64,000 bases of DNA from Achromobacter xylosoxidans A8 (GTDB lineage Bacteria > Pseudomonadota > Gammaproteobacteria > Burkholderiales > Burkholderiaceae_B): the NCBI RefSeq assembly GCF_000165835.1, contig NC_014642.1:183896-247895 (forward strand), read 5' to 3'. Positions within the stretch are counted from its first letter, which is position 1. Every line of letters begins with the position of its first letter. Below, piece by piece: positions 1-64,000 of the stretch. Position numbers and translations under genes: made by a program. A model generated the notes under the pieces. It saw nothing but the letters and a program-made list of their open reading frames with translations, was not told the DNA's origin and ran no database searches.

Positions 1-5
1 AGCCA

Positions 6-233
6 ATGAGCCACATGATTGTCCGGCTCATCTTTTGCGCGCTTGTGTTCTTCGGCCCTGGCTTGGCGAATTTCTACATTCTCCAGGGAATTCCCCCGGA
101 TGTGGGCACAGACACCCCGATACTACGGACGGTTGTCACGCTAGTCATTGTCGGCACCCCCTGGTTTGCGCTGGCTGCCCACTGGGTGGAAACAATTGCA
201 AAGCGCAGGGAGAACCAACCTGCCCCGCGATGA
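6..233 (+). CDS. small membrane protein, unknown function
   Basis: Encodes 75 residues with two hydrophobic stretches (about residues 5-27 and 38-60) and a short basic, polar C-terminal tail, so it is probably a two-span inner-membrane protein. A second in-frame ATG lies at 15 and no strong ribosome binding site decides between them. I do not recognise a family. The window starts just upstream, so its operon context cannot be judged. Coding status rests on length, the membrane pattern and the absence of a better reading. Confidence 0.45.
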   Translation: MSHMIVRLIFCALVFFGPGLANFYILQGIPPDVGTDTPILRTVVTLVIVGTPWFALAAHWVETIAKRRENQPAPR

Positions 234-301
234 CCTTTCCTCCTGCCCAAGCAGCATGATATCGATCCTCCGCGCCTAGCCGACACGCCCAAGGTTCTCA
301 A

Positions 302-808
302 TTGACCCCCAACCACCCCAACTCCGGTCTCCGCAGCGTCGAGGGAGACGTTTCCACCCTCCTCGCCTTCATCTTTGAGCATTTCGGGCGGCCAGGTGAC
401 GCCGGCGCCTTGCCGGATGCAGTCGTTCTTGCCGTTCGCCGTCTTGAGGCGGATATCGCAGCTAGGGGCTCGCTATCAGCCGCTCGCGGCAGAAAGCACG
501 CCGCCCCCCAGGCGCCGGCCAGCGAAGCGCCCGGCTCCGCAGCGCCTCGGGTAGGGCCGGATGTAAACAATAGGTTGCTCGCCGCCGCCAAGGGTATGAC
601 GTCCCTCTATCCGCACGTCTGGGACCGCACTGATGGCAGCCTAATCGTGTTTCCCGAGAACGTAAGCCGGTTTGACGCGGCCTTTGATGCCTTGCGTATC
701 GCGACAGGGGAAGCCGTTGAAGAAGTTGAAGACCAAGACGAGGGCACCGCGCTAGCGTCAGGTTCATCAGACGAGACAATTCTTGGGAGTGGTCGACCGC
801 TCGGGTAA
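302..808 (+). CDS. hypothetical plasmid/phage-type protein
   Basis: Encodes 168 residues from a TTG start preceded by AAGG at a sensible distance. The middle is an Ala/Pro-rich linker (about 60-90). The second half, around residues 92-140, reads as a compact domain beginning NRLLAAAKGM, a style common in accessory phage and plasmid proteins. The C-terminus is acidic and then low in complexity. It overlaps nothing on its strand, and the next gene follows about 70 bp later. No function can be assigned. Confidence 0.5.
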   Translation: MTPNHPNSGLRSVEGDVSTLLAFIFEHFGRPGDAGALPDAVVLAVRRLEADIAARGSLSAARGRKHAAPQAPASEAPGSAAPRVGPDVNNRLLAAAKGMTSLYPHVWDRTDGSLIVFPENVSRFDAAFDALRIATGEAVEEVEDQDEGTALASGSSDETILGSGRPLG

Positions 809-875
809 TCTAGATTGTGATCATGGGCATCCCCCTGACTCTTCAAGAATTCAACTGGTCGAATTGAGTAACGCA

Positions 876-1415
876 ATGACTGATGCGAGCGGAACCAACA
901 TGAACGAAAATAATGCGTCCCAGCCCGAGCTGACGGATGAAGAAATCAAGGAAATCGAATCAAGCGTAGGCGGCACGTTTGGCCTGGGGCCGGTCCCCTT
1001 CGCTCGCGCCATTATCGCCGCTATGCTGTCCAAGCAGCGGGCCTCTGATGCAGCGCAGGCAGTGGCCTGGATGCATGAGGAAGACGAGACCCGCGTAATC
1101 TCGGCTCAACAAAAGGCGCAAGCCGAGCGCGATGGCGGTGCATATGCCTCGTCGCTGCGTCCTTATACCATCGCGCTGGGGCGCATTTCCCTCCCCCAGG
1201 CCAGCGGCGGAGCGGCGGGAGGAGAGGAAGTGGGCGCGCTCAAGTCCGCAACGCTTCTCGATCGACTCGGCGTTGATCGCACGGCGTGGGAGGCCGACAT
1301 GGTCGCAGCCGGCGCAAAGCATCTCGGCGATGAGTGTTGGGAATGGGAGACCGAGGATTTCGAGTTCCGCCTCTGGCAACAGGCGATCATTCGTGCGCGC
1401 AGCCTCTGCGCTTGA
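876..1415 (+). CDS. hypothetical protein, phage/plasmid accessory type
   Basis: Encodes 179 residues. I chose the ATG at 876 (MTDASG) over an upstream in-frame start because residues before it look like translated non-coding DNA; the ATG at 900 (MNENN) is also possible. The region LTDEEIKEIESS followed by PFARAIIAAMLSKQ resembles the short N-terminal helices of many phage and plasmid proteins of unknown function in Burkholderiales. The C-terminal part is rich in Trp and acidic residues. It converges with the secreted-protein gene that ends at 1452. No function is proposed. Confidence 0.55.
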   Translation: MTDASGTNMNENNASQPELTDEEIKEIESSVGGTFGLGPVPFARAIIAAMLSKQRASDAAQAVAWMHEEDETRVISAQQKAQAERDGGAYASSLRPYTIALGRISLPQASGGAAGGEEVGALKSATLLDRLGVDRTAWEADMVAAGAKHLGDECWEWETEDFEFRLWQQAIIRARSLCA

Positions 1416-1451
1416 ATTCAACAAACGAACGCGGAAAGGTGTGGCTGGGCG

Positions 1452-1886
1452 TCACTCCTCGCGCATACTGCACCCGTAAACTCTCTCTTCTTCGAAGCTT
1501 GAGACGATTCCGCCCAGAGGGGTGACGAACCCCAAAGTATCCTCCGTCCATCGAAACTGGGGCCCCTCGCTAAAGGCTAACGTTCGACTCTTCACGATCC
1601 CATTGGCGAGCTTATCCAAAACGAACACATAGCGCGTCGTTTTGATGTCAGCAATCGTGCTGACCAGTTTCTCGAACCGCTGAGGCTTTACGGTGCTGAT
1701 GTCCAGTTTGCCCGTGGCGAGCATCTTCGTCACGCGTAGCTCAATTCCATTCCACTGCCACTCCGCGGGCGTCTTAATTTCCTTTCCCTGAGAAATCGCG
1801 TGCTTGCAGCTGATGGTGAATCCCGCCTGTGCCGGGGTCGCACAGACTGCTGCCAAAATAAAGGCGCAGAAAATGGAAGGCTTCAT
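1452..1886 (-). CDS. small secreted protein, paralogue 1
   Basis: Encodes 144 residues. The ATG at 1886 starts a clear signal peptide (hydrophobic core, then ATPAQA before the mature GFTISC), so I prefer it to the longer reading. The mature protein has one Cys near each end, which could form a disulfide. It is homologous to the next gene upstream: both begin FTISCK after the signal and both close with a V-TP-G-(I/A)VSS pattern and a final Cys. I know no named family. It is probably periplasmic, and it lies at the distal end of the helicase operon. Confidence 0.65.
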   Translation of the reverse strand: MKPSIFCAFILAAVCATPAQAGFTISCKHAISQGKEIKTPAEWQWNGIELRVTKMLATGKLDISTVKPQRFEKLVSTIADIKTTRYVFVLDKLANGIVKSRTLAFSEGPQFRWTEDTLGFVTPLGGIVSSFEEERVYGCSMREE

Positions 1887-1970
1887 AGTTCGAGTGTCGA
1901 AGCGGAGAGGACGAAAGAACGCCCGAAAGCAGACCTCTAGGGCGTGCGAAATCAGCAAGACGTCTCGGCG

Positions 1971-2402
1971 TCAGGACTTCTTCCAAGTGCAGTTGCGATA
2001 CTCGTTCTGGTGCGAAGAGACGACAGCCCCTTCGGGGGTCACCAAGTTCCATGTTTCCGTGGCAAGCAATTGGTTGTCGCGCTCGAACACGTGATACGTC
2101 CTGGATTGCCGGTCACCATTGGACAGGACCGCCGTCACAAAGCCGTAGTAGGTATTGACGATTCCGCTGATGGAATCCCGCTGTACGAAATGAACGGGCT
2201 TATATCTGTTGGACTTTTCTTCCTTTTCGTGGGTGGTATACGTGGTGCTCACCTCTGAACCATCCCACCGCCATTGGATTGGACGCGCAGCATCTTTTGC
2301 AGGCTTTTCGATTTGAGTTTTGCAGCTGATGGTGAACGCCGCGTGTGCAGGCGCTGCGACGGCCGCGGTCAAAAGCAAAGCACCGATGACGGCATTTTTC
2401 AT
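1971..2402 (-). CDS. small secreted protein, paralogue 2
   Basis: Encodes 143 residues starting at MKNAVIGALLL, with a signal peptide ending near APAHA. After cleavage the protein starts AFTISCK, like its downstream neighbour, and has a matching C-terminal VTPEGAVVSS segment and a last Cys. The two genes are 84 bp apart in the same direction and look like an old tandem duplication, as the overall sequences have diverged strongly. Periplasmic or envelope location is inferred from the signal peptide. Function is unknown. Confidence 0.65.
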   Translation of the reverse strand: MKNAVIGALLLTAAVAAPAHAAFTISCKTQIEKPAKDAARPIQWRWDGSEVSTTYTTHEKEEKSNRYKPVHFVQRDSISGIVNTYYGFVTAVLSNGDRQSRTYHVFERDNQLLATETWNLVTPEGAVVSSHQNEYRNCTWKKS

Positions 2403-2531
2403 ACCTATATCCCCTGGGTGGATGGATGAAGCAATGCCCCACAGAAACGGCATTGGGGCATTTTCCGGAATCAACAATTGTAGGATTGCGGCTCAGGTAC
2501 AAAGGCGAGGGTTAGCCCCCAATTTTCGCCT

Positions 2532-3866
2532 CTATCCTCGGGGACGCTCGTATGTGGGGGCGGTCTTCTCCGCCGCTCGATCGGAATCCTTCCGGTGTTC
2601 GATGGCAGGTAGCGCCCCCAAACACTCGATAAGCGCTGTAGCCGCCGGCGCGGGCCGGTCCCGCTCGTCGACCAGCTTCATGATGGCGATGTCTTCCAGG
2701 CGAATTCGCCCGATCTCATCGAGATCTTGGTTCTCCGGCCGGCTGCGCTCGGTATCCAACCACCGCATGACCGCCTGAGCCTCGCCTTCGGTCCACCTGT
2801 TCCCCGGCCTGGCAGGCCCGATCACGCCGAGATCGCGTTCGGCCGCCGCCAGCCAGTCCATTTGGGCAGCGCTCAGCTTGTCATCTCCAAGTATGACGAG
2901 CGGCCGATGAATGATGGCCACGGGCGTTTGGCGAGGCCAAGCCTGGCGGTCGTCGTACCAGCCCTGCTCACGCACTTGGTAGAACTGGCTCCGGAGCGAT
3001 AGCCAATCCTTCGGCGTCGTGTACAGCAGCAGCTCGGCGCCGACATCACGCGCCACCCGAGCCAGTTCAAGGCGGCTCTGTGCGGGGGCCGGGGCATCCC
3101 CCAGGACCTCGCCCGAGGCATCATCGACCAGGGAGTTTCCGACCTTCGTCGTTCCCGCTGGCAGCCCGAGGTTGTGAACGGAGCGGCCCACCCAGTCCGA
3201 ATCCGCGACCAGCACGATACGCCCAAGGGATGCACGCTCGGGGGGCGTGGACGCCTCAGGCGCGACCAGGCGAATGCGTTCCACCCCGAGGACCGAAAGA
3301 ACCTCGTTGCCGGGCTCATCCCAGGACGCAGACACCAAGGCACGGCCGCCGCCCAGATCGATCTCGACCGCCGTAGCGCGCACGTCTGCACCGGCCCGCA
3401 CAGACGTCCATTCCCGCTCCGAATAGGCTGAGCCCAGCGGAATGCTCTCGGGGGCGCCTCGGTGATAGCGCAGACTCGCTTCAGGTTCGAATTCGGCCGG
3501 ATTCGCCCGCGGGAGAGCCCGCCGCCGGGGAGCAACAGGTTCCTGTTGGCCCACGTCCCCCGACCAGTATTCAACGTTTTCGTCGTCAGACTGGGTGAGC
3601 GGCGCCTCGTCCAGCCAGGCGGGCGGATCCAGCGCATCGATTGGGACGGCTTCGATCCCCACGCTTGGCTGCGAATGGGTCTGAAGGCCCTTTGCTGGAG
3701 CGGCTCCAAACGTGCTCCTACCTGGCTGACGCTCTTCAGAGGATGCCAGCGCCATCGGTGGCACGTTCACCTGCGGCGCCGGCCGGGGCGCCGGCGCACG
3801 GGGTGCTGGTGTTGGAGTATCAGGACCGACCAGACCAGTGCCCGGAATATTGAAGCGTATCCCCAT
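2532..3866 (-). CDS. unknown protein with N-terminal PGxGxVG motif and ERPRG tail
   Basis: Encodes 444 residues. The first 16 residues contain F-x-I-P-G-x-G-x-V-G-x-D, which the helicase two genes upstream carries with identical spacing. Residues 18-130 are a Pro/Ala-rich, acidic linker. A globular part follows (about 150-420) with no motif I recognise. It ends in TYERPRG, one of the basic tails shared by many proteins here. It lies in a minus-strand run after the helicase (6868) and the 347-residue gene (4947), about 37 bp downstream of the latter. It may be cargo or a partner of the transfer machinery; no enzymatic function is claimed. Confidence 0.7.
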   Translation of the reverse strand: MGIRFNIPGTGLVGPDTPTPAPRAPAPRPAPQVNVPPMALASSEERQPGRSTFGAAPAKGLQTHSQPSVGIEAVPIDALDPPAWLDEAPLTQSDDENVEYWSGDVGQQEPVAPRRRALPRANPAEFEPEASLRYHRGAPESIPLGSAYSEREWTSVRAGADVRATAVEIDLGGGRALVSASWDEPGNEVLSVLGVERIRLVAPEASTPPERASLGRIVLVADSDWVGRSVHNLGLPAGTTKVGNSLVDDASGEVLGDAPAPAQSRLELARVARDVGAELLLYTTPKDWLSLRSQFYQVREQGWYDDRQAWPRQTPVAIIHRPLVILGDDKLSAAQMDWLAAAERDLGVIGPARPGNRWTEGEAQAVMRWLDTERSRPENQDLDEIGRIRLEDIAIMKLVDERDRPAPAATALIECLGALPAIEHRKDSDRAAEKTAPTYERPRG

Positions 3867-3903
3867 AGTCGCTCACCCAAGAAGTAAATTTCAGTGGCCA
3901 GGA

Positions 3904-4947
3904 TTAGCCGTGTTCGCGCGGGCGTTCGATTTGCTGGGGCGCCGGCTCCTCGTCACCGAAGAAGCCGTCATCGACCGGCGGAGGCATTACAGGTGCTGGC
4001 AACTGGTCAACCGGTTGAAGTGCTGCCGCGCCGGTGTCGGCACCGTCCTGCTCTTGTGCTTGGTCCGCCGCCACCTGGTTGTATCCCAGCTGCTCAATAT
4101 GGACTTGGTGCGGCGCGTAGGGCTGGCCTACGTTCTCCAACTGGAAGGCAGACGGATGGCCCAGGGCAAAGATCAGTTCGCGCAGAGTCGGATCTTGCGC
4201 AACCAGGTCGGCGTACTCCTGGGCAAGCTCCGCAGAAGGGGCCACGAGTCGCATGCGAAGCACTCCGTCCGCGCGGTCTTCGGAGGAGTCCACGGGGAAG
4301 GAAGCGGTCTCAGCCTCCAATGCGCCGAAAACGGCGTCTGCCGGGCACGGGGAGACTTCACCCGCACCCCGGAGAGTGGCCGCCGCATGGAGTCGCCCGT
4401 ACGGTCGTTCGGTGACTGGCCCGGTCTCCACTTCGTCGTCAGCGTTCACTGCAGGAATCGACATCCGGAAGTTGACCAGCAGGCCTTGGACCTGCATGGG
4501 GCTGACAAACACCTCTTCTGCTCCGGTGTCACGCAGAATGTCGTCGATGGCCAAAAGCGCTCGATCGCGATCGCTCTCCAGCGCGAGCGCCATTTCGCTT
4601 CCGTCTTCTTGGGCAGCTCGCATGCTCGCGTACATGTCCGCCCAACGCGCCCGCACCATCGCGCCGATGTTGGCCTTCACGACAGGTAACAGGGCTTCAG
4701 GCACCTGCAGAATCGAGACAGTTGCCGCCTCCGACTCGCGGCGGGTGTAGTCGAAGAATTGCTCGTCAGCTCGGCGAATTGCTGAGTCGACTAAGAACTT
4801 ACCGTCCTCATAGGTCCCGTACACGCCGGCCAGGATATTGTTGAGTTGGCTGTCGCCGGGCGCCGAGCGAAGGACTGCCAGCGCAACCGTGGGGCTCTCG
4901 GCCGTGCTACCGGGGGCGGCGAGTTGGTTGTCTGTGATTTCAGGCAC
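3904..4947 (-). CDS. unknown protein with IERPREHG tail
   Basis: Encodes 347 residues. The N-terminal half is mainly helical with conserved-looking segments; the C-terminal 80 residues are rich in Gln, Pro and acidic residues and end QQIERPREHG. No signal peptide or membrane segment is seen. It is the second gene of the minus-strand run that begins with the helicase at 6868, separated from it by about 80 bp. I recognise no family. Its tail groups it with other candidate tagged proteins in this window. Confidence 0.7.
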   Translation of the reverse strand: MPEITDNQLAAPGSTAESPTVALAVLRSAPGDSQLNNILAGVYGTYEDGKFLVDSAIRRADEQFFDYTRRESEAATVSILQVPEALLPVVKANIGAMVRARWADMYASMRAAQEDGSEMALALESDRDRALLAIDDILRDTGAEEVFVSPMQVQGLLVNFRMSIPAVNADDEVETGPVTERPYGRLHAAATLRGAGEVSPCPADAVFGALEAETASFPVDSSEDRADGVLRMRLVAPSAELAQEYADLVAQDPTLRELIFALGHPSAFQLENVGQPYAPHQVHIEQLGYNQVAADQAQEQDGADTGAAALQPVDQLPAPVMPPPVDDGFFGDEEPAPQQIERPREHG

Positions 4948-5026
4948 TGAGGACTCCTACTTGGAAAGGTGACCCGCGTCTGCGGGCCAGGTTGAATTCG
5001 GTGCTCGCGGGGGCGCCACGCGCCCC

Positions 5027-6868
5027 CTAGGGTCGATCGCCCATCATCTCGGCGTGTGAGCTGGTCCGCGCCAGTGCCTCCTGCAGGAGAAGCCGCTCTT
5101 CGTCCATCCAGGCCCCAAGGGCCGGGTTCGGGCGGACGCAGTACTTCGCGCGGGACAGCGCCACGTACAGGAGGTTGATCTCTTGCTCGTCCTCTGAGGT
5201 CATCTGATCGGCCTGGTGTGCCGTCAGCGCGCGTTCGAAGGACTTGTCGAAGTCGTCGCAGAGCTCCACCTGGGGAAACTCCAGACCTTTGGATCCGTGG
5301 CCAGTGCCCAGGCCGATAGCCGCGTTTTCCAGAGTTTCGGAGACCTGTGAGTCGATGCGTTCCACCAGGTCGGGAATGCGGTGCCGATACTGCTCGACCA
5401 GTGCATGCAGGATTTTGGCGTCAGGATCACCCGTGCTTTCTGCGTACTGCCGCAGCTCCTCCCAACTGAGATAGCCGCGGAAGAACTCGTCGTTGACCTC
5501 ACGCACACGGCCCTCCCAGAGCGCGTATGCATCCAACAACATGTGCACGCGGTACTTGCCGATGCCGCCGACCCAGTAGATCGGGGTGTTCTTGGACTCC
5601 ACATGCGCGACAGCCATCTCAAAGAGCTTGGCATTGGTGCGCGCCAGATAGGTCGTGGATTCCTTTTCACTCCAGGGGCGATCCTGGCCGCAGCCCACCA
5701 CGCGTGCCGTTTCATGGGGCTTGAAAGCTGCCAGGACTAGATTGACCTTCTCCGCCGTCTCCGGGCCAAAGCGCCATGTTTCCGTCAACGTGTGGACCGA
5801 TGCATCCTCGGGCAAATGCTTAAAGATGTTGTAGGCGCCGCGGAACTTGTAGATGGACTGGTGCTCATCACCGATGATCATCAGCTTCGAACCGTACTCC
5901 CGCTGCTGGAGCACAAGCGCGGCCATCAGTGGGTTGGCGTCTTGGGCCTCTTCAAAGATGATGCGCTCGAAGCCGAGGTTCGGGCGGCCGAGAATGAAGC
6001 GCTTCAGGTATCCGTCGTGGGGAATGCGGCAGCGCCCGTGCGGATTCTTCATTTCCTCCCAAAGCGCATTCGCCTTCTGAGCGCATTCCTGCAGCCGTGC
6101 AATGCTCACCTTAGGATCAGCCGCCACCGCGCGCGCACTGTGGAGCTCGACGTCAATCGTAGGGGCAGTGTCGGCAAAGAACTCTTGAAACAAGCGCCCA
6201 ATCACCGCCACCTCATTCCAGCTCGGCCTTTTCCCAGTCAGCGTCTGCAGGTCATCCGTGATCGTCCGCGCATTCCAGTACTTCGGTACCCGGGCCCTCG
6301 TGCGGGCATCCAGCCCAAGGTACGCGATGGAGTGGCCCGTCCGACAATCGACGTTGCGTGGAAAGCGCAGCTTGGCTTCATCGGCATTGGCCTTTGCAAA
6401 GCTGACATACAGCATCTTCTCTTTCGGCCGGGCCTCCGCCACTCCGATCGAGGTGGTCGTTTTCCCGCTGCCCGACAGGGCCATCGCGGCCACGACTTCA
6501 GCGTCGTCGTCGATCACCCCCTGCTGGGACGCTGTGGGGGTGGGACGGGAGCGTGCGGGGCCCCGCTGTGCCGAGGGGGCGATCGGACGAGCGTTGCGAA
6601 ATGCCGCCGGCGCCGCAGCGCGGTCCACCTGGGGGCGCGGTGGTACTTGGTTCCCTGCTCCTCCCGAAGGCGGAAGCGCGCGCGATTGGCTTGCCATCTG
6701 CTGGCGCTGGTTGCCCTGCCGCGCCCCCGAGTCTGCTCCGACCGGTCCTACCCCTGGCACCACGAATCGAAAGCGCGGGCGGGCCACTTCGGGTGTCTCC
6801 CCTTCCGTCGGCATCACCTCCGACGCGTCGAGGTCCCGGGGCATCTCATCATTCCGCAGAATGGCCAT
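5027..6868 (-). CDS. UvrD/Rep-type superfamily 1 helicase
   Basis: Encodes 613 residues, an SF1A DNA helicase expected to unwind DNA 3' to 5' using ATP. Visible motifs: Walker A SGSGKTT (132-138), motif II EEAQD (306-310, with Glu in place of the usual Asp), motif III GDEHQSIYKFRG (333-344), a TWRFG segment, motif V GHGSKGLEF, and motif VI LLYVALSRAK. The 125-residue N-terminal extension is Pro/Gln-rich and carries F-V-V-P-G-V-G-P-V-G-A-D (35-46), shared with the 444-residue protein. The C-terminus ends MGDRP. It is first in a minus-strand operon, and the 22-bp dyad at 6895 lies 26 bp upstream of its start. It may process transferred or recombining plasmid DNA. Confidence 0.88.
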   Translation of the reverse strand: MAILRNDEMPRDLDASEVMPTEGETPEVARPRFRFVVPGVGPVGADSGARQGNQRQQMASQSRALPPSGGAGNQVPPRPQVDRAAAPAAFRNARPIAPSAQRGPARSRPTPTASQQGVIDDDAEVVAAMALSGSGKTTTSIGVAEARPKEKMLYVSFAKANADEAKLRFPRNVDCRTGHSIAYLGLDARTRARVPKYWNARTITDDLQTLTGKRPSWNEVAVIGRLFQEFFADTAPTIDVELHSARAVAADPKVSIARLQECAQKANALWEEMKNPHGRCRIPHDGYLKRFILGRPNLGFERIIFEEAQDANPLMAALVLQQREYGSKLMIIGDEHQSIYKFRGAYNIFKHLPEDASVHTLTETWRFGPETAEKVNLVLAAFKPHETARVVGCGQDRPWSEKESTTYLARTNAKLFEMAVAHVESKNTPIYWVGGIGKYRVHMLLDAYALWEGRVREVNDEFFRGYLSWEELRQYAESTGDPDAKILHALVEQYRHRIPDLVERIDSQVSETLENAAIGLGTGHGSKGLEFPQVELCDDFDKSFERALTAHQADQMTSEDEQEINLLYVALSRAKYCVRPNPALGAWMDEERLLLQEALARTSSHAEMMGDRP

Positions 6869-7181
6869 GGATCAAGTTCCAGTCATATATTTGTATGAAT
6901 GGTAAGTCTATTTCATTCTATGACCGCCCCAAATCTTGGCGGCCAAGCTGAGGCCGACTACTTGCGGCTCCTGCCCAGCGCTGCAGCCGGCGGATGCAAT
7001 TGGCCGCACACTAAAGGACTCCGGTTCGCCCGAGTCCAACGCGCCGACGAAAGCTTTGGAGCGATACCACCGCCCGGTAGGCTGATGTCTGAACTCGTCC
7101 TCGGTCCATCTGGCGATCGCGTCTCACCGTGCGTCGTCTGCCCAGGGCTCCATAATCAGACCACCCGCAGAAGGAGCAATC
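6869..7181. other. intergenic region upstream of helicase operon
   Basis: About 310 bp between the divergent helicase (minus) and the 109-residue gene (plus). The first 50 bp are AT-rich and hold the 22-bp dyad at 6895-6916. The rest is GC-rich and shows no convincing gene; readings in it lack start signals and family resemblance. It presumably carries promoters for both directions. Confidence 0.5.
6895..6916. promoter_or_regulatory. regulon operator site A (ATGAAT-N10-TTTCAT)
   Basis: A 22-bp dyad, ATGAAT, ten bases (ggtaagtcta), TTTCAT, in the AT-rich stretch 26 bp upstream of the helicase start. The same architecture recurs at 32569, 41136, 50717 and 58553, always between a transfer-related gene start and its upstream DNA. 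The ten central bases keep the pattern NNTAAKNCTA. I infer a repressor or activator site overlapping the operon promoter. Confidence 0.6.
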
Positions 7182-7511
7182 ATGCAAGCCATCATCGACC
7201 AATTGAAGAGGATCCAGAATCTGCAAAAGGACCCCGAGGCCTCCACCAATGGTCAGGTACTCGAAGCCCTGCTGGATGTATCGAATTCGTTCCCGGAGGT
7301 CATTGCGGTGCTCGAGGGGGCGCTCCACATTCAGCGCCCTTCAGTGAGCCAGCCCAAGCCTCAAGCACAGGAAGAGGCCCGAGACCTCATCGCGGATCTG
7401 TCTTCGGCCTTGGACAACGTCCTGCTCCACCACGGTAGCGCCATGCCTCATGGAGATACTGTGAGCCGCTTCGAGCTCGTCAGGCGGGCCGAGGCCTTTC
7501 TATCTCGATAG
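7182..7511 (+). CDS. small hypothetical protein
   Basis: Encodes 109 residues from an ATG preceded by AAGGAG at good spacing (7169-7176), which supports translation. The product is mostly helical and acidic with no signal peptide or membrane segment. It is followed within 170 bp by a hairpin and another small plus-strand gene. No family is recognised. Confidence 0.6.
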   Translation: MQAIIDQLKRIQNLQKDPEASTNGQVLEALLDVSNSFPEVIAVLEGALHIQRPSVSQPKPQAQEEARDLIADLSSALDNVLLHHGSAMPHGDTVSRFELVRRAEAFLSR

Positions 7512-7522
7512 CACCTGACCTG

Positions 7523-7544
7523 GGGCCGGGTTACTCTCCGGCCC
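7523..7544 (+). terminator. GC-rich hairpin, possible terminator
   Basis: Inverted repeat GGGCCGG ... CCGGCCC just after the stop of the 109-residue gene. No T-run follows, so it is a weak candidate for intrinsic termination and could simply be an RNA-stabilising stem. Confidence 0.3.
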
Positions 7545-7681
7545 TGACAGGGCATCAGCCATAGCCGACCTTGGACGGCTAGAACGGATTCCTTGGCCCG
7601 CCTCGTGGCGGACAACCCCGGCAATCAGTCCCCTGCTGCCGGCCGGCAAACCGGCGCGATCGCGCCACCATCACTGACACC

Positions 7682-7942
7682 ATGAAACTGATCCCAGTTA
7701 AGCCCAATGGGCTCGATCCTGTTGTTCTGGAGTATCGCGACGGCACCCGTCTACTCTTCAGCTATGAAACGCCGGTAGCGGCCTTCTCACCTGGGGGCGG
7801 GTTCATCGTCACCCGGGAGAACGTCTCAGTCACCACTGAGCGTCGCATCAAAGATTGGATCGGCTCGCAGCCCTTCCGAGATGCGGATCAGGCTGAGATC
7901 TTTGCGGTGATCACTGGCCGCCCTGTGCTCACGCGCGAATAG
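7682..7942 (+). CDS. small hypothetical protein (SYETPVAA type)
   Basis: Encodes 86 residues. A beta-rich pattern around LEYRDGTRLLFSYETPVAAF followed by ITRE-like segments is typical of small phage and plasmid proteins that keep this SYETPVA stretch. I cannot name the domain with certainty. It stands alone between small genes, with no obvious ribosome binding site. Confidence 0.55.
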   Translation: MKLIPVKPNGLDPVVLEYRDGTRLLFSYETPVAAFSPGGGFIVTRENVSVTTERRIKDWIGSQPFRDADQAEIFAVITGRPVLTRE

Positions 7943-8134
7943 ACGTGGTGCTGAAGGCAGGCTAGGCCCCGCGGCGCGCGCCCCCCCGGGCAGGTGCGGA
8001 GCAATCGCCGCGCCGCTGAACGCCGAGGCCAACCAGCTGAGGAGAGTCAGGCGGCCGCGTAGCTGCGAGAGTTTTGGGACGAGATATCGGCCCCGTAGAC
8101 TGAATGCACAGTCATCAAACACGAGGCAATTTGC

Positions 8135-8341
8135 ATGAACCTTTACACGTTTCAGCAGCTGGGCGAAAACCTTCCCGATTTGCAAGCAGAAGGTCGCACC
8201 GTCTACGAAGGTGTGCGCGCCATCAGTGACAGGATCAATGGCGGTGCCGTGCACATGTTCGGACACGACCACTATGCGATCAGCACCCATGAAGGTACCG
8301 GTCTATGCCAACTGCTCTTGAAATCGACCGCCGTCGTGTGA
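8135..8341 (+). CDS. small hypothetical protein
   Basis: Encodes 68 residues, MNLYTFQQLG to LLLKSTAVV, soluble and mixed alpha/beta in appearance. It is the last plus-strand gene before the repeat-bracketed block. No SD is evident directly upstream, but codon use looks native to the plasmid backbone. Function unknown. Confidence 0.5.
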   Translation: MNLYTFQQLGENLPDLQAEGRTVYEGVRAISDRINGGAVHMFGHDHYAISTHEGTGLCQLLLKSTAVV

Positions 8342-8481
8342 TTCCAATCGCCTGGCCTTCCGATCGGGCACGCGCCCCTCGCTTTCAAATGAGCTCGGCC
8401 CGCCGCGCGCGGCAGCAGCCCTGACACCTCGAAAGATTCCCCACCAGCGAAGCGGCCCAGCAGCGCGGACTGCTGCGGTAC

Positions 8482-8646
8482 GCCGGCCTGCCCTCGTGAA
8501 ACCATCCTCTCCGAAGGGCCTGGACGAAAACGCCCCCTAACCCTCGGCATGGCGATGGGGGAGCCTGGCATAACTGCCCACCGCGTTACCTGACCTTAGG
8601 GGAGCGACGGCGCCATGACACCGGGTAGTCAAGAAAATGTTGAACA
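8482..8646. repeat. left copy of the ~165-bp direct repeat
   Basis: Matches 12581-12743 in the same orientation, at roughly 90% identity by eye, with about a dozen substitutions and a small gap near position 8505. It preserves, on the minus strand, the last 19 codons of the 380-residue gene (VQHFLDYPVSWRRRSPKVR and its stop), followed by the downstream non-coding DNA. It is therefore a gene-end remnant lying 4.1 kb from the intact gene. The cargo block begins directly after it. Confidence 0.85.
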
Positions 8647-8815
8647 CTGGCCGCCCGGAACCTGGGGGCGCGCGCGGAAACTCCCGGGTGTCCGGCGCCG
8701 CGCGCGCCGCGCTTGCCCTCATTGCCGAGGCGAACTTGTCGCCGCCGCGCCAGCCACGCAAAATGGCGCCTGGCCTGTCGTTCCCGAACGAGTCTTTCCG
8801 TCCTCGGATCCATTC

Positions 8816-9763
8816 ATGGCATCGTCCACCGCCCTTGCCCCTTCCGCCCGCCCCGCGCGCGATCTGCCGCTGAGCAACTACAAGATGTCCGAGCGTTCTC
8901 GGTACGGCGACTTCGGCATCCGCGACGAGCGCACGGCGCTGCCCAACCCCGCGGCGCACCGCCACGAATACCTGCAGATCCACGTGCAACTGGCCGGCAA
9001 AACCCAGCACGCCATCGGCGATGCGCGGCGCGCGGTCACGCCGGGCACGGTGTGCTTCATCCTTCCCTACAAGACCCATTTCATCCCGACCGTGCCGGGC
9101 AGCCGCTACTACATCCTCAACGCCAGCCTGGGCTACCTGCTGCCCTCGCTGGACGTGGACGCGCTCGACCTTCAGGACCTGCCCATCGAGCGCGCGCCCG
9201 AGCTCGCGCCCTTCCGCTTCCAGGAGCAGCTGGACTTCCGGCTGAACGGCGCGGCGCTGGCCCAGGTGGAAGGGCTGTGCCGCGAGATCGCGGCCGAAGA
9301 CCAGCGCCGGGCCAACGGCTCGGCCATCCTGATCCGCGCGTACCTGCTGCAGCTGATCGGCCTGGTCTGGCGCGAGCACGGCGAGGCGCTGGCCGCGCTG
9401 GCGGCCATGCCCGCCTCGGGCCAGGCCCGCAATCCGGCCCTGACGCGGCTGCGGGCCTTCCTGAAAGACCGCCTGGACCAGCCCGTGTCCCTGACCGACG
9501 CGGCCGCCGCCATCCACCTGTCCCCCACCTACCTGGCCCACCTGCTCAAGCGCGAGACGGGCCAGACCTTCGTCGAATACCTGACCGCCCGGCGGATGTC
9601 GCTGGCGCGCGAGCTGCTGCTGCATACCAGCCTCTCGGTCAAGGAGATCGCGTTTCGCTGCGGGTTTTCCGACGAAGCGTATTTCGGGCGCCGCTTCCGG
9701 TTGCTCGAACAGGCCAGCCCCACGGCGTTCCGCCGCCAGCTGCGCCAGCCCGGGCCGTGCTGA
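8816..9763 (+). CDS. AraC-family transcriptional regulator
   Basis: Encodes 315 residues from the ATG at 8816; upstream codons read through non-coding DNA. The N-terminal half is a cupin-like sensing domain (HRHEYLQIHVQLAG ... GTVCFILPYKTHF). The C-terminal 100 residues form the two-helix-turn-helix AraC DNA-binding domain, with LSPTYLAHLLKRETGQTF and IAFRCGFSDEAYFGRRFR. It is upstream of, and co-directional with, three catabolic/transport-type genes, so it is probably their local activator responding to an organic acid. The ligand cannot be told from sequence. Confidence 0.9.
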   Translation: MASSTALAPSARPARDLPLSNYKMSERSRYGDFGIRDERTALPNPAAHRHEYLQIHVQLAGKTQHAIGDARRAVTPGTVCFILPYKTHFIPTVPGSRYYILNASLGYLLPSLDVDALDLQDLPIERAPELAPFRFQEQLDFRLNGAALAQVEGLCREIAAEDQRRANGSAILIRAYLLQLIGLVWREHGEALAALAAMPASGQARNPALTRLRAFLKDRLDQPVSLTDAAAAIHLSPTYLAHLLKRETGQTFVEYLTARRMSLARELLLHTSLSVKEIAFRCGFSDEAYFGRRFRLLEQASPTAFRRQLRQPGPC

Positions 9764-9896
9764 GCCGGCCGGCGCCGACTGCGCAAGTTTGTCCGGCTTT
9801 AGGACAGTCCACCGTCTAACGGCCGCCCTCGCCTTTCGCGCAACATTCATGCATCGCCCGCGCCCTCACGGCGCGGGGCCAGCCGAAAGGAGTTTC

Positions 9897-10616
9897 ATGA
9901 ATCACCCCGCCCCCGCCAACGGCGCCGCTGCCTTGCCCCTGCCCGTCGTCGCCCCCGTGACCGTGCCCGTCGCCGGACGCGACCAGGCCTTCGCGGTGCG
10001 GCGCATCTACTGCGTCGGCCGCAACTACATCGAGCACATCCGCGAGATGAAGGAAGGCGACGAGCGCGATCCCCCCTTCTTTTTCCAGAAGCCCACCGAC
10101 GCGATCGTCACCGATGGCCAGGTGCCCTATCCCGTCCTGACCGAGGACTTCCAGTTCGAGCTCGAACTGGTCATCGCCATCGGCCGCACGCCCGATCCCG
10201 ATCCCACCCAATCCCTGTCCGCGGTGTTCGGCTACGCGGTGGGCCTGGACATGACCCGGCGCGACCGCCAGCGCGAAGCCTTCCGCGAAGGGCGTCCGTG
10301 GGAAGTGGGCAAGTCCTTCGACGCGTCCGCCCCCTGCGGCCCCATCCTGCCGGTGGAGGCCGGCGGACACGTGCTGGCCGGGCCCTTGACGCTGGAAGTC
10401 AACGGCCGGGTCGCGCAGCAGTCCGACCTCGGCAAGATGATCTGGAACGTGCCGGAAATCATCGTGCAGCTTTCGCGCCAGTACCGCCTGATGCCGGGCG
10501 ACCTGATCTACACCGGCACGCCCGCGGGCGTGGGCGCGGTGCAGGTCGGCGACCGCCTGCACGGGCGCGTCGCGGGGCTGCCGGAGCTGGATGTGACCAT
10601 CGTCGCGGCGCGCTAG
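9897..10616 (+). CDS. fumarylacetoacetate hydrolase-family protein
   Basis: Encodes 239 residues; GAAAGGAG stands 5-12 bp before the ATG at 9897. The FAH fold is recognised by YCVGRNYIEHIREM, the FFFQKPTDAIV segment, the metal-binding ELEL segment of FQFELELVIAIG, GYAVGLDMTRRDRQ and the closing GDLIYTGTPAGVG. These match the fumarylpyruvate hydrolase/acylpyruvase branch that cleaves C-C bonds in ring-fission products using Mg2+ or Mn2+. The neighbours (regulator, Bug receptor) support a role in aromatic or organic-acid catabolism. Substrate is unproven. Confidence 0.9.
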   Translation: MNHPAPANGAAALPLPVVAPVTVPVAGRDQAFAVRRIYCVGRNYIEHIREMKEGDERDPPFFFQKPTDAIVTDGQVPYPVLTEDFQFELELVIAIGRTPDPDPTQSLSAVFGYAVGLDMTRRDRQREAFREGRPWEVGKSFDASAPCGPILPVEAGGHVLAGPLTLEVNGRVAQQSDLGKMIWNVPEIIVQLSRQYRLMPGDLIYTGTPAGVGAVQVGDRLHGRVAGLPELDVTIVAAR

Positions 10617-10724
10617 CCGCGAACCGCTGCGGGAAACGGGGCTCGCGCCCCGCGCCGGAGCGCCGCCCGCAGGGCCTCGCAGGCCCCGGGCCGGTCCGGC
10701 GACAACAATAATGGAGAGAGGCAA

Positions 10725-11705
10725 ATGAAGACGAATCGAGTATTGCAGCATCTGGCCGCGTCCCTCGCGCTGGCCGCCGGCCTGTCCGGCGGCGCCCAGG
10801 CGCAGGATTATCCGTCGCGCCCGGTCACCACCATCGTGCCCTTCGCCGCGGGCGGAGCGAGCGACCTGCTCGCCCGCCAGCTCGGCAAGCAGCTGTCCAC
10901 CAAGCTGGGACAGGCCTTCGTCATCGAGAACCGCGCCGGCGCTGGCGGCACCGTGGGCGCGCGGCTGGCGGCGCGCGCCGCGCCCGACGGCTACACGCTG
11001 GTCATGGGCACGAACGCCTCTCACGCCATCGCGACGACCACGCACCGCAACCTGAACTACGACCCGCTGAAGGACTTCGCCGCCATCTCGCTGGTGGCCC
11101 GCGTTCCGCAAGTCGTCATGGTGCATCCCTCGGTGCCGGTCAAGGACATCCCCGGGCTGATCGACTATGCCAAGCGCAACCCCGGGCAGCTGAACTTCAG
11201 CTCCGCCGGCAACGGCACGCCGGGCCACCTGGGCATGGAACTGTTCAAGATGATGACCGGCGTGGACATGGTGCACGTGCCGTTCCAGGGCGGCAATCCC
11301 GCGCTGGTGGCGCTGACCGGCGGACAGGTGCAGCTGCTGGCCGACAACATCAGCTCGGCGCTGCCGCAGATCAAGGCCGGCAAGGCCCGGGCGATCGCGG
11401 TCACGTCCGCGCACCGCTCCCAGGCCCTGCCCGACGTGCCCACCATCGCCGAACAAGGCGTGCCGGGCTTCGAATCGGGATCGTGGTTCGCCTTGTTCGC
11501 GCCCGCCGGCACGCCGCCCGCGGTCGTCGACAAGCTCAACGCCGAAGTGGCGCTGGCGCTCAAGGACCCGGCCGCGCACGAGACGCTCTCGGCCCAGGGC
11601 GCCGAACCCGACCCGGGCACGCCGGAAGCCCTGCGCCAGCTGATCCGCGAGGACGTGGCCAAGTGGGGTGACGTGGTCAAGCGCATCGGCCTGCAGGTCG
11701 ATTGA
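10725..11705 (+). CDS. Bug/TTT-family tripartite tricarboxylate receptor (periplasmic)
   Basis: Encodes 326 residues with GGAGAGAGG before the ATG. There is a signal peptide of about 26 residues ending GGAQAQ, then the family hallmarks YPSRPVTTIVPFAAGGASDLLARQL, ENRAGAGGTVGA, GQLNFSSAGNGTPGHLGMELF and VPFQGGNPALVALTGGQVQ. Members bind organic acids or related ligands in the periplasm. The family is greatly expanded in Bordetella and Achromobacter, which supports the inferred donor. No TctA/TctB membrane partner is next to it, so it may act as an orphan receptor or with distant transport genes. Confidence 0.93.
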   Translation: MKTNRVLQHLAASLALAAGLSGGAQAQDYPSRPVTTIVPFAAGGASDLLARQLGKQLSTKLGQAFVIENRAGAGGTVGARLAARAAPDGYTLVMGTNASHAIATTTHRNLNYDPLKDFAAISLVARVPQVVMVHPSVPVKDIPGLIDYAKRNPGQLNFSSAGNGTPGHLGMELFKMMTGVDMVHVPFQGGNPALVALTGGQVQLLADNISSALPQIKAGKARAIAVTSAHRSQALPDVPTIAEQGVPGFESGSWFALFAPAGTPPAVVDKLNAEVALALKDPAAHETLSAQGAEPDPGTPEALRQLIREDVAKWGDVVKRIGLQVD

Positions 11706-11723
11706 GGACGGCACAGGAACGGC

Positions 11724-12479
11724 ATGATGGAAACCCTGTTGCTGTGCGCCGCCGCCTTCATCGGCGGCGCGCTCAATACGATCGCGGGCGGCGGCAGTTT
11801 CCTGACGCTGCCCGCGCTGATGTTCGCCGGCGTGCCGGCTGTCGCGGCCAACGCCACCGGCGCGGTCGCGCTGCTGCCCGGCTATCTGGCCGGCGCCCTG
11901 TCGCTGGGCCGCGGCCGCGCGGCCCGGCCCGGCCTGATGCCCTTGGGCCAGTTGGCGATCCTGTCCTGCGCCGGCGGCGCGCTGGGCGCATACCTGCTGA
12001 CGCAGACCGGCGACGCGGCCCTGCGCGGCATCGTGCCCTGGATGATGTTGCTGGCGACCCTGATGTTCATGGCCGGCCCCGCCTGGATCGCGCGCCGGGC
12101 CCGCGGCGCGGCCTCGGCCGAGGTCTCGGTATCGGACGCGGGATTGCGCGCCGGGCTGTTCGCCGCCAGCATCTACGGCGGCTACTTCAATGGCGGCATG
12201 GGCATCCTGCTGCTGGCGCTGTTCGCGCTGGCCGGACACCGCGACCTGCTCGCCATGAACCAGGCCAAGAACTGGGCCTCGGCCGTGCTCACGCTGATGG
12301 CCGCCGGCGTCTATTCGGCGGGCGGGGCCGTGGACTGGCCGCGCGCCATGCCCATGATGGTTGCCGGCGCGCTGGGTGGCTGGGCCGGCGGCCGCCTGAC
12401 GCATCGCCTGCCCGTGGCGGTCGTGCGCCGCGGCGTGATCGTGGTGGGCCTGGCCATGACGACCGCCTTGTTCCGCTGA
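11724..12479 (+). CDS. TauE/SafE-family membrane exporter
   Basis: Encodes 251 residues with about seven or eight hydrophobic spans, starting 18 bp after the Bug gene. Family features: FIGGALNTIAGGGSFLTLPALMFAGVPAVAANATG at the N-terminus and the repeat-like YGGYFNGGMGILLLA in the second half. Homologues move sulfite, sulfoacetate or other organosulfur or organic anions. It is the last gene of the cargo block, with the right-hand repeat starting about 100 bp later. The substrate is unknown and might match the FAH/Bug pathway. Confidence 0.9.
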   Translation: MMETLLLCAAAFIGGALNTIAGGGSFLTLPALMFAGVPAVAANATGAVALLPGYLAGALSLGRGRAARPGLMPLGQLAILSCAGGALGAYLLTQTGDAALRGIVPWMMLLATLMFMAGPAWIARRARGAASAEVSVSDAGLRAGLFAASIYGGYFNGGMGILLLALFALAGHRDLLAMNQAKNWASAVLTLMAAGVYSAGGAVDWPRAMPMMVAGALGGWAGGRLTHRLPVAVVRRGVIVVGLAMTTALFR

Positions 12480-12580
12480 TCGCCGGCGGAGCGCCTATCG
12501 CTGGCAGCCGGCGCCGCCCGGCGGGCAGCCCCCTTCGGCCTCCCAGGCCCCCATCCGCGTCCGGCAGTGGCGCAAGGCGC

Positions 12581-12743
12581 GCTGGCCTGCCCTCGTGCAA
12601 CCAACCCCCGAAAGGCCTGGACGAAAACGCCCCCTAACCCTCGGTATGGCGATGGCGGAGGCTGGCATAACTGCCCACCGCGCTACCTGGCCTTAGCGGA
12701 GCGGCTGCGCCATGACACTGGGTAATCAAGCAAATGTTGAACA
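12581..12743. repeat. right copy of the ~165-bp direct repeat
   Basis: Same sequence as 8482-8646, but here the minus-strand coding part is continuous with the full 380-residue gene that stops at 12683. This copy therefore looks like the parental gene end, with the left copy as the remnant. The two repeat starts are 4.1 kb apart. Confidence 0.85.
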
Positions 12744-13825
12744 TCCAGCCATTTCCGCCGGGCACCAAGCTCCGCATTGCTTGCTTTCGAGGCTTCCAGG
12801 GTCCTCAGACGGCTTAGCTCATGAAACACCTGCAGTGTGTGCGCCACGGGGGCGCTGGCCAACAATGCAGAATCGCTCGCGCCAGCAGCAATCGAAGGAG
12901 AACCCTGCACAGCGTCCTCCGCCCACTCGTCGCTCCGCTCCAACAGATCAGCGGTGCGCTGGCGCCATTTCCCGGATACTGCCCACCGCAAACTCTGCTT
13001 CTTCGCACCCTGTTCAAGCTCATAGAGATAGTTTGAAAGGCACAGCACCTTGGCATGAGCTTTGCACGCCCCCTCCGCCTTCTCGTGGGTGAGCGCCAGG
13101 TGCTGGGCAACCTCCATCGGTTGAATATGGCGGTATCGGTCGGGGGCGGACAGAGGTATGCGCAGATCTTCAGCCTTCATAGGCGCGGAGACCCCTTCCC
13201 GCATCGTTACTGGATCCTTCCACACGAACCTGAACCCGTACCGCCCCCAGAACTTGTTGCGAGTGATTCGGTCTTCATCGGTCTCTGCCTGAGCCGCGTG
13301 AAGGGACACGCAATCGACACTAGCTCTCGGCCAATACTTCGCCCACCTTGTGATCTCGTCTTGAATGTAGGAGCCAAGCCGGAAGCGACGAATCGATTCG
13401 GGATCGACGATCAAAAGCCCCGGCCGGTGCATCGTCAGTCGGCCATCATCGCCGAACACGCCGGGCGCGCGTGAGTACCTCGCCTCAAACCAACCGCCCT
13501 GATCCGGACAGAGCTCAGATGCCCCATCCGACAGGATCCAATACTTGATCTTGAACTCGGCCTTGTAGGCTTGTGCGCGGATGCTGTCGGACAGGAGGAT
13601 TCCGCTCGATGCCGCCTTGAAGGTCTCTACCTCTTCGACCAGAAGCCAGAAAGGCACTGCAACCCGAGGAAGGTGCCGACCTGCCGCCTTTGAGTCCGCC
13701 GGCGCCGAAAAGTGCACGTGCCCTTCCAAGACGGCAGGCTCACCAACTTCAAGGACGTACCGACTGCGTATCGTGAGAATGGAAGCGCCCCCCGGGGCGT
13801 TTTCGATCAAGGTCGTATCCGACAT
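12683..13825 (-). CDS. unknown 380-residue protein coupled to the recombinase-like gene
   Basis: Its ATG abuts the stop codon of the upstream recombinase-like gene with no spacing, implying translational coupling and a joint role. The N-terminal third is beta-rich; the centre has aromatic-rich segments (WAKYWPRASVD, KFWGRYGFRFVWKD); the C-terminal 130 residues are helical. No catalytic motif is recognised. The last 19 codons are duplicated 4.1 kb away at the far side of the cargo block. It could be an accessory DNA-binding protein for the recombinase. Confidence 0.7.
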   Translation of the reverse strand: MSDTTLIENAPGGASILTIRSRYVLEVGEPAVLEGHVHFSAPADSKAAGRHLPRVAVPFWLLVEEVETFKAASSGILLSDSIRAQAYKAEFKIKYWILSDGASELCPDQGGWFEARYSRAPGVFGDDGRLTMHRPGLLIVDPESIRRFRLGSYIQDEITRWAKYWPRASVDCVSLHAAQAETDEDRITRNKFWGRYGFRFVWKDPVTMREGVSAPMKAEDLRIPLSAPDRYRHIQPMEVAQHLALTHEKAEGACKAHAKVLCLSNYLYELEQGAKKQSLRWAVSGKWRQRTADLLERSDEWAEDAVQGSPSIAAGASDSALLASAPVAHTLQVFHELSRLRTLEASKASNAELGARRKWLDVQHLLDYPVSWRSRSAKAR

Positions 13826-15091
13826 TTAGAAGAATCCATTGTCTGCGGGCTCGCCCTGAGTGAATGCGGCCGAAGGCGGTACCTCCTGCACGCGCTCGAC
13901 CTCTGCCAAATGCTCCTTAGGGCGGACGACGCCAGGGCGGGCCTTTCCAACAGGGCCGTAGTAGGCGGACGCCTTCCTCGGTGAATTGCCCATCTCCACC
14001 GCCGCGGCCTTCAGCCCATTGCGCTTCTTCCTATCAGCCCCGAATTGCCCTCTTGCCGCGTAGAAGGTCATCGTGATCCCAAGATCCTGGCACACGTCAT
14101 ACCGCTTGCGATCCATCGCCTCGTAGAAGGCGTGATAGCCGCCCGGTTGCGCGCATCCGCGCGCCACGTAACCAAGGAACAGATCGACCCACAAGCGCTC
14201 CTCCGGATCAATACTAACAACGCGCTCACGTGGCAATTTCGTAGGGGGCGCTGCTCCAGCCATAGACGGGAGGGTTTGCGGCGCCTGGCGCCGCTTTGCA
14301 CTTCTCACCTTCAGTTCTAGGGAGCCGGGGGCGGTCCACTCGGCTCTCGGCCACTCACTCGGGCGTAGCCCTGCTGCCTGAAACGCACGAATGGCCACTG
14401 TGACTACAGAGGCTGGGTCCAATCGATCACCCTTTCGGGGGCGCGCCTGAAGCGCCAGTCGCTGCGTCAGCAGCCGCAGATGCGATGGCAGAATATGGCG
14501 CCGCCGAGTAGACGCGGCAGCATAGAGGCGCTGGGTTGTGCCCGGACGCACCCCTTTGAAACCGTCCCTGGGCGACAACGCTTCTAGGCGCGAATCCGCC
14601 TCAAGGGCCTCAGGCGATCCATCTCTGGCGAAATAGTCCCGTAGGGCGGCGCGCCGAATCATCCACGTACCAGGTCGAATCCCAGGGGCGTGGTGCACAA
14701 GCCAGTCTACAAGCGCTTGGAAGTATCCCGGCCTGGACGGAGCCGCCCCCGTGTGGGCTACGCCACGTTGAATGCGGGTCAAGGCGCGCGCATAAGCCTC
14801 GGTCGTAGACGGCATGAGCGTGCGTGCGGCCGGGAGTGCGGATCCCTCGAGGGTGCGTACGTCCACGGGCGCTGACGGCTCAATGGTGCGGCCGGCCAGG
14901 GGCATGGACGTCCCAAGGGTGCGAACGGCCGGGGGCGCGGACACCTCAAGGGTGCGAGCCGCCGAGGGCGCGGACGGCTCAGAAACGGCGCTTGCATGGG
15001 CGTGGACGCCCACATCGGGCTCGTATTGGGCCGCGAGCGTCTGGCGGTCGGAGTTGCCGTCGTCAAGTACACCGGGCTTACTTGTTTCCAT
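13826..15091 (-). CDS. tyrosine-recombinase-like protein with altered active site
   Basis: Encodes 421 residues. The ATG at 15091 has a near-perfect GGAGGAGGT upstream, so I reject the longer reading. Residues 39-93 are five 11-residue repeats. From about 100 a core-binding-like helical domain is followed by a catalytic-like domain: AGLRPSEW gives Arg243; Lys261/266 fit the beta-hairpin lysine; TFYAARGQF gives Tyr344-x-x-Arg347 where H-x-x-R is usual; EMGN (369) replaces G-H; and ASAYYG gives Tyr377/378 as nucleophile. Both arginines and the tyrosine are kept, so activity is plausible. It may resemble the diverged integrase domain families of proteobacterial elements. Confidence 0.65.
   Translation of the reverse strand: METSKPGVLDDGNSDRQTLAAQYEPDVGVHAHASAVSEPSAPSAARTLEVSAPPAVRTLGTSMPLAGRTIEPSAPVDVRTLEGSALPAARTLMPSTTEAYARALTRIQRGVAHTGAAPSRPGYFQALVDWLVHHAPGIRPGTWMIRRAALRDYFARDGSPEALEADSRLEALSPRDGFKGVRPGTTQRLYAAASTRRRHILPSHLRLLTQRLALQARPRKGDRLDPASVVTVAIRAFQAAGLRPSEWPRAEWTAPGSLELKVRSAKRRQAPQTLPSMAGAAPPTKLPRERVVSIDPEERLWVDLFLGYVARGCAQPGGYHAFYEAMDRKRYDVCQDLGITMTFYAARGQFGADRKKRNGLKAAAVEMGNSPRKASAYYGPVGKARPGVVRPKEHLAEVERVQEVPPSAAFTQGEPADNGFF
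14813..14977 (-). repeat. five 33-bp tandem repeats in the recombinase-like gene
   Basis: In-frame tandem array encoding residues 39-93 as five 11-residue units of the form (P/V/T/G)S(A/M)(P/L)xxxRT(L/I)x. Each unit keeps Arg-Thr and the Ser-Ala/Pro start. It forms a flexible linker between a 38-residue N-terminus and the core-binding domain. Repeat number could vary between strains. Confidence 0.85.
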
Positions 15092-15738
15092 CAGACCTCC
15101 TCCAGGAATGCACAGATCAGGCCAGAACTGGGCCAGGGGCGCGCCGGGGCGAATCCGCTCCCTGAGGTGAAAGCGACCTTGTGCGGACTCTTCCTGCGCG
15201 AGAACGCACCGAGGTGCAGCTCCCCTGTCGCGCGGTCGGTCCCATGGATCAATGCGACAGCACCGGTCGCGCCGAGGACGGACCCAACCATAAGAGACCA
15301 AGCGGCGCTAGCCGAACGCGCGTCTTGGGTGGCGTCGCCGCGGGTGAATCTACCTGCCAGCGCACTTGTACGGGTCCTAGACGCGTCCAATGGCGGTTCT
15401 CCCCGATGCTGAAGCTCGCCCATGCCAAACCCTTCCAGAACGAATCCACTCGGGGCGCATGCGCGACATAGCGGGTGCACTGGGGGCGCATTCGTCCCGG
15501 ACGGAGACGCCAATGCGGTAACGGCCCAGGGAGCGCATCCACCAGTGGGTGAGCCCAAGGCCGGCGAATGCGCGCCAGGACGCACCAGGGCCTGCGTGCG
15601 GCGTCGAATGGGGATGATGCGGGCCGGAGCCGCTGGCGCTGGGGCGGCTGGCACGTTGTGAGCCCGCGCATGGGGCGAATGCGAACGGGAGCGGGCAAAA
15701 ACGGGCGTGCTTTCGAGCGATAGCGGATTCTTCCCCAT
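15091..15738 (-). CDS. possible small upstream gene of the recombinase operon
   Basis: An open reading frame of about 215 residues (from MGKNPLSLES; longer starts exist up to 15828) whose stop overlaps the recombinase start as ATGA. The product is rich in Ala, Pro and Arg and shows a single AWSLMVGSVLGATGAVALI hydrophobic stretch. No ribosome binding site supports any of the starts, and the region is GC-rich, where open frames are common by chance. I list it because of the overlap and direction, with low confidence. Confidence 0.3.
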   Translation of the reverse strand: MGKNPLSLESTPVFARSRSHSPHARAHNVPAAPAPAAPARIIPIRRRTQALVRPGAHSPALGSPTGGCAPWAVTALASPSGTNAPPVHPLCRACAPSGFVLEGFGMGELQHRGEPPLDASRTRTSALAGRFTRGDATQDARSASAAWSLMVGSVLGATGAVALIHGTDRATGELHLGAFSRRKSPHKVAFTSGSGFAPARPWPSSGLICAFLEEV

Positions 15739-16072
15739 TAGTGGGATGTGATTTTTTCGGAGTAATGAGACGTGGGGCAAGAATTCACCTCGGAAACGGC
15801 CATTCGAACCCATACAGCTCAGCTGCAAGTTCGCAATTTCCGGCCATTATCTGCGTTTTGCGCGGTCCGCCTGGCGCAAATGACACACGATTTTCGACTG
15901 TAAGTATTTCGCTCGAAAACCGGTGACTTTCGCGCATGGCCATAGAAATTCACCAAGTAGCTCCTAAAGCCGTGATCTGTCGAACAAATTCTCGTCGGAG
16001 AAATTGAAAGATGAAGCGGCGGCACGTGCACTTCCCGAATTTCTTGTTTTCGGACGGAATTTCACCAATGCT

Positions 16073-16146
16073 GGTGAATGGCATTGGCTGTCACTAAAGG
16101 CGGCCTCGCGGTGCACCGCAGAATCTAATGACGGTGAATGTCATTG
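16073..16146. repeat. two GGTGAATGNCATTG direct repeats
   Basis: Copies at 16073-16086 and 16133-16146, 60 bp apart, within a longer match of the form aatgNNggtgaatgNcattggNNgtca. The core GAATGNCATTC/G also occurs at 60497, 60541 and, inverted, at 63536, next to parAB and the iteron array. The palindromic core suggests a protein-binding site used at each maintenance locus. Confidence 0.55.
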
Positions 16147-16211
16147 GGAGTCAATCGAGCCCTCTCCCGCCAGGGAACAACCTCCAGCAATCCCAAACAA
16201 GGTCAAATGGG

Positions 16212-16266
16212 TTCCCGTAGGTGCTCACCTTTGAGGGCAATACAAAGGTCCCTGTAATTGCTCACC
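16212..16266 (-). repeat. two iterons, outlying cluster
   Basis: On the minus strand, GGTGAG-caccta-CGGGAA (16212-16229) and GGTGAG-caatta-CAGGGA (16249-16266) fit the GGTGAG-N6-CRGGAA consensus of the large array at the window end. They are 37 bp apart. A plasmid Rep protein could bind here for handcuffing, a second origin or gene control. Confidence 0.7.
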
Positions 16267-16511
16267 ATATCGAATGGAATGAGACTTCACTGGTGGATGA
16301 ATTGGCCTATGTGCGTCGCCGGCTGAAGAAACCCGCCGACGACTTGGCGGACCCAGACCAATTGAGTAAAGAAGGAAGGAAGCCGAACAAGCACACTCTG
16401 CATCGAGGCGCGCGAAGAGTCTGCTCAGCTGATGACCGCTTGTCGCCAGCTAAGGGATCCTGGGGGGGAGTGTTTTTGGCAGATAGACACCTATGAGCTG
16501 ATGACCCGCCG

Positions 16512-17408
16512 TTAACGACTCACGTTCTGTTCATCATTACTAACTGGGCCTGGACGGGGAAGACTCCGATGCCAAATCTGCACACCTTCCGCCAGGATGT
16601 CGTCGCAACCACGTCGAAGTTTCCAACCGAAAGTGTCCTTGCCCACCGCCAGTTCAAAACTGGATAGAGTTCGCTTCACCGGGTGGAAATCCCACTCCTC
16701 CGTCGGAGGAACAGCGAATTTTTTCCGTAGCGCGTTGAGCAGCTTTTCACGCCCTGGCAGCAGAGGCGAAGCCAAAATCAGGCTGTAACCCCTCTCCTCA
16801 TTTCGCTCTGCCTCCGTCACGAGCTCGTGAGAAACCTCGATCAATTTCCGTGTCAGTTGAAGGAGCTCTGCCAGGCCGAGCACGAGCTTGCGCGTCCCCA
16901 CGCATCCAAACAGGTGAAAGCGGGCGCAGAGTCGATAGATGAATCCATGCCACACGTCATTGTCGCCCGTAAAATGGAGCGACCATAACTGTGGCCCTTC
17001 CTGAGTCGCGACGATCTTAATTTCACGGGCACCGATATGGGTGGGGAGGAAGGTGCCCACCACTCGCTTTTGCCTGGTCTTCCTATAGAGATGAACACCG
17101 ACGACGAAGAACGACACTGCGAAAAATCCGCTCACAGAGAGAACGAACACTAGTGGATCTACGTACGTACGAGTGGACCAGAGATAGACCAAGACCACGA
17201 AGAGCGAAAGCACCACCATGCAAAGTAGGTGAACGATCCGGTTGTAGTTCAAGCGGAACTCGTATCTCCCGGCAATGCGGTCTTTGCCGCAAAGGGTGCC
17301 CATCGCTCCAAAGCCCGCGGACAATCCCCCCCCAACGGCTACGACAACAGTCAAAAGCGCGAACAGTACTGGGAAATTTTGGTACCACATGTACAGATGA
17401 TCGAACAT
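16512..17408 (-). CDS. membrane protein of unknown function
   Basis: Encodes 298 residues. Three strong hydrophobic segments lie in the first 115 residues (about 10-37, 58-78, 85-108), and a soluble C-terminal domain of about 185 residues rich in basic and aromatic residues follows. It lies 30 bp after the HipA gene on the same strand, so it may be co-transcribed with hipBA. No family is recognised; a membrane-anchored defence or toxin accessory is possible but unproven. Confidence 0.6.
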   Translation of the reverse strand: MFDHLYMWYQNFPVLFALLTVVVAVGGGLSAGFGAMGTLCGKDRIAGRYEFRLNYNRIVHLLCMVVLSLFVVLVYLWSTRTYVDPLVFVLSVSGFFAVSFFVVGVHLYRKTRQKRVVGTFLPTHIGAREIKIVATQEGPQLWSLHFTGDNDVWHGFIYRLCARFHLFGCVGTRKLVLGLAELLQLTRKLIEVSHELVTEAERNEERGYSLILASPLLPGREKLLNALRKKFAVPPTEEWDFHPVKRTLSSFELAVGKDTFGWKLRRGCDDILAEGVQIWHRSLPRPGPVSNDEQNVSR

Positions 17409-17438
17409 ATCGGTGTTGCCTAAAGTTGAAAAAGTGCA

Positions 17439-18785
17439 TTAGGACCGCTTGCGGGTTGGAGCCGCAATCAATTCCGACCTCCCGATGGCCATGGGGGCGG
17501 CTTGCTGTGAATCGGCGGCCGCAATCCCCGCTTCGGCAATGGCGGCATCTAGGCCGCGATACCTCTTATCAAGCCGAGCGCTGCGAAGCGAACACATGCC
17601 GTCGTTCCACGAATGCACCATCTGCGTCGCAATCCAAGTCCAGCGTGGCTCATTCTTAGCGGCGGCAAGGATCTCCTGACCCACCTCCACGGCTGATTCG
17701 CACAGTTGCTCGACCATGTCCTGGTAGTCCCGGGGAGAAATATCCAGTCGGGCAGTGCAAAAGCGCGCCAGCGTTTTACCCGGCGCCCATGTCTTGCGTC
17801 CGTCCACGGACAGGCCTGGCGCGCTGCTGAACTGGGGGTAGGCCTGCGTCGTGACCACGTCGTAGATGGGTGTGTAGCGCACATCCTCGAGAGACGAGTA
17901 GTAGATGGCGATGTTCTTCGCGTGGCAGTCGGCATTTCGCACGACATAGTTAGAGAGCAGTTGCCAGGCGAAGTGAAGATTCTGTTGGCGCCGCGCCGCA
18001 GCCGGGATGTATGCCCGGGTAGCGTTCAAGGCCCGTTCGGTAGACGGGCTGTATTTCTCGTGCGGGGGAAGCCCGAGCAAATTGCAGGCATCCTCTACCC
18101 CGTAAGCCGGCCGCCCCTCGGCATCGACGTCAAAGCGATCCACCACGAGGATCCGTCCATCCGCGGACATTTGCGTACGAACCACCGGCACGACATTCAA
18201 ACGCTCCAGCACTTTCAAGGTGAAGTGCTCGTTGAAGCCCAAAAATTCCGTGGCCTTGTCTGAACCCTTGATGATATGACGAGCGGTACGGAGCGTGGCC
18301 TTGCCCGCATCTTCACCGCTTCCCGGCTCGTCCTCGGGCGCGAGAAATTTTGGCACCACGCCCGAGACCGCGGAGCGCGCGTACTGGCGCACCAAGTAAT
18401 CAAAGTGCGCCGTCGATTGCTCTGCAGTCAGAAGCTCATCAATATTCAGAGGATTGAGCTCCACGCCTGGTGCCACCCCTTCGGGTGTCACAGCAACACG
18501 CCCAATACCAGCTGCCCCCACAACGGCCAACAGCGAAAGATCAGTCCCATCCAGAAGCGGCCCGAACAATTCGCGGATCACTCCTAGCAGATGCCCTTCA
18601 GGTAGGTTCTGGCGAAAAAACGGGTGCAGATCCCGAGGCCAACGCCATGGCGCCTGGCGCACGGGCATGGTCACGCTGACGAACGCGTGCTCAGGTGTCC
18701 CGGGTTCGTATTGAAGGACATACTCGTCCGCCTCTCGATAGAGCTGCGCGACTCGCAGCCCCTGCACGTGTACGTCTAGACGCAT
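17439..18785 (-). CDS. hipA: HipA-family serine/threonine kinase toxin
   Basis: Encodes 448 residues. HipA kinases slow growth by phosphorylating targets such as glutamyl-tRNA synthetase. The N-subdomain-1-like start covers roughly 1-100. The kinase core includes SGVVPKF (141-147, a version of the usual substrate loop), IIKGSD with a candidate ATP lysine near 173, catalytic N-A-D286-C-H288-A-K-N291, and the metal-binding PIYD309. An acidic insert at 150-160 is unusual. The N-terminal half departs from classical HipA. It lies 3 bp after hipB, the usual antitoxin-toxin order. Confidence 0.85.
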   Translation of the reverse strand: MRLDVHVQGLRVAQLYREADEYVLQYEPGTPEHAFVSVTMPVRQAPWRWPRDLHPFFRQNLPEGHLLGVIRELFGPLLDGTDLSLLAVVGAAGIGRVAVTPEGVAPGVELNPLNIDELLTAEQSTAHFDYLVRQYARSAVSGVVPKFLAPEDEPGSGEDAGKATLRTARHIIKGSDKATEFLGFNEHFTLKVLERLNVVPVVRTQMSADGRILVVDRFDVDAEGRPAYGVEDACNLLGLPPHEKYSPSTERALNATRAYIPAAARRQQNLHFAWQLLSNYVVRNADCHAKNIAIYYSSLEDVRYTPIYDVVTTQAYPQFSSAPGLSVDGRKTWAPGKTLARFCTARLDISPRDYQDMVEQLCESAVEVGQEILAAAKNEPRWTWIATQMVHSWNDGMCSLRSARLDKRYRGLDAAIAEAGIAAADSQQAAPMAIGRSELIAAPTRKRS

Positions 18786-18788
18786 CGA

Positions 18789-19046
18789 TCACTCCACGCG
18801 TTTTTGTTCTTCAAGGATGTCTTCGACGGTCCGACCATGGCCACGCTTCACAAACTTGAGGTCGTAGCCCGCAGCTTCCAGCAGTCTCACCAGAGCGGAA
18901 ACGCTCATGTCCCCACGGGCAACGGTCTCCATTCGATTGACTGTTGTTCGTGCAACGCCGGCGCGCGCCGCCAACTCGTCTTGGGAGAGATGGCTTTGCT
19001 TGCGCACGTTCTTTAGCATTTCTGCAACATCGCCTAAAGTCGTCAT
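18789..19046 (-). CDS. hipB: HipB-type XRE antitoxin
   Basis: Encodes 85 residues with a complete XRE helix-turn-helix: VRKQSHLSQDELAARAGVARTTVNRMETVARG. It is immediately upstream of hipA, so it should neutralise the kinase and repress the operon. Four palindromic boxes at 19048-19205 lie upstream, the first touching the start codon; these are good candidates for its operators. Confidence 0.88.
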   Translation of the reverse strand: MTTLGDVAEMLKNVRKQSHLSQDELAARAGVARTTVNRMETVARGDMSVSALVRLLEAAGYDLKFVKRGHGRTVEDILEEQKRVE

Positions 19047-19047
19047 T

Positions 19048-19205
19048 TGTAGCCCCTGGGCATCAAAACTAATTCATTCTACGCATTTTGTAGCCCACGA
19101 GGCACAAAATGGACATTGAACTGCTCTATCGGGGCGTGCGCAATTCTGTAGCCCTTGGGCTACATAAAAGGGCGCAATATGGAAGTTTGAAGCCCAGGGG
19201 CTACA
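19048..19205. promoter_or_regulatory. four HipB-type operator palindromes
   Basis: Boxes of the form TGTAGCCC-NN-GGGCTACA at 19048 (imperfect right arm), 19089 (imperfect), 19147-19164 (both arms perfect) and 19188-19205 (one mismatch). Start-to-start spacings are 41, 58 and 41 bp, a symmetrical layout that suggests two dimer pairs bending the DNA, as HipB does in E. coli with different boxes. They cover the DNA just upstream of hipB. Confidence 0.75.
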
Positions 19206-19239
19206 AGATCGGAAAGGGTCTCTGGCCGTGCGAAACGGC

Positions 19240-19566
19240 TCAGGCGATAGGAGATTCTCGGAGTTCGCGGAGCTCTTCGAGGACCTCATTGAGCACCGAC
19301 TGCACTCCCTCGGGAGTGCCCCCACTGTATGCAAGAACCAGCAACGTGACGGGATGTACGTTCAAAACATCGCAAATATCCGACAACTTGCTGAGGGTTG
19401 GGCTTTTCAAATCCCGCTCCAGCACGCTCAGATAGGTCCGGCTCGAGACGTCCGAAAAGGCTTCCTGGCTTAAGCCACGGGCCTTTCTTACCGTTCTCAA
19501 TGCTGCCGCAAGAGAGTGCTTCGCTGCCACTGCTCGGTTCCTCTGTAAAACAGCATAGCAACGCAT
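19240..19566 (-). CDS. XRE-family transcriptional regulator
   Basis: Encodes 108 residues (or 96 from a GTG at 19530 that has a better-placed GAGG). The HTH is LRTVRKARGLSQEAFSDVSSRTYLSVLERDLKSPTL, followed by a helical tail typical of small XRE regulators. It lies upstream of the hipB operators on the same strand without an obvious partner gene. It may regulate itself or the hip locus. Confidence 0.75.
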   Translation of the reverse strand: MRCYAVLQRNRAVAAKHSLAAALRTVRKARGLSQEAFSDVSSRTYLSVLERDLKSPTLSKLSDICDVLNVHPVTLLVLAYSGGTPEGVQSVLNEVLEELRELRESPIA

Positions 19567-19666
19567 TGCGCTCTATTGAGCTACAAACTATAGTGTTCAT
19601 TTCAAATGTTTACGGTTTGCGTCTTTTTATTGTACTTTGCAGGGCGTACCTACCAACAACCAGGTC

Positions 19667-20230
19667 ATGACTTCTCTTTCTAATAATGGGTCCTCCCCCA
19701 CAGCCCCCCAAAACCAAACCCTGAACATGCGACCTCCGCCGGGGCGAAGCGGAACCTTTACTGGCTTTCGTCGCGATAGCACTCACGCCGGCACCGCGCT
19801 TAGCACTACTGGCAACACAATGAGCGGCTGGATGCCAGTTCCAGCCGCATTGCTCCAAATGATTGAGGTCTGGGACACCGCTTGCCGCCAGGCGGCCGCA
19901 GCCGCACTACTTCCGTTCGACCGCCTCTACTGGGAGGAACGTCTGCAGGCGTTGCGGAAGGCGTGTCACCGCATGAGCGCGACGTACGGCAATGGCATCA
20001 ATGGCGCCGCTACCGAGGCTGTTCAAGTTAGTAAGGGCTGGGCACACGCCCCCCTCGATCTCCTCGATATGCTCGAGGATTTGGACACCGCATGCGTGTT
20101 GGCCGCAGCAGCCGAACAAACCCCCAGCAAGCGCGACAATTGGGAAAAGTGCATCGAAACGCAACGCGCTGCGAGAGAGCTGCTGGATAGCGCAATGCCG
20201 GCACGCCTCGTCCCTCTGATCCCGCGCTAG
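19667..20230 (+). CDS. unknown protein with internally duplicated domain
   Basis: Encodes about 187 residues from the ATG at 19667; starts at 19637 (TTG) and 19820 (MSGWMPVP) are also possible. Two copies of a ~50-residue helical unit are visible: ALLQMIEVWDTACRQAAAAA ... and DLLDMLEDLDTACVLAAAAE ..., each followed by a W-x-x-x-(L/I)-x-x-x-R helix. No known family is recognised. It sits between the XRE gene and the second hipBA pair, all in the regulatory island. Confidence 0.5.
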   Translation: MTSLSNNGSSPTAPQNQTLNMRPPPGRSGTFTGFRRDSTHAGTALSTTGNTMSGWMPVPAALLQMIEVWDTACRQAAAAALLPFDRLYWEERLQALRKACHRMSATYGNGINGAATEAVQVSKGWAHAPLDLLDMLEDLDTACVLAAAAEQTPSKRDNWEKCIETQRAARELLDSAMPARLVPLIPR

Positions 20231-20608
20231 AAGGTCAATCGCTTCGCGCGCCGCTCGAACGGAAGATTCACCTGCACTAGAAGAAGAACAAAGACACAGC
20301 AATCGAATGTGGCCAACGATCGGCCTTCGAGCGCCGCGGCGATTCCCGCGCGCCATTCAATGCGTCGTGAGAAACATCACGACTGGCAAGGTCAGCAAGA
20401 GGGGGCGAAGTTGACGTGGCCTACGACACTCCTACGCGCCATTTCGACGCCTGGCCACCACCCAGTCGACTTCAACGCTTCGACCGGCGCAATCGACTTG
20501 ATGGCCAAGGCTCTCCTGATCACACTGAAGCCATGGGTGCCACAATCTGGACGTCGAACAGAATCGGTGCTAAACCATCGAATGTGAACGAATTTCGGTG
20601 CTATAGCA
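20231..20608. other. intergenic region before second hipBA
   Basis: Roughly 380 bp with no convincing gene: short frames on both strands lack start signals and recognisable domains. It presumably contains the promoter of the second hipB. I see no palindromes like those upstream of the first hipB. Confidence 0.4.
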
Positions 20609-20902
20609 ATGAACATATCTCCTGGGTTGCCCCCTGAGACCAAGAAGCGGCTCGAGCTCTTTGCCGGACGCCTGCGTGCGGCGCGGAAGGGGCGCGGCTG
20701 GACCCAGGCGCGCCTTGCCACCGTAGCAAGCCTTGGGATTTCCACCGTGCGCGCGATCGAACATGGAGAGCCCAGTACCTCCATCGGCAGCTACCTCGCA
20801 GTTCTTTGGGCACTAGACCTGGACAGCGGGATCGACCAGCTCGTCCCTGCAGATCTAGCAGCAGCCAGTATTGGCTCCACGCCGATCGACACGAATTTCT
20901 AA
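20609..20902 (+). CDS. HipB-type XRE antitoxin (second module)
   Basis: Encodes 97 residues with the XRE HTH at about 12-70: FAGRLRAARKGRGWTQARLATVASLGISTVRAIEHG, then a conserved YLAVLWALDLD segment common in HipB proteins. It lies 11 bp upstream of the second HipA on the same strand. It is only distantly similar to the first HipB, so cross-talk is not expected from sequence alone. Confidence 0.83.
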   Translation: MNISPGLPPETKKRLELFAGRLRAARKGRGWTQARLATVASLGISTVRAIEHGEPSTSIGSYLAVLWALDLDSGIDQLVPADLAAASIGSTPIDTNF

Positions 20903-20913
20903 GGACTCACGTG

Positions 20914-22209
20914 ATGGCTCGCCAAATCTATGTTTGGACATATCTTCCAGGTCTTGCCGAACCGGTGGTTGCCGGAGCCTTTAAGCACACCGAGCTCACG
21001 TCGACCAGCGGCCGCGGCGAGTTTGCCTACGCCGCTTCGTACCTGTCCCGTCCAAACGCAGTGGCGCTCTGCCCGGCCGTGCCATTGGGGCGGACACAGT
21101 TCTCGACGACGGCGAATCGCGGCTACTTCGGCTTTTTGCTTGATGCCGGCCCTGACTCGTGGGGACGCGCTCTAATTGACCGTCTCTATGGCGCCCAGGA
21201 CCAATTGGGATACCTCCGACTATCTGAAGGCGGAGTCAGGACAGGAGCGCTTCTTTTCAGCGACTCCCCGAGCACAGTCAACTCCACCGCCTGGTTGGCC
21301 TCAATCAGCGAACTCGAAGACATCCAGCAGGCAGCGCGGGCCGTCGAGCAAGGCAAAGATCTCCCGCGTGACGCCGAGCAATTGCTGCGCCCTGGGCTCT
21401 CGCTTGGGGGCGCCCGGCCAAAATGTTCAGTCCTGGCCGACGGCCGGATCTGGATTGCCAAGTTTCCCTCTACAAAAGACTCCCCAGAGCTTCCAGAGGT
21501 CGCGCGGCAAGAACATGCCATGTACCTCCTCGCTCGTCGAGCCGGCATTGAGGTGCCAAACTGCCAGTTGATTGAGGTTGGCGGACGTGCAGTGTTCCTC
21601 ACGGAGCGATTCGACGTCGAAGTTCTGCCAACGGGGGAATTCGGGCGGCTTCGCTACGCTTCCGCGCGCAGCGCACTTGAAGTACCCGATCTTCCCCCCT
21701 CGCCTCATGGGAGCTATCCAGGGCTCGCCCGCCGCATGACGAAGTGGAGCGAAGATCCCGCAGTGGATATCCGCCAGCTGTTCCGGCGCCTGGTATTCAA
21801 CATCGCTACTTCCAACACCGACGATCACGAGTTAAACCATGGCTTCGTGGATGGCCCCGACGTTTCCAGTGTTGACACGTTACGATTGGCACCCGCATTC
21901 GACCTGGTGCCGTCCGTGATCACCACCGAACGGATGTACCAGGGCATGCTTGTTGGTGATGAGGGTGCACTCTCCACTTTCGAGAATGCGGTGAGCTCAG
22001 CAGACTTGTTCCGGCTCACGCCGAAGCAGGCCTGGGACATCGTTGAAGAAGTAAGCCAAGTAGTCGCTGAGCACTGGCAGCACACACTCTCCGAATCGGG
22101 CATCGATTTGCAGGAGGTGGGCAAGCTCGAACGAGCATTTACGCGGCACTTGGGCGTGGCCAACGAACCACCCGCACCTGCGCAGGTGCCACAAGAACGC
22201 CCGAGGTAG
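20914..22209 (+). CDS. HipA-family kinase toxin (second module) with QERPR tail
   Basis: Encodes 431 residues from the ATG at 20914, which follows the antitoxin by 11 bp. Classical HipA features are complete: the substrate loop GGARPK (165-170), IAKF with Lys183, catalytic N301-T-D-D-H305 with N308, and a DFG-like D330. This makes it more canonical than the first HipA. The C-terminus is unusual: a Pro/Ala-rich tail of about 12 residues ending PAQVPQERPR, matching the basic tails on transfer-region proteins. That suggests the toxin could share their fate (for example export), which is speculative. Confidence 0.87.
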   Translation: MARQIYVWTYLPGLAEPVVAGAFKHTELTSTSGRGEFAYAASYLSRPNAVALCPAVPLGRTQFSTTANRGYFGFLLDAGPDSWGRALIDRLYGAQDQLGYLRLSEGGVRTGALLFSDSPSTVNSTAWLASISELEDIQQAARAVEQGKDLPRDAEQLLRPGLSLGGARPKCSVLADGRIWIAKFPSTKDSPELPEVARQEHAMYLLARRAGIEVPNCQLIEVGGRAVFLTERFDVEVLPTGEFGRLRYASARSALEVPDLPPSPHGSYPGLARRMTKWSEDPAVDIRQLFRRLVFNIATSNTDDHELNHGFVDGPDVSSVDTLRLAPAFDLVPSVITTERMYQGMLVGDEGALSTFENAVSSADLFRLTPKQAWDIVEEVSQVVAEHWQHTLSESGIDLQEVGKLERAFTRHLGVANEPPAPAQVPQERPR

Positions 22210-22516
22210 CAGCATTGACCGTCTGGTGCTGTACCACACAGCACGGCAGTGCCAAAGAAAAATGACTCAGCCAAGGTCGGCAAAAAATTTTGGGACGAAC
22301 GGTTCGACCTGTAGGATGGTATTCAGAGGGTGATGATTTTTCACCCCGAATCGTTGGGATATCGCTGAGAGGGCCGACTTGCCCACTTGGGACTAGGCAC
22401 GTGCGTGCTTCCTTGTGTACCCCCTAGCGAACGTTTCCTCCAAGAGCCATGTGATGATCAAATCAATTTTCAACAATTTCTGTTACATTCGACCCAACAA
22501 AGCTGAGGAACGCTCT
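22210..22516. other. intergenic region between hipA and membrane gene
   Basis: About 300 bp. It has a GGGTGA ... TCACCC hairpin with a T-rich loop at 22328-22346 and an AT-rich stretch (22450-22490) that probably carries the promoter of the 94-residue gene. No gene is supported. Confidence 0.4.
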
Positions 22517-22801
22517 ATGCAAACCAAGCCCACCACCGGTTTTCAAGACCTGGTGTACTTCATCGCACGCCCCAAGGTGGTTATCTTTGCCGTCATCCTG
22601 GCGTTCGGCGGAGGATACCTCTTTCAAAGCAAGGCTTTCGTACAGCTCATCCTCGTGCCCGTCGGCATCTGCGTGGCCATAGCGCTGCTGGACATAATAA
22701 TAGCCATAGCTACCCGCCTTATGGGGTTCGTCATCAATCCCAACTATCGCCGCGGCGTAATGCAGACTATTGCCGATGCGTGGCGAGGAGAACGTCGTTG
22801 A
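22517..22801 (+). CDS. small two-span membrane protein
   Basis: Encodes 94 residues from the ATG at 22517; GAGGAA precedes it. Two membrane segments (about 20-37 and 42-66) are followed by a basic tail NPNYRRGVMQTIADAWRGERR. It converges on the DotA gene and has its own terminator. It might belong to the transfer apparatus or be an entry-exclusion-like protein, given its position at the end of the DotA operon; this is only context. Confidence 0.65.
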   Translation: MQTKPTTGFQDLVYFIARPKVVIFAVILAFGGGYLFQSKAFVQLILVPVGICVAIALLDIIIAIATRLMGFVINPNYRRGVMQTIADAWRGERR

Positions 22802-22831
22802 TTAACACAAAGCATTCACACCCAAGCTAAC

Positions 22832-22861
22832 AACCCGCCAAATTTGGCGGGTTGTTTTTTT
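22832..22861 (+). terminator. intrinsic terminator after the 94-residue gene
   Basis: Stem AACCCGCCAAA / TTTGGCGGGTT (22832-22853) followed by a run of T to 22861. It ends plus-strand transcription just before the convergent DotA stop. The minus-strand side lacks a T-run. Confidence 0.9.
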
Positions 22862-22866
22862 GGGCG

Positions 22867-25104
22867 CTACGCCCGTCCTACACCAATTCCTGGAACGCCG
22901 GACCACCGGACCGTAGTCTGCGCGAGCATCTCAATCTTGTTATCCATTTCTCGGCCGAATCGCGCTTCCATCGCTGAGCCAATCCACCCCAACGAACGAT
23001 CAGGAATCTCATAGACCATGTTGTAGATACCCTGAATCATGACCATCATTCCTATCATGAACAGGACGACGAGCCCAATGATCGAAGCAATTCCGGTGAC
23101 TGAGTTACCTTGCACGTTGGCCAGCGCAGCTGCGAAAAGCTGGAGAAACAGCGTAGCGATCATGATCGACATTGCATTTGCAATATAGAAACTTACGACC
23201 ATCAAAGTGGGCCGCAACAATACGTTGGGCAGGTGGGTATATCCCCGCTCCGTGCGCGCACCCATGCCATCACCTTCACCTGACAGGTGAGCAAACGCCA
23301 TTAGCTGACCCGCGACAAGCCCTTCTACCACGATGCAGAAATAGCCTACTAGGCCGGTCATCCATGTCAGGAACGGAACAAACGGGATATAAATGGCGAG
23401 GATCGCACCCACAATAAACATGGCGATAGCGAGCTTCTCCAGGATCTTCAAAGTATCCGACCCGAACATTTTCAGAGCTGTAGGTCCGAAGCCTCCATTC
23501 GCCTTCGATGCCGCCGCTGCCGCTGCGCTAACTGCCTTGCCTGGTCCGGGAAGATCCTTCGCCTTTGAGGCCACATACGCGACCTGTGGAAGCATCATCA
23601 ACCAATCGCCCACATTCTTGGACGCGATGATGGGGTTCACAAGCCCATTACCTCCGCTGTTCGCCGCGATGCCGTCGATCATTCTCAAGGCCAGTGCTTG
23701 GCCCATCGAGCAGTTCCCGGTTTCGGTCTGCCACGAATCGAAGAAGCATTCTGAAGCAGGCGCTGCGGTCTCACGCTTTGTAGACAGTGCGGCAAGCGCA
23801 TCTCGCACCTGATCTGTCTGCGGCACATCGGCCAGGCCGACCGAGCTCAACACCCGCTGCCCGATTCCCCGTATCTGGTCACCAATCTCTCCAAGTCCAA
23901 AGCCAACTCGACTGCCTGGGGCTACTACGGTGACACTGTATACGTTTGCGGCATCGACGATTGCAGCATTCGCCTCAGCAATCGTTGAGTTCCAAGCACC
24001 GAGCACCGCCCAACCATCACGCTTAATCTTGTCCGATGCCTCCTTACGAATCGCACTCTGCTTGGGAATTAACGGCTTAACAATGTCGTATACCAATCGG
24101 ACCCCTTTGCGCGCCTTCGTGAGGTGTTCGGTAGGCCATTCCGGCATGGGAGTTCCGTTGGCCAACGCCTTCTGATAGCCGCGAAACCAACCGACTGCAA
24201 TCGGGTCGACGAGCGCATTGAGCCCTCGCAACTGTCCAACCATCGCCTGCCGGCCGGCCTTCGCAATTGCGTCATAATCGACCGAGTCGACTCGATACGA
24301 GAGTGCGCCCTGCAGGCCAGATCCGGAGCGTGCGTTATCGCCAAGAAAGCCCGCCAAGTTCACCCCCCCGCACAGCCGCTCTCCATAGATCTGATTTGTC
24401 CGCGCGCCCTCTGCGGAATCAAGATTGTCAATCAGCAGGTTGCTGCTGTCGTAGCCATCGGGATCGTCGTAAGCGCGATTTGCGAGAACGCACACCTTAG
24501 AGATGAAAAGCGCGTCAGCCACGTCCGCTGACAGTACCCCCGACCCCAGGGGGTTCACCATCGCCTCCGATTGGACCAGTGGGGCATAGTTTGACGCCGC
24601 GTCGATTGAGGCATTCAAAGACATATTTGCTGCCCCGATGCCAAGGAGGGTGAACCACATGAACAGCGCCTGTGCTGCAGAGAATCCGCCGAAGACGGGG
24701 AGCATCCCTGCGACGCCCACGGTTGTGCGAACGGGAAGCCACGCCGACGACATCTTCTGCCCAAGAACACGGCCCTCATGAGCGGATGTGAGAATGCCGG
24801 CCAAGATGTTGTACGTGAACCAGACAATACCCAGCCCCATGATCACCAAGTTCGAGATCAGGAAAACGTGGCCAAGCAACGAATCTGGCGTTCCAACTTC
24901 AAGGAATGGATTCTCGGCGAACTGGCCGAACACCATTCGCAGCACTTCATAGCTCTTATCAGTCTCCCTCCCAATCGCCTGCTCCAGTTCTTCGGAGGTC
25001 GGAGGCTTCTGCTGAGCAAGCGCAAGCTGCGTCAACACGGACATCGCTACCAGTAGCAAAGCGGAGAACGACCTGCGCAGGTACCCCGTTTTTTGGAACC
25101 TCAT
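22867..25104 (-). CDS. traY: DotA/TraY-family type IVB secretion membrane protein
   Basis: Encodes 745 residues with a signal-like N-terminal segment, then hydrophobic spans near 78-100, 135-165 and several between 550 and 700. The blocks NLVIMGLGIVWFTYNILAG, HEGRVLGQKMSSAWLPVRT, GMLPVFGGFSAAQALFMW and the final WIGSAMEARFG region are those of TraY of IncI plasmids and DotA of Legionella. The protein belongs to the inner-membrane part of the type IVB apparatus. It is last in the operon from the topoisomerase; upstream genes overlap its start. Confidence 0.92.
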   Translation of the reverse strand: MRFQKTGYLRRSFSALLLVAMSVLTQLALAQQKPPTSEELEQAIGRETDKSYEVLRMVFGQFAENPFLEVGTPDSLLGHVFLISNLVIMGLGIVWFTYNILAGILTSAHEGRVLGQKMSSAWLPVRTTVGVAGMLPVFGGFSAAQALFMWFTLLGIGAANMSLNASIDAASNYAPLVQSEAMVNPLGSGVLSADVADALFISKVCVLANRAYDDPDGYDSSNLLIDNLDSAEGARTNQIYGERLCGGVNLAGFLGDNARSGSGLQGALSYRVDSVDYDAIAKAGRQAMVGQLRGLNALVDPIAVGWFRGYQKALANGTPMPEWPTEHLTKARKGVRLVYDIVKPLIPKQSAIRKEASDKIKRDGWAVLGAWNSTIAEANAAIVDAANVYSVTVVAPGSRVGFGLGEIGDQIRGIGQRVLSSVGLADVPQTDQVRDALAALSTKRETAAPASECFFDSWQTETGNCSMGQALALRMIDGIAANSGGNGLVNPIIASKNVGDWLMMLPQVAYVASKAKDLPGPGKAVSAAAAAASKANGGFGPTALKMFGSDTLKILEKLAIAMFIVGAILAIYIPFVPFLTWMTGLVGYFCIVVEGLVAGQLMAFAHLSGEGDGMGARTERGYTHLPNVLLRPTLMVVSFYIANAMSIMIATLFLQLFAAALANVQGNSVTGIASIIGLVVLFMIGMMVMIQGIYNMVYEIPDRSLGWIGSAMEARFGREMDNKIEMLAQTTVRWSGVPGIGVGRA

Positions 25105-25652
25105 TATTTCTCCCCTTCTCTCTGGCGCATACTGGGTGACTCTTGCTCCAGAATGGGCCGACCTTCATTCGGCGAGTCAACAAGGAACTCGGCCGCATCT
25201 CGCTTAACGCCTTCAATCAGCTTTCTGCTCAGATCACGCAGCTGTTTCACTCCTACATGAACATCTAGCAGCGCCTGCAATGCCTTTGCCTTCACCTGGA
25301 CCACGGGCAGGGCTGCTGAAACAGAGAGCACATCTCTGAGCTTCGCCAAGTCCTGATCGACGTTCTGCCTCAAGCTCAGCAGACGCCTGCCCTCGCCCGT
25401 ATTAACTGCCGCGCGATCCTTCAGCCAATCCGCCAGATTCCGTTGCGCAGTGTCGACCTCGGCCGTCCGCGAAAGCAGTCTTTGGGCGATATCTGGCTGT
25501 GTCGGGCCCTCAGCATCCCGCCGCAATGCTGCGTAGCAAAGCTCGACCTGCCTGAGAAGCCGATCGGGCCTCGCGGCAATCAACGCGGCCAGACGCTGCG
25601 GAAATGATTCCCGCATCGATGTGGAGTTTTCGAGTCCTTGCATTTTCATCAC
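25104..25652 (-). CDS. unknown helical protein between TraW- and TraY-like genes
   Basis: Encodes 182 residues, soluble, strongly helical with coiled-coil character (about 60-150). Its stop overlaps the DotA start and its start overlaps the upstream stop. In IncI plasmids the gene between traW and traY is traX (IcmV-like), but that family has membrane spans and this protein does not, so I do not transfer the name. It ends SMRQREGEK. Confidence 0.65.
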   Translation of the reverse strand: MMKMQGLENSTSMRESFPQRLAALIAARPDRLLRQVELCYAALRRDAEGPTQPDIAQRLLSRTAEVDTAQRNLADWLKDRAAVNTGEGRRLLSLRQNVDQDLAKLRDVLSVSAALPVVQVKAKALQALLDVHVGVKQLRDLSRKLIEGVKRDAAEFLVDSPNEGRPILEQESPSMRQREGEK

Positions 25653-26980
25653 TCCACAGAAGTAGCGGCGTCCTTAGACTGCTCCCGCATGCCATCCATG
25701 ATTTCGCGCATCTCCACACGCACCAACGAGTTGTAAATCTGGCCGAGCAGCATGTTCGTCTTGCGCGCCTCCTGCAGGGACTTCACTTCAAGGTCTTGCC
25801 TCGCAAGGTTGATCAACGTCGCCTCACGCGCGATGACAGCTGGATCAAACTGAGTAGCAAAATCCAGTTGCCAGGCGGGATTGAGGTAACGTCGCTCGAC
25901 TTCTAGGTGCTCAAGTTCCTCCAAGGAGATTCCCGTGCTGCTCCACTTCGGCGTGCTCTTCTGCAGGTACTGAGACACCCACGCCCCTGTGATCGGGTCG
26001 GCGGTGAGTTGTTGCAGCATCGGAATGGTTTCTTTGTCGGGGGAGCGCGCACCGATGTAATCCCGCGTCGGCTTGCTACCCATCGAAATGCGGGCGTCAA
26101 AAGTGGTCTTGAGCGCCAGGAAGCCCTTCCCCGCCCGGGTCTTCAGATCCAGCTTTTGCGGATCCTCGATCTGCTGAGGCTTCTCCAAGTGGTACACGAA
26201 GGAGTTCAGAGCATCGATTTCCTTCTTCGTTGTCCCCAACGTTCGCTGGTGCTTGAAGCCCTGTGCATCTCGCGATGCTTGCGGCCCATCGAAAAGTGTC
26301 TCCGCGCGCACGTCCGCTTGGAAATACCCAGTCAGGTTGCCCGCGGCCCACCCTGCTGCTTTGCACCAGAGCTCGCGTAGAGGGTTTCCCGCTCCATAAG
26401 TCTCACATGCCCCTTGGGCAGTGTCCTCAATTTGTCTGTTGGTTGAGGGAGCAGCTTCAAGGCCGTTTCCGCGGTCGATCGCTTTGGCCATAGCTGTGCT
26501 GACCGTTGAGTTTCCAGTCATCCGCACAGGGGCACCGCCGCCGCCATATTGCGCCCCCGATCCAGCGGCACTTGATCCGGCGCCGCCCGACTTGGACCGC
26601 GCAGTGACCGAGCATCCGTTAGCTTGCTCCAAGGCAGCGTCTCGCCTAGCCCGCTCGAGCTCAATCTGAGTTTGCCGGTTCGTCTGCGAGTCCAGCTCGG
26701 ACCCCTTCGATATCGCGTTTGTCAGGGCTTCCGTCTGCGAACCCGTGGATTTGTAGATCGCGTCAACGATCGCATCTCTGGCATTCTGAATTGCCTGGAC
26801 CACAGATTGGAGTTGCTGCTGAATCTGCTGCACCCCTTGATAGATCAGCGGCGAATAGCTATCCGCGACATACCCACCACCCGAAGCGGCCGCCGAGCTG
26901 AACGTCAACGCAAGAACGCCTGCAATGGCGTTGCGCCGCCACTTGGGCCCGAGTGGCCCGTATTCCTTCGAGTCCATCAT
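25649..26980 (-). CDS. secreted transfer protein, TraW/IcmX-like by position
   Basis: Encodes 443 residues from MMDSKEYG at 26980, with AAAGGG before it. It has a signal peptide (WRRNAIAGVLALTFSSAAASGG), then a Gln-rich helical segment (QGVQQIQQQLQSVVQAIQNA), a Gly/Ser-rich stretch with a Cys, and a C-terminal helical domain. Its length, export signal, Gln-rich start and place two genes before the DotA gene fit TraW of IncI plasmids and IcmX of Dot/Icm. Sequence likeness by eye is too weak to be sure. Confidence 0.55.
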   Translation of the reverse strand: MMDSKEYGPLGPKWRRNAIAGVLALTFSSAAASGGGYVADSYSPLIYQGVQQIQQQLQSVVQAIQNARDAIVDAIYKSTGSQTEALTNAISKGSELDSQTNRQTQIELERARRDAALEQANGCSVTARSKSGGAGSSAAGSGAQYGGGGAPVRMTGNSTVSTAMAKAIDRGNGLEAAPSTNRQIEDTAQGACETYGAGNPLRELWCKAAGWAAGNLTGYFQADVRAETLFDGPQASRDAQGFKHQRTLGTTKKEIDALNSFVYHLEKPQQIEDPQKLDLKTRAGKGFLALKTTFDARISMGSKPTRDYIGARSPDKETIPMLQQLTADPITGAWVSQYLQKSTPKWSSTGISLEELEHLEVERRYLNPAWQLDFATQFDPAVIAREATLINLARQDLEVKSLQEARKTNMLLGQIYNSLVRVEMREIMDGMREQSKDAATSVE

Positions 26981-27080
26981 CAACCCTTTCGCGTCGTAAA
27001 GAACAGGTCGTGTAAGACCGATGCCGTCCCGCCGAGGCACTCGATGCGCGGATCAGCTTTTGTGTTGCATGAAAGTTTGT

Positions 27081-27656
27081 TCAACGGCGCCCTCCCATTG
27101 CGTTCGAAAGGGCGTCGTAAACGCCGTCCATCGATTGATTCGATCTGTATGACATCGGTACGTTGTTACTCGGCGGATGGCTCACGGACCCCAGCGGCGG
27201 CTGTGTTGACCCAGTGGAGGGGAATGTCGGCGGTGTGTAGACCGGGGGGGTCCGACCTGGCAGCTGGCCGCCGGCATTTCGCGAGACGCTCTCCCAAGAT
27301 GGGAAGCTGGGCAGCCGCCCTTGCTTTGCCTCTCGCGTCATGCGGCAGGCCTCCTGATTCAGGCTCTTTACCACTCCACTCAGGTCGATGTTCTTCCCTC
27401 CGATGTTGATGGAGTTGCCTACGACCTCCGCGAAATCGACCATGCACTCAAGCATCCGCTTTCCGGAGTTCGAGATGTCCTGATCAACTGTGTCGATCTG
27501 TTGATCGCTCTGCTGGCGGCGCTTCTCGATAGCCTCATCCAATGCAGGATCGCAGGCCTGATTTGCCGCCTGTGCACCGATATGCACCATGAGCAGAGCC
27601 AAGGCGCTGGCACGACGTATCCCACCGGACCGGTTCACTTTCTTCAAAATTCTCAA
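27081..27656 (-). CDS. small secreted Pro-rich protein of the transfer operon
   Basis: Encodes 191 residues: an N-terminal signal peptide (ASALALLMVHIGAQA), a helical domain with three Cys (NQACDPAL, LECMVDF, QEACRM), then a low-complexity Pro/Ser/Thr tail. Its start overlaps the end of the upstream gene by 4 bp (ATGA). Periplasmic location is expected. It may be a small structural or lipoprotein-like component, although the Cys positions do not form a lipobox. Confidence 0.65.
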   Translation of the reverse strand: MRILKKVNRSGGIRRASALALLMVHIGAQAANQACDPALDEAIEKRRQQSDQQIDTVDQDISNSGKRMLECMVDFAEVVGNSINIGGKNIDLSGVVKSLNQEACRMTREAKQGRLPSFPSWESVSRNAGGQLPGRTPPVYTPPTFPSTGSTQPPLGSVSHPPSNNVPMSYRSNQSMDGVYDALSNAMGGRR

Positions 27657-29158
27657 CTCCGTTCCCGTTCCGCCGGTCGTTCCTGCTGGCGCGGGACTTC
27701 CGGCGTAGATTCCTGTAAAGGCTCACCCAACCGCATCAGTGCTGGGGCGCTCCTTTCAATCTCGTTGAATTGCTCCCTTGCCTTTCGCTCAACCCCCGCC
27801 ATGACCGACTCGAATGTGCGACCGAGAGCGTTTGCACGAGCACGGCCAAGAAGGTCGGGGGTGGCCTCCGCGCGAAGCAGACGCGTCGTCTCGGCCCTAT
27901 AGATGGCGCAAAGCAATTTCGAAGCGCGCGACAGCGCTCCTTCGCGCCACTTGGCCAGGACCAGTGGCGAGGCGATATCTGGATCAGCTGCATCGACGAT
28001 CCTGCGAACCCCTTGCAACAGGCTATTGCGGACTACCTCAAGAGGTTGGCCGTAGGTAAACGGGCGATCCGCATCAGGGTCTCCCTCCCTCAGGTCGAAG
28101 AAGCGCCCGTAATGCAGCTTGGGATCTTCGAGGTTTCGCTGAACTTCCCACGCGATGTCAAAAGAGGCTGCGCGCAGCCTGTCCTCGGCATACTGTCGCT
28201 CGCTCTCCACGCTGCCGTAGTCGGGGGTGGCCTGCCCCAGAAGATCAAGGACCTCCTGAGGGATTAGGTCTGCACCGGCGTCCAGCACGCTTTGCGCGAT
28301 GGCGCGGAAGGAATCTGCTGCCACTTTGCCCGTACTGCTGTAGTGACGGGCGAGTGCATGTGCAGTCTCTTTCAGCATGGTCGCCTGAAGCGAACGACGT
28401 ACCTGCGTGCCGCCGGCCGCTGCAGCCGTCAATTCGCGCGAAACACGGTGAGCTTCTGTGATGAGGCTTGCCAGAGCCTGTGGGGTTGGTTCGCCGGCTC
28501 CTGCTTGGCGACCTCCACCGCCCTCGACCACTGCCGACACAAGGCGGACCAGCACACCAGCTGCGTGTCGATCGGCGATAACCTGGCTGTTCTCAGAGAC
28601 ATGACGTACAACTGCTTCTGGCTTTGCTGTAGGCAGATCTTGTGCTTGCTGCGCCTCACGTGGTGTTTGCGCCGGCTGGCGCGCACCGCGGACAACAGCA
28701 GCTCGTTCACGGTCAACGGGCTGACGCATGGAGCCGCCGTCGCCCACAATGCCGTCCATTCCAGGGATTCTGAAGCCCCCGAATCTAGGTGCAGAGACAG
28801 AAGCCCCAGGAGGAGCCTGGGTGGAGACGTCGGCCCCCTGTTGGGTCGAGCTGATGGGCCGACCTGGGTCGGCAGCGCGCAAATCGGCTCCCACTTCGGG
28901 GGCCACGCGCGGTGGTGGTCTGTTCTGGCCTCTCAGATCTTCCCTTTGTGCTGCATCAGCACGGGCAGCTGCAGTTCTGCGGTCCAATGCCGGCGGCGGT
29001 TCAGGGATCCTTTCGTCCGACTGGAAATCGGCCGGATCAAGCTGCGCCAAAGTCAACTGACTCTGTAGTTGTTCCACCCCCTCGGGCACCGGCACGACTG
29101 GAGGTGCAGCACGGTATCGGCCAAGACGAGCTTGTTCGAGAAGACCAGCACTAGGCAT
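27653..29158 (-). CDS. unknown transfer-operon protein with FRIPG motif and ERPAERERS tail
   Basis: Encodes 501 residues. The ATG at 29158 has AAGGAG seven bases upstream, so it is preferred to 29194. The first 190 residues are Pro/Gln/Ala-rich linker and include F-R-I-P-G-M-D-G-I-V-G-D, close to the PGxGxVGxD motif of the helicase and 444-residue proteins. The rest is helical. It ends PRQQERPAERERS, a longer version of the basic tail seen elsewhere. No membrane segment. Role unknown; a translocated or coupling-associated protein is a reasonable guess. Confidence 0.7.
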   Translation of the reverse strand: MPSAGLLEQARLGRYRAAPPVVPVPEGVEQLQSQLTLAQLDPADFQSDERIPEPPPALDRRTAAARADAAQREDLRGQNRPPPRVAPEVGADLRAADPGRPISSTQQGADVSTQAPPGASVSAPRFGGFRIPGMDGIVGDGGSMRQPVDRERAAVVRGARQPAQTPREAQQAQDLPTAKPEAVVRHVSENSQVIADRHAAGVLVRLVSAVVEGGGGRQAGAGEPTPQALASLITEAHRVSRELTAAAAGGTQVRRSLQATMLKETAHALARHYSSTGKVAADSFRAIAQSVLDAGADLIPQEVLDLLGQATPDYGSVESERQYAEDRLRAASFDIAWEVQRNLEDPKLHYGRFFDLREGDPDADRPFTYGQPLEVVRNSLLQGVRRIVDAADPDIASPLVLAKWREGALSRASKLLCAIYRAETTRLLRAEATPDLLGRARANALGRTFESVMAGVERKAREQFNEIERSAPALMRLGEPLQESTPEVPRQQERPAERERS

Positions 29159-29672
29159 GAGCATGCTCCTTGGGCACCTGCTGCTCACTCTCAATGAAGA
29201 TCAGCGGCACGCGTGTAGCGGGCCATTCCGGGGTGGCGGGTAGGTACAGCACATCGTCCAGCAGCTGCACTTGAAGGCTCTGGTACCAATCGACCATTTC
29301 CTCCACCTCGATCACCTGACGTCTCTCCCAGTCCAAAAGAGAGTCTGCGGCGCGAGCTATGGCCAGCATCCGATGCAGGGAAGCGAGATCACGGCCCAGC
29401 AACGGCCAATGCACCGCTAACCCGACCAGGCTCTCTGGTTGGACGGTGAACGAGGCGCCCGTAGCAAAACCTCGAAACTCCGGGAATAGCGCTTGCCAGA
29501 CACGCTCAGCCTGGAGGGCGACGAGGGGCCCCAACACGTTGCTTTCCAACGCGTCGTCGCAGGCGACAATGCTGCGTCGATCCTGGCCATCCTCCTGAAT
29601 CGTGAACGTCAGCCCGGCTTCAGAAGCGAGGCGCCTGAGCAAACGTCCACCACAAATGAATCGGTTGTCCAT
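29151..29672 (-). CDS. hypothetical transfer-operon protein
   Basis: Encodes 173 residues, soluble, with mixed alpha/beta content. It overlaps the following start by several bases and sits 3 bp after the upstream gene, so it is part of the topoisomerase-DotA operon. Ends KEHAHA. No domain is recognised. Confidence 0.65.
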   Translation of the reverse strand: MDNRFICGGRLLRRLASEAGLTFTIQEDGQDRRSIVACDDALESNVLGPLVALQAERVWQALFPEFRGFATGASFTVQPESLVGLAVHWPLLGRDLASLHRMLAIARAADSLLDWERRQVIEVEEMVDWYQSLQVQLLDDVLYLPATPEWPATRVPLIFIESEQQVPKEHAHA

Positions 29673-29675
29673 TCT

Positions 29676-30248
29676 CTACATGCGCCCCCATCGTTCCTGC
29701 GGCAAGTGAACTTGGGCTTCGGCAACGTACGCGGCCTGGTGCTCTTCGCTATCCGCCACCTCCCGAGCTGCCAGATCGGCCTCCTGCTGTTCGACTGCTC
29801 GCCAGTAGCGATGAATTCCAGCACTCGCAGAGGAGGCGTCCTCGGTAATCCGGGCCGCCCACTGTGCGGGTGTGAAGTGGTCCAGGGGAGGACCGAGCCA
29901 ATCCAGAACGGTTTCGAAGGGAAATGGACCATCAGCCTCAGAAAAGTACGCAAGGGCTGCGGTCTTAGCTTCGGGCGTGCGCGCATGAAGAACGTCGTCA
30001 ATCGCGCCCATAAGCATTGAAGCGGCAAGCTTGCGAAAGCCACCCTTGTGGAACCGATCTTCCTCGGCCGATGTGAGCTCCAAGACCGGCCCATGCATGT
30101 TGTAGATCTTCTCGCGAGCCTCCTCGGGAGCCTCCTGAACGGCGCTGGGCGAGGCTTCGAGGCTGAAATGCGTCCCGAAAATATCCTCAGCGACTGCGAA
30201 CAGGTCCAGCTGCCGGGGATCAAACGGCATAGTGTTCTTCTGCTTCAT
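29676..30248 (-). CDS. hypothetical transfer-operon protein
   Basis: Encodes 190 residues, acidic, mostly helical, ending HLPQERWGRM. Begins MKQKNTMPFDPRQLDLFAVAEDIFG; starts overlap the stop of the 76-residue gene by 4 bp. No signal peptide, membrane span or known domain. Its tail (PQERWGRM) is only loosely like the shared basic tail. Confidence 0.65.
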   Translation of the reverse strand: MKQKNTMPFDPRQLDLFAVAEDIFGTHFSLEASPSAVQEAPEEAREKIYNMHGPVLELTSAEEDRFHKGGFRKLAASMLMGAIDDVLHARTPEAKTAALAYFSEADGPFPFETVLDWLGPPLDHFTPAQWAARITEDASSASAGIHRYWRAVEQQEADLAAREVADSEEHQAAYVAEAQVHLPQERWGRM

Positions 30249-30475
30249 GCGGTCACCTGCACCAGCTTGGCGATGGACTGACGGCGCACGCGAAGCTTCT
30301 CTGCCGTTATCCCCAGCCGGGCAATCAGCTCCATATCGGTCTCATCGGTACAAAAGAAGTCCCGAAAGTCCTGGCGCTCCTCGGGCGTCCAATTGACCGA
30401 GCCCTTGACGACACGCGCAAGGAGACTGGCGGAAGTGGTGGGCCGGGACGATTCGGGCGTAGGGGCAACGGACAT
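30245..30475 (-). CDS. small hypothetical protein, possible HTH
   Basis: Encodes 76 residues. The C-terminal half, DMELIARLGITAEKLRVRRQSIAKLVQ, reads like a short helix-turn-helix or ROS-like segment, but this is not certain. It lies 42 bp after the topoisomerase and overlaps the next gene. It could be a small regulator within the transfer operon. Confidence 0.55.
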   Translation of the reverse strand: MSVAPTPESSRPTTSASLLARVVKGSVNWTPEERQDFRDFFCTDETDMELIARLGITAEKLRVRRQSIAKLVQVTA

Positions 30476-30517
30476 ATCGATTCCAAAATTGAGAAAAGTG
30501 GTTCACAGGACGGCCGA

Positions 30518-32551
30518 CTAGGCGGCGGCGCGCCGGTTGTCATCGAGAAACTTCACGACGTACTTGATGAGCTGCTTTTGCTGGTCTATCACCGCGCTGG
30601 CGGGAATCTGACCCTTTGCAACCAGGGAGAACAGGAGCTCCCACTGCGCGGTAACTGCAATGCTCGTGAGATGCGACGGAAGAAGGCCGAGCATTTGGCG
30701 TCCGATATCGGATATGTGGACCGTGCGCTTTTTACCCTGTCCCGCCTCGAACAGCAGGCCCATGGCGAGCACTTCAGTGATGGCGCTCGCCCGGGTTCGG
30801 GACGTGCCGATTCCCTCCGTTTGGGAGAGAACTTTGCGCACCTCTTCTGCCTGAGCGCGAGTGGGGTAATCCTCATCGCGCACATACCGATGCGCGTTCA
30901 GCATCGCCTCCGCAAGCGTGGCCTGGTTGAATGCGCTAGGCGGGTCCACTCTCTTGACGTCAATTCGGGCGCCCACCGCCTGAATCTGCTCCCCTTCGCG
31001 GAACCGGGATACATCCACCGCGTCGCCGGCTCCCTCTGAGTCATCGATGGAGAGGTCGGAGATCGCGCGCCAACCCGCGCGTGTTGGCTTGCGTGCGAGA
31101 GCCCGGAATACATCCTGCCCAAACTGCACCGTCAGCACCGTCGAAAGGTACGTGTACGGCCCCAAGAACTGCGCCACATAGCGGTTCACGATCATTCCGT
31201 ACAAGGCAGCTTCTGCGTCGTTTAGGCCGACCGGTTCACCTCCAGTCGGCGTAATCGCGAAGTGTTCGTCAACCTTGCTGTCATTGAAGGCACGAGACTT
31301 GAAAGCGGGATTGGCAAGCTCCAACGCCTTATCGAGGCCGGGTACAGCACCGGTCGCAAATCGCAGTGCGTGCAGAATCTCCGGCGCTCGCTCGTGCATG
31401 TTCTCCGGCAAATATTGGCAATCAGTGCCAACGTAGGTGATGAGCTTATGTTTCTCGTAGAGCTTCTGGGCAAGCTCCTGCACTTCGCTTACTGTGAGGC
31501 CCAGCTTCTTTGAAGCCTCGACCAACAACGTTCCCATCGAGTATGGCAGTGGCGCAGGCTCGCCTTTCTCCTCGACGGAAGCATTGGTGATCACTCCCGG
31601 CTGTCCGCGCGCGACATCAGCCACGATCCGGTCGGCCAGCACCTTGTCGACCAGCTGCCCCTTAGCGTTGAAACCCGGCGCCCCTTCCGAACCCAGGCGT
31701 TTGAACCAGCGCAATTGCGTTCGATCTGCCAGCTGAGCTATGGGAACAAAGGCGTCATATGGAACAAATGCGGCAATTTGGCGGTCTTGCTGGTCCACCA
31801 GCACAGCAATGGCGATTTTGACTCGTCCCAATCCGATGGACGGTGCACCGCGCTCGCGACGTACCAGGGATTGAACAGCCATCGACAGATTCATGCCCAA
31901 GAGGAAGTCGCACTCTTCCCGTGCAACAGCCGCGGCGCGAAGATTCACCCAGAGCTCCGATCCATTCGCCTCGAGCGTCTGCACGGTCTCCATCATGGCC
32001 TTGTCATCGGTATTGACGATTCGCACGCGCTTGAACCGCGACGCGGCCGGATCCTGCTTCAGCCTGCGCATGACAATTTCGTCGAAGATCAGTTGCCCTT
32101 CCCGATCCGTGTCGCAGGCATTGACTACTTCCTTGGCCTTGCGCAGCAACTGTTCTACGAGCTTCAGGCGTACCGATTCCACCGGCTGGCCGCCGCGCGT
32201 CACAGGCTTTCCGTCGCGCCCTAGCTCCGGCTTTGCCACATACAGAAGCTCTGGAGGAAACCACGGGAGAAATCCGAAGAAGTCCCAACGCCCCAATTCC
32301 TTGCTTTGCTCAACATAGCGCTGGTAGCTTTCGTAGCCTCGTGGAAGCACCATTGACAGCATGTGGCCGAATACGCTCGTAACTGCTATGGACTTTCCGT
32401 TCCAGTTCAGCAAGACGAACCCGTCCGCCCTGCTAGTAGAGGAATTGACCCACTGCGCCCCCAGGCCGCGCATCGCCTTCTCGATCACTGCTTGGTTGCT
32501 AGGTTTCTCCGCAATCCATAGCTCATCCAGCTTCGTCAGGTCCGTCGCCAT
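30518..32551 (-). CDS. type IA DNA topoisomerase (topoisomerase III-like)
   Basis: Encodes 677 residues from the ATG at 32551 (RBS GGCGG). Toprim motifs: IAEKPS (13-18) and ACDTDREG (145-152; the Asp pair at 147 and 149). The GLGRVKIAIAVLV block matches the GRVQTP region of family members. The active-site region is LITYVGTDCQYLP with candidate nucleophile Tyr373. Usually this reads YPRTD, so the conserved Pro-Arg is replaced by Val-Gly. Plasmid-borne topoisomerase III homologues assist replication or transfer, relaxing or decatenating DNA. It heads a nine-gene operon that ends with DotA, and the dyad site B is 17 bp upstream. Confidence 0.9.
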   Translation of the reverse strand: MATDLTKLDELWIAEKPSNQAVIEKAMRGLGAQWVNSSTSRADGFVLLNWNGKSIAVTSVFGHMLSMVLPRGYESYQRYVEQSKELGRWDFFGFLPWFPPELLYVAKPELGRDGKPVTRGGQPVESVRLKLVEQLLRKAKEVVNACDTDREGQLIFDEIVMRRLKQDPAASRFKRVRIVNTDDKAMMETVQTLEANGSELWVNLRAAAVAREECDFLLGMNLSMAVQSLVRRERGAPSIGLGRVKIAIAVLVDQQDRQIAAFVPYDAFVPIAQLADRTQLRWFKRLGSEGAPGFNAKGQLVDKVLADRIVADVARGQPGVITNASVEEKGEPAPLPYSMGTLLVEASKKLGLTVSEVQELAQKLYEKHKLITYVGTDCQYLPENMHERAPEILHALRFATGAVPGLDKALELANPAFKSRAFNDSKVDEHFAITPTGGEPVGLNDAEAALYGMIVNRYVAQFLGPYTYLSTVLTVQFGQDVFRALARKPTRAGWRAISDLSIDDSEGAGDAVDVSRFREGEQIQAVGARIDVKRVDPPSAFNQATLAEAMLNAHRYVRDEDYPTRAQAEEVRKVLSQTEGIGTSRTRASAITEVLAMGLLFEAGQGKKRTVHISDIGRQMLGLLPSHLTSIAVTAQWELLFSLVAKGQIPASAVIDQQKQLIKYVVKFLDDNRRAAA

Positions 32552-32568
32552 TTCGCCGCCTTTTTGGT

Positions 32569-32590
32569 ATGAATTGTAATTACTATTCAT
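32569..32590. promoter_or_regulatory. regulon operator site B (perfect ATGAAT-N10-ATTCAT)
   Basis: Perfect dyad arms with centre tgtaattact, 17 bp upstream of the topoisomerase start, in an AT-rich patch within otherwise GC-rich DNA. It is the best copy of the five sites. Its closeness to the start codon implies that a bound protein would block the promoter or translation initiation region. Confidence 0.65.
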
Positions 32591-32669
32591 ATTGTATAAG
32601 GGCTGACGACAGAGGACTGACGTGGTGGCCGGGAATTTGGCGCCTCCCAACCACCACTAACATTGGACG

Positions 32670-35600
32670 CTACATGGCTGGCGCTTCGGTCCTCTCCGGC
32701 GGAAGGGCGCTGAGCCCAGGATTCTGCAGCCCGGTAGCGGCTGCATCCTCGTCTTCTATCGGGTCAGCGGACTCCGCTTCGCCGGAGTCAAAGGAATCTC
32801 CTACGAGTGCTCTGTTCCTTTCCCGGCGGGCGGCCTGGGCGTCCAGAAGCCGTTGACGCTCGGGCGCCAGGCGCTCTGCCACCTCCTGGAAGAACACCAC
32901 TTCTGATTGCCGAGCCAGCTCTGCCAACTTCATATCCTGGGGCCGGACGTACAGCTGCAGGCCAACTGCGCGGATGACCAGACCGATGAATCGGGTGCTC
33001 GCTGCTCGGTCCGCCGGCAACGCGAACATGACCGTCGTCTCCTCCTGGTCACGCGGGGTGCGCGCCGCCTGAGCGGTCAGAGCAAGGGGATAGGGAACAT
33101 CTGGATTCTCCGCCTCCCAATCCCGGCGATCCGCGTCCATCGCTGACTTCACCATTCGAACGAATCGGGCTTTTTCTCGCTTTTCGACCCCAAACGCGAC
33201 CGCCCCCTTCCCATCATGGGCGTATGGTGCGATCCCAAATAGGTCAATCAAGCTCTGCCGCCTTTCGCCTTCAAACATCGCCGCCTTGAAGGACATCGGT
33301 ACCTGCAACGTCCGCCCCGGCAGGCGTTCGTTCGGAGGCAGCCGGTTGGCCCAGTCCAACGTACGGTGCACGAAGTCGGTGATCATCAACGGGTTGTGCA
33401 ACCGGATGGGAATCCGGTGCATGTTGATGTCCTGCCGCCCAAAGGCGGTCGCGCGCACTTGGATCGCGCGGTGCCGCTGCCCCGTTTCGTCGGTGTAGGT
33501 TATGGCCATACCTGCCTTGGTGGCCTCGGCCCACTCCGCAGCCTGGAAAAGGTTTCCCGTCAAGAGCTTGCGACGCAGGGTAACGGGGCCAGGGGTGTGA
33601 TCGCCGAATCTGCGTTCCAACCGAGCCGCCTCTCCTCGCGAGTCGAAATCAAACAGGTGTGTTCTACCCACCTCCACTTCGGGGAACTCTGGGGCCATTC
33701 CGGCCCGTTTGAACAGCGATGCTGCCGTCAGGACGGTAGGCTTCTCATCCCCTGGCTGCACAAGGTGATATTTCCATTTCGAGAAGACGGCTGCGTCCTC
33801 GGGAGACGGAATCTCAACCTTCGCCACCGTCATTGTGTTGCCCACACTCCAGAAGGTTTGACTATTCGAGCCGGCGATCTCCCGCAGGGTGAGCTCCGCA
33901 CCAGGAACCAGGGAAGCCATGACCGACCGCAGGAATAGCAGACGCCAATGCGCTTCCTTTACACCGTTGTCGTCAGGTTGCGCCAGCGCCTCCTCGACTG
34001 ACGCACAATCCATGCGCTGCAGCGCGATGATTCGCTTTCCTTCCAGAATTCGCCCTGCGCTCTCCACGATCGACGACAGGGACACCTGATGCAGACGCTC
34101 ATCCGCCGGCATGTAGACACGCTTGAACATCTCTGCCCAGGTCGCGCCCGTCGTCGGATCTCGGCGCCCGATCACTTGAAGCGTAGGGCCGCCATTCTCG
34201 TCAAAGCCCAGCCGCAGCTCTCCACCACTATCTCCCTTGGACTGCCACATTGGAATGTACGGTGCCCTGCGCGGAATGTATGCAACGAATCGATCGAAGA
34301 CATTCTGGCCGCCCCGCCGGATCCGAATCGGCACCCAAGCGCCAGCCAAGGCCGAGCGCCAGTCATCAGGATTCACGTTGCCACCCGCCGGGTCGCCCTC
34401 TCCGATGGTCCCATTGTTGGCCGCAGCCGCCGCCTGCTGCAGTTGCTGAAGGATGTCGCGGGCCTGCCTGGCCCTTCGCACGCCGACCGCTTCAGTCTCC
34501 TCGCGGCTATAGTCCGCGACAGCCATCACGCGACCGTTCCCGGTCGGCGCAACCGGTTGAAACTTTGCCTTTTGCTCCGCGACCAAGGCGGCGTTCGATT
34601 CTGCAATGGTCTCCTTCAATGCCGTCCAGCCAATCGGCTGATAGTCCTTCACATACTCAACTGTCCGTAAGAAGACCGGGCCGTCGAACGCCGAGAACAG
34701 TTCCTGTGGAATCTCACCTGACGGGCCCCACGCACGTTCCTCCTCGATTGTCCGCGCCCGCCAGTCGCGGTTGCGCAAACTAGCGCCCCCCTCTCCGGAG
34801 AGCTCCCGGCGAATGACGGCATCGTCATACGCCGCAAAAAGGTCATCGTAGACCTTGTCCTGGTCGTCAGGATGCAGCAATGCGATCCGCTGAGTAACCA
34901 GGTTGGCCAATCCGGTGCGCTCCTTCACTTTGGCTACTTCGATGCTCAAACGGCTCATCACGCCCGGATTCTCCAACAGATACTCTTCGCACACCTCATC
35001 GCCGACGCTATTCAGCATGTCCGGAACCTCTCCGATGAGCGCGGCATTCTCCCGGCTGGACCGCACATTCACCGAGAGCCCAGCCAGCTTTCGATTCTGC
35101 ATCATCAGGTTCCGCAATTCAGCCCGCTGGCCAGTGGTCATGATGCTTAGCATCGGCCCAACCACCTGATCGAATCGATTAACCCGCCCGTACAGCTGCA
35201 GGCGCACAGTGGGATCTTCCTGGATTTGATACTCAATCAGCTCACGGCGGTCCTGATTCGGGAAGCGCGGTGATGCATGCATCGAAAGGCCCGTGGCGCC
35301 CGCACGATTGAGAAGGGCGACGTCAATACGTCCGTCGTTGAACGCGCGCACCGTTGCCATGACATCGGTCTTCTTCTTCGCCCGTTTCACCACCCTCCAG
35401 GGGCCGGAGAACCCTCGATATGGGTTCCCCTGATCGTCTACGGCACCAGGGCGATGAAGAGCAAACTGGCGACCCGAGATTTCACCAACTCGGAAACCTG
35501 CCTCCTCCAACCGAACGCGAATGTAGTCTGCGGGGCTGATCGGCAAATCTGGCAAGGCTTCAACTCGCGCCAATATTGACTCGACACCACGGCGGTAGGC

Positions 35601-38600
35601 CTCCATCTGACCTTCGCTCACACCTGGCACCGCAGCGATCGACACGAGCGTGCTATCACCTGTTCCACCAACGTCTGGATCATTCCCCTCTTGCACCTTA
35701 ACGCCCCCGAGCCGTTTCAGGAACATGTGCATGAGGTCCTTCAACATCGGCATGCGGACATCGGGGACCACGGCTACCCGCCGTTGCGAACTCACCAGGT
35801 CCGCCAAGGCTCGCACGGCATCATCACCGTCCTGTGCCGCAATGGATGCCTCGATCCGCTCTCGCTCTTCGTCGATAAACCGACGAACTAAAGCCTCGCC
35901 AGTGTCATCGAACACGATTACGGGTCGGCGGCCCGCGCGAATTGACTCTATCGCGCGATCTACGGTGGCGTCGGCAAGCAATGCCCCTAGCGTGCGACGC
36001 ATGGCCTGATAGAGAATTCCCCCGGTGGAGAAGCTGTTCTGGAAGAAGCTCCCCTTGGAGATTGGGCGCCCAATCTGCTCAGTTAGATCACGCCGCTCTG
36101 CTCTTGCCGCGGCAACACCTTCAGAATCGCCGATGCTTTCTAAGTCCTCAATCCGCCTGTCGAGCTGCTCCACATTTAACTTTGCTTGCTCAACCCATGC
36201 GTTCCGCCCTTCCTGCGCCGCCCTCAAGGCACCGCGAGTCGCACTATTGGCGCGATGCAGTAGCTGGTCGACCTCGCCGCTGAGAAGGGACATCATTCCC
36301 AGAACTTCAGACACTTGAGTCATCAGCGCTCGATTTCGATCGTAGTGCGAATCATCGACTAGCACGTTCGCTTCAAGCTTGGAAAGATCATGCTCACGCC
36401 GATAGAACGCGCCGTCTCGCGCGAGCATCGAAGAGAACACTTCAGCGAACTCCTCGCCTCCTCGCTTCATGGCAGCCGTCACCTGCCCGATGTTGATCGA
36501 CTCAGGGAATGCTCGCACGTAGATGTGAAGGTTTCGAACCGACTTTGCCCACGTGGCAGATGCCAGTACTAAACCCCAGCTTCGTTCCCCGAGCATTCGC
36601 ACGTAATCGGCAGAGTTGCTGTCGCTGCCGGCGGCAATATGGGACTCGTCGAGAATGACCAGCGCGTTTGGGCACTGCTTCAACAACCAGGCCGCCTTCG
36701 TGCTGTCCTCTCTGCTGATCTGCGAATAGGTGAGCATGATCAGATTCACGTCCAGGTCCCCGAATGACAAGTCCTTCTCTAGGATCTCGCTCATCCTGTC
36801 GGCGGGAGTAGCGCTTACCAACACCTCATTGTCAGCCATGATGTCCAGGACATGCCCATCAGAGTTGAGAGGCATTGGGCGAAAGCGCGCCCATTCGTCA
36901 ATGTCGATCAGGTCTCGTGCCAAGTCTGAGAACAGGTTCGCCCGATCGGTCACGAAGATGACGGGCCGCTGCTGTTTATTGGCCCACACTGCGGCCGCGG
37001 CGATCTGCCGGCCTTTCCCAATTCCCGTATCGTCTCCGACAATGATCCCTCGGCCCTTCTGCAGCCGGCTGATCATCATGGCAATGCCGTCCACCTGCTC
37101 CGCAGAGAATCGCTCTGCCAGCGTTTCCATGCCCATGCCGAGCTCGTATGCGACATACTCGTCAACTGAGCCCTGCTCTTCTTCCACCCTGGCGAGCGCG
37201 TAGTTCAAAGACGCCTGCAGGTTCTTTGGCACCATCGTGCGTGCCTCGCCCACGCGAGAGAATGCAACGTACGGACGCTGCAGCTCATTCTCGAGCGTGC
37301 GATCGCTGATCCGAACGACATCGTCGGACGACGGGCGTTGCCCACGGGAAACGAGCAGCTCGTCGACCACAGTCTTCAACTCGTCCCAGCTGTGACATGC
37401 CTTTGGCGCCGGCAATTGGCCAGGTTGCTGGCCAGGCACGAGTGGCGCAGCGATGATCAAGCGAGCACCGCTTTCAACACCGGATGAACGGGTCAATGCC
37501 GACGGTACGTCCAGTATTGCCTCGATTTCCACTTGAACCCGGAATCCTTCCAGGATTTCGCGCTGCTCTGGAGTCAGTACACCCAGCCGTGCCCCCTCTG
37601 CATGGCGAACAACGAGCGCTATTCCCCCGCCAGGTCGCACCCTGGCAAGCCCACCTAGCATTTCACGCAGATCCTGGTCGACGTTCTGATTGCTGCCGTT
37701 CGGCCCCCAGGAAGACTGCAGAATCATGAAATCTAGTTGATGCCCTTCCTCTTCATCAGGGTGCAGGGCATCCCGCGTTGCTGGGAGGGCCCGTTCGATC
37801 ACTTCAGAAGGAGCGATGACCGCGAAGTCTGAGGGGACCATGAGCGCCCCAGCGCCCACGAAGTCCCCGGAAATTAGAATGCGGCGTTGTGCCCGCTCGC
37901 CTTCCGGCAAGTCCTGCGGAGTGTCCTGATGCAGGCCGAGTGCTTGGTTTATCGCCAGAGTGAGCGGCAATGGCAGCCATGGCTCATCTCCCGCCCGTGG
38001 CCGAATGGCCATGAATTCGGTCAGCCGAATTGAATCGCCCCACGCCTCGACCGGCGTTTCGTAGCGCTCCTGCAGGTATCGGAACTTAGCTTCCTCGATT
38101 GCTCGCCGGACGTTGGGGATGAGATGCGCGGCCGCCTGCTCATTCGAGGGCAGGACAGCGCCGATGAACCGGTCCAGATCACCCTCGCGCTGCACCTCAC
38201 CCAATTCGATACTTCGGATGAACCCGTAGGCGCAGTCGACGAGCGCTTCCTCGTCAACGGCGCGAAGGAACATCGAAGAGTTGCCGCGGCCCGATTCACT
38301 TTCGTACAGCAGAGATTCGTTCTCAGTTGCGAGAAAGCGGCCTGACCGACTTTCGAAGACCCGCAAGCCTCCACTGTTGCGCCCGAGGTAATCCGACTCC
38401 TGAAGGGTCTGGCGGATCTCTCGCAGTCGCTCCTCTTCTGCTGCAGCTACAGCCGGCGCTGCGGCCTGCTCAGTCGGTCGACGCAGTTGGATGACGACCG
38501 CAGAAACTTGCATGTCGCGACCGATCGCGTTCGGCCATATCCGTTGAAAAACAGCGGCGGAGGTTGTCGATCCTGATGGAAACGGCATCATCAGCAAGGC

Positions 38601-38759
38601 TCCGCTGCGACTCGAAGTGAATCCCAGCTCGTCGATACCCCTGCGAAATGCTCGACTTTGTGGAGAGACCCCCTCTAGAACAAGGTGACGGCGCCCTTGA
38701 TGATCCACCAGAAGTCGCAACCGGGCTCCAGCAGGGTCCCTTAGATCGATCCATTGCAT
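32670..38759 (-). CDS. DarB-like giant protein: strawberry-notch helicase with degenerate methylase region
   Basis: Encodes 2029 residues. Residues about 270-480 look like an N6-adenine methylase fold whose catalytic NPPY-type motif is lost (LQSSWGPNG stands in that place, before GLARVRPGGGIALVV). A strawberry-notch SF2 helicase follows: Walker A GDDTGIGKGRQ near 575-590, DESH box near 700, SATW motif III, and a C-terminal helicase lobe with RVNRFDQ. The last 600 residues are unassigned. The methylase-plus-SNO arrangement is that of phage P1 DarB, which is packaged and protects entering DNA from restriction. By analogy this protein may be delivered during conjugation. It is preceded by a terminator, so it has its own promoter. 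Confidence 0.82.
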   Translation of the reverse strand: MQWIDLRDPAGARLRLLVDHQGRRHLVLEGVSPQSRAFRRGIDELGFTSSRSGALLMMPFPSGSTTSAAVFQRIWPNAIGRDMQVSAVVIQLRRPTEQAAAPAVAAAEEERLREIRQTLQESDYLGRNSGGLRVFESRSGRFLATENESLLYESESGRGNSSMFLRAVDEEALVDCAYGFIRSIELGEVQREGDLDRFIGAVLPSNEQAAAHLIPNVRRAIEEAKFRYLQERYETPVEAWGDSIRLTEFMAIRPRAGDEPWLPLPLTLAINQALGLHQDTPQDLPEGERAQRRILISGDFVGAGALMVPSDFAVIAPSEVIERALPATRDALHPDEEEGHQLDFMILQSSWGPNGSNQNVDQDLREMLGGLARVRPGGGIALVVRHAEGARLGVLTPEQREILEGFRVQVEIEAILDVPSALTRSSGVESGARLIIAAPLVPGQQPGQLPAPKACHSWDELKTVVDELLVSRGQRPSSDDVVRISDRTLENELQRPYVAFSRVGEARTMVPKNLQASLNYALARVEEEQGSVDEYVAYELGMGMETLAERFSAEQVDGIAMMISRLQKGRGIIVGDDTGIGKGRQIAAAAVWANKQQRPVIFVTDRANLFSDLARDLIDIDEWARFRPMPLNSDGHVLDIMADNEVLVSATPADRMSEILEKDLSFGDLDVNLIMLTYSQISREDSTKAAWLLKQCPNALVILDESHIAAGSDSNSADYVRMLGERSWGLVLASATWAKSVRNLHIYVRAFPESINIGQVTAAMKRGGEEFAEVFSSMLARDGAFYRREHDLSKLEANVLVDDSHYDRNRALMTQVSEVLGMMSLLSGEVDQLLHRANSATRGALRAAQEGRNAWVEQAKLNVEQLDRRIEDLESIGDSEGVAAARAERRDLTEQIGRPISKGSFFQNSFSTGGILYQAMRRTLGALLADATVDRAIESIRAGRRPVIVFDDTGEALVRRFIDEERERIEASIAAQDGDDAVRALADLVSSQRRVAVVPDVRMPMLKDLMHMFLKRLGGVKVQEGNDPDVGGTGDSTLVSIAAVPGVSEGQMEAYRRGVESILARVEALPDLPISPADYIRVRLEEAGFRVGEISGRQFALHRPGAVDDQGNPYRGFSGPWRVVKRAKKKTDVMATVRAFNDGRIDVALLNRAGATGLSMHASPRFPNQDRRELIEYQIQEDPTVRLQLYGRVNRFDQVVGPMLSIMTTGQRAELRNLMMQNRKLAGLSVNVRSSRENAALIGEVPDMLNSVGDEVCEEYLLENPGVMSRLSIEVAKVKERTGLANLVTQRIALLHPDDQDKVYDDLFAAYDDAVIRRELSGEGGASLRNRDWRARTIEEERAWGPSGEIPQELFSAFDGPVFLRTVEYVKDYQPIGWTALKETIAESNAALVAEQKAKFQPVAPTGNGRVMAVADYSREETEAVGVRRARQARDILQQLQQAAAAANNGTIGEGDPAGGNVNPDDWRSALAGAWVPIRIRRGGQNVFDRFVAYIPRRAPYIPMWQSKGDSGGELRLGFDENGGPTLQVIGRRDPTTGATWAEMFKRVYMPADERLHQVSLSSIVESAGRILEGKRIIALQRMDCASVEEALAQPDDNGVKEAHWRLLFLRSVMASLVPGAELTLREIAGSNSQTFWSVGNTMTVAKVEIPSPEDAAVFSKWKYHLVQPGDEKPTVLTAASLFKRAGMAPEFPEVEVGRTHLFDFDSRGEAARLERRFGDHTPGPVTLRRKLLTGNLFQAAEWAEATKAGMAITYTDETGQRHRAIQVRATAFGRQDINMHRIPIRLHNPLMITDFVHRTLDWANRLPPNERLPGRTLQVPMSFKAAMFEGERRQSLIDLFGIAPYAHDGKGAVAFGVEKREKARFVRMVKSAMDADRRDWEAENPDVPYPLALTAQAARTPRDQEETTVMFALPADRAASTRFIGLVIRAVGLQLYVRPQDMKLAELARQSEVVFFQEVAERLAPERQRLLDAQAARRERNRALVGDSFDSGEAESADPIEDEDAAATGLQNPGLSALPPERTEAPAM

Positions 38760-38800
38760 TTCCGCTCACTCCCTCTCATTTCCGCAACTTCGGCTCTACC

Positions 38801-38832
38801 AAAAAAATGGGGCGGGACAACTTGCCCGCCCC
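38801..38832 (-). terminator. intrinsic terminator after the exonuclease operon
   Basis: On the minus strand, stem GGGGCGGG ... CCCGCCCC (38832-38809) followed by A-T and seven T. It separates the 260-residue gene from the 2029-residue gene, so the latter needs a separate promoter. Confidence 0.9.
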
Positions 38833-38864
38833 CTCACATGCGTGATCCGGCCTTCAGGCAGGAC

Positions 38865-39647
38865 TTAGCCTCGCTGGCTCTCGTAATTCGTGTTCCCGCG
38901 AGAAACGGCCCGATGATCAGGTTCCGCCTGGTGCTCCGGCCCATCCAGGTAGTCGGGAAGATCGTCGGCGGAGATCGGTGCCGTATTGGCGTCTCTGTGC
39001 GTCTCCGCTTGGCTTCGGCGGTTGAATGAGATCTGCATCGCTTTCAGTGCCATCGACATCCACTCGCGCGCCTCGGTGAAGTCGCGATGGTTTGTCGGTC
39101 GGCCAGTGGTTGGGTTTATGATGAACGGCGTTTCCGGCCCCTTCTCCATCGGGTTGCCCTCGCTATCGACGCCCCAGTTCGGCTGCTGAATTTTGTAGTC
39201 ATTCGCAAACACGGGGACCGCTAGTTCCGCCTTCTGACGGACGTACTTCTCACCGGTGTTCCGATCAGTTCCAGTAGAGCCCTCCTTGAATACGTAGGCC
39301 ATGATGCGAATCTGGTCATCCGGTCGGCAGGCAAGAAGTTTCGCAACGAGATGCCCTGCGGCATAGCTATAGCCGTCAGGTCCTCCAGTGGCGAACTGCA
39401 AGGCAGTGCCTCGCTCTTCGCCTTCATCCTCGAAGTACAAGGTGCACGTTTCGATCGCACCGTTAGGAATGGACTTCGTGCGGACGCTCACGTGACGGAT
39501 GCGGCCGCCAATTCCAGGGACTTCGGTGAATTCGCTGTAGTCGCGATTCGGAAGAGCCATGCCCAGCGGGGCCTTCGCGTTTGTGCCGAAGGTCAATTGA
39601 ACGTAATCCGTGGGTCGGTTGCCGTCTCTGCTCGTGATGATTGCCAT
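38865..39647 (-). CDS. unknown protein paired with YqaJ exonuclease, possible ssDNA-binding partner
   Basis: Encodes 260 residues. The first 190 form a beta-rich domain; the last 60 are polar and acidic, ending NYESQRG. It lies 30 bp after the YqaJ-type nuclease and before a terminator, so the two make a unit. A beta-rich domain with an acidic tail next to a recombination exonuclease recalls single-strand-binding or annealing proteins, but I see no OB-fold or RecT signature strong enough to assert it. The QRG end fits the shared tail. Confidence 0.65.
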   Translation of the reverse strand: MAIITSRDGNRPTDYVQLTFGTNAKAPLGMALPNRDYSEFTEVPGIGGRIRHVSVRTKSIPNGAIETCTLYFEDEGEERGTALQFATGGPDGYSYAAGHLVAKLLACRPDDQIRIMAYVFKEGSTGTDRNTGEKYVRQKAELAVPVFANDYKIQQPNWGVDSEGNPMEKGPETPFIINPTTGRPTNHRDFTEAREWMSMALKAMQISFNRRSQAETHRDANTAPISADDLPDYLDGPEHQAEPDHRAVSRGNTNYESQRG

Positions 39648-39677
39648 TTGGTCTCTCCTGAGAATTTCTGCTGCCGG

Positions 39678-41081
39678 TTAGCCTGTTTCTCGCTCTGTTG
39701 AGCGGTGAATGCGTGCTGAAGATTCAGAGCCCTCCAAGGGCTCCATCGGGGTTTCACTGAGACTGGCATCGCTTTGATGGCGGAACCAATCCATACTTTC
39801 CACCCAGTCGCCCACTCGGTCGGCAACGCCGGTCGCGCTGCGCCAAACGGGCCTCTCCGTGATGACGAGGCTGGGATCGATGTTGCGGTCGGCCAAGGCC
39901 TGATGGACTTTCGCAGGGTCAAGCTTGCGACGAATCACCGTATTGATATCAATACCGGCAGCCGCAAGAGCACTTGCCACCGCATCAGGGTCCAGCTCGT
40001 TCTTAGCCTTGGCGTTTCCCGCATAGCGACACTCGGCGATTACCTCGGCAGGCAACCGTTCCGCAAGCCGCTCTTCATCGATTACAGGTGTGGCAGAGCA
40101 GCTCATTACCTCTGGGAAGCTCAGCTTCTCGGCCCCCATTCGCTTGTTGCTCAGATCGAGCAGCCCGTTCAGCGATTGCTTTACCGCCTCGGCCTCCTCG
40201 TTGACCCTCTTTGCCACTCCGCTGAGCATGGCCAGCCGTTGAACGAGTGGAAGCGCCGCGGCCCGCAGTTCGTCAGTGATGATTCGCTGCTCTTTCACCA
40301 CATAGCGCGGAATGCGACCTTGCAACACCTCACCCCAGTAGTACTCGCCTGTTTCGCGAATGGCCGCGCAGAGTTCGCGATCCACGGGAAGAGCATTCAG
40401 GTGAAGTTCGCAATTTTGGTAATCGAACTGAACCAGGAGAAGACCGTCGACTTCAATGCCCTGCTCTTCACAGAGAATCGCCCCCTGATTCATTTGCGCG
40501 GCATACTGAAATGAAATGTCGTCGGAAGCATCAACGGATGCTGGCGCCTTATAGTCGGCGAGGTATCGCCCATACAACTGGTGTCGCTGTCCGTCTACAA
40601 CCAGCGGGAATGGACGGCGAAATCGACAAAGTTCATCTGGCGAGTAGCGCATCCAATTCAAGCTGCCAACCGCATTCTTCAAGCGCTCGAATTCACTTGG
40701 AAGACGCTCTGCGCTGCATTGGGCGTAGAACAACTGTCGGATGACGGGCTCCATCACGGTGCCGCGATAGGTGCTCTCGTTACCCTCGTCTGGGAGCTTT
40801 TTGAGCAGTTTCCCGAGCGCCCAATCGTGCGCTGAGAACTCGAAATCGGCTCGAATGTTCCAACGGTTCCTAACAAGCCCCCCAATCTCACTTCCGCCGA
40901 TGCCGGATGCCCGACGCATGTGCCACACAGCCTCTTTAGGTCTCACGTTGGCCATGTAGTCGATCCATTCCGCAGCCTCCCGGCTGTCGATGGCCGCGCG
41001 CTGCGGCAACGCATCGCAAATGGCCCAGAGCTCACGCGTCAGCGCAGCGGTAGCATCAGTAGTTTCGAAGCTAGTAGGCAT
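39678..41081 (-). CDS. YqaJ-type viral recombinase exonuclease
   Basis: Encodes 467 residues. Family motifs: RASGIGGSEIGGLV (about 58-71), YRGTVMEPVIRQLFY with the catalytic Glu, and LYGRYLADYKAP supplying Asp and the D-x-K pair. Such PD-(D/E)XK nucleases act with an annealing or single-strand-binding protein in phage and plasmid recombination. The C-terminal 200 residues have a coiled-coil stretch and extra helices. It ends IHRSTERETG. The dyad site C lies about 55 bp upstream. It may repair or circularise incoming DNA. Confidence 0.83.
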   Translation of the reverse strand: MPTSFETTDATAALTRELWAICDALPQRAAIDSREAAEWIDYMANVRPKEAVWHMRRASGIGGSEIGGLVRNRWNIRADFEFSAHDWALGKLLKKLPDEGNESTYRGTVMEPVIRQLFYAQCSAERLPSEFERLKNAVGSLNWMRYSPDELCRFRRPFPLVVDGQRHQLYGRYLADYKAPASVDASDDISFQYAAQMNQGAILCEEQGIEVDGLLLVQFDYQNCELHLNALPVDRELCAAIRETGEYYWGEVLQGRIPRYVVKEQRIITDELRAAALPLVQRLAMLSGVAKRVNEEAEAVKQSLNGLLDLSNKRMGAEKLSFPEVMSCSATPVIDEERLAERLPAEVIAECRYAGNAKAKNELDPDAVASALAAAGIDINTVIRRKLDPAKVHQALADRNIDPSLVITERPVWRSATGVADRVGDWVESMDWFRHQSDASLSETPMEPLEGSESSARIHRSTERETG

Positions 41082-41135
41082 GGGTCAGGTCGTACCGTTG
41101 AAACCGAACAGCCGCCGGTTGGGCTAATATTTGTA

Positions 41136-41157
41136 ATGAATTCTAATGCTAATCCAT
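41136..41157. promoter_or_regulatory. regulon operator site C (ATGAAT-N10-ATCCAT)
   Basis: Dyad with centre tctaatgcta in an AT-rich patch between the divergent exonuclease operon (minus) and the coiled-coil gene (plus). One mismatch in the right arm. The preceding bases atatttgta resemble those before site A. Confidence 0.6.
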
Positions 41158-41267
41158 ACTGACGATAGCGCCCGACCCTTGGGAGACGGAGCGCCCGCTT
41201 GGCGAAGGAGCCCCACTTGTTCATAGACACGAACGCTCAGGAAACTGGCGCTCCCCTCTCCACGACG

Positions 41268-41289
41268 GACTCCGTTTCACCGGAGTCCG
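41268..41289. repeat. GGACTCCG-N6-CGGAGTCC hairpin
   Basis: Perfect 8-bp arms with a 6-base loop (tttcac), 41 bp upstream of the coiled-coil gene. The same 8-6-8 arrangement occurs at 32769-32790 (one mismatch at the end) and 58400-58421 (mismatch at the arm edges). It may be an RNA stem-loop or a protein-binding site. No T-run follows. Confidence 0.5.
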
Positions 41290-41329
41290 AGGTTTTCTCG
41301 TCCAATTTGGGCGAAGTGGATAGCTTTCA

Positions 41330-41698
41330 ATGAGCGCCGCGGCACTACTGCAGCAAGAGGCATCTCTTCGAGCAAGGATTGCGACCCTGGAGTCGGAGGT
41401 GGCTCGTCTGCGTCGCACGATCGAGCGGGCCGGCCTCTCCGCCGACGCGCCACCTCAACAGGTCTCGGAAATGATGCACAAGCGAGACCACATAGCTATC
41501 CTTCACGAGCACAAGCGGACGATCCGGAAGCTCAATGACGAGCTTGCCCGTGAGCGCGCCGCAAACCAAAGGCACGCGCCGATGGAAGAGGTACCAGCTT
41601 CATTGAAGGACGAACCAACTTCCCTGAAGGACGAGTCCGAGAACACTCTGGAAGAATCGGATTCCATGAGCCAACAGAAAAACTGGAGCCCCCTATGA
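41330..41698 (+). CDS. coiled-coil protein, unknown
   Basis: Encodes 122 residues. Residues 5-85 are a charged coiled coil (LLQQEASLRARIATLESEVARLRR and later heptads), then an acidic tail with a tandem SLKDE motif. It overlaps the next start (ATGAG). The pair diverges from the exonuclease operon across site C. No function is assigned. Confidence 0.6.
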   Translation: MSAAALLQQEASLRARIATLESEVARLRRTIERAGLSADAPPQQVSEMMHKRDHIAILHEHKRTIRKLNDELARERAANQRHAPMEEVPASLKDEPTSLKDESENTLEESDSMSQQKNWSPL

Positions 41699-42156
41699 GT
41701 GCAGCCGCTGATGGGTACAACCCCAAGAGTTTCAGAGAAATGAGTGCATGGGTTGGCGCCGCAGGTGCACCCAGCCAAGTCGAAGTTACGTTCGACGGCC
41801 AGGTGCGTCGAGGCGCAGAAACTCCAGTCCGGGTCGACGTCACGCGCGCGCTTCTTACGGCCTGGGCAACTCTCGCCTTCGGAATGGAGACACTTGGTCT
41901 GCGCTACGCAGAATCCCGCCGCAGCACCGGTCTGCCGGAACCTGGCGGGGCGCTTATTCTGTCACTCGATGAGAGCAACGGAAGCATGCTCATTGGATGG
42001 GAGACCGCCCAGGGCGTTCAAGTTGCTCCAACACCGGTGGAGCGCTTGCTGCACGGAATCGCGGATGCCTGCCGCGGGCAACTTCCGGCAATTCGTCTTC
42101 AGGCGGGTGCAGATGCCTCAGTACCAGCCCACCACCGCGATCACCCCAGGGGTTAA
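41695..42156 (+). CDS. hypothetical protein with DHPRG tail
   Basis: Encodes 153 residues starting in the stop of the coiled-coil gene, so the two are translationally coupled. The core is an alpha/beta domain (ALLTAWATLAFGMETLGLRYAES); the C-terminus ends AHHRDHPRG, a clear variant of the basic tail. It converges with the transfer operon gene ending at 42153, overlapping its end by a few bases. Confidence 0.65.
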   Translation: MSAAADGYNPKSFREMSAWVGAAGAPSQVEVTFDGQVRRGAETPVRVDVTRALLTAWATLAFGMETLGLRYAESRRSTGLPEPGGALILSLDESNGSMLIGWETAQGVQVAPTPVERLLHGIADACRGQLPAIRLQAGADASVPAHHRDHPRG

Positions 42157-43112
42157 GCTCCGATTCCGGCCGAGGCCGCCATCGAAGTCAATGCAGCATC
42201 CAGATCTCGTCTGCTCATCCCTCCTGCATAGAGGACGATCGGGCGAAGACCTGGCATCAGAACCACCTCAATGTCGGTGCCACCACAGAGAGCGAGGTGC
42301 TTGCGTAGGAGATCTAGAAATTCCTGCGTAAGCGTCCGCCCGCCGGCGCGCTGGTGGCGGTCTATCTCCGCCGCAAGCGATTTTTCTTCTACCTGACCCC
42401 AAACAGCCACAGTTGCCTCGTCGATTCTGGCCTGGCCAGTCTCGCGCCGAATGGGCACGAGCAAGATGGCCCTCGAGAACTGTTCAAATGACCAGGTCGA
42501 GCAAGGACGATTGCAGATCGCCGTAATCATTGCCTCGCTGGCAGTCTGCAACAGGTCTTCACCCCGGGCCGCTATCTGCGATCCCTTAGGAGGCTGTCGT
42601 AAGGAGACTTCGAAGAGCCATCGATCTGCGCGCTCGAATTTCGTCCAGACCAAAGCCTCAACCGAGCCTGCCTCGGACTCAGCGGCCTCGAGGACAGCCG
42701 CCCCCCGCATAAATCGCTCTAGCTGCAGGAGGCCCGCGATACGCTCGTCCACGGTGAGATGGCGGGGTAGCAGACTCCCCCCGTCAAGCAAACCTACCGC
42801 CCATGCAACGCCGTCTTGAAGATCTGGAACGGATGAGGCCAGGATCTCGCCCGCGAACCTCGCATTGAAACGAGCCTGGTTCGCTGTACCGCCCTGCCAG
42901 GCCTCTGCATGGCGAGTTAAGGCGTCCACTTTCGCTACCAGCCGCGCGCGCGCAGATTTATGCATTCCTGAGGCGAAAGCTGCCGCCGCCACGTCTCTGA
43001 GTAGCTTGGCGGTGGCATGGAAGTATGGCGCGTAGGACACGTCGACCACACTCCGGCCTCCGCGGCGGCCAATTTCTATTCCGGTGTTCTGACGAGATCT
43101 GTTTGCTGGCAT
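42153..43112 (-). CDS. unknown protein downstream of the coupling ATPase
   Basis: Encodes 319 residues, soluble, helical and mixed. Its start overlaps the stop of the DotL/TrbC gene. No membrane segments or known motif. Being last in the operon of the coupling complex suggests an adaptor or accessory role, comparable in place only to DotL partner proteins. Confidence 0.65.
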   Translation of the reverse strand: MPANRSRQNTGIEIGRRGGRSVVDVSYAPYFHATAKLLRDVAAAAFASGMHKSARARLVAKVDALTRHAEAWQGGTANQARFNARFAGEILASSVPDLQDGVAWAVGLLDGGSLLPRHLTVDERIAGLLQLERFMRGAAVLEAAESEAGSVEALVWTKFERADRWLFEVSLRQPPKGSQIAARGEDLLQTASEAMITAICNRPCSTWSFEQFSRAILLVPIRRETGQARIDEATVAVWGQVEEKSLAAEIDRHQRAGGRTLTQEFLDLLRKHLALCGGTDIEVVLMPGLRPIVLYAGGMSRRDLDAALTSMAASAGIGA

Positions 43113-45976
43113 CAGGCCCCCGTGTCCAACGCATCCGCCTGGCCGTTTGGTGGTGGGCCCTTCGACGCGGCCTGCTTTTCAAGATTGTCGAAGAAATCAT
43201 CCACGTCTTGGAGGGAGATTTGCTCGCGTGCCACCGTGTCAGGGGTCGTGGCCACAGACACAACCTTCTGCATGGTGTGTGCCCCCTGCTCGGGTTCAGG
43301 ATTGCCAAGAACATCCTCCACTCGCACCAAGCCATCCAGTGAGGCTTGATCCACACCAACGACCGTTCCATCGTCGCTTCTCGGGGTTAGAAGCATATTG
43401 TGGGCTTGCATCAACGAGTCGGCGATGAACGCAGCGTCCTCACTAGTCGGCATCGATTCCAGTTCGAGATCGATGCCCGCATCGTCGAGCGGTACCATGT
43501 CCCAGACACTGGCGCCCATCGGAACGCCCTCGTCTAGCGCGCTCCGGCCAGTCGGCAAAGCTGGTGCAATCGTCAAAGGCGCCGGCACATCCGCAGCGGC
43601 GATTGCTGCAAACCCTCCCAACGGTCCGAGCACCGCTGGGCCAGCCTTCCGAATGAGTGCCATCGGATCCGGCGGCGCGTATGGGTCGTCCTCAATTGGT
43701 CCGGTAAGTTCGGCCGCAAGATCTGGCCGCGCGGCAAATCTCGCCGATCGCGAGCCCGGCTGCCCTTCATTGGCGCGCAAAGTTTCGCCCCCCTCCTTCG
43801 GCGGAGCGATGGTTTCCGGTGCAATCGCCGACCAATCGGAGGGAAAGGCACTCGATAGACCGAGAGCGGAACACGCCGCTTGATAGAGAAGAACTCCGCG
43901 CTCGATCCCAATGATCTCTTTTGGGATCCGCGAAGCAGCCTGTGAAATCGCCTCAATCATGGCCACTCGGGTGACTTCACCGCGTGGGCTTTCTTCGCCT
44001 CGCATGATTCTCAGCAGTCGAACACCGCCGTCGAATTCACTTTCAACCTTTGCGGAGGGTACCGGCATAGATATCGCCCGCACAATGTCCCGGCTCGGTT
44101 TATGCACCTGCAGAAAGCGATTCACGTGGAAGGACTGGTTGTTCAGCTTCTTCAACCAGTCCCCAACGTACAACGTCCGGATCCGACGCAACACACCATC
44201 GGAGATCATGATGGCCTCGCCCTGCTTCATCCGGTTCATTTCCTCAAATGACACCCGATCCACCTGCTGCACGCTCAGGTCACGGGTGCGCCGCCATCCA
44301 AGTTCTCCGCGCTCGAACCCCCCCACCGTGGCCACCCAGGCCTTTCCAATAAGAGCCGCTGCGAGCTCGTAGGTTTTCTTCGCGTCATCGATCTTTTGGA
44401 ACAACTTGTTTACGGTATTCCCGAGCATCGCGCCGGCCTCCGCGGCCCGATTACCCTCGGTCAGCTTTTCGGTATCTTGCGCCATGGCAATCATAGAAAT
44501 CCCGAGTGATCTCGCCTGCGCAAACATCACCGCAATCCCATCCGAAAAGTAGTAGCCCAGCTCGTCCAAGGCCGCTGGGAAAGGATACGGCGCATTGGTC
44601 GCCTTCGAGCCTAGCAGTTTCTCGTACGATCCCTCGACCCCGGCTCCGAGGTTCTTCGCCATCATCACGCGCAGGCACGCGATCGCCAGCTTTCCAAGAT
44701 TTTCAGCCTCCTGCGACGACTTTTCGAGCGAAGGAATCAACATGAAAAGCACGCGGTTATGAAGCGCGACGTCGACCATGTCGATTTCCGGATAAGTCTT
44801 GCTGAAGATGTGGCCGTAGGTCTTGTCTAGCATATTCAGCACTGGCATCAACTGGTTGATGCGATACGAGTGCTGTTCAAACGCAACGTTCTCCTGTTCC
44901 AACGAAGCATCGGAGGCGGGTGATCCACCTTTGTTGGGCCCGCGACCTGGAGGCGGGGGCTGCTCCGACCCGTTTGCTTGGGCAGCCTGACCACGTCCAT
45001 GTTTCTTCAGTAGCCGATCCACTCTATAGCCGGGACACCCAGAGTCCAGGTATGTCTTGACGCCGACAAATCCGTACGACCACTGGCCACGATTCTTCTG
45101 TGCCTCGTCATAACCCTCTATGTAGAGCTCCTCAAACTTTGGGAGCGCCAAGTACTCAATCAGCGTCGAGACTGATATCGTCATTCCCTGCGTGTCGCGC
45201 TTATAAAACAGAGCAACTACCAGGACGCGCCACACGTTGATCGCCTTCTCCTGCCACGACTTTCCGTCGCCCTCCGCCTTATGCAGGAGGTTGATGCCCA
45301 TCTGGGTGCCGGTATCGGCATCCACGTCATAGAACGGAGCCAGGCCGTTGCCAATCTTGGTGCGCGATCGGGCAACTTCCTGTGGGCTTCGCCCCCCGAG
45401 CAGAAAATTCAGGAAGAGTATCGAGTGATCCCGACCGAAAGCGCGGCACATTGTGGAACCGTCGGTGGGCAATTTGTTGTCTGCTTTTCCGTCCGCGACG
45501 AAGAACCCACTCCCCCAGCACAACGCGTTGAACATGATGCCTTTCAGGGTCTCGGTTTTCCCACTTCCGGTAGAACCGAATATTCCCCAATGACGCCGAA
45601 ACCCGTCATCTCCAACCCATGCCTGTTCGAAGTCTTCATAGGGGGACGTCGAACGAACCGAGCCGATGAGCCCGATCCCGTCTCCCTGCTTTCCCGTGAC
45701 GGGGTCGAAGAATGGTTCTCCCCCCACATACGCGGGATACCGGTATGGAAGTCTCTTTCGAAGCGTTGAGACCAGAAAGTGAACGAAGAGGTACAGCGCA
45801 AAGAGAACCGGCGCGATGATTGGAATGAGCAGCATTAGGCATGCTGTGCCAACAAGAAGGAGCGCAAAGTGACGATTGACAGTTAGCCACTCCAGCACCT
45901 TGTCCATTGCCGGTCGTACGTCCACGACTCGCTTATGGATAGGAATTTCGTGCCGAGTTTCGACCTGATGGCTCAT
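43112..45976 (-). CDS. trbC: TrbC/DotL (IcmO)-family type IVB coupling ATPase
   Basis: Encodes 954 residues, the type IV coupling protein that recruits DNA and protein substrates to the transfer channel. Two N-terminal membrane spans (about 37-56 and 57-72) precede the ATPase domain, with Walker A GSTGSGKT (134-141), a region beginning FFVADGKADNKL, and a Walker B region around PFPAALDELGYYF. Typical length for DotL/TrbC is about 780 residues; here the last 250 form an extra acidic, Pro-rich C-terminal part, the region that binds adaptors in DotL. Neighbours DotM-like and thioredoxin genes match the IncI trbABC cluster. Confidence 0.93.
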   Translation of the reverse strand: MSHQVETRHEIPIHKRVVDVRPAMDKVLEWLTVNRHFALLLVGTACLMLLIPIIAPVLFALYLFVHFLVSTLRKRLPYRYPAYVGGEPFFDPVTGKQGDGIGLIGSVRSTSPYEDFEQAWVGDDGFRRHWGIFGSTGSGKTETLKGIMFNALCWGSGFFVADGKADNKLPTDGSTMCRAFGRDHSILFLNFLLGGRSPQEVARSRTKIGNGLAPFYDVDADTGTQMGINLLHKAEGDGKSWQEKAINVWRVLVVALFYKRDTQGMTISVSTLIEYLALPKFEELYIEGYDEAQKNRGQWSYGFVGVKTYLDSGCPGYRVDRLLKKHGRGQAAQANGSEQPPPPGRGPNKGGSPASDASLEQENVAFEQHSYRINQLMPVLNMLDKTYGHIFSKTYPEIDMVDVALHNRVLFMLIPSLEKSSQEAENLGKLAIACLRVMMAKNLGAGVEGSYEKLLGSKATNAPYPFPAALDELGYYFSDGIAVMFAQARSLGISMIAMAQDTEKLTEGNRAAEAGAMLGNTVNKLFQKIDDAKKTYELAAALIGKAWVATVGGFERGELGWRRTRDLSVQQVDRVSFEEMNRMKQGEAIMISDGVLRRIRTLYVGDWLKKLNNQSFHVNRFLQVHKPSRDIVRAISMPVPSAKVESEFDGGVRLLRIMRGEESPRGEVTRVAMIEAISQAASRIPKEIIGIERGVLLYQAACSALGLSSAFPSDWSAIAPETIAPPKEGGETLRANEGQPGSRSARFAARPDLAAELTGPIEDDPYAPPDPMALIRKAGPAVLGPLGGFAAIAAADVPAPLTIAPALPTGRSALDEGVPMGASVWDMVPLDDAGIDLELESMPTSEDAAFIADSLMQAHNMLLTPRSDDGTVVGVDQASLDGLVRVEDVLGNPEPEQGAHTMQKVVSVATTPDTVAREQISLQDVDDFFDNLEKQAASKGPPPNGQADALDTGA

Positions 45977-46572
45977 TCGGGGCTCCTTGCCTCAGCCTTG
46001 GCAGCCCGCCTCAACTCTCCCCTTAGCGCCTGGTACGCTACGCCGAGAGCGCCTAACCATCCGACGGCCAGCGCGCATCGTTCTCCCTCCGATCCTACCA
46101 ACCGTCCAATTCTCTCTAGATCGTAGCAAGCTCGACCGCGTCTGCGTCGAGCACCGCAGTTCGAGATCGTCGGATCAGCCGTCCAATCAGCAAGCAGCTT
46201 GCTACCGTAGCTTGCTAGCCACGCCGCAACAGCGAGATCTCCACCATGCATCGCTCGTGCCGGCGGCTGCTGCCGAAGTTCGATGACGACATCGGCGACA
46301 GCGGCTTCCATCGCTCGAAGGGGGCCCACCATTGCAGCAAGAGAGACAATCACGTCTTTGACGGCGTTAGCCTTGATGCTTGCCTGCAACAGTCGTTCGG
46401 CGACCGCCTCCACGCCCAACCCGACAGTCGACGGGATTGCAGAAACAGCTTGCCGATCGCCTCGTACTAGTGCGTTCGCGACACGCTCGAGCTTCTCCTG
46501 CCGAGCCAACGCTGCAATGTTCGACTCGACCCAGCCCCGCTCGATCCCTCGGAGCATATCTCGCATACTCAA
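45973..46572 (-). CDS. hypothetical protein in the trbABC-like cluster
   Basis: Encodes 199 residues, Ala-rich and helical, with a basic patch and Cys residues at ISNCGARRRRGRACYD. It overlaps both neighbours by 4 bp. No membrane span or domain recognised. It lies between the DsbC/G-like and coupling ATPase genes and is probably a small partner of one of them. Confidence 0.65.
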   Translation of the reverse strand: MSMRDMLRGIERGWVESNIAALARQEKLERVANALVRGDRQAVSAIPSTVGLGVEAVAERLLQASIKANAVKDVIVSLAAMVGPLRAMEAAVADVVIELRQQPPARAMHGGDLAVAAWLASYGSKLLADWTADPTISNCGARRRRGRACYDLERIGRLVGSEGERCALAVGWLGALGVAYQALRGELRRAAKAEARSPE

Positions 46573-47558
46573 TCCTCTTTGGGAAGCCGCAGCCAGTCGC
46601 GGAGATCGCCGGCCGAGTTAAGTGGGCCGGTCAGTCTGCCATCGGGAGACACGACGGTTGGAGTCTTCTTTAGACCCAACTTTGAGAACAGTGCCTGCGT
46701 CACGAGACTTTTCTTCTTGTTCGCGGGCGATGCCGGATACCTCGAGATGAAGTGGCGAGCCTTCTCCTCATCGAATGACTGATCCATGAAGGAGCGCCAC
46801 AGCTCATCGGCCCGCTGCTCTTTTCTGTCAACCGCTTCGAAGAAGCTCGCAACGACTTCCGCCGATAGGTCGCCCCTCAGCCCGACGGGGATAACAACGG
46901 GCCGTTGATGTTCGGGCAGGGCGTCAATGGCCGGCTGCATCGCATGGCAATATGGGCATAGTGGATCTGCAAAAGCAAACCACGATGCCTCCGATTGCGA
47001 CGCCCCCAGTTGGATGCCAAGGGCTTTGCCGATTGTTTGGACCGCAACCAACTCGTCCACGTACAACCTCACGTCAGAGTCAGCGCCGATGTCACTCCTT
47101 GGCACTGAGGTTGCCGCCGCACCTAGCTGCTGGGTCGACACGGGACTTTGGGGCAGACTCATGCCCTGATTGACAACACGGATCTGGGAATTGGACGGCA
47201 TCATCAAGGAGTAGACGAACAGAGCAACGACCGCTGTTCCTGCAACGCGGAGCCATGACCGCGGCGGCGCCTTTCTCTTGAAGTTCTGGTGCACCCAGGC
47301 GCGCGCGCGTCGAGTGGCCATACCCACTGTGCGATAGGAGCGGCCGATCTGTGTCTTCGTTGCTTCCGCCATGCTGGAGTGGGTCAGGTAGAACCTGTAC
47401 TCCCCCCCCTCTAGTACCACCTCGGCAATGATCCCCGGGCGATGATCGTTCACTCTACTAATTTCAGCGCGATATGTGGACGCCGAGAGTCTCTCCCGAA
47501 TAATGTAGCCAGACCAATCTCCAACAAGCACATTCCAATTCACTTGAGGTGAGTTCAT
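46569..47558 (-). CDS. trbB: TrbB/DsbG-like thioredoxin-fold protein of the transfer operon
   Basis: Encodes 329 residues. An N-terminal cytosolic domain of about 100 residues is followed by one membrane span (about 103-121) and a periplasmic thioredoxin-like domain with the redox motif C201-P-Y-C204 (FAFADPLCPYCHAM). Such proteins act as disulfide isomerases for transfer proteins; the IncI homologue TrbB sits between TrbA and TrbC in the same order seen here. The extra N-terminal domain is unusual. Confidence 0.85.
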   Translation of the reverse strand: MNSPQVNWNVLVGDWSGYIIRERLSASTYRAEISRVNDHRPGIIAEVVLEGGEYRFYLTHSSMAEATKTQIGRSYRTVGMATRRARAWVHQNFKRKAPPRSWLRVAGTAVVALFVYSLMMPSNSQIRVVNQGMSLPQSPVSTQQLGAAATSVPRSDIGADSDVRLYVDELVAVQTIGKALGIQLGASQSEASWFAFADPLCPYCHAMQPAIDALPEHQRPVVIPVGLRGDLSAEVVASFFEAVDRKEQRADELWRSFMDQSFDEEKARHFISRYPASPANKKKSLVTQALFSKLGLKKTPTVVSPDGRLTGPLNSAGDLRDWLRLPKED

Positions 47559-47567
47559 AGAGTTATC

Positions 47568-49094
47568 CTAAGGTGTTGCGCTTCCTTGGCGTACGCCAGG
47601 AGCAGACGAACCGGCCAGGGCGTCTTGAAGTCGCGCATCTTCTGCGGCCTTCATTTCTCGAAGCTGACCGGCGGCGTAGTTGTCAAATTCGCTGTCTTCA
47701 GTAAGCGCTTCTGCAGGAGGATCATTGGGCGCGACTTCCGGTTCAAGCGCTTGTCGAGCCATCCGCCAGATATCCTTCGACTTCCACATTTGATCGAGGT
47801 GGTCATCATCGACGCCGTTTACCCAAGCATCGAACTCGGCCTTGAAGCCTGTCACTACTTCGTTGACAAAGATGATCGGCATGGTCTTTCCGCGTTCTCC
47901 GCGTTGCCGATCCTTTTCATGAACTGCGCACAAAGGCAGCATTCCCTCCTCGACGCACATTCGCTCATAAGGGTGCTGACCAAGGGCCGCTACGGCCGAT
48001 TCCGAATGAGGTGTATGTCGGCCGTCCGTATCCAAGACAAAGAATAGGATGCGATCCATAGGCCGGAGCCAGAGGTACCGCCATGAACCGATCTTGGATG
48101 AGCGTCCAGCAATGCGCTGTAGTTCAAGGAGAAACGTGTATTCCCAGTGGTGCATTTGGAGCAGCTGTTTCACTGCACCGTGCTCCCTGTACTTGTCGTA
48201 CATTTCCTGAACAATGGGCAGGTCAAGTCGCGCCATGCCTTCGCGGGACCCATAAGCTGACCAGTTCAGAGCACGAATCACCTTTTCCGCATCAGCTCGC
48301 CCCTCTGCACCGTTAAAGGCTCCAGGCGCCAGCAAAGCGAACATCGTCTTTCCGAGACTGCTCATCCGGTCTACGAACGCGCGCTCTGTATTCCGCGAGT
48401 CAACGGCCAGGTCAACAATCTGTCGACCAAGGAACTCGTTGTGTCGGATTCGCTCCATCTTCCCGTTCGGGCCCGGGACCTCCATGAACGTGTACGCACT
48501 GAGGTACTCAGCCAGACGTGCTTCGTTTAGGCGCATTCCTGGTTCAATCGCCGGCACTCCTTTGACCTTCGCCCGATGAAGAACTTCCATTGGGGACACT
48601 TGGCGGCGCCACCTTTTCAGCTTGTTCTGTACAAGCTGCTTCTGAATGCAGGCGATTGGTGCAATGTCCGTCGTGAAGTGCATAAGCTCCTGCACCAGCA
48701 GATCAGGAGTCATCTTCCGTTGCAGATTTTGGGACTTAGCCCTCCGCGCGTACAACCGGGCGCCGATCATTAGCACCCAGCCGACCAGGAACAGGGACAT
48801 GGGACGCATGGCAGTGTGGGCGTAACCCAGCCAGTCGAAGAATCCAATTCTGGTCGGGTATCGTCGTGCGAGCCGGTACATGGCCTCCATATCGAACGCG
48901 ACCTGCTCAGCATAGTCAAACGGCAGCCATCCCCAAGGCTTAGCAAGCCAATGGAACAGCGGCGCCGAGTAGAAGACGATTCGATTACTTGCCACCAGCC
49001 AAAGAGTGCCCCCCAGGATCAAGCTGCACCCAAAACCGATCAGCAGCCACAGTGCAATCGAATCCTGTTGCCTCTCACCATTCGCGCGCGCCAT
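47568..49094 (-). CDS. trbA: TrbA/DotM (IcmP)-family type IVB coupling-complex protein
   Basis: Encodes 508 residues. Membrane segments at about 13-36 and 95-112 are followed by a large cytosolic domain that contains PLCAVHEKDRQRGERGKTMPI near 400. The domain layout and operon match TrbA of IncI and DotM of Legionella, which binds the coupling ATPase and recognises acidic or positively charged substrate tails. It overlaps the lytic transglycosylase gene. The product ends with a disordered Pro/Ala tail. Confidence 0.9.
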   Translation of the reverse strand: MARANGERQQDSIALWLLIGFGCSLILGGTLWLVASNRIVFYSAPLFHWLAKPWGWLPFDYAEQVAFDMEAMYRLARRYPTRIGFFDWLGYAHTAMRPMSLFLVGWVLMIGARLYARRAKSQNLQRKMTPDLLVQELMHFTTDIAPIACIQKQLVQNKLKRWRRQVSPMEVLHRAKVKGVPAIEPGMRLNEARLAEYLSAYTFMEVPGPNGKMERIRHNEFLGRQIVDLAVDSRNTERAFVDRMSSLGKTMFALLAPGAFNGAEGRADAEKVIRALNWSAYGSREGMARLDLPIVQEMYDKYREHGAVKQLLQMHHWEYTFLLELQRIAGRSSKIGSWRYLWLRPMDRILFFVLDTDGRHTPHSESAVAALGQHPYERMCVEEGMLPLCAVHEKDRQRGERGKTMPIIFVNEVVTGFKAEFDAWVNGVDDDHLDQMWKSKDIWRMARQALEPEVAPNDPPAEALTEDSEFDNYAAGQLREMKAAEDARLQDALAGSSAPGVRQGSATP

Positions 49095-49693
49095 TACTCG
49101 AACCGTCCCGTCGCAATGATTCGCTGGTACGCGGCCCAGACCTTACTCACATAGACCTTCTGGATTTCACGGATCTTGGCGTTTGCCGTGGGTACCGGCA
49201 GTGCACCACCATGGTGATAGACCGCAACACTGCACCACACGGCGTCCGACCCTCCAAAGCCACCCTTGATGCAGCGGTTCATTTCGCTGCGCAGAGCATA
49301 TGCTGCCGACATGATCCCTTGGCACATGTTGTTCTTCAGGGTTTCCAAAGGAATCCCGTACTTGCTCACCATGTACTTGGCCCAGGAATCGGTGTTCAAC
49401 TGCCCCACACCAAGGTCTTTCGTGTTGTTTCGGTTCACGCCGACAACGCCCGCCTTACCTCCCGACTCCACCTTGAAGATGGCCAGCAGGATGTCGGTTC
49501 TAAGCTGGTAGCGCTCAGTTGCGGTTTTCAAACATTCAGCCGGCATCCGCGCCGGCAGCGTTATTCGAGTGGACGCTCCCGTGACGCTCTGAGCGAGGGC
49601 CGTGCTGGAAGCGGCGCCAAGGCCTGCAAGACCAATAGACAGCGCGACGAGCGCCGAGGAGGTGAGGTTTTTCATCAACGCGAGATTGCTCAT
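49094..49693 (-). CDS. lytic transglycosylase (SLT family)
   Basis: Encodes 199 residues; ATG 49693 overlaps the upstream stop (ATGA) although MKNLTSS at 49675 is also possible. There is a signal peptide, then the SLT domain: catalytic Glu in LLAIFKVESGG, GVGQLNTDSWAKYM, and a C-terminal AVYHHGGALPVPTANA pattern. It opens the peptidoglycan layer for the transfer channel; IncI plasmids carry a similar enzyme (PilT/TrbN type), and VirB1 is the type IVA analogue. Confidence 0.88.
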   Translation of the reverse strand: MSNLALMKNLTSSALVALSIGLAGLGAASSTALAQSVTGASTRITLPARMPAECLKTATERYQLRTDILLAIFKVESGGKAGVVGVNRNNTKDLGVGQLNTDSWAKYMVSKYGIPLETLKNNMCQGIMSAAYALRSEMNRCIKGGFGGSDAVWCSVAVYHHGGALPVPTANAKIREIQKVYVSKVWAAYQRIIATGRFE

Positions 49694-50268
49694 GACGAGA
49701 ACAGAAAGACCCAGCGATTCGGATGGGCGAAAAACTCATGAGCCGAATACAGCCTTCGATCGTCAATCTGCGCTTGACTGATGGCGTGCTGGATGAAAAG
49801 CGCCAGGCCCATGGCAGTTACTGCCAGCCCTATGAAAATCACGGCTATGGGGAAGTACGCGATGTAGCGCAGGGTGAGAAATCCGTAGAGGCTCACCGCT
49901 AGAAAGATGATGGCCAACACTAGAGAGGCAAATTTTGCCCGGACGACTGCCTTCCGCTGATTCATCAGCGCCGGCTCGGTCCAGCCATTTGCCTCATAGA
50001 GGCGTTCAAAGGCTTCGGCAGAATCCGAGGCATCTACGTAGTTCAAATCGGATCCCGCGTTCGCGGGCGAGGCCAGGGACTGTCCAAGCTTCCTTAGGGT
50101 TCCCCTCAATCTCGTCATTGATTTTCCGAGTTCGATGTAGGGCCTGCCGACCACCTTTACTGTTCGAACCGCAGTGCGTACGGCCAGCCCCCTGCGTCGC
50201 TTCTCAACGGCTGGCTGGTCCAGCTCAACCTGTTCGTCTCCCTTCTGGGGCGGCTTAATGGTCGTCAT
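49690..50268 (-). CDS. two-span membrane protein, TraX/IcmV-like candidate
   Basis: Encodes 192 residues starting MTTIKPPQ (50268). A basic N-terminal half is followed by two hydrophobic spans (about 112-130 and 137-158) and a soluble tail. That layout fits IcmV/TraX-type proteins of type IVB systems, though resemblance is by eye only and the gene is not next to the DotA gene as in IncI plasmids. Overlaps with both neighbours put it in the transfer operon. Confidence 0.55.
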   Translation of the reverse strand: MTTIKPPQKGDEQVELDQPAVEKRRRGLAVRTAVRTVKVVGRPYIELGKSMTRLRGTLRKLGQSLASPANAGSDLNYVDASDSAEAFERLYEANGWTEPALMNQRKAVVRAKFASLVLAIIFLAVSLYGFLTLRYIAYFPIAVIFIGLAVTAMGLALFIQHAISQAQIDDRRLYSAHEFFAHPNRWVFLFSS

Positions 50269-50683
50269 ATCGTTCTGTCTCCAGAGCTGTTGCAAGACGT
50301 GCAAGCGTGGATGGCTTCAACAGGTCGGAATAAACCCTCGCCTGAGAGAGCGACTGCTTCCACGCACCGGATAGAGCAATGGCCGGGAGCAGCCGCGGAC
50401 GCCGGCGCTCGACGGTTTGCAGGATTTGAAGAATCGCGCGACCGCTGAGCTTGGGCAGCAGGCGGCTATCGACCTTCTTGAGGTAGGCGGCCAGGCGAAC
50501 ATCTGACATGGCGTCCTGCGAGGCGAACCATGAAGCAAACTTCTCGACTGCCCGTGCCTCAATTCCCGCGCGCCCCAGCGGCGGGGGCGTGCCAAAGAGG
50601 ATCTGTGCCAGCTGGCTGTCAAAAATGCCGCTTCCGCTCTGCGACACGTGCGCGGACTGGGTTGGCCCAGCACTTGCTTTCAT
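50255..50683 (-). CDS. hypothetical first gene of the DotL/DotM operon
   Basis: Encodes 142 residues, soluble, helical. It begins the operon that runs to 42153 and lies 34 bp from the divergent dyad site D. No domain recognised. It overlaps the next gene's start by 14 bp. Confidence 0.65.
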   Translation of the reverse strand: MKASAGPTQSAHVSQSGSGIFDSQLAQILFGTPPPLGRAGIEARAVEKFASWFASQDAMSDVRLAAYLKKVDSRLLPKLSGRAILQILQTVERRRPRLLPAIALSGAWKQSLSQARVYSDLLKPSTLARLATALETERYDDH

Positions 50684-50716
50684 TCTTGTCGGCCTCGCTT
50701 GTCCGTATTTGTCAGT

Positions 50717-50738
50717 ATGTTTGATTATACTAATTCAT
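50717..50738. promoter_or_regulatory. regulon operator site D (ATGTTT-N10-ATTCAT)
   Basis: Dyad with a divergent left arm and a perfect right arm, centre gattatacta. It lies between the divergent transfer operon (minus, from 50683) and the primase (plus, from 50758) and so can control both. The surrounding 40 bp are strongly AT-rich. Confidence 0.6.
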
Positions 50739-50757
50739 TCTTTTGGAGGCGGAAAAC

Positions 50758-52533
50758 GTGGCAATTATCAGGAACGAAGGGGGCAAGCGGACATCACGGA
50801 TTCCCGACGACGTCGTTGAGCAGGTGAAACTAAGAGCCGACGAGAACCTCGTGGAGGTTGTTGGTGCTGCGGTAGACCTCCGCAAAGCCGGCAATAGCTA
50901 TGTCGGGCTGTGTCCCTTCCACTCCGAGGGAACGCCCTCGTTCAATGTAGTTCCAGCGAAAGGGTTCTTCTTCTGTCACGGCTGCGGGGAAAAGGGGCGG
51001 GCAGTGGAGTTTCAACAGAAGTATTTCGGGATGAGCTTCCCCGACGTCATCCGCGAGTTCGCTGGCCGTTTTGGCGTGCGAATCCCTGGAGAGGGAGGGC
51101 CCTCACCGGTGATTCAACGGGCGCTCGAAGTGGCACGGCGTCCACCGGCGCCGGCCGAAGACCTCCCCGCCCCGGTTTCCCTCGAACGACGCGCGGCCCT
51201 ATCAGCAGTACTTGAGGAGGCGCTGGCAGCCTTTCGCTCCCCTGCTCGAGGCCCTCATCTCCAGTCCGCCACGTTGCAGGAATGGGTAAAAAAGCGGCAT
51301 CTAACCGACAAATCCATTGACCTCTTCGAAATCGGGATCACGCCCCGGGGCTGGCACGGACTGCGTGAAGTCTTCGGCGACCGATACGATGATCCGCTCC
51401 TCATTGACGCCGATCTCGTTCGCGAGACGGATGATCAGAAGCGACGATTCGACACGTTCCGAGACCGCATCATTTTCCCCGTGAGAGACGCTAACGGCTC
51501 GCTCGTAGGCTTCGGCGGCCGCCGCTTGAATGACGACAAGGAGAATGAGCGAACTCCCAAGTACTTGAATACTGGTACCACGGACATTTTCCATAAAGGA
51601 CACCTGCTTTATGGGCTCCACGTGGCAAAAACGGAGATCGCCTCACGAGGATATGCTCTCGTGGTGGAGGGTTACATGGACGTCGTTATGCTGGCACAGC
51701 ATGGGTTCCCGAATGCGGTTGCTGCCATGGGAACGGCCTTCCGCGGTAGCCACCTAAATCAGTTGTGCCAACACACATCTGAAGTGGTCTACCTCTTCGA
51801 TGGCGACGCCGCCGGCGAACGGGCAATGTGGCGCGCGGTCAGGGAATCGCTACCCTACGCAGACCGGGTGAACTTTCGCTTTATCTCTCTGAATGGGCAG
51901 GATCCCGATGAATGGATCCGATCAGTGGGTACGGACGCGGTACAAAAGGCCGTTGATCACGGGGAATCCCTCGCATCGTATTTCTTGCGGCGCGTGCGCG
52001 AAATGGTTGCACAGGACGGGGCAGAATCCTCGGCGCCAAGTGACGTTAAGCAGCGAAATGGGGGCCCGCAAGATCGGGCCCTTGAGCTCAAGGGGATGCT
52101 GGCTCTCATCCCCAGCAGATCCAGCCTTCGTCATTACCTCGAACGCGAGGTGAGTCGGATTTTGGCCCCGAGTGAAGAATCCGCGCAAGCGAGTCAGTCC
52201 GCTCCAAGCCAGCTGGACGGATTGCCGCCAATGAAGCGCCTAGCAATTGCCGCCATGCTTCGGCCTGATCTGGCCGGCCAGATCAGGCCTGCCCTCCTCG
52301 CCTTGCTGCCCCCCGAGCATCCCGAGAGAGCCAGGGTAATCGCGTTATTTGACCGGGGGATACAAGAAGGTCGCAGCAAGAAGCAACCCCAACGGCCTCA
52401 CTCAGATCTGGAATGGGCCCGTGTTACCCTTACACACACACCCAAATTGCTAACCGAGCTGCTCGCGCCTACGGAAAGTCCCCACCAGGTCGACCATACC
52501 AGACCACGGGATCGCTCAGCACCCAGCCAGTGA
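50758..52533 (+). CDS. DnaG-type plasmid primase
   Basis: Encodes 591 residues from a GTG at 50758 with GGAGG eight bases upstream. The CHC2 zinc finger reads C52-P-F-H55 ... C73-H-G-C76, followed by the RNA polymerase/Toprim core: EGYMD (304-308) and DGDAAGE (348-354). A C-terminal helicase-binding-like region is short. It makes RNA primers for plasmid DNA, possibly on the transferred strand in the recipient, as conjugative plasmid primases do. It is next to the transfer operon and under the divergent site D. Confidence 0.92.
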   Translation: MAIIRNEGGKRTSRIPDDVVEQVKLRADENLVEVVGAAVDLRKAGNSYVGLCPFHSEGTPSFNVVPAKGFFFCHGCGEKGRAVEFQQKYFGMSFPDVIREFAGRFGVRIPGEGGPSPVIQRALEVARRPPAPAEDLPAPVSLERRAALSAVLEEALAAFRSPARGPHLQSATLQEWVKKRHLTDKSIDLFEIGITPRGWHGLREVFGDRYDDPLLIDADLVRETDDQKRRFDTFRDRIIFPVRDANGSLVGFGGRRLNDDKENERTPKYLNTGTTDIFHKGHLLYGLHVAKTEIASRGYALVVEGYMDVVMLAQHGFPNAVAAMGTAFRGSHLNQLCQHTSEVVYLFDGDAAGERAMWRAVRESLPYADRVNFRFISLNGQDPDEWIRSVGTDAVQKAVDHGESLASYFLRRVREMVAQDGAESSAPSDVKQRNGGPQDRALELKGMLALIPSRSSLRHYLEREVSRILAPSEESAQASQSAPSQLDGLPPMKRLAIAAMLRPDLAGQIRPALLALLPPEHPERARVIALFDRGIQEGRSKKQPQRPHSDLEWARVTLTHTPKLLTELLAPTESPHQVDHTRPRDRSAPSQ

Positions 52534-52565
52534 AGCGTGCGCGCGCAGCGTACTAAGAGCCCCGA

Positions 52566-53000
52566 ATGGCCACTAAGACACGCCCCCTTGCCTCGTTGGA
52601 CAAAGTAGATAGAGAACTGGCTCAGCTGAATGCTCAGCGCGAGAAGTTGATTCGCACGCAGCAGGATGCGATCCTGCATCAGCTTCGAATTTATGCCGCC
52701 AAGGCACTGGAATGCGGCATTTCGGCCAAGGCCCTTGCCGAAGAGATTGCGGACGTGACGCGCGCTCGAAGTCAAAAGACTGATGGTAAGCCGCGGCGCG
52801 GGCGTCGCCCTGTTGGAATCACTAAGGGGATGCGCCAAACCTTTTCGAAGCGCCCCGTAGCCATGAAGTACATCTCCCCCGAGGGGCACACCTGGAGCGG
52901 TTTAGGGAGAGCTCCTGGTTGGATCGCAGGGTACAGCAAAGAAGATCGCGAGCAGTTTCTCATAGAGAAACTGCCCGCGGCCCTCCCCTCCGACAATTAA
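52566..53000 (+). CDS. H-NS-family nucleoid protein
   Basis: Encodes 144 residues. The N-terminal 60 form a coiled-coil oligomerisation region (VDRELAQLNAQREKLIR ...). A basic linker with GRRP (80-83) precedes the H-NS DNA-binding motif KYISPEGHTWSGLGRAPGWI (101-120). Plasmid H-NS proteins silence AT-rich promoters and lower the cost of the plasmid. Its gene follows the primase by about 30 bp. It is a likely silencer of the AT-rich dyad promoters. Confidence 0.92.
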   Translation: MATKTRPLASLDKVDRELAQLNAQREKLIRTQQDAILHQLRIYAAKALECGISAKALAEEIADVTRARSQKTDGKPRRGRRPVGITKGMRQTFSKRPVAMKYISPEGHTWSGLGRAPGWIAGYSKEDREQFLIEKLPAALPSDN

Positions 53001-54737
53001 TCAACCTCGCTCACGCGCGTAATCCTCGTGCGCTTCTACCGGCGCCAGCTCACCACTGCTTGTAGTCGAGGAGTTGGCTTCGAGAAGCGCGAATTGAGCC
53101 ACGGCTTCGTCGCGCGACATTGCTTCCGAACCAGCCTCGTCCTTGTCAACCGGAAGCGACGGTGCTGCACCATCGAACGAAGCGGCGGGTTCCGAATCAA
53201 CGTTGAATGTAATGCCGGCTTCCATGGACGGCGGCGATGTGAGATCTTCACCTGGAGAACTCGGGGAAGAATCAGCCGATCCGTCGATCCTTGGAGCTGA
53301 CTGGTCCGGTCCCTGCTGAAGGCTATCGCTCACCGCATGTGCAAACTCTGGGACGTCGTGCTGATCCGCAGAATCCGGGTAGAAATCACCGACATCGGGA
53401 GCGTCACTCACTCGCTGAACAAGCTCCGCGATTTCGGCTTCATCGGGTGCCGCTCCCAGACGCTCAAGGGCGAGCGATTTCCTCCAATCTTTACCCAACA
53501 GGTCCGTCAAGGAACCGTCCATTTCCGCGAGCAACTGTTCCCGAATCGGCGAATCCGCGGTGCATTGATACACCTCGCGCGCCGCCTCCGTCACTGCGAG
53601 ACGGAGCAAATTCAATTCGTCCAAGTGCGGCTGGTGCCTCGCGGTGATGCCCTTGACCTCTTCGGCGAACGCAGCAGAGATGTCTCGCGGTTGGATCACG
53701 CCGTTCTGCAAAAGCAGAGCTGCAGCCGTGTGACCACCAAATGTCTGGCAATGAACTTGATAGCGGGCCAAGCGCAGGTTCATGGCCCCCCCATAAGCGG
53801 AAAGGCGATCCTGGACCAGGCGGGCCATGCTTCGCAGGTCATTCACAACAGCTGCCATGTAGATTGCTGTCTGCAGACTGGAGTTCTGCCCCACCTCATC
53901 CATTCGCCTCCGGATCTGGGGGTCGTCGCTCGCGCGCACAAATGCCGCCGTGACGAGATCTGCCGCTGTAGTCGCCGGTGTGATTTCAGGAGAGGAGGTC
54001 GCGGTCTCCGCGGCGGTGGGCACGCTCGGCTCTACCTGTTTACTCGCCAACTCTACAGACTCCTGGTTGGCTTTCACGGCCTCGGCAGGCTGCGTGCGGC
54101 TGGCCGCGTCAGTCCGCGCCGGCTCAGCAGGACCGGAGGGGGCCGACTCGGCAGCGTGGAATCGGACATTCGCCTTAGGCTCTTGTCCGCGTTCGTCCTT
54201 CTTTTCCTGATCCTTGGGCCTTTCGTGCACGCCGAGCTTTTCGAACAACAGCCGAAGAATCCGCATCAGTGCTTGCATGAGTCGCATGATCACATTGGGA
54301 TGCACGGCGCCCAATTGGGGGGTGGCGGCGATGGAGCTCTCCACTTTCCGCGCGACTCTTTCCGACTGTTTGGCGGCCCAGAACTCGGCGAGGCGTCGCC
54401 CGTCAAGTGCGTCCGCTGGTCGTTTGACTCGATCGGCAAGCGGCGGCAATCCTTGCGCTGAGGCAGGGCCAGGTCGGAGTGAGCTGCCAAGAGGAGCCGT
54501 CCTGGAAGGCGGGATCGCGCGAGTGGAATCATCTGCGAGGTGGGCTGGGTTGTCATCGCGCTGCCCTGCACGTGCGGCCATTCGCGACGTCTGGGGCGAG
54601 CGGGGTTTGGCTCCTCCAACAAAGAGATTGTCCCGGCCATCGTCCTGGCGCGAAGCGGCGCCGTCTGCCGGTTCCTCTTCCCTGACGATATCCATTTCGT
54701 CAGGCGCTTCTTTTCCGAGATCAGATTTCAACAACAT
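53001..54737 (-). CDS. unknown large protein with RERG tail
   Basis: Encodes 578 residues: low-complexity Pro/Ala/Asp-rich N-terminal 270 residues containing a short amphipathic region around RLMQALMRILRLLFEKLG (150-167), then a helical domain (270-440), and an acidic C-terminus ending EDYARERG. No known domain. It converges with H-NS, the stop codons abutting. Last gene of the minus-strand run from 58324. Confidence 0.65.
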   Translation of the reverse strand: MLLKSDLGKEAPDEMDIVREEEPADGAASRQDDGRDNLFVGGAKPRSPQTSRMAARAGQRDDNPAHLADDSTRAIPPSRTAPLGSSLRPGPASAQGLPPLADRVKRPADALDGRRLAEFWAAKQSERVARKVESSIAATPQLGAVHPNVIMRLMQALMRILRLLFEKLGVHERPKDQEKKDERGQEPKANVRFHAAESAPSGPAEPARTDAASRTQPAEAVKANQESVELASKQVEPSVPTAAETATSSPEITPATTAADLVTAAFVRASDDPQIRRRMDEVGQNSSLQTAIYMAAVVNDLRSMARLVQDRLSAYGGAMNLRLARYQVHCQTFGGHTAAALLLQNGVIQPRDISAAFAEEVKGITARHQPHLDELNLLRLAVTEAAREVYQCTADSPIREQLLAEMDGSLTDLLGKDWRKSLALERLGAAPDEAEIAELVQRVSDAPDVGDFYPDSADQHDVPEFAHAVSDSLQQGPDQSAPRIDGSADSSPSSPGEDLTSPPSMEAGITFNVDSEPAASFDGAAPSLPVDKDEAGSEAMSRDEAVAQFALLEANSSTTSSGELAPVEAHEDYARERG

Positions 54738-54768
54738 CTATAGCTCCAAATAGTTGCCAGACAAAGGT

Positions 54769-55503
54769 CTAGGCTTTCTGTGCGATTCCGCGCCGCAGAT
54801 CCAGAATGATTCTGCGAGCTTCTTCCCTGTCTCCCGGCGCTGTTAGGTCCAGAAGCCGACTGAACTGCGCGTCCTGCTCATTGGTCCCTCCGAGCGGCTC
54901 CCCTGCTCGGCCCGTCACCCCGGCGCGTAAGTCTTCGAAGGCAGCTTCGGCAGGCCTGCGACTGCCCAAAGCCGAAACACGGTGTGCCGCCATGAGCTTT
55001 TGTTTCGGATCTCCAAATCGGCATGGAATTTCGGTAAGACGATTGCCTAGTACGCCCTGCATCTCGGCGTTCCATGTATGGAGGCCAAGAGAGAATGCGT
55101 TTGGTATCGGATATAGAACATGGCCTTGGGAAGCCGTGGTCGGAAAGTGCGTATCAAGCCACCTTTCGGCTAGGTTTCCGTCTCGGAATGGCCCGTACAT
55201 GACATGCGGGGAAGCGGGCTCCCCCGACGGCATCGCGCACAGCGCAACGGTGCGTTCAAGAATTGCAGCCTCATCTCCGATCCACTGCACCTCCGTAATC
55301 GCATGAAGAGCTGGATCAAACAGGTCGCCCTCGGCGGCGCGCTGACGTACCTTGCGCACCGATGAACCCGGGGCGGCGACCAACAGGCAATGGATGACGA
55401 GGTCCATCGGGTTTGGAAGTGGCCCTCCAGGCGGGAGGACCCCCGGTCCCTTCTGAATTAGGTACAGCCGCGTAAAGAATGGACTGTCGGTGGGAACGTG
55501 CAT
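54769..55503 (-). CDS. hypothetical protein
   Basis: Encodes 244 residues, beginning MHVPTDSPFFTRLYLIQKG and ending RRGIAQKA. Mixed alpha/beta, no membrane span. It follows the 473-residue gene by 2 bp and precedes the 578-residue gene by about 30 bp on the same strand. Function unknown. Confidence 0.6.
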   Translation of the reverse strand: MHVPTDSPFFTRLYLIQKGPGVLPPGGPLPNPMDLVIHCLLVAAPGSSVRKVRQRAAEGDLFDPALHAITEVQWIGDEAAILERTVALCAMPSGEPASPHVMYGPFRDGNLAERWLDTHFPTTASQGHVLYPIPNAFSLGLHTWNAEMQGVLGNRLTEIPCRFGDPKQKLMAAHRVSALGSRRPAEAAFEDLRAGVTGRAGEPLGGTNEQDAQFSRLLDLTAPGDREEARRIILDLRRGIAQKA

Positions 55504-55505
55504 GA

Positions 55506-56927
55506 CTATCCTCCGCGCGGGCGATCACCCGGCTTTAATTGACGACCGACCTGGCGGTCCCGCTCTTGCACCGCATCAGCCAACTGCGCGTACTCTTGGT
55601 ACATGAGGTCGAAACTGAGACGAATCCCGCTTGCCCGGGCGAATTCGTGGAGCGTCGCTACCTCAGCGAGGTTTCGCTGCGCCGCCTGGCGGGCGACTGC
55701 GGTATCGGTGCTGTGAGTCGCGATGACAGTAGCGTGGTCCCTGGGGACTGGCTCCCCGGTGAGTGGGGAAAGGCTGACCTGGAAGCCCATGCGCTGCGCG
55801 GCATCAGAAAGCATCCCGATAGCCCGAGCATCAGGCGAGACCACACCTATGGGGCGTTCCTCTGCCCTTGGTGCTCGCACGGCCGGCCCATCCTTCTTCT
55901 GAGAGCCGTTGGCCCGAGAGGCACCATCGAGCATGCGATCAGCGCTTCTGCCGAGCCTTGCAATCTCCGAGATCGACCGACCAGCCAGATCAATTCGACG
56001 CTGAGCTCCTTGTGCATCCCCAACCCGTTCCAACCCGCGGGCTGCGTATGCGCCAGAGGATGCAAGGCTAGTTGCGCCGCGCACGATCGCCTGCGACTTG
56101 GAGGATCCGGTCACTTCGGCAACGCCACGGGCTACCGAGCCAACTGCTGATACCCAGCCGCTGTAGTCTCCTCTCACTTTCAGCTGAAGACCTTGCTCGG
56201 CGAGGCTGCTGGCCAGCTTTTCGTTCGCCTCATACTCCCACTGCGCCTGAACGACATTGCCGTATAGTCGTGCGCGATGTTCGAGGACAACGCCCCGATA
56301 GAACTCTCTAGGATCGTCTTGGCCTGCCGCGGCCGAGTCCCATTTCATAACCTGGCCCTGCCAGTCTTGACTGTTCTCGCAATATGCAGCGATGGCCAGT
56401 TCCAGGCTTCGTCCAGAATTCGCGGCCCATGTGGACAAATCTGCGTAAGTCTGTGCGAGCTGAACTAGAGCCCCAGCTCGCGCGCTTGAAGAGACGTCCT
56501 GCCACCCGGCGGAGTAACGGTATGCGGTCAGCAGGAGAGACGGCTCAACCGTCTCCAACCCAGGGGAGCATTGTGCCAATCCCTCAATGAGCTCCCTGTT
56601 CTGTAGCACTTCCTCGCCGGCGTCATCTTCGGATTCTTCACTTTGAACCAGGCGCGCGAGCATCGAGTCAGGGTGCACGAGATCCCCGTTTATGCTCACC
56701 CTTGGCGGAGCAAGCCGGAGATCCTCTTCTGCCGCAGCATTCGTCCCCGCAGCGCTTACAGATGCTGCAAATCCGAGTATGAGGAGGCGCCGCCCAAGCG
56801 CGTGCGCGTCTCGAACGATAGTCCCTTTGGTTTCCACTCGAACTTCGTGACCAGCCTCGGCCGCCCGCTGCAGAAAGCTTATGGTGCGGCTGCCAATGCC
56901 ACTGGACAGTTCATTGATAGCCATCAA
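55506..56927 (-). CDS. unknown protein with GDRPRGG tail
   Basis: Encodes 473 residues. A hydrophobic segment (about 46-64, LLILGFAASVSAAGTNAAA) may be an internal membrane anchor or a signal. The rest is helical and Ala-rich, with no motif I recognise. It ends VGRQLKPGDRPRGG. It overlaps the upstream 128-residue gene by 4 bp. Probable member of the group of tagged proteins. Confidence 0.65.
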   Translation of the reverse strand: MMAINELSSGIGSRTISFLQRAAEAGHEVRVETKGTIVRDAHALGRRLLILGFAASVSAAGTNAAAEEDLRLAPPRVSINGDLVHPDSMLARLVQSEESEDDAGEEVLQNRELIEGLAQCSPGLETVEPSLLLTAYRYSAGWQDVSSSARAGALVQLAQTYADLSTWAANSGRSLELAIAAYCENSQDWQGQVMKWDSAAAGQDDPREFYRGVVLEHRARLYGNVVQAQWEYEANEKLASSLAEQGLQLKVRGDYSGWVSAVGSVARGVAEVTGSSKSQAIVRGATSLASSGAYAARGLERVGDAQGAQRRIDLAGRSISEIARLGRSADRMLDGASRANGSQKKDGPAVRAPRAEERPIGVVSPDARAIGMLSDAAQRMGFQVSLSPLTGEPVPRDHATVIATHSTDTAVARQAAQRNLAEVATLHEFARASGIRLSFDLMYQEYAQLADAVQERDRQVGRQLKPGDRPRGG

Positions 56928-57310
56928 TAGCCCCCAGCATTCTGTTGCGTCAACATGCCATCGCCCACTGGGGCGTTGGCGTCAGGATCGAGATAGACCA
57001 CTAGAAGACCGCCACCCAGGTGGGCGGCAATGGTTGCGTCAATTTCCACAGTGGTTTCCTTCTGACCATCTTCCGCGACCCAATACAGGGCCTGCCCGTC
57101 ATAACCACCCGTGAGGCGTTGGCCACGACCTGGTCGGTAAGCAATGGCAATGGCCACTTCGCCGCCGGCCCGCCATATCTGGACCTGCAATGGGCCATCA
57201 TCTGGCGCGCTACGAGCAGCACGTAGGTCCGCAATGGCGCGCTCAAAATCAGGGGGGAGTCGACTCAAGGAGGAATCCATATTCGTCTCAGTAGTTCGGG
57301 ATGTGCGCAT
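56924..57310 (-). CDS. small hypothetical protein
   Basis: Encodes 128 residues (an internal ATG at 57280 is an alternative), beta-rich, ending TQQNAGGY. Starts 12 bp after the HD hydrolase and overlaps the next gene by 4 bp. No family recognised. Confidence 0.55.
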   Translation of the reverse strand: MRTSRTTETNMDSSLSRLPPDFERAIADLRAARSAPDDGPLQVQIWRAGGEVAIAIAYRPGRGQRLTGGYDGQALYWVAEDGQKETTVEIDATIAAHLGGGLLVVYLDPDANAPVGDGMLTQQNAGGY

Positions 57311-57322
57311 TCTGTGCGGGCG

Positions 57323-57946
57323 TCAGCCCCTGCACGATTCGCGCGGGATGTACTTGATAGTCGATGCCTCGACCAGGTCGACGTGTGCTTGTGAGTGCGC
57401 TACCAGGCGATCGTGATAAGTCAGTACGCCTCGTTCACGAAGCCTCTCGAGATGCGCGGGATAAAGCTCATTGAATCGCTCAATGAACCGTTCAAAAGCT
57501 TGTTTGGGAGTCCAGAGCTCGAATTTGGGTCCATTGCCGAAGATCGCTCCCTCCTCCATCTCCTGGAGTTCACTGTCGACGTACTTCACTTCAGGCGAAT
57601 GATGATCCAAGGGCAAATCGAATCGAATTCGTATCGCACGCGTCACCCCGGCTGCCAGCGAGACATACTGGGGGATGAGGTGTTTGATTGGCGAGGCCAG
57701 ATCTCGGACATACGCCTCTTCGCCGTCGTGAAGTAGCCCTTCGAACTGCAGATGCGGCGGCACCATCTGGCTGGCCATCACACAATGCTGCGCGACGCTC
57801 AGAAACTCATCGGGGGGTAACTGCCCGTTCCACCTGCACTCCTTGGACAATCCAAGGGCAATATCGACTATATCCACGTGCCGGGGATCCGGATTTGCGA
57901 AGTCGAATGGATATCGGCTGCTCGTCCTTGCAATTGCCTTGCCCAT
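57323..57946 (-). CDS. HD-domain phosphohydrolase
   Basis: Encodes 207 residues. The HD signature is visible as SVAQH54, LLHDGEEAYVRDLASPIK (H73-D74) and the later YVDSELQEMEE. This resembles the YfbR-like and phage HD hydrolases acting on nucleotides. It could modify nucleotide pools or degrade a signal in the recipient. The C-terminus reads IPRESCRG. Third from last in a run of minus-strand genes from 58324. Confidence 0.82.
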   Translation of the reverse strand: MGKAIARTSSRYPFDFANPDPRHVDIVDIALGLSKECRWNGQLPPDEFLSVAQHCVMASQMVPPHLQFEGLLHDGEEAYVRDLASPIKHLIPQYVSLAAGVTRAIRIRFDLPLDHHSPEVKYVDSELQEMEEGAIFGNGPKFELWTPKQAFERFIERFNELYPAHLERLRERGVLTYHDRLVAHSQAHVDLVEASTIKYIPRESCRG

Positions 57947-57982
57947 GTCTGCTCATTCCAGTGTGGCGCGCCGCGGGTTGCA

Positions 57983-58324
57983 CTAGCCCCTGGGCCGCTC
58001 TTGCGGTCGAGGGATCGACGCTTCCGATACGACGTGGTGGTTCTGCAGACGCTCATGCATCGCCTGTGCGTTTCGGACTGCATCGAGAATGTGCTGCCGC
58101 CCGCGCATAAACGGACTTTCTTCGCGGATCAGATCCACCAGCGGTACACAAGATTCAGGTGCCGGAAGTTTGTCCAGTGCGCCGCTCATCGCCAAGTCCT
58201 GGAACATGCGCGAAGTCGAGAATGGCCTGCCCGTCACCGGAGCCAGTTCCAAGCGATCGCGCAGTTTGTGTAGTTGCTCCGCTTGTTCGCGGGTAAACAA
58301 TTCAGGGCTGCCGCCGGTACGCAT
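57983..58324 (-). CDS. small unknown protein with QERPRG tail
   Basis: Encodes 113 residues, helical, ending IPRPQERPRG. It is first in the run of minus-strand genes and lies 230 bp from site E. No known domain. The tail is the clearest match to the ERPRG end of the 444-residue protein, using different codons. Confidence 0.65.
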   Translation of the reverse strand: MRTGGSPELFTREQAEQLHKLRDRLELAPVTGRPFSTSRMFQDLAMSGALDKLPAPESCVPLVDLIREESPFMRGRQHILDAVRNAQAMHERLQNHHVVSEASIPRPQERPRG

Positions 58325-58399
58325 CTATATCGGTCCTCGTCCTGCAAGCAAGAGTGCCGACCGCGAGCGCTACCAGTGGAACGTAACCATCGACCGTGG

Positions 58400-58421
58400 A
58401 GACTCCATTTAGGCGGAGTCC
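58400..58421. repeat. GACTCC-N-GGAGTC hairpin (third copy of the type)
   Basis: Arms AGACTCCA and CGGAGTCC around a 6-base loop, like 41268-41289. Two arm-edge mismatches make it the weakest copy. It lies 76 bp upstream of the 113-residue gene. Confidence 0.35.
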
Positions 58422-58552
58422 CATCCGGCCTGTTCCTGCTGCTGCGCTAAGCCCAGTTCGACACTACCCCTCGCGTTATGTGTGCCCACTCCCTACCCCA
58501 TCTCACTGAGTCGCTCATAGGAGAAGCAGAGGGTTTCACAGTAAATATCAGT

Positions 58553-58574
58553 ATGAATTACAAGTATAGTTCAT
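58553..58574. promoter_or_regulatory. regulon operator site E (ATGAAT-N10-GTTCAT)
   Basis: Dyad with centre tacaagtata and one mismatch in the right arm, 105 bp upstream of the polyvalent protein start and 229 bp upstream of the minus-strand operon. Together with sites A-D it forms a set of five. Confidence 0.6.
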
Positions 58575-58678
58575 CCTAACAACCGGACTATGCCGACGAT
58601 GTCAAGGAATCAAGGAATGACAAGCGTCGCGCTTAGGCCTGCCCTGTCATGCGTTCATCCCATTTGGAGCTCTAGGGA

Positions 58679-60418
58679 ATGTCAACTCCCCACTATCGTT
58701 ATCTCAATGCTGGCCTTGATCCGCGCATGGCCAGCCAACTAGCCGAGAAGGTGCGCGAGATGCAAAAAAGGGCTCCCGCCAGCCAATGGATCAATGCGAT
58801 TCGCGCCCTGACTCAAAAGGGGGTAAAGCAGAGGGAAATCGAGGAGGCCGGCATTGTCGAGTGGCTGGAGGCACAAGGAAATCACCCAGTCACCCAAGAA
58901 AGCATCCTTGGGCAGCTGGCGTTGCGCCCGACAATTAAGGAGATCGATCTCAGCAGGCCAAAGTACAGGGAGTACGCGGTTCCAGGTCACGACAGATACA
59001 CCGAAACTCTGTATTGCCTCAACTCGCCAAGGGATAACGTGGAGGATCGCTTGGAAGAAATCCGCTTCGAACTTGAAGACCTGGATTTCAATCCCGAACG
59101 TCTCTTGAAAGAGCCAATGTTGGTGCATCAACTTGACGAAGAACGGCGCAAATTGATGTCAGAGCGGGACACGCTTCCGGACTTTACCCGTCATCACTAC
59201 AGCGATATGGTGGATCCGACGACCGGTTCGGCGATAAAGAACCTTATGGCCCATACACGTACAACTCGTCGTGGGGGACTCTTCTTTATCGACGAAATTC
59301 AATCTGACTGGGCCCAGAAACGGAGACGAGCGGGGGACCTGGGCGGCGTACCGGATGGTCCATTCATTGGTCATACTGAAAGCTGGGCGGGTCTAATATT
59401 GCGTCGCGTAATGCAGCGGGCCGCAGAGGACAGCTCAATTACAGGGATCGCGTGGATCAATGCTGATCTGCGCAACGGAGGTCGGTTCCGGCGAGACGAT
59501 GGTCTCGACGAGTTCTACCTTCGTGTCCTCCCCTCCTTGGCCAACAAGGCCCTAAAAGGGACCGGGGTAACGGTGAAAGCGAGTGACGTTCAATTGAACG
59601 CAGGCACAGTTCATTCGCTGCCCTACGTGCCAATGACGCCTGAGGTTCGCGCAAAACTCCGCACCGCTCAGCCGGTATACAGCATGGATCTCGTTCCGAG
59701 GTCCGCTTTAGCTCTCCGCCAGGACATGACCCAATCTGACATGGTGCGCGAAGCCAAGGAGATGCTTGGTAGCACGATGTCCGTGCGCTTGCTCAACAAG
59801 GTGATTCGGGCGGTAAACGGGGAAGAAGAAGAAGAAGTGGCCGCTCGGCAGCTCGACAACCTTATTGAGGTTTCGGTTCGGGCGAGAAGTGCCGGCAGGG
59901 CCTTCAATCATGAGGCTTTCCACTATGCCGAAAGTACCCTCATGTCCCCTCACGAGGCAGAGACATTGCGTGCCGCCTTCGTCGACGGCAGTCCGTTAAA
60001 TGATCGGGTCCGGCGCGCGATGGTCGCCGCACAAATGGCGCCGGAAGCGATTGCTCAATGCTCTGATCCCGTCGAGGCGGCGGCACATGCGTTCTCCTTG
60101 TGGCGGGAGCAGCGCTTTCATTTTGACGAACGCGCTGGAGAGTCGACCGGAACTACGGGTCTGGACCGAACAGTTGGCCGAATTTTCCGAAAGATTGAAA
60201 GCGCCTTCCAGTCTCTAGGTCAGTGGGTTCGTCGCGTTGTCGGAGAGCGCTCCAGCGAGCAGAACGCTCGCGTCAGCGAACGCCTTTTCGAAGCTCTCCG
60301 AGACGGCACCCTGCAGCGCCGTCAGAACGATGGCGGAGAGAAGACTCGCGAAGACGTTCTGTCCTCGAATAGCGCCCGGCCAGCGCCGATCCAATTGGGG
60401 CGCAGTCCCCACGGCTAG
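58679..60418 (+). CDS. polyvalent-type protein with zinc-peptidase-like HEAFH motif
   Basis: Encodes 579 residues. The N-terminal 110 residues (W-x-x-x-I-R-A-L-x-x-K-G-V-K with a following E-W-L) and the segment FIDEIQSDWAQKRR ... GVPDGPFI (203-230) followed by a Trp/Leu-rich region are typical of the large polyvalent proteins of phages and conjugative elements. HEAFH (411-415) is a zincin-like motif with an EAAAHAF segment downstream that could give the third ligand. Such proteins are thought to enter recipients with DNA and to counter host defences. Here the protein is small for the class, and its C-terminus ends GRSPHG. Site E is 105 bp upstream. Confidence 0.8.
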   Translation: MSTPHYRYLNAGLDPRMASQLAEKVREMQKRAPASQWINAIRALTQKGVKQREIEEAGIVEWLEAQGNHPVTQESILGQLALRPTIKEIDLSRPKYREYAVPGHDRYTETLYCLNSPRDNVEDRLEEIRFELEDLDFNPERLLKEPMLVHQLDEERRKLMSERDTLPDFTRHHYSDMVDPTTGSAIKNLMAHTRTTRRGGLFFIDEIQSDWAQKRRRAGDLGGVPDGPFIGHTESWAGLILRRVMQRAAEDSSITGIAWINADLRNGGRFRRDDGLDEFYLRVLPSLANKALKGTGVTVKASDVQLNAGTVHSLPYVPMTPEVRAKLRTAQPVYSMDLVPRSALALRQDMTQSDMVREAKEMLGSTMSVRLLNKVIRAVNGEEEEEVAARQLDNLIEVSVRARSAGRAFNHEAFHYAESTLMSPHEAETLRAAFVDGSPLNDRVRRAMVAAQMAPEAIAQCSDPVEAAAHAFSLWREQRFHFDERAGESTGTTGLDRTVGRIFRKIESAFQSLGQWVRRVVGERSSEQNARVSERLFEALRDGTLQRRQNDGGEKTREDVLSSNSARPAPIQLGRSPHG

Positions 60419-60443
60419 AAGTAGGGACGCAACCACTCAAGGA

Positions 60444-60467
60444 CGCCGCATTGCGGCGTTTTTTTTA
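60444..60467 (+). terminator. intrinsic terminator after the polyvalent gene
   Basis: Stem ACGCCGC / GCGGCGT with a 3-base loop, then a run of eight T (60460-60467). Strong candidate for plus-strand termination, insulating the parS/parAB region from upstream transcription. Confidence 0.9.
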
Positions 60468-60494
60468 TCTCAATCACGAATGAATTATATTGTC

Positions 60495-60551
60495 GGTGAA
60501 TGTCATTCAAATTCAATTTCTGTGGCCACACACAGACAACGAATGACATTC
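60495..60551. repeat. GAATGNCATTC boxes near parS sites
   Basis: GGTGAATGTCATTC at 60495-60508 and GAATGACATTC at 60541-60551. Related boxes occur at 16073, 16133 and 63536. The palindromic core fits a dimeric protein. Confidence 0.5.
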
Positions 60552-60600
60552 GATAACAGTCATCGGCAGTCTGAGCTACTGAGTTCAAATCGACGTCGAT

Positions 60601-61201
60601 CTTTCACCGGTGAAAGATCGGCATCCCGATAACAAGCACTAAGAAACAACGCAGGTATTACTTCCTCAGTCTCGAAGTTTCACCGGTGAAAGATTCTGGC
60701 CATGCCATCGTGAGCCGATTCGAACCTCAGTGCAGTTCCTCGCAACTGCATATCAAAACTGCGATCCCTATTGGCATCTTTAACACGGACACTTTCACCG
60801 GTGAAAGATCAGTGCGATCGCCGACGCGATAAAAATATCGCACCGAAGGGATCGCCCGATTCGCTTCTAACTTTCACCGGTGAAAGCCCAGCCCATAGCT
60901 TTTGCATGACCCATTTCTTTCCGAAATTAGGGATATGCGCAAAGCGATAGGTCAGCGCCAGGCTCCGCATGATCTTTCACCGGTGAAAGTCCCCCGAAGA
61001 ATAGCCGTGGCGTATGCCCAACGATTGGACGGTTTTAAACAGCGAATTTCTTAAAAAATGGACGGATTCTGGATAATTCCTTGAGATAGAGAGCTCATGC
61101 CAATATCATCCGTATATACCATCTATCTCATCTCGAGCTCAGGCCTTTTCGGCTTACAGCGCCTTCCGGCCGCCCCGCGCGGCATCTTTCACCGGTGAAA
61201 G
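60601..61201. repeat. six parS-like palindromes CTTTCACCGGTGAAAG
   Basis: Copies at 60601-60616, 60677-60692 (first base G), 60792-60807, 60871-60886, 60974-60989 and 61186-61201. All keep the 14-bp core TTTCACCGGTGAAA. The last copy overlaps the DNA just before parA's ATG, including the GGTGAAAG that could serve as ribosome binding site. The core equals the chromosomal parS core TTTCACGTGAAA with CG inserted at the centre. Probable ParB-binding centromere; this is inferred from place and symmetry. Confidence 0.85.
61081..61130 (+). promoter_or_regulatory. parAB promoter with inverted-repeat operator
   Basis: A -35-like TTGAGA (61081) and -10-like TATCAT (61104) are 17 bp apart. The perfect 9-bp inverted repeat TGAGATAGA (61082-61090) / TCTATCTCA (61122-61130) flanks the -10. 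This is suitable for autoregulation by ParA or another repressor; it differs from the CTTTCACCGGTGAAAG sites. Confidence 0.6.
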
Positions 61202-61206
61202 TTCAC

Positions 61207-61956
61207 ATGGCCACGAAACAGAAGACCCTGACACCCCTGGCGGCAGCAATAGCGGAAATACAAACGCGCATAGGCGCCTTCCTCAATCAAAAAGGGGGCT
61301 GCGGCAAAACGACCTCAGCAATGCAGGCAGGGGGTGCGATTGCCCTGCGGGGATATAAGGTGTTAATTGTCGATTTGGACTCACAGCAGACCGCTACAAC
61401 ATGGAACGGCCAGGCTCCCGACGATCGGCCGTTCCCAGCGCGCGTGACCAACCTGCATGCCATGGGTCCCAAATTTACGAGCGAAATTCAGAAGAACATT
61501 GGTGAAGTTGACGTAATTCTCCTGGATTGCCCGCCTGCGATCGCCTCGCCGATTCCTTGGGCCGCACTGCAAATCGCAGATCTTTGCGTCATTCCAATAA
61601 TCCCCGTTCTCGATAACGTGTGGGCAGCAAAGGAGGCGAAGGACATTGCACTCCGCGCCCAACGCGAATTCAACGAAGACCTCCAGATCCGCTACCTCCC
61701 CACGTTGGTGAGCCGCGGACGATTGTTCGATCACTGCATGAAAGTCATCGCAGAAGATGAGGAAATACCCACGTTCAAGAGCGTTCTCTCTCGGCGGAAT
61801 GCCTTTCCAGAATCGCAAGCCTACGGCGCTACGGTTCATGCCCTAGCTTCCAAATCCCCGGCCATCACTGAAGTTGAGAACCTGGCCTCCGAGATCTTGG
61901 ATCTCTTCGGGTTGCCACAGTACGCGGACCAGAACGCAACTAGGAGGAAAAAATAA
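61207..61956 (+). CDS. parA: ParA-family partition ATPase
   Basis: Encodes 249 residues. The ATG at 61207 is preferred over a GTG at 61195 that lies inside the last palindrome. Deviant Walker A KGGCGKTT (29-36), switch segment [11 protein letters not shown], and Walker [11 protein letters not shown] are present. There is no N-terminal HTH, so it is of the small type rather than the P1 type. It moves plasmid copies on the nucleoid with ParB. It overlaps the parB start. Confidence 0.93.
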
Positions 61957-63077
61957 TGGCACGTCGCCCAAATCTCGAAGCAGCCGTAAAACGAGCAGCC
62001 GAAGCAACAACCCCCACTCCCGTCGCTCCAGGCGTAACGCCCAGGCCCTCGATTCAGGACCGCTTCAATCGAGCGGAAAAAGTGCTCGAGTCCGTCCCCA
62101 CCGGCTACCACGAGCCAATGGGGTCGCCCGAACTCGCTGCGCGGCCGGCGCTCTCATCGGAATCTTCTTCCGAAGACATCGCATCGATGCTTCAGAACAA
62201 GTACGGATCGCCGCGGATAGTAAATGCTCCCACCTCGGAGCTCGTCAGCAATCCGTACGGTGCCCGGAAGCTGTACCCGCCGCAGATCATTGAAGCGATG
62301 GCAAATTGGCTGCGCGAAGATGGCCAGCTCGCATTGCTGATCGGAACGGAACGTGACGGTCGATTCATCGTGATCGATGGGGAAACTCGCAAGCTTGGTG
62401 CGATCAGCGCCGGCCTGCCGTCGCTCGGAATACAGGTCTTCGAGAACGTCAGCGATGAAGACTTGTACTTGCTTTCCTTCAAGTCGAATGACCGCCGCAA
62501 TGGGCAAACGGCGATAGATAACGCCCTTGCCTGGCGGCAGTTGTTGGAAGCTGGAGTCTTCGCCACCGAAGCCGCGCTGGCTGCGCGTTTGTCGATGGCT
62601 GAGAATGGCCAGGTCAAGGGCTACACCGCTTCCCAGATCAATAAAACACTGGCCATCCTCGACCTCGAAGAGGCATGTCTCGACGTCATACGAACGAATC
62701 CCGCTGCGTTCAAGATCTCGGTCCTGTACGAGCTGGTCCAGTTGCAGAAGGTTGCACCTGCGAAAGTCGTGCTGGAACAGGTAGAAAAGGTCCTGAATGA
62801 CGAAACGAGCCGGCAGGCCATCATCAATCTCCGCGAGCGTTACGCTGCACGCGGGGCTGCAGCCAAGAAACCTCGGCACAATTCACGTCAATATCAGCTC
62901 GAAGTAGGGCAGGGCGATCAAGCTCGATCCGTGGGTTTCATCAAAGAATGGGATGCGGGTAGAGTTCAAATGGACATCACGCTGCCGAACAAGGCGAACG
63001 CCGGCAAGCTGGTAGAGGAGCTTCGTAAGCGATTAGCGGAGCTGCTACAGGAAGCCGAGCGGGAGGCGAGTGCCTAA
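61956..63077 (+). CDS. parB: ParB-family centromere-binding protein
   Basis: Encodes 373 residues; its start overlaps parA's stop region. The N-terminal domain has LVSNPYGARKLYPPQ and the CTPase-type box DGETRKLGA (141-149, in place of G-E-R-R). A helix-turn-helix lies around 205-235 (ALAARLSM ... YTASQINKTLAIL). The C-terminal 60 residues form a dimerisation domain. It should bind the six palindromes upstream. It is followed by the iteron region. Confidence 0.92.
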   Translation: MARRPNLEAAVKRAAEATTPTPVAPGVTPRPSIQDRFNRAEKVLESVPTGYHEPMGSPELAARPALSSESSSEDIASMLQNKYGSPRIVNAPTSELVSNPYGARKLYPPQIIEAMANWLREDGQLALLIGTERDGRFIVIDGETRKLGAISAGLPSLGIQVFENVSDEDLYLLSFKSNDRRNGQTAIDNALAWRQLLEAGVFATEAALAARLSMAENGQVKGYTASQINKTLAILDLEEACLDVIRTNPAAFKISVLYELVQLQKVAPAKVVLEQVEKVLNDETSRQAIINLRERYAARGAAAKKPRHNSRQYQLEVGQGDQARSVGFIKEWDAGRVQMDITLPNKANAGKLVEELRKRLAELLQEAEREASA

Positions 63078-63097
63078 TAGGGAGTGGTGGGCGGGAA

Positions 63098-63946
63098 GGT
63101 GAGGGAATTCAGGAACCTCTCCTTCTACTCAATAGGCCTATGGCGCGTAGCGTTTGCCCAGGCTTGTGCCTGGAAACTGGGGTTTGGTGTCGGGTTTTGG
63201 TTCAACTGGACTCCCCTGGGCCGTTGAGAGAATTGAAATTTAAACCCATGTTAAAAGCTTAAAACTGTTAACCTGTAAAAATTTCTTTTTATATCAATGG
63301 GTTATAGGGGATCAGGTGAGGCTCTACAGGGAGCAAAGTGAGAACTTACGGGTTGATAGGTGAAGGATTTCGGGATGCCTTTGAAGAGATCAGTGAGATA
63401 CGGCGGGAATCATGGTGAGTGGATACGGGATGTTCTGTCGCCATAGGTGAGACGCTTCAGGAACTGGAAGGTGAGAGGTTTCGGGAAAGGCCGTTCAACG
63501 CGCCTAAATGTCAAAGGTGAGCTTCTACGGGAAGCGAATGACATTCACCGGCATTCACTGTAAGTCACTGATATATATACGAGTTCTGAGTTTTTCGAGC
63601 CCCGAAGGTGTGTAAGTAACTTCCGGCGATCGCACCGGGTGAAGTGCTTTAGGTGAGTCGGAACAGGATTCAGTGTGTTCGGCTTCACATCCGCGAAAGG
63701 TGAGATCGCCCGGGAACTGAGAAGGCGCGAATCCTTCTAACCCCTTGATTAAAAACATCAAAAGCTAGGGCCCAAACCCGCTCCTCCCAAGGCCATCACG
63801 GAAAGGTGAGCGCCCGCAGGAACCTGATGCCGCCCATAGGTGAGATCGAGCAGGGACCCGGGAAAGGTGAGGCAATACAGGAATCACTTCAAAGGTGAGG
63901 ATTAGCGGGAACCTGTGCTTCGCTCAAAGGTGAGCCGTAACGGGAA
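63098..63946 (+). repeat. array of 16 iterons GGTGAG-N6-CRGGAA
   Basis: 18-bp units at 63098, 63315, 63337, 63359, 63392, 63414, 63446, 63470, 63516, 63652, 63699, 63805, 63839, 63866, 63894 and 63929, all in the same orientation. Several are 22 bp apart (about two helical turns). The ends are conserved (GGTGAG; C-A/G-GGAA or near), while the central six bases vary. Probable origin of replication bound by a Rep encoded beyond the window; a degenerate unit starts at 63982. An inverted GAATGACATTCACC box is at 63536. Confidence 0.88.
63226..63306. other. AT-rich tract, candidate DNA-unwinding element
   Basis: About 80 bp rich in A and T between the first iteron and the main cluster, including runs such as gaaatttaaa and tttctttttatatc. 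Such tracts flank iterons in theta-replicating plasmids and melt first. No perfect DnaA box was found by eye. Confidence 0.55.
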
Positions 63947-64000
63947 AGGGCCGATGGCTGTTGTCGAGGCGCCGCGCGAAAGGTGAAGAGAGGAGTTGCA

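What the first reader, a model, noticed from the sequence alone, without database searches (positions are those of the whole stretch)
2532..58324. A basic C-terminal tail shared by many unrelated proteins (ERPRG class)
Different products end with short basic motifs: ERPRG (444-residue protein, stop at 2532), ERPREHG (347 aa, 3904), DRPRGG (473 aa, 55506), QERPRG (113 aa, 57983), QERPR (second HipA, 22209), DHPRG (153 aa, 42156), RERG (578 aa, 53001), QRG (260 aa, 38865), CRG (HD hydrolase, 57323), ERETG (YqaJ nuclease, 39678), ERPAERERS (513-type protein, 27653) and GDRP (helicase, 5027). Codons differ: ERPRG is spelled GAG CGT CCC CGA GGA in one and GAG CGG CCC AGG GGC in another. A DNA repeat is therefore not the cause. 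As a rough estimate, with Arg and Gly each near 8%, fewer than one of about 45 proteins should end RG by chance; six do exactly. Established: C-terminal basic signals guide substrates into type IV secretion (for example VirE2/VirF in Agrobacterium). Inference: the tail is a recognition signal, possibly for DotL/DotM-mediated export, or for binding a common partner.
Basis: partly seen in the sequence, partly recalled or inferred. Interest (0 to 1): 0.85.

Follow-up and report, generated by a model that had tools for sequence, protein, structure and literature searches.

The report
Shared protein tails on conjugative plasmids
At least a dozen unrelated proteins of one bacterial plasmid end in much the same short, evolutionarily preserved tag, which is most likely an address label that lets the plasmid's own secretion channel send them into the recipient cell together with the DNA.

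Summary
The tails are real and exceed chance. The window lies in a 247,895-base plasmid contig carrying a DotL/DotM (type IVB) conjugation system. Six of 48 hand-picked ORFs end in RG, against 14 of 1034 proteins called from the same chromosome (P=1.3e-4). A held-out Variovorax contig repeats it: 11 of 112 end in RG, 7 in PRG (0 of 1034 chromosomal; 0.03 expected from internal frequency). Against a diverged Achromobacter plasmid the last six codons of 13 tail genes carry 28 of 78 amino-acid changes, the stretch before 160 of 304 (gapped; P=0.011), while silent changes stay frequent: selection acts on the peptide. Close YqaJ relatives keep such an ending in 29 of 35, distant ones in 0 of 12; 27 HipA homologues from genomes without a DotL match lack it, as does a 75%-identical HipA. 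It is rare in catabolic cargo and, with exceptions, in transfer-machine proteins. Best reading: a C-terminal recognition motif, (E/D)R-x-R-G or (R)P-R-G, read by the type IVB coupling complex to co-deliver establishment proteins. Five literature searches listed no description of such a tail.

The parts
2532..3866 (-). 444-aa protein of unknown family; tail TYERPRG; sel orthologue ends DYDRPRH
3904..4947 (-). 347-aa protein of unknown family; tail IERPREHG; sel orthologue IERPRERG
5027..6868 (-). UvrD-type helicase; tail GDRP; sel orthologue ADRP
20911..22209 (+). HipA-type kinase (start as in relatives; longest ORF begins at 20806); tail QERPR; orthologues RERPR, PDRPK; 27 distant homologues lack it
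27653..29194 (-). unknown protein in the transfer region (true start uncertain); tail AERERS; orthologues VERERS, IDRDRS; weakly similar Cupriavidus proteins end FRQRG
38865..39647 (-). 260-aa unknown protein; tail ESQRG; orthologues EGQRG, QGQRG
39678..41081 (-). YqaJ-type nuclease; tail STERETG; 29 of 35 close homologues (window's own included) have (E/D)R, RP or PRG in the last seven residues; residues 437-467 modelled with pLDDT below 50
41695..42156 (+). 153-aa unknown protein; tail RDHPRG; orthologues RDHPKG, RDRPQG
53001..54737 (-). 578-aa unknown protein; tail YARERG; 8 of 8 family members found end Y-x-R-x-RG
55506..56927 (-). 473-aa unknown protein; tail GDRPRGG; sel orthologue keeps only SRGG; its GGAGG also lies just upstream of the next start
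57323..57946 (-). dNMP phosphatase of phage type; tail RESCRG; weakly kept (RESCTG, REAHSG)
57983..58324 (-). 113-aa unknown protein; tail QERPRG, identical in the three Achromobacter relatives compared
43112..45976 (-). DotL-type coupling ATPase, proposed reader of the tail; itself without the tail
47568..49094 (-). DotM-type coupling protein (similar to solved Legionella DotM), proposed reader of the tail; itself without the tail

Best explanation
The tails are a short C-terminal recognition motif, roughly (E/D)-R-x-R-G or (R)-P-R-G followed by the end of the chain, hung on a flexible linker and added to many unrelated soluble proteins of the plasmid backbone. Most likely the coupling complex of the plasmid's own type IVB conjugation machine (DotL/DotM) reads it, so that a helicase, a nuclease, a dNMP phosphatase, HipA and AbiEii proteins and several unknowns are pushed into the recipient with the DNA to help the plasmid establish itself. 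Shown here: the motif, its excess, its better conservation at the amino-acid level than the linker before it, its concentration on backbone genes of several type IVB plasmids, and its absence on the homologues elsewhere that were looked at. Inferred: that it is a translocation signal, that DotL/DotM bind it, and what the proteins do in the recipient.
For: Held-out plasmids with endings counted beforehand: RG 24 of 635 against 14 of 1034 (P=1.3e-3), PRG 10 of 635 against 0 of 1034 (P=6e-5); V. ginsengisoli contig alone RG 11 of 112 (P=7e-6), PRG 7 of 112 (P=7e-8; 0.03 expected from its internal PRG frequency), on proteins without BLAST similarity to each other. Later, broader motif: 23 of 635 against 7 of 1034 (P=1.6e-5). 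Conservation against sel, 13 genes: similarity gain of the last 5 over the preceding 20 residues +0.24, 33 other proteins -0.01, P=3.5e-4; amino-acid changes 28 of 78 in the last six codons against 160 of 304 before, gapped, P=0.011; 28 of the 50 unchanged residues there have a silently changed codon. Of 106 orthologous pairs 12 share (E/D)R at the same distance from the end within the last 8 residues (8 of them in the 13-protein set, 4 not); five control windows give 0 to 7. The 13 show no BLAST match to each other better than E=0.025. Strict endings: 0 of 79 in the catabolic part of this plasmid, 0 of 247 in the accessory part of the insolitus plasmid, 0 of 146 on 150 kb of the MPF_T plasmid pMOL28. 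The family encoded directly after dotL in four Variovorax loci ends in RPRG. HipA: 0 of 27 distant homologues examined (of 53 listed) have it, all from genomes without a DotL match, and a 75%-identical copy in G032 stops before it. [quoted passage not shown]
Against: No transport, binding or expression data. No such tail was seen near dotL in Janthinobacterium, Massilia and Roseateles or in the part of the IncI1 plasmid read, where SogL and NikB end otherwise. The plasmid's primase, topoisomerase and 2029-aa helicase, which one would expect to travel, lack a clear tail. C. necator and Pusillimonas do not reach significance alone (broad motif 4 of 165, P=0.05; 3 of 136, P=0.10; PRG 0 in both), and the Pusillimonas YqaJ orthologue has no tail. 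Some transfer-machine proteins do end in similar letters: DotA of C. pinatubonensis (MPRG), a membrane transfer protein of insolitus (TIRPR), and in C. gilardii the proteins annotated or placed as DotA and DotM (RPPSF, NRP). Members 57323 and 55506 are weakly kept; Cupriavidus UvrD homologues end PPRF. The broad and strict motifs were written after I had seen the endings. Controls are not empty: broad motif 1 of 79, 1 of 247, 1 of 96, 1 of 146, RG 2 of 247 in the insolitus accessory part, and a dioxygenase of the second plasmid ends IERPREHA.
Confidence: 0.6

Rival explanations
1. The tail is a docking motif for a plasmid-encoded hub other than the secretion machine, for example a replication, partition or nucleoid protein, in the way that the SSB tip or the clamp-binding peptide gathers DNA enzymes (both recalled). 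Several tail proteins are DNA enzymes.
For: Helicases, nuclease, nucleotide phosphatase among tail proteins; conservation and disorder fit any docking peptide; the tail-less HipA of G032 lies outside any recognised plasmid backbone, so it cannot tell the two readings apart.
Against: HipA, AbiEii and many unknowns are not obvious partners of one hub; one tail gene lies directly after dotL in Variovorax; no hub candidate was identified, but none was searched for.
Confidence: 0.27
2. The tail governs stability: a C-terminal degron or a cap against C-terminal proteases.
For: Short C-terminal position after a linker that is modelled as disordered in YqaJ.
Against: A host protease signal should not be concentrated on the backbone of one plasmid class; strict endings are 0 of 1034 chromosomal, 0 of 79 catabolic-region and 0 of 247 accessory-region proteins.
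Confidence: 0.07
3. The tails are a by-product of composition, translational coupling (ribosome-binding sites overlapping gene ends), or chance.
For: 55506 ends in GGAGG just upstream of the next start; GC-rich DNA favours Arg, Gly, Pro codons; single look-alikes occur on unrelated proteins.
Against: 28 of 50 conserved tail residues have a silently changed codon; no same-strand start is evident just after 20806, 41695 or 53001; the motif exceeds the internal rate of the same proteins (8 found, 0.7 expected in the pA82 backbone; 8 and 0.5 in sel; 8 and 0.7 in C. pinatubonensis; 8 and 0.5 in V. ginsengisoli; PRG 7 and 0.03 there).
Confidence: 0.03

Closest known systems
C-terminal translocation signals of VirB/VirD4 substrates (VirE2, VirF; recalled; a paper on their positive charge is cited in PMC8406263, passage)
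   Same: At the extreme C-terminus, with arginines, shared by unrelated proteins, thought to be read by a coupling protein
   Different: Here the tail is about five to seven residues, mixed charge (net -1 to +1), often with Pro and terminal Gly, and sits with a type IVB system
Legionella Dot/Icm E-block / acidic Glu-rich signal bound by DotM (PMC5802825, passages)
   Same: C-terminal, type IVB, DotM and DotL present in the window
   Different: Not Glu-rich at the tip; arginine, proline and glycine dominate
Proteins co-transferred by conjugation: SogL, relaxases, ParM, FicT, pED208 ParA/ParB/SSB/PsiA/PsiB (PMC8406263, passages; F conjutome PMC11288057, passages)
   Same: Plasmid-encoded establishment proteins that enter, or here are proposed to enter, the recipient
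   Different: The passages seen describe varied C-terminal or internal signals, no single short tail; IncI1 SogL and NikB ends differ from it
Polyvalent proteins of conjugative elements (PMC5512222, passages)
   Same: Same idea of early-acting proteins delivered with DNA
   Different: Those fuse activities into one chain; here separate proteins would share one address tag

Membership tests
Type IV secretion C-terminal translocation signal (general) | Located at the extreme C-terminus, outside the folded domain | tested here: met
   Endings and orthologues; outside the fold shown for one protein only, YqaJ residues 437-467 pLDDT below 50
Type IV secretion C-terminal translocation signal (general) | Needed and sufficient for transfer into a target cell | not testable with these tools
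   Needs a transfer reporter
VirB/VirD4-type signal | Net positive charge of the C-terminus | tested here: not met
   Last seven residues net -1 to +1 in 13 proteins; longer stretches were not summed
Legionella E-block / acidic Glu-rich motif | Acidic, Glu-rich C-terminus | tested here: not met
   D+E share 0.07 to 0.24 in the 29 residues before the last seven, and a near-neutral tip
Legionella E-block / acidic Glu-rich motif | DotM and DotL coupling proteins present | tested here: met
   DotM_C E=1.4e-18; DotM structures matched; coupling ATPase
Conjugatively co-transferred protein set (IncI1-like, SogL/NikB) | Same tail on the reference substrates SogL and NikB | tested here: not met
   SogL ends LSHSPGR, NikB EPPSPG
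SSB-tip-like hub motif | Acidic peptide ending in Pro-Phe (recalled) | tested here: not met
   Endings

The most novel reading that the evidence does not exclude
A class of conjugative type IVB plasmids in Burkholderiales uses one short C-terminal address tag, grafted repeatedly onto unrelated enzymes, to build a protein payload that enters the recipient with the DNA; the tag varies between plasmid lineages ((E/D)RPRG and RERG in Achromobacter, RPRG and RERA in Cupriavidus, APRG, VPRG and RPRG in Variovorax, RPTY, RPSY and RMRG in Pusillimonas), as expected if it co-evolves with its receptor, and so lets the payload be read directly from sequence.
Probability: 0.5. Interest if true: 0.9.

Novelty: new variant of a known kind. 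Interest (0 to 1): 0.8.

Why it matters
Which proteins a plasmid sends with its DNA, and how the channel chooses them, is largely open; the known signals vary in place and kind (PMC11288057, passages). A tail that can be recognised by eye would turn this into a list of about a dozen testable candidates per plasmid, suggest a role for a string of unknown proteins, and offer a compact peptide for studying how a type IVB coupling complex recognises cargo.

Tried and rejected
Ribosome-binding-site overlap was the first alternative considered; it fits 55506 but is contradicted by the silent codon differences. Common descent of the tail proteins was tested by all-against-all BLAST and not seen. Plain terminal RG is diluted over the whole plasmid (5 of 232 called proteins against 14 of 1034). 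'RP in the last six residues' is not specific (30 of 1034 chromosomal proteins). A relation between the 578-aa protein and the Variovorax family after dotL was not supported (hhalign probability 1.6). The structure of the 578-aa protein came out with mean pLDDT 50 and was not used for a fold search. PHROGs and NCBIfam, in which ten proteins each were scanned, gave no family for most of them. One scan of viral contigs returned no relative of this DotL. Rfam (gathering thresholds) and tRNA searches of the window found nothing.

The held-out counts with RG and PRG were added because the strict and broad expressions were written after I had seen.

Rows dropped before counts: one search left out orthologues whose alignment ended more than 8 residues short of the query end; one search also dropped one with fewer than 45 residues. 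The 48 window genes are my own choice from 241 ORFs. The gene caller is my own; on the annotated seleniivolatilans plasmid it found 161 of 175 annotated ends and 6 others; it missed 57983 in the window plasmid. Of 369 kb of the insolitus plasmid 361 kb were fetched, and the unfetched end is where orthologues of 2532, 3904 and 5027 would be expected, so their absence there means nothing. In one search one of 47 ends was read on the wrong strand and is not counted.
Full report
Where the window is. It is G000:C3:183896-247895, the end of a 247,895-base contig in a 7.36 Mb genome with two other contigs. The sizes suggest plasmid pA82 of Achromobacter xylosoxidans A8; that name is recalled, not given by a call. 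Its closest relatives in the plasmid collection are from A. insolitus (NZ_CP026974) and A. denitrificans (CP150726), 89% identical over the 24 kb compared; A. seleniivolatilans (NZ_CP132977, 'sel') is more distant, 82% in DotL and 62% in one tail protein. The region codes for a type IVB conjugation system: DotM, a DotL-type ATPase, DotA/TraY by annotation of the orthologue.

The observation. Of 48 genes that I picked from 241 ORFs, 6 end in RG, against 14 of 1034 proteins called in 1.2 Mb of the same chromosome (P=1.3e-4); 4 of 48 end in RP(R/K) plus at most two Gly, against 0 of 1034 (P=3.4e-6). The pattern was spotted before it was counted, so these figures alone are not enough.

Conservation. 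In sel all twelve proteins have orthologues. Ten keep the tail clearly, through E/D and R/K exchanges: ERPRG/DRPRH, ERPREHG/ERPRERG, GDRP/ADRP, QERPR/PDRPK, AERERS/IDRDRS, SQRG/GQRG, TERETG/VDRDAG, RDHPRG/RDRPQG, YARERG/YARERG, QERPRG/QERPRG. Two keep it partly: DRPRGG/GSRGG and RESCRG/REAHSG. A thirteenth, an AbiEii-type protein elsewhere on the plasmid (140302-141261), ends RESPRG, in insolitus RESPRG, in sel RDVPRG. In the 361 kb fetched of the insolitus plasmid nine of the twelve have orthologues: eight keep the tail, and 57323 ends SCTG. Codon by codon against sel, with gaps allowed, the last six codons of the thirteen genes show 22 identical, 28 silent and 28 amino-acid differences, the 24 columns before them 75, 69 and 160 (P=0.011); an ungapped count (54, 44, 214; P=2e-7) exaggerated this. 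The last five residues are more similar than the preceding twenty by 0.24 on average in the thirteen, by -0.01 in 33 other proteins (P=3.5e-4). Silent change is common in the tail (28 of the 50 unchanged residues), so the constraint is on the peptide. Of 106 orthologous pairs 12 share (E/D)R at the same distance from the end within the last eight residues, eight of them from the thirteen; five windows further in give 1, 2, 7, 1 and 0.

Not one family. All-against-all BLAST of the thirteen gives nothing better than E=0.025. Pfam identifies a UvrD-type helicase, HipA, a weak YqaJ match and AbiEii, PHROGs a dNMP phosphatase; the others matched no family in the libraries in which they were scanned.

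Held-out plasmids. 635 proteins were called on four distant elements: C. pinatubonensis p1, 200 kb of a 491 kb C. necator contig, a 109 kb V. ginsengisoli contig that carries backbone genes and three transfer-gene homologues but not its dotL, and a 151 kb Pusillimonas contig. With endings I had counted before fetching them, RG is 24 of 635 against 14 of 1034 (P=1.3e-3), PRG 10 of 635 against 0 of 1034 (P=6e-5). The excess is uneven: PRG is 7 in V. ginsengisoli, 3 in C. pinatubonensis, one of these DotA, and 0 in the other two. In V. ginsengisoli 11 of 112 end in RG; the eleven have no BLAST match to each other, and 0.03 PRG ends would be expected from internal PRG. They include ERPRG on a DUF6685 protein, APRG on YqaJ and RIRG on a topoisomerase; a RecD2-type helicase there ends DRPKG. 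In C. pinatubonensis a HipA 32% identical to the window's ends ARPRG. A broader motif, written after seeing these, gives 23 of 635 against 7 of 1034, significant alone in C. pinatubonensis and V. ginsengisoli, not in C. necator and Pusillimonas. In four Variovorax plasmids or contigs the protein encoded right after dotL ends NDRPRG or ESRPRG. Controls with the strict ending: 0 of 79 in the catabolic part of the window's plasmid, 0 of 247 in the accessory part of insolitus, 0 of 96 on the second plasmid, 0 of 146 on 150 kb of pMOL28; with the broad motif 1 in each.

Same family, different home. YqaJ: 29 of 35 close relatives (own protein and one fragment included) have (E/D)R, RP or PRG in the last seven residues, against 1 of 35 in each of three windows further in, and 0 of 12 distant relatives; endings include DRPAA, ERPRGG, ERPRQ, EAPRG. 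The linker before it varies in length. HipA: orthologues on related plasmids keep ERPR or DRPK. Of 53 other matches in 43 Achromobacter genomes, the 27 fetched, at 31-35% identity and from genomes without a DotL match, have no such tail. A 75%-identical copy in G032, where neither nor one search found DotL (a fragmented assembly), stops 19 residues short; no transfer gene was recognised in the 20 kb around it. Among the 120 HipA homologues listed of 310 found, 4 have a strict tail, all within the six closest; the looser pattern in the other 114 is at background.

Anatomy. None of the thirteen has a membrane-segment-like stretch, while DotA, DotL, DotM and several others do; many non-tail proteins also have none. 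In the YqaJ model residues 437-467 have pLDDT below 50, after a confident domain. The tip is near neutral.

Mechanism. The facts ask for a receptor present on type IVB plasmids that reads a free C-terminus on soluble proteins. The coupling complex is the natural candidate: in Legionella DotM binds the C-terminal tails of effectors, and its authors suggest that elsewhere it may have evolved to bind other tails (PMC5802825, passages). Conjugation is known to carry plasmid proteins to the recipient (PMC8406263, passages), and loss of UvrD in the recipient lowers plasmid acquisition (PMC10085688, abstract and outline), which gives a plausible use for a delivered UvrD-like helicase. These steps are inference. 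The main rival is docking to some other plasmid protein.

Limits. The tail is not general to type IVB conjugation: nothing of the kind was seen near dotL in Janthinobacterium, Massilia, Roseateles or two of the metagenome contigs (18-42 kb each), nor among 46 usable ends of the IncI1 plasmid or in its SogL. It is not wholly confined to cargo: DotA of C. pinatubonensis ends MPRG, a transfer protein of insolitus TIRPR, and C. gilardii has RP-rich ends on DotA- and DotM-placed proteins. In Pusillimonas the relatives of 55506 and 57323 end RPTY and RPSY, AbiEii RPKVR, and YqaJ has no tail. Literature: five searches (listings) of an open-access library showed no description of such a tail; most subscription papers are not held. 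PMC9519443 (passages) reports a type IVB system that kills bacteria and looked for known Legionella signals, not for this tail.

Noticed in passing
window 13826 (stop side; ends EPADNGFF), 3904-4947 (VDDGFFGDE before ERPREHG); plasmid position 139572-140300 (DTGFFDDDMSA): A second shared C-terminal element, D-x-G-F-F, on three backbone proteins, kept in sel (3) and insolitus (2), and in the last 40 residues of 0 of 1034 chromosomal proteins.
   Followed up: partly
L144-L149 (V. ginsengisoli contig C29): 11 of 112 called proteins end in RG, 7 in PRG, several after acidic linkers: the densest occurrence of the tail seen.
   Followed up: partly
L050 18675-19889 and relatives (L094, L112, L113, L117): Unknown family encoded directly after dotL in Variovorax, ending NDRPRG/ESRPRG; a metagenome relative ends TDHPAS.
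   Followed up: partly
window 57323-57946: The HD hydrolase is a phage-type deoxyribonucleoside 5'-monophosphatase (phrog_318, E=3.4e-49).
   Followed up: partly
L152/L187 (G032): A HipA 75% identical to the plasmid one sits outside any recognised transfer region and lacks the C-terminal 19 residues.
   Followed up: yes
G162 contig C52 (L101-L108): Pusillimonas relative: RPTY, RPSY, RPRY, RMRG and QERPV endings, suggesting a lineage-specific form of the tail.
   Followed up: partly
L014 (contig C2), 24017-24772 of the contig: A catechol-dioxygenase-like protein (name by inspection) on the second plasmid ends IERPREHA, probably a coincidence.
   Followed up: partly
pA82 138712-139356 and relatives: A protein annotated in relatives as DNA/RNA non-specific endonuclease ends KLRLPRPRY in pA82, insolitus and sel, and LPRPRY in Pusillimonas; perhaps another form of the tail or part of its fold.
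   Followed up: no
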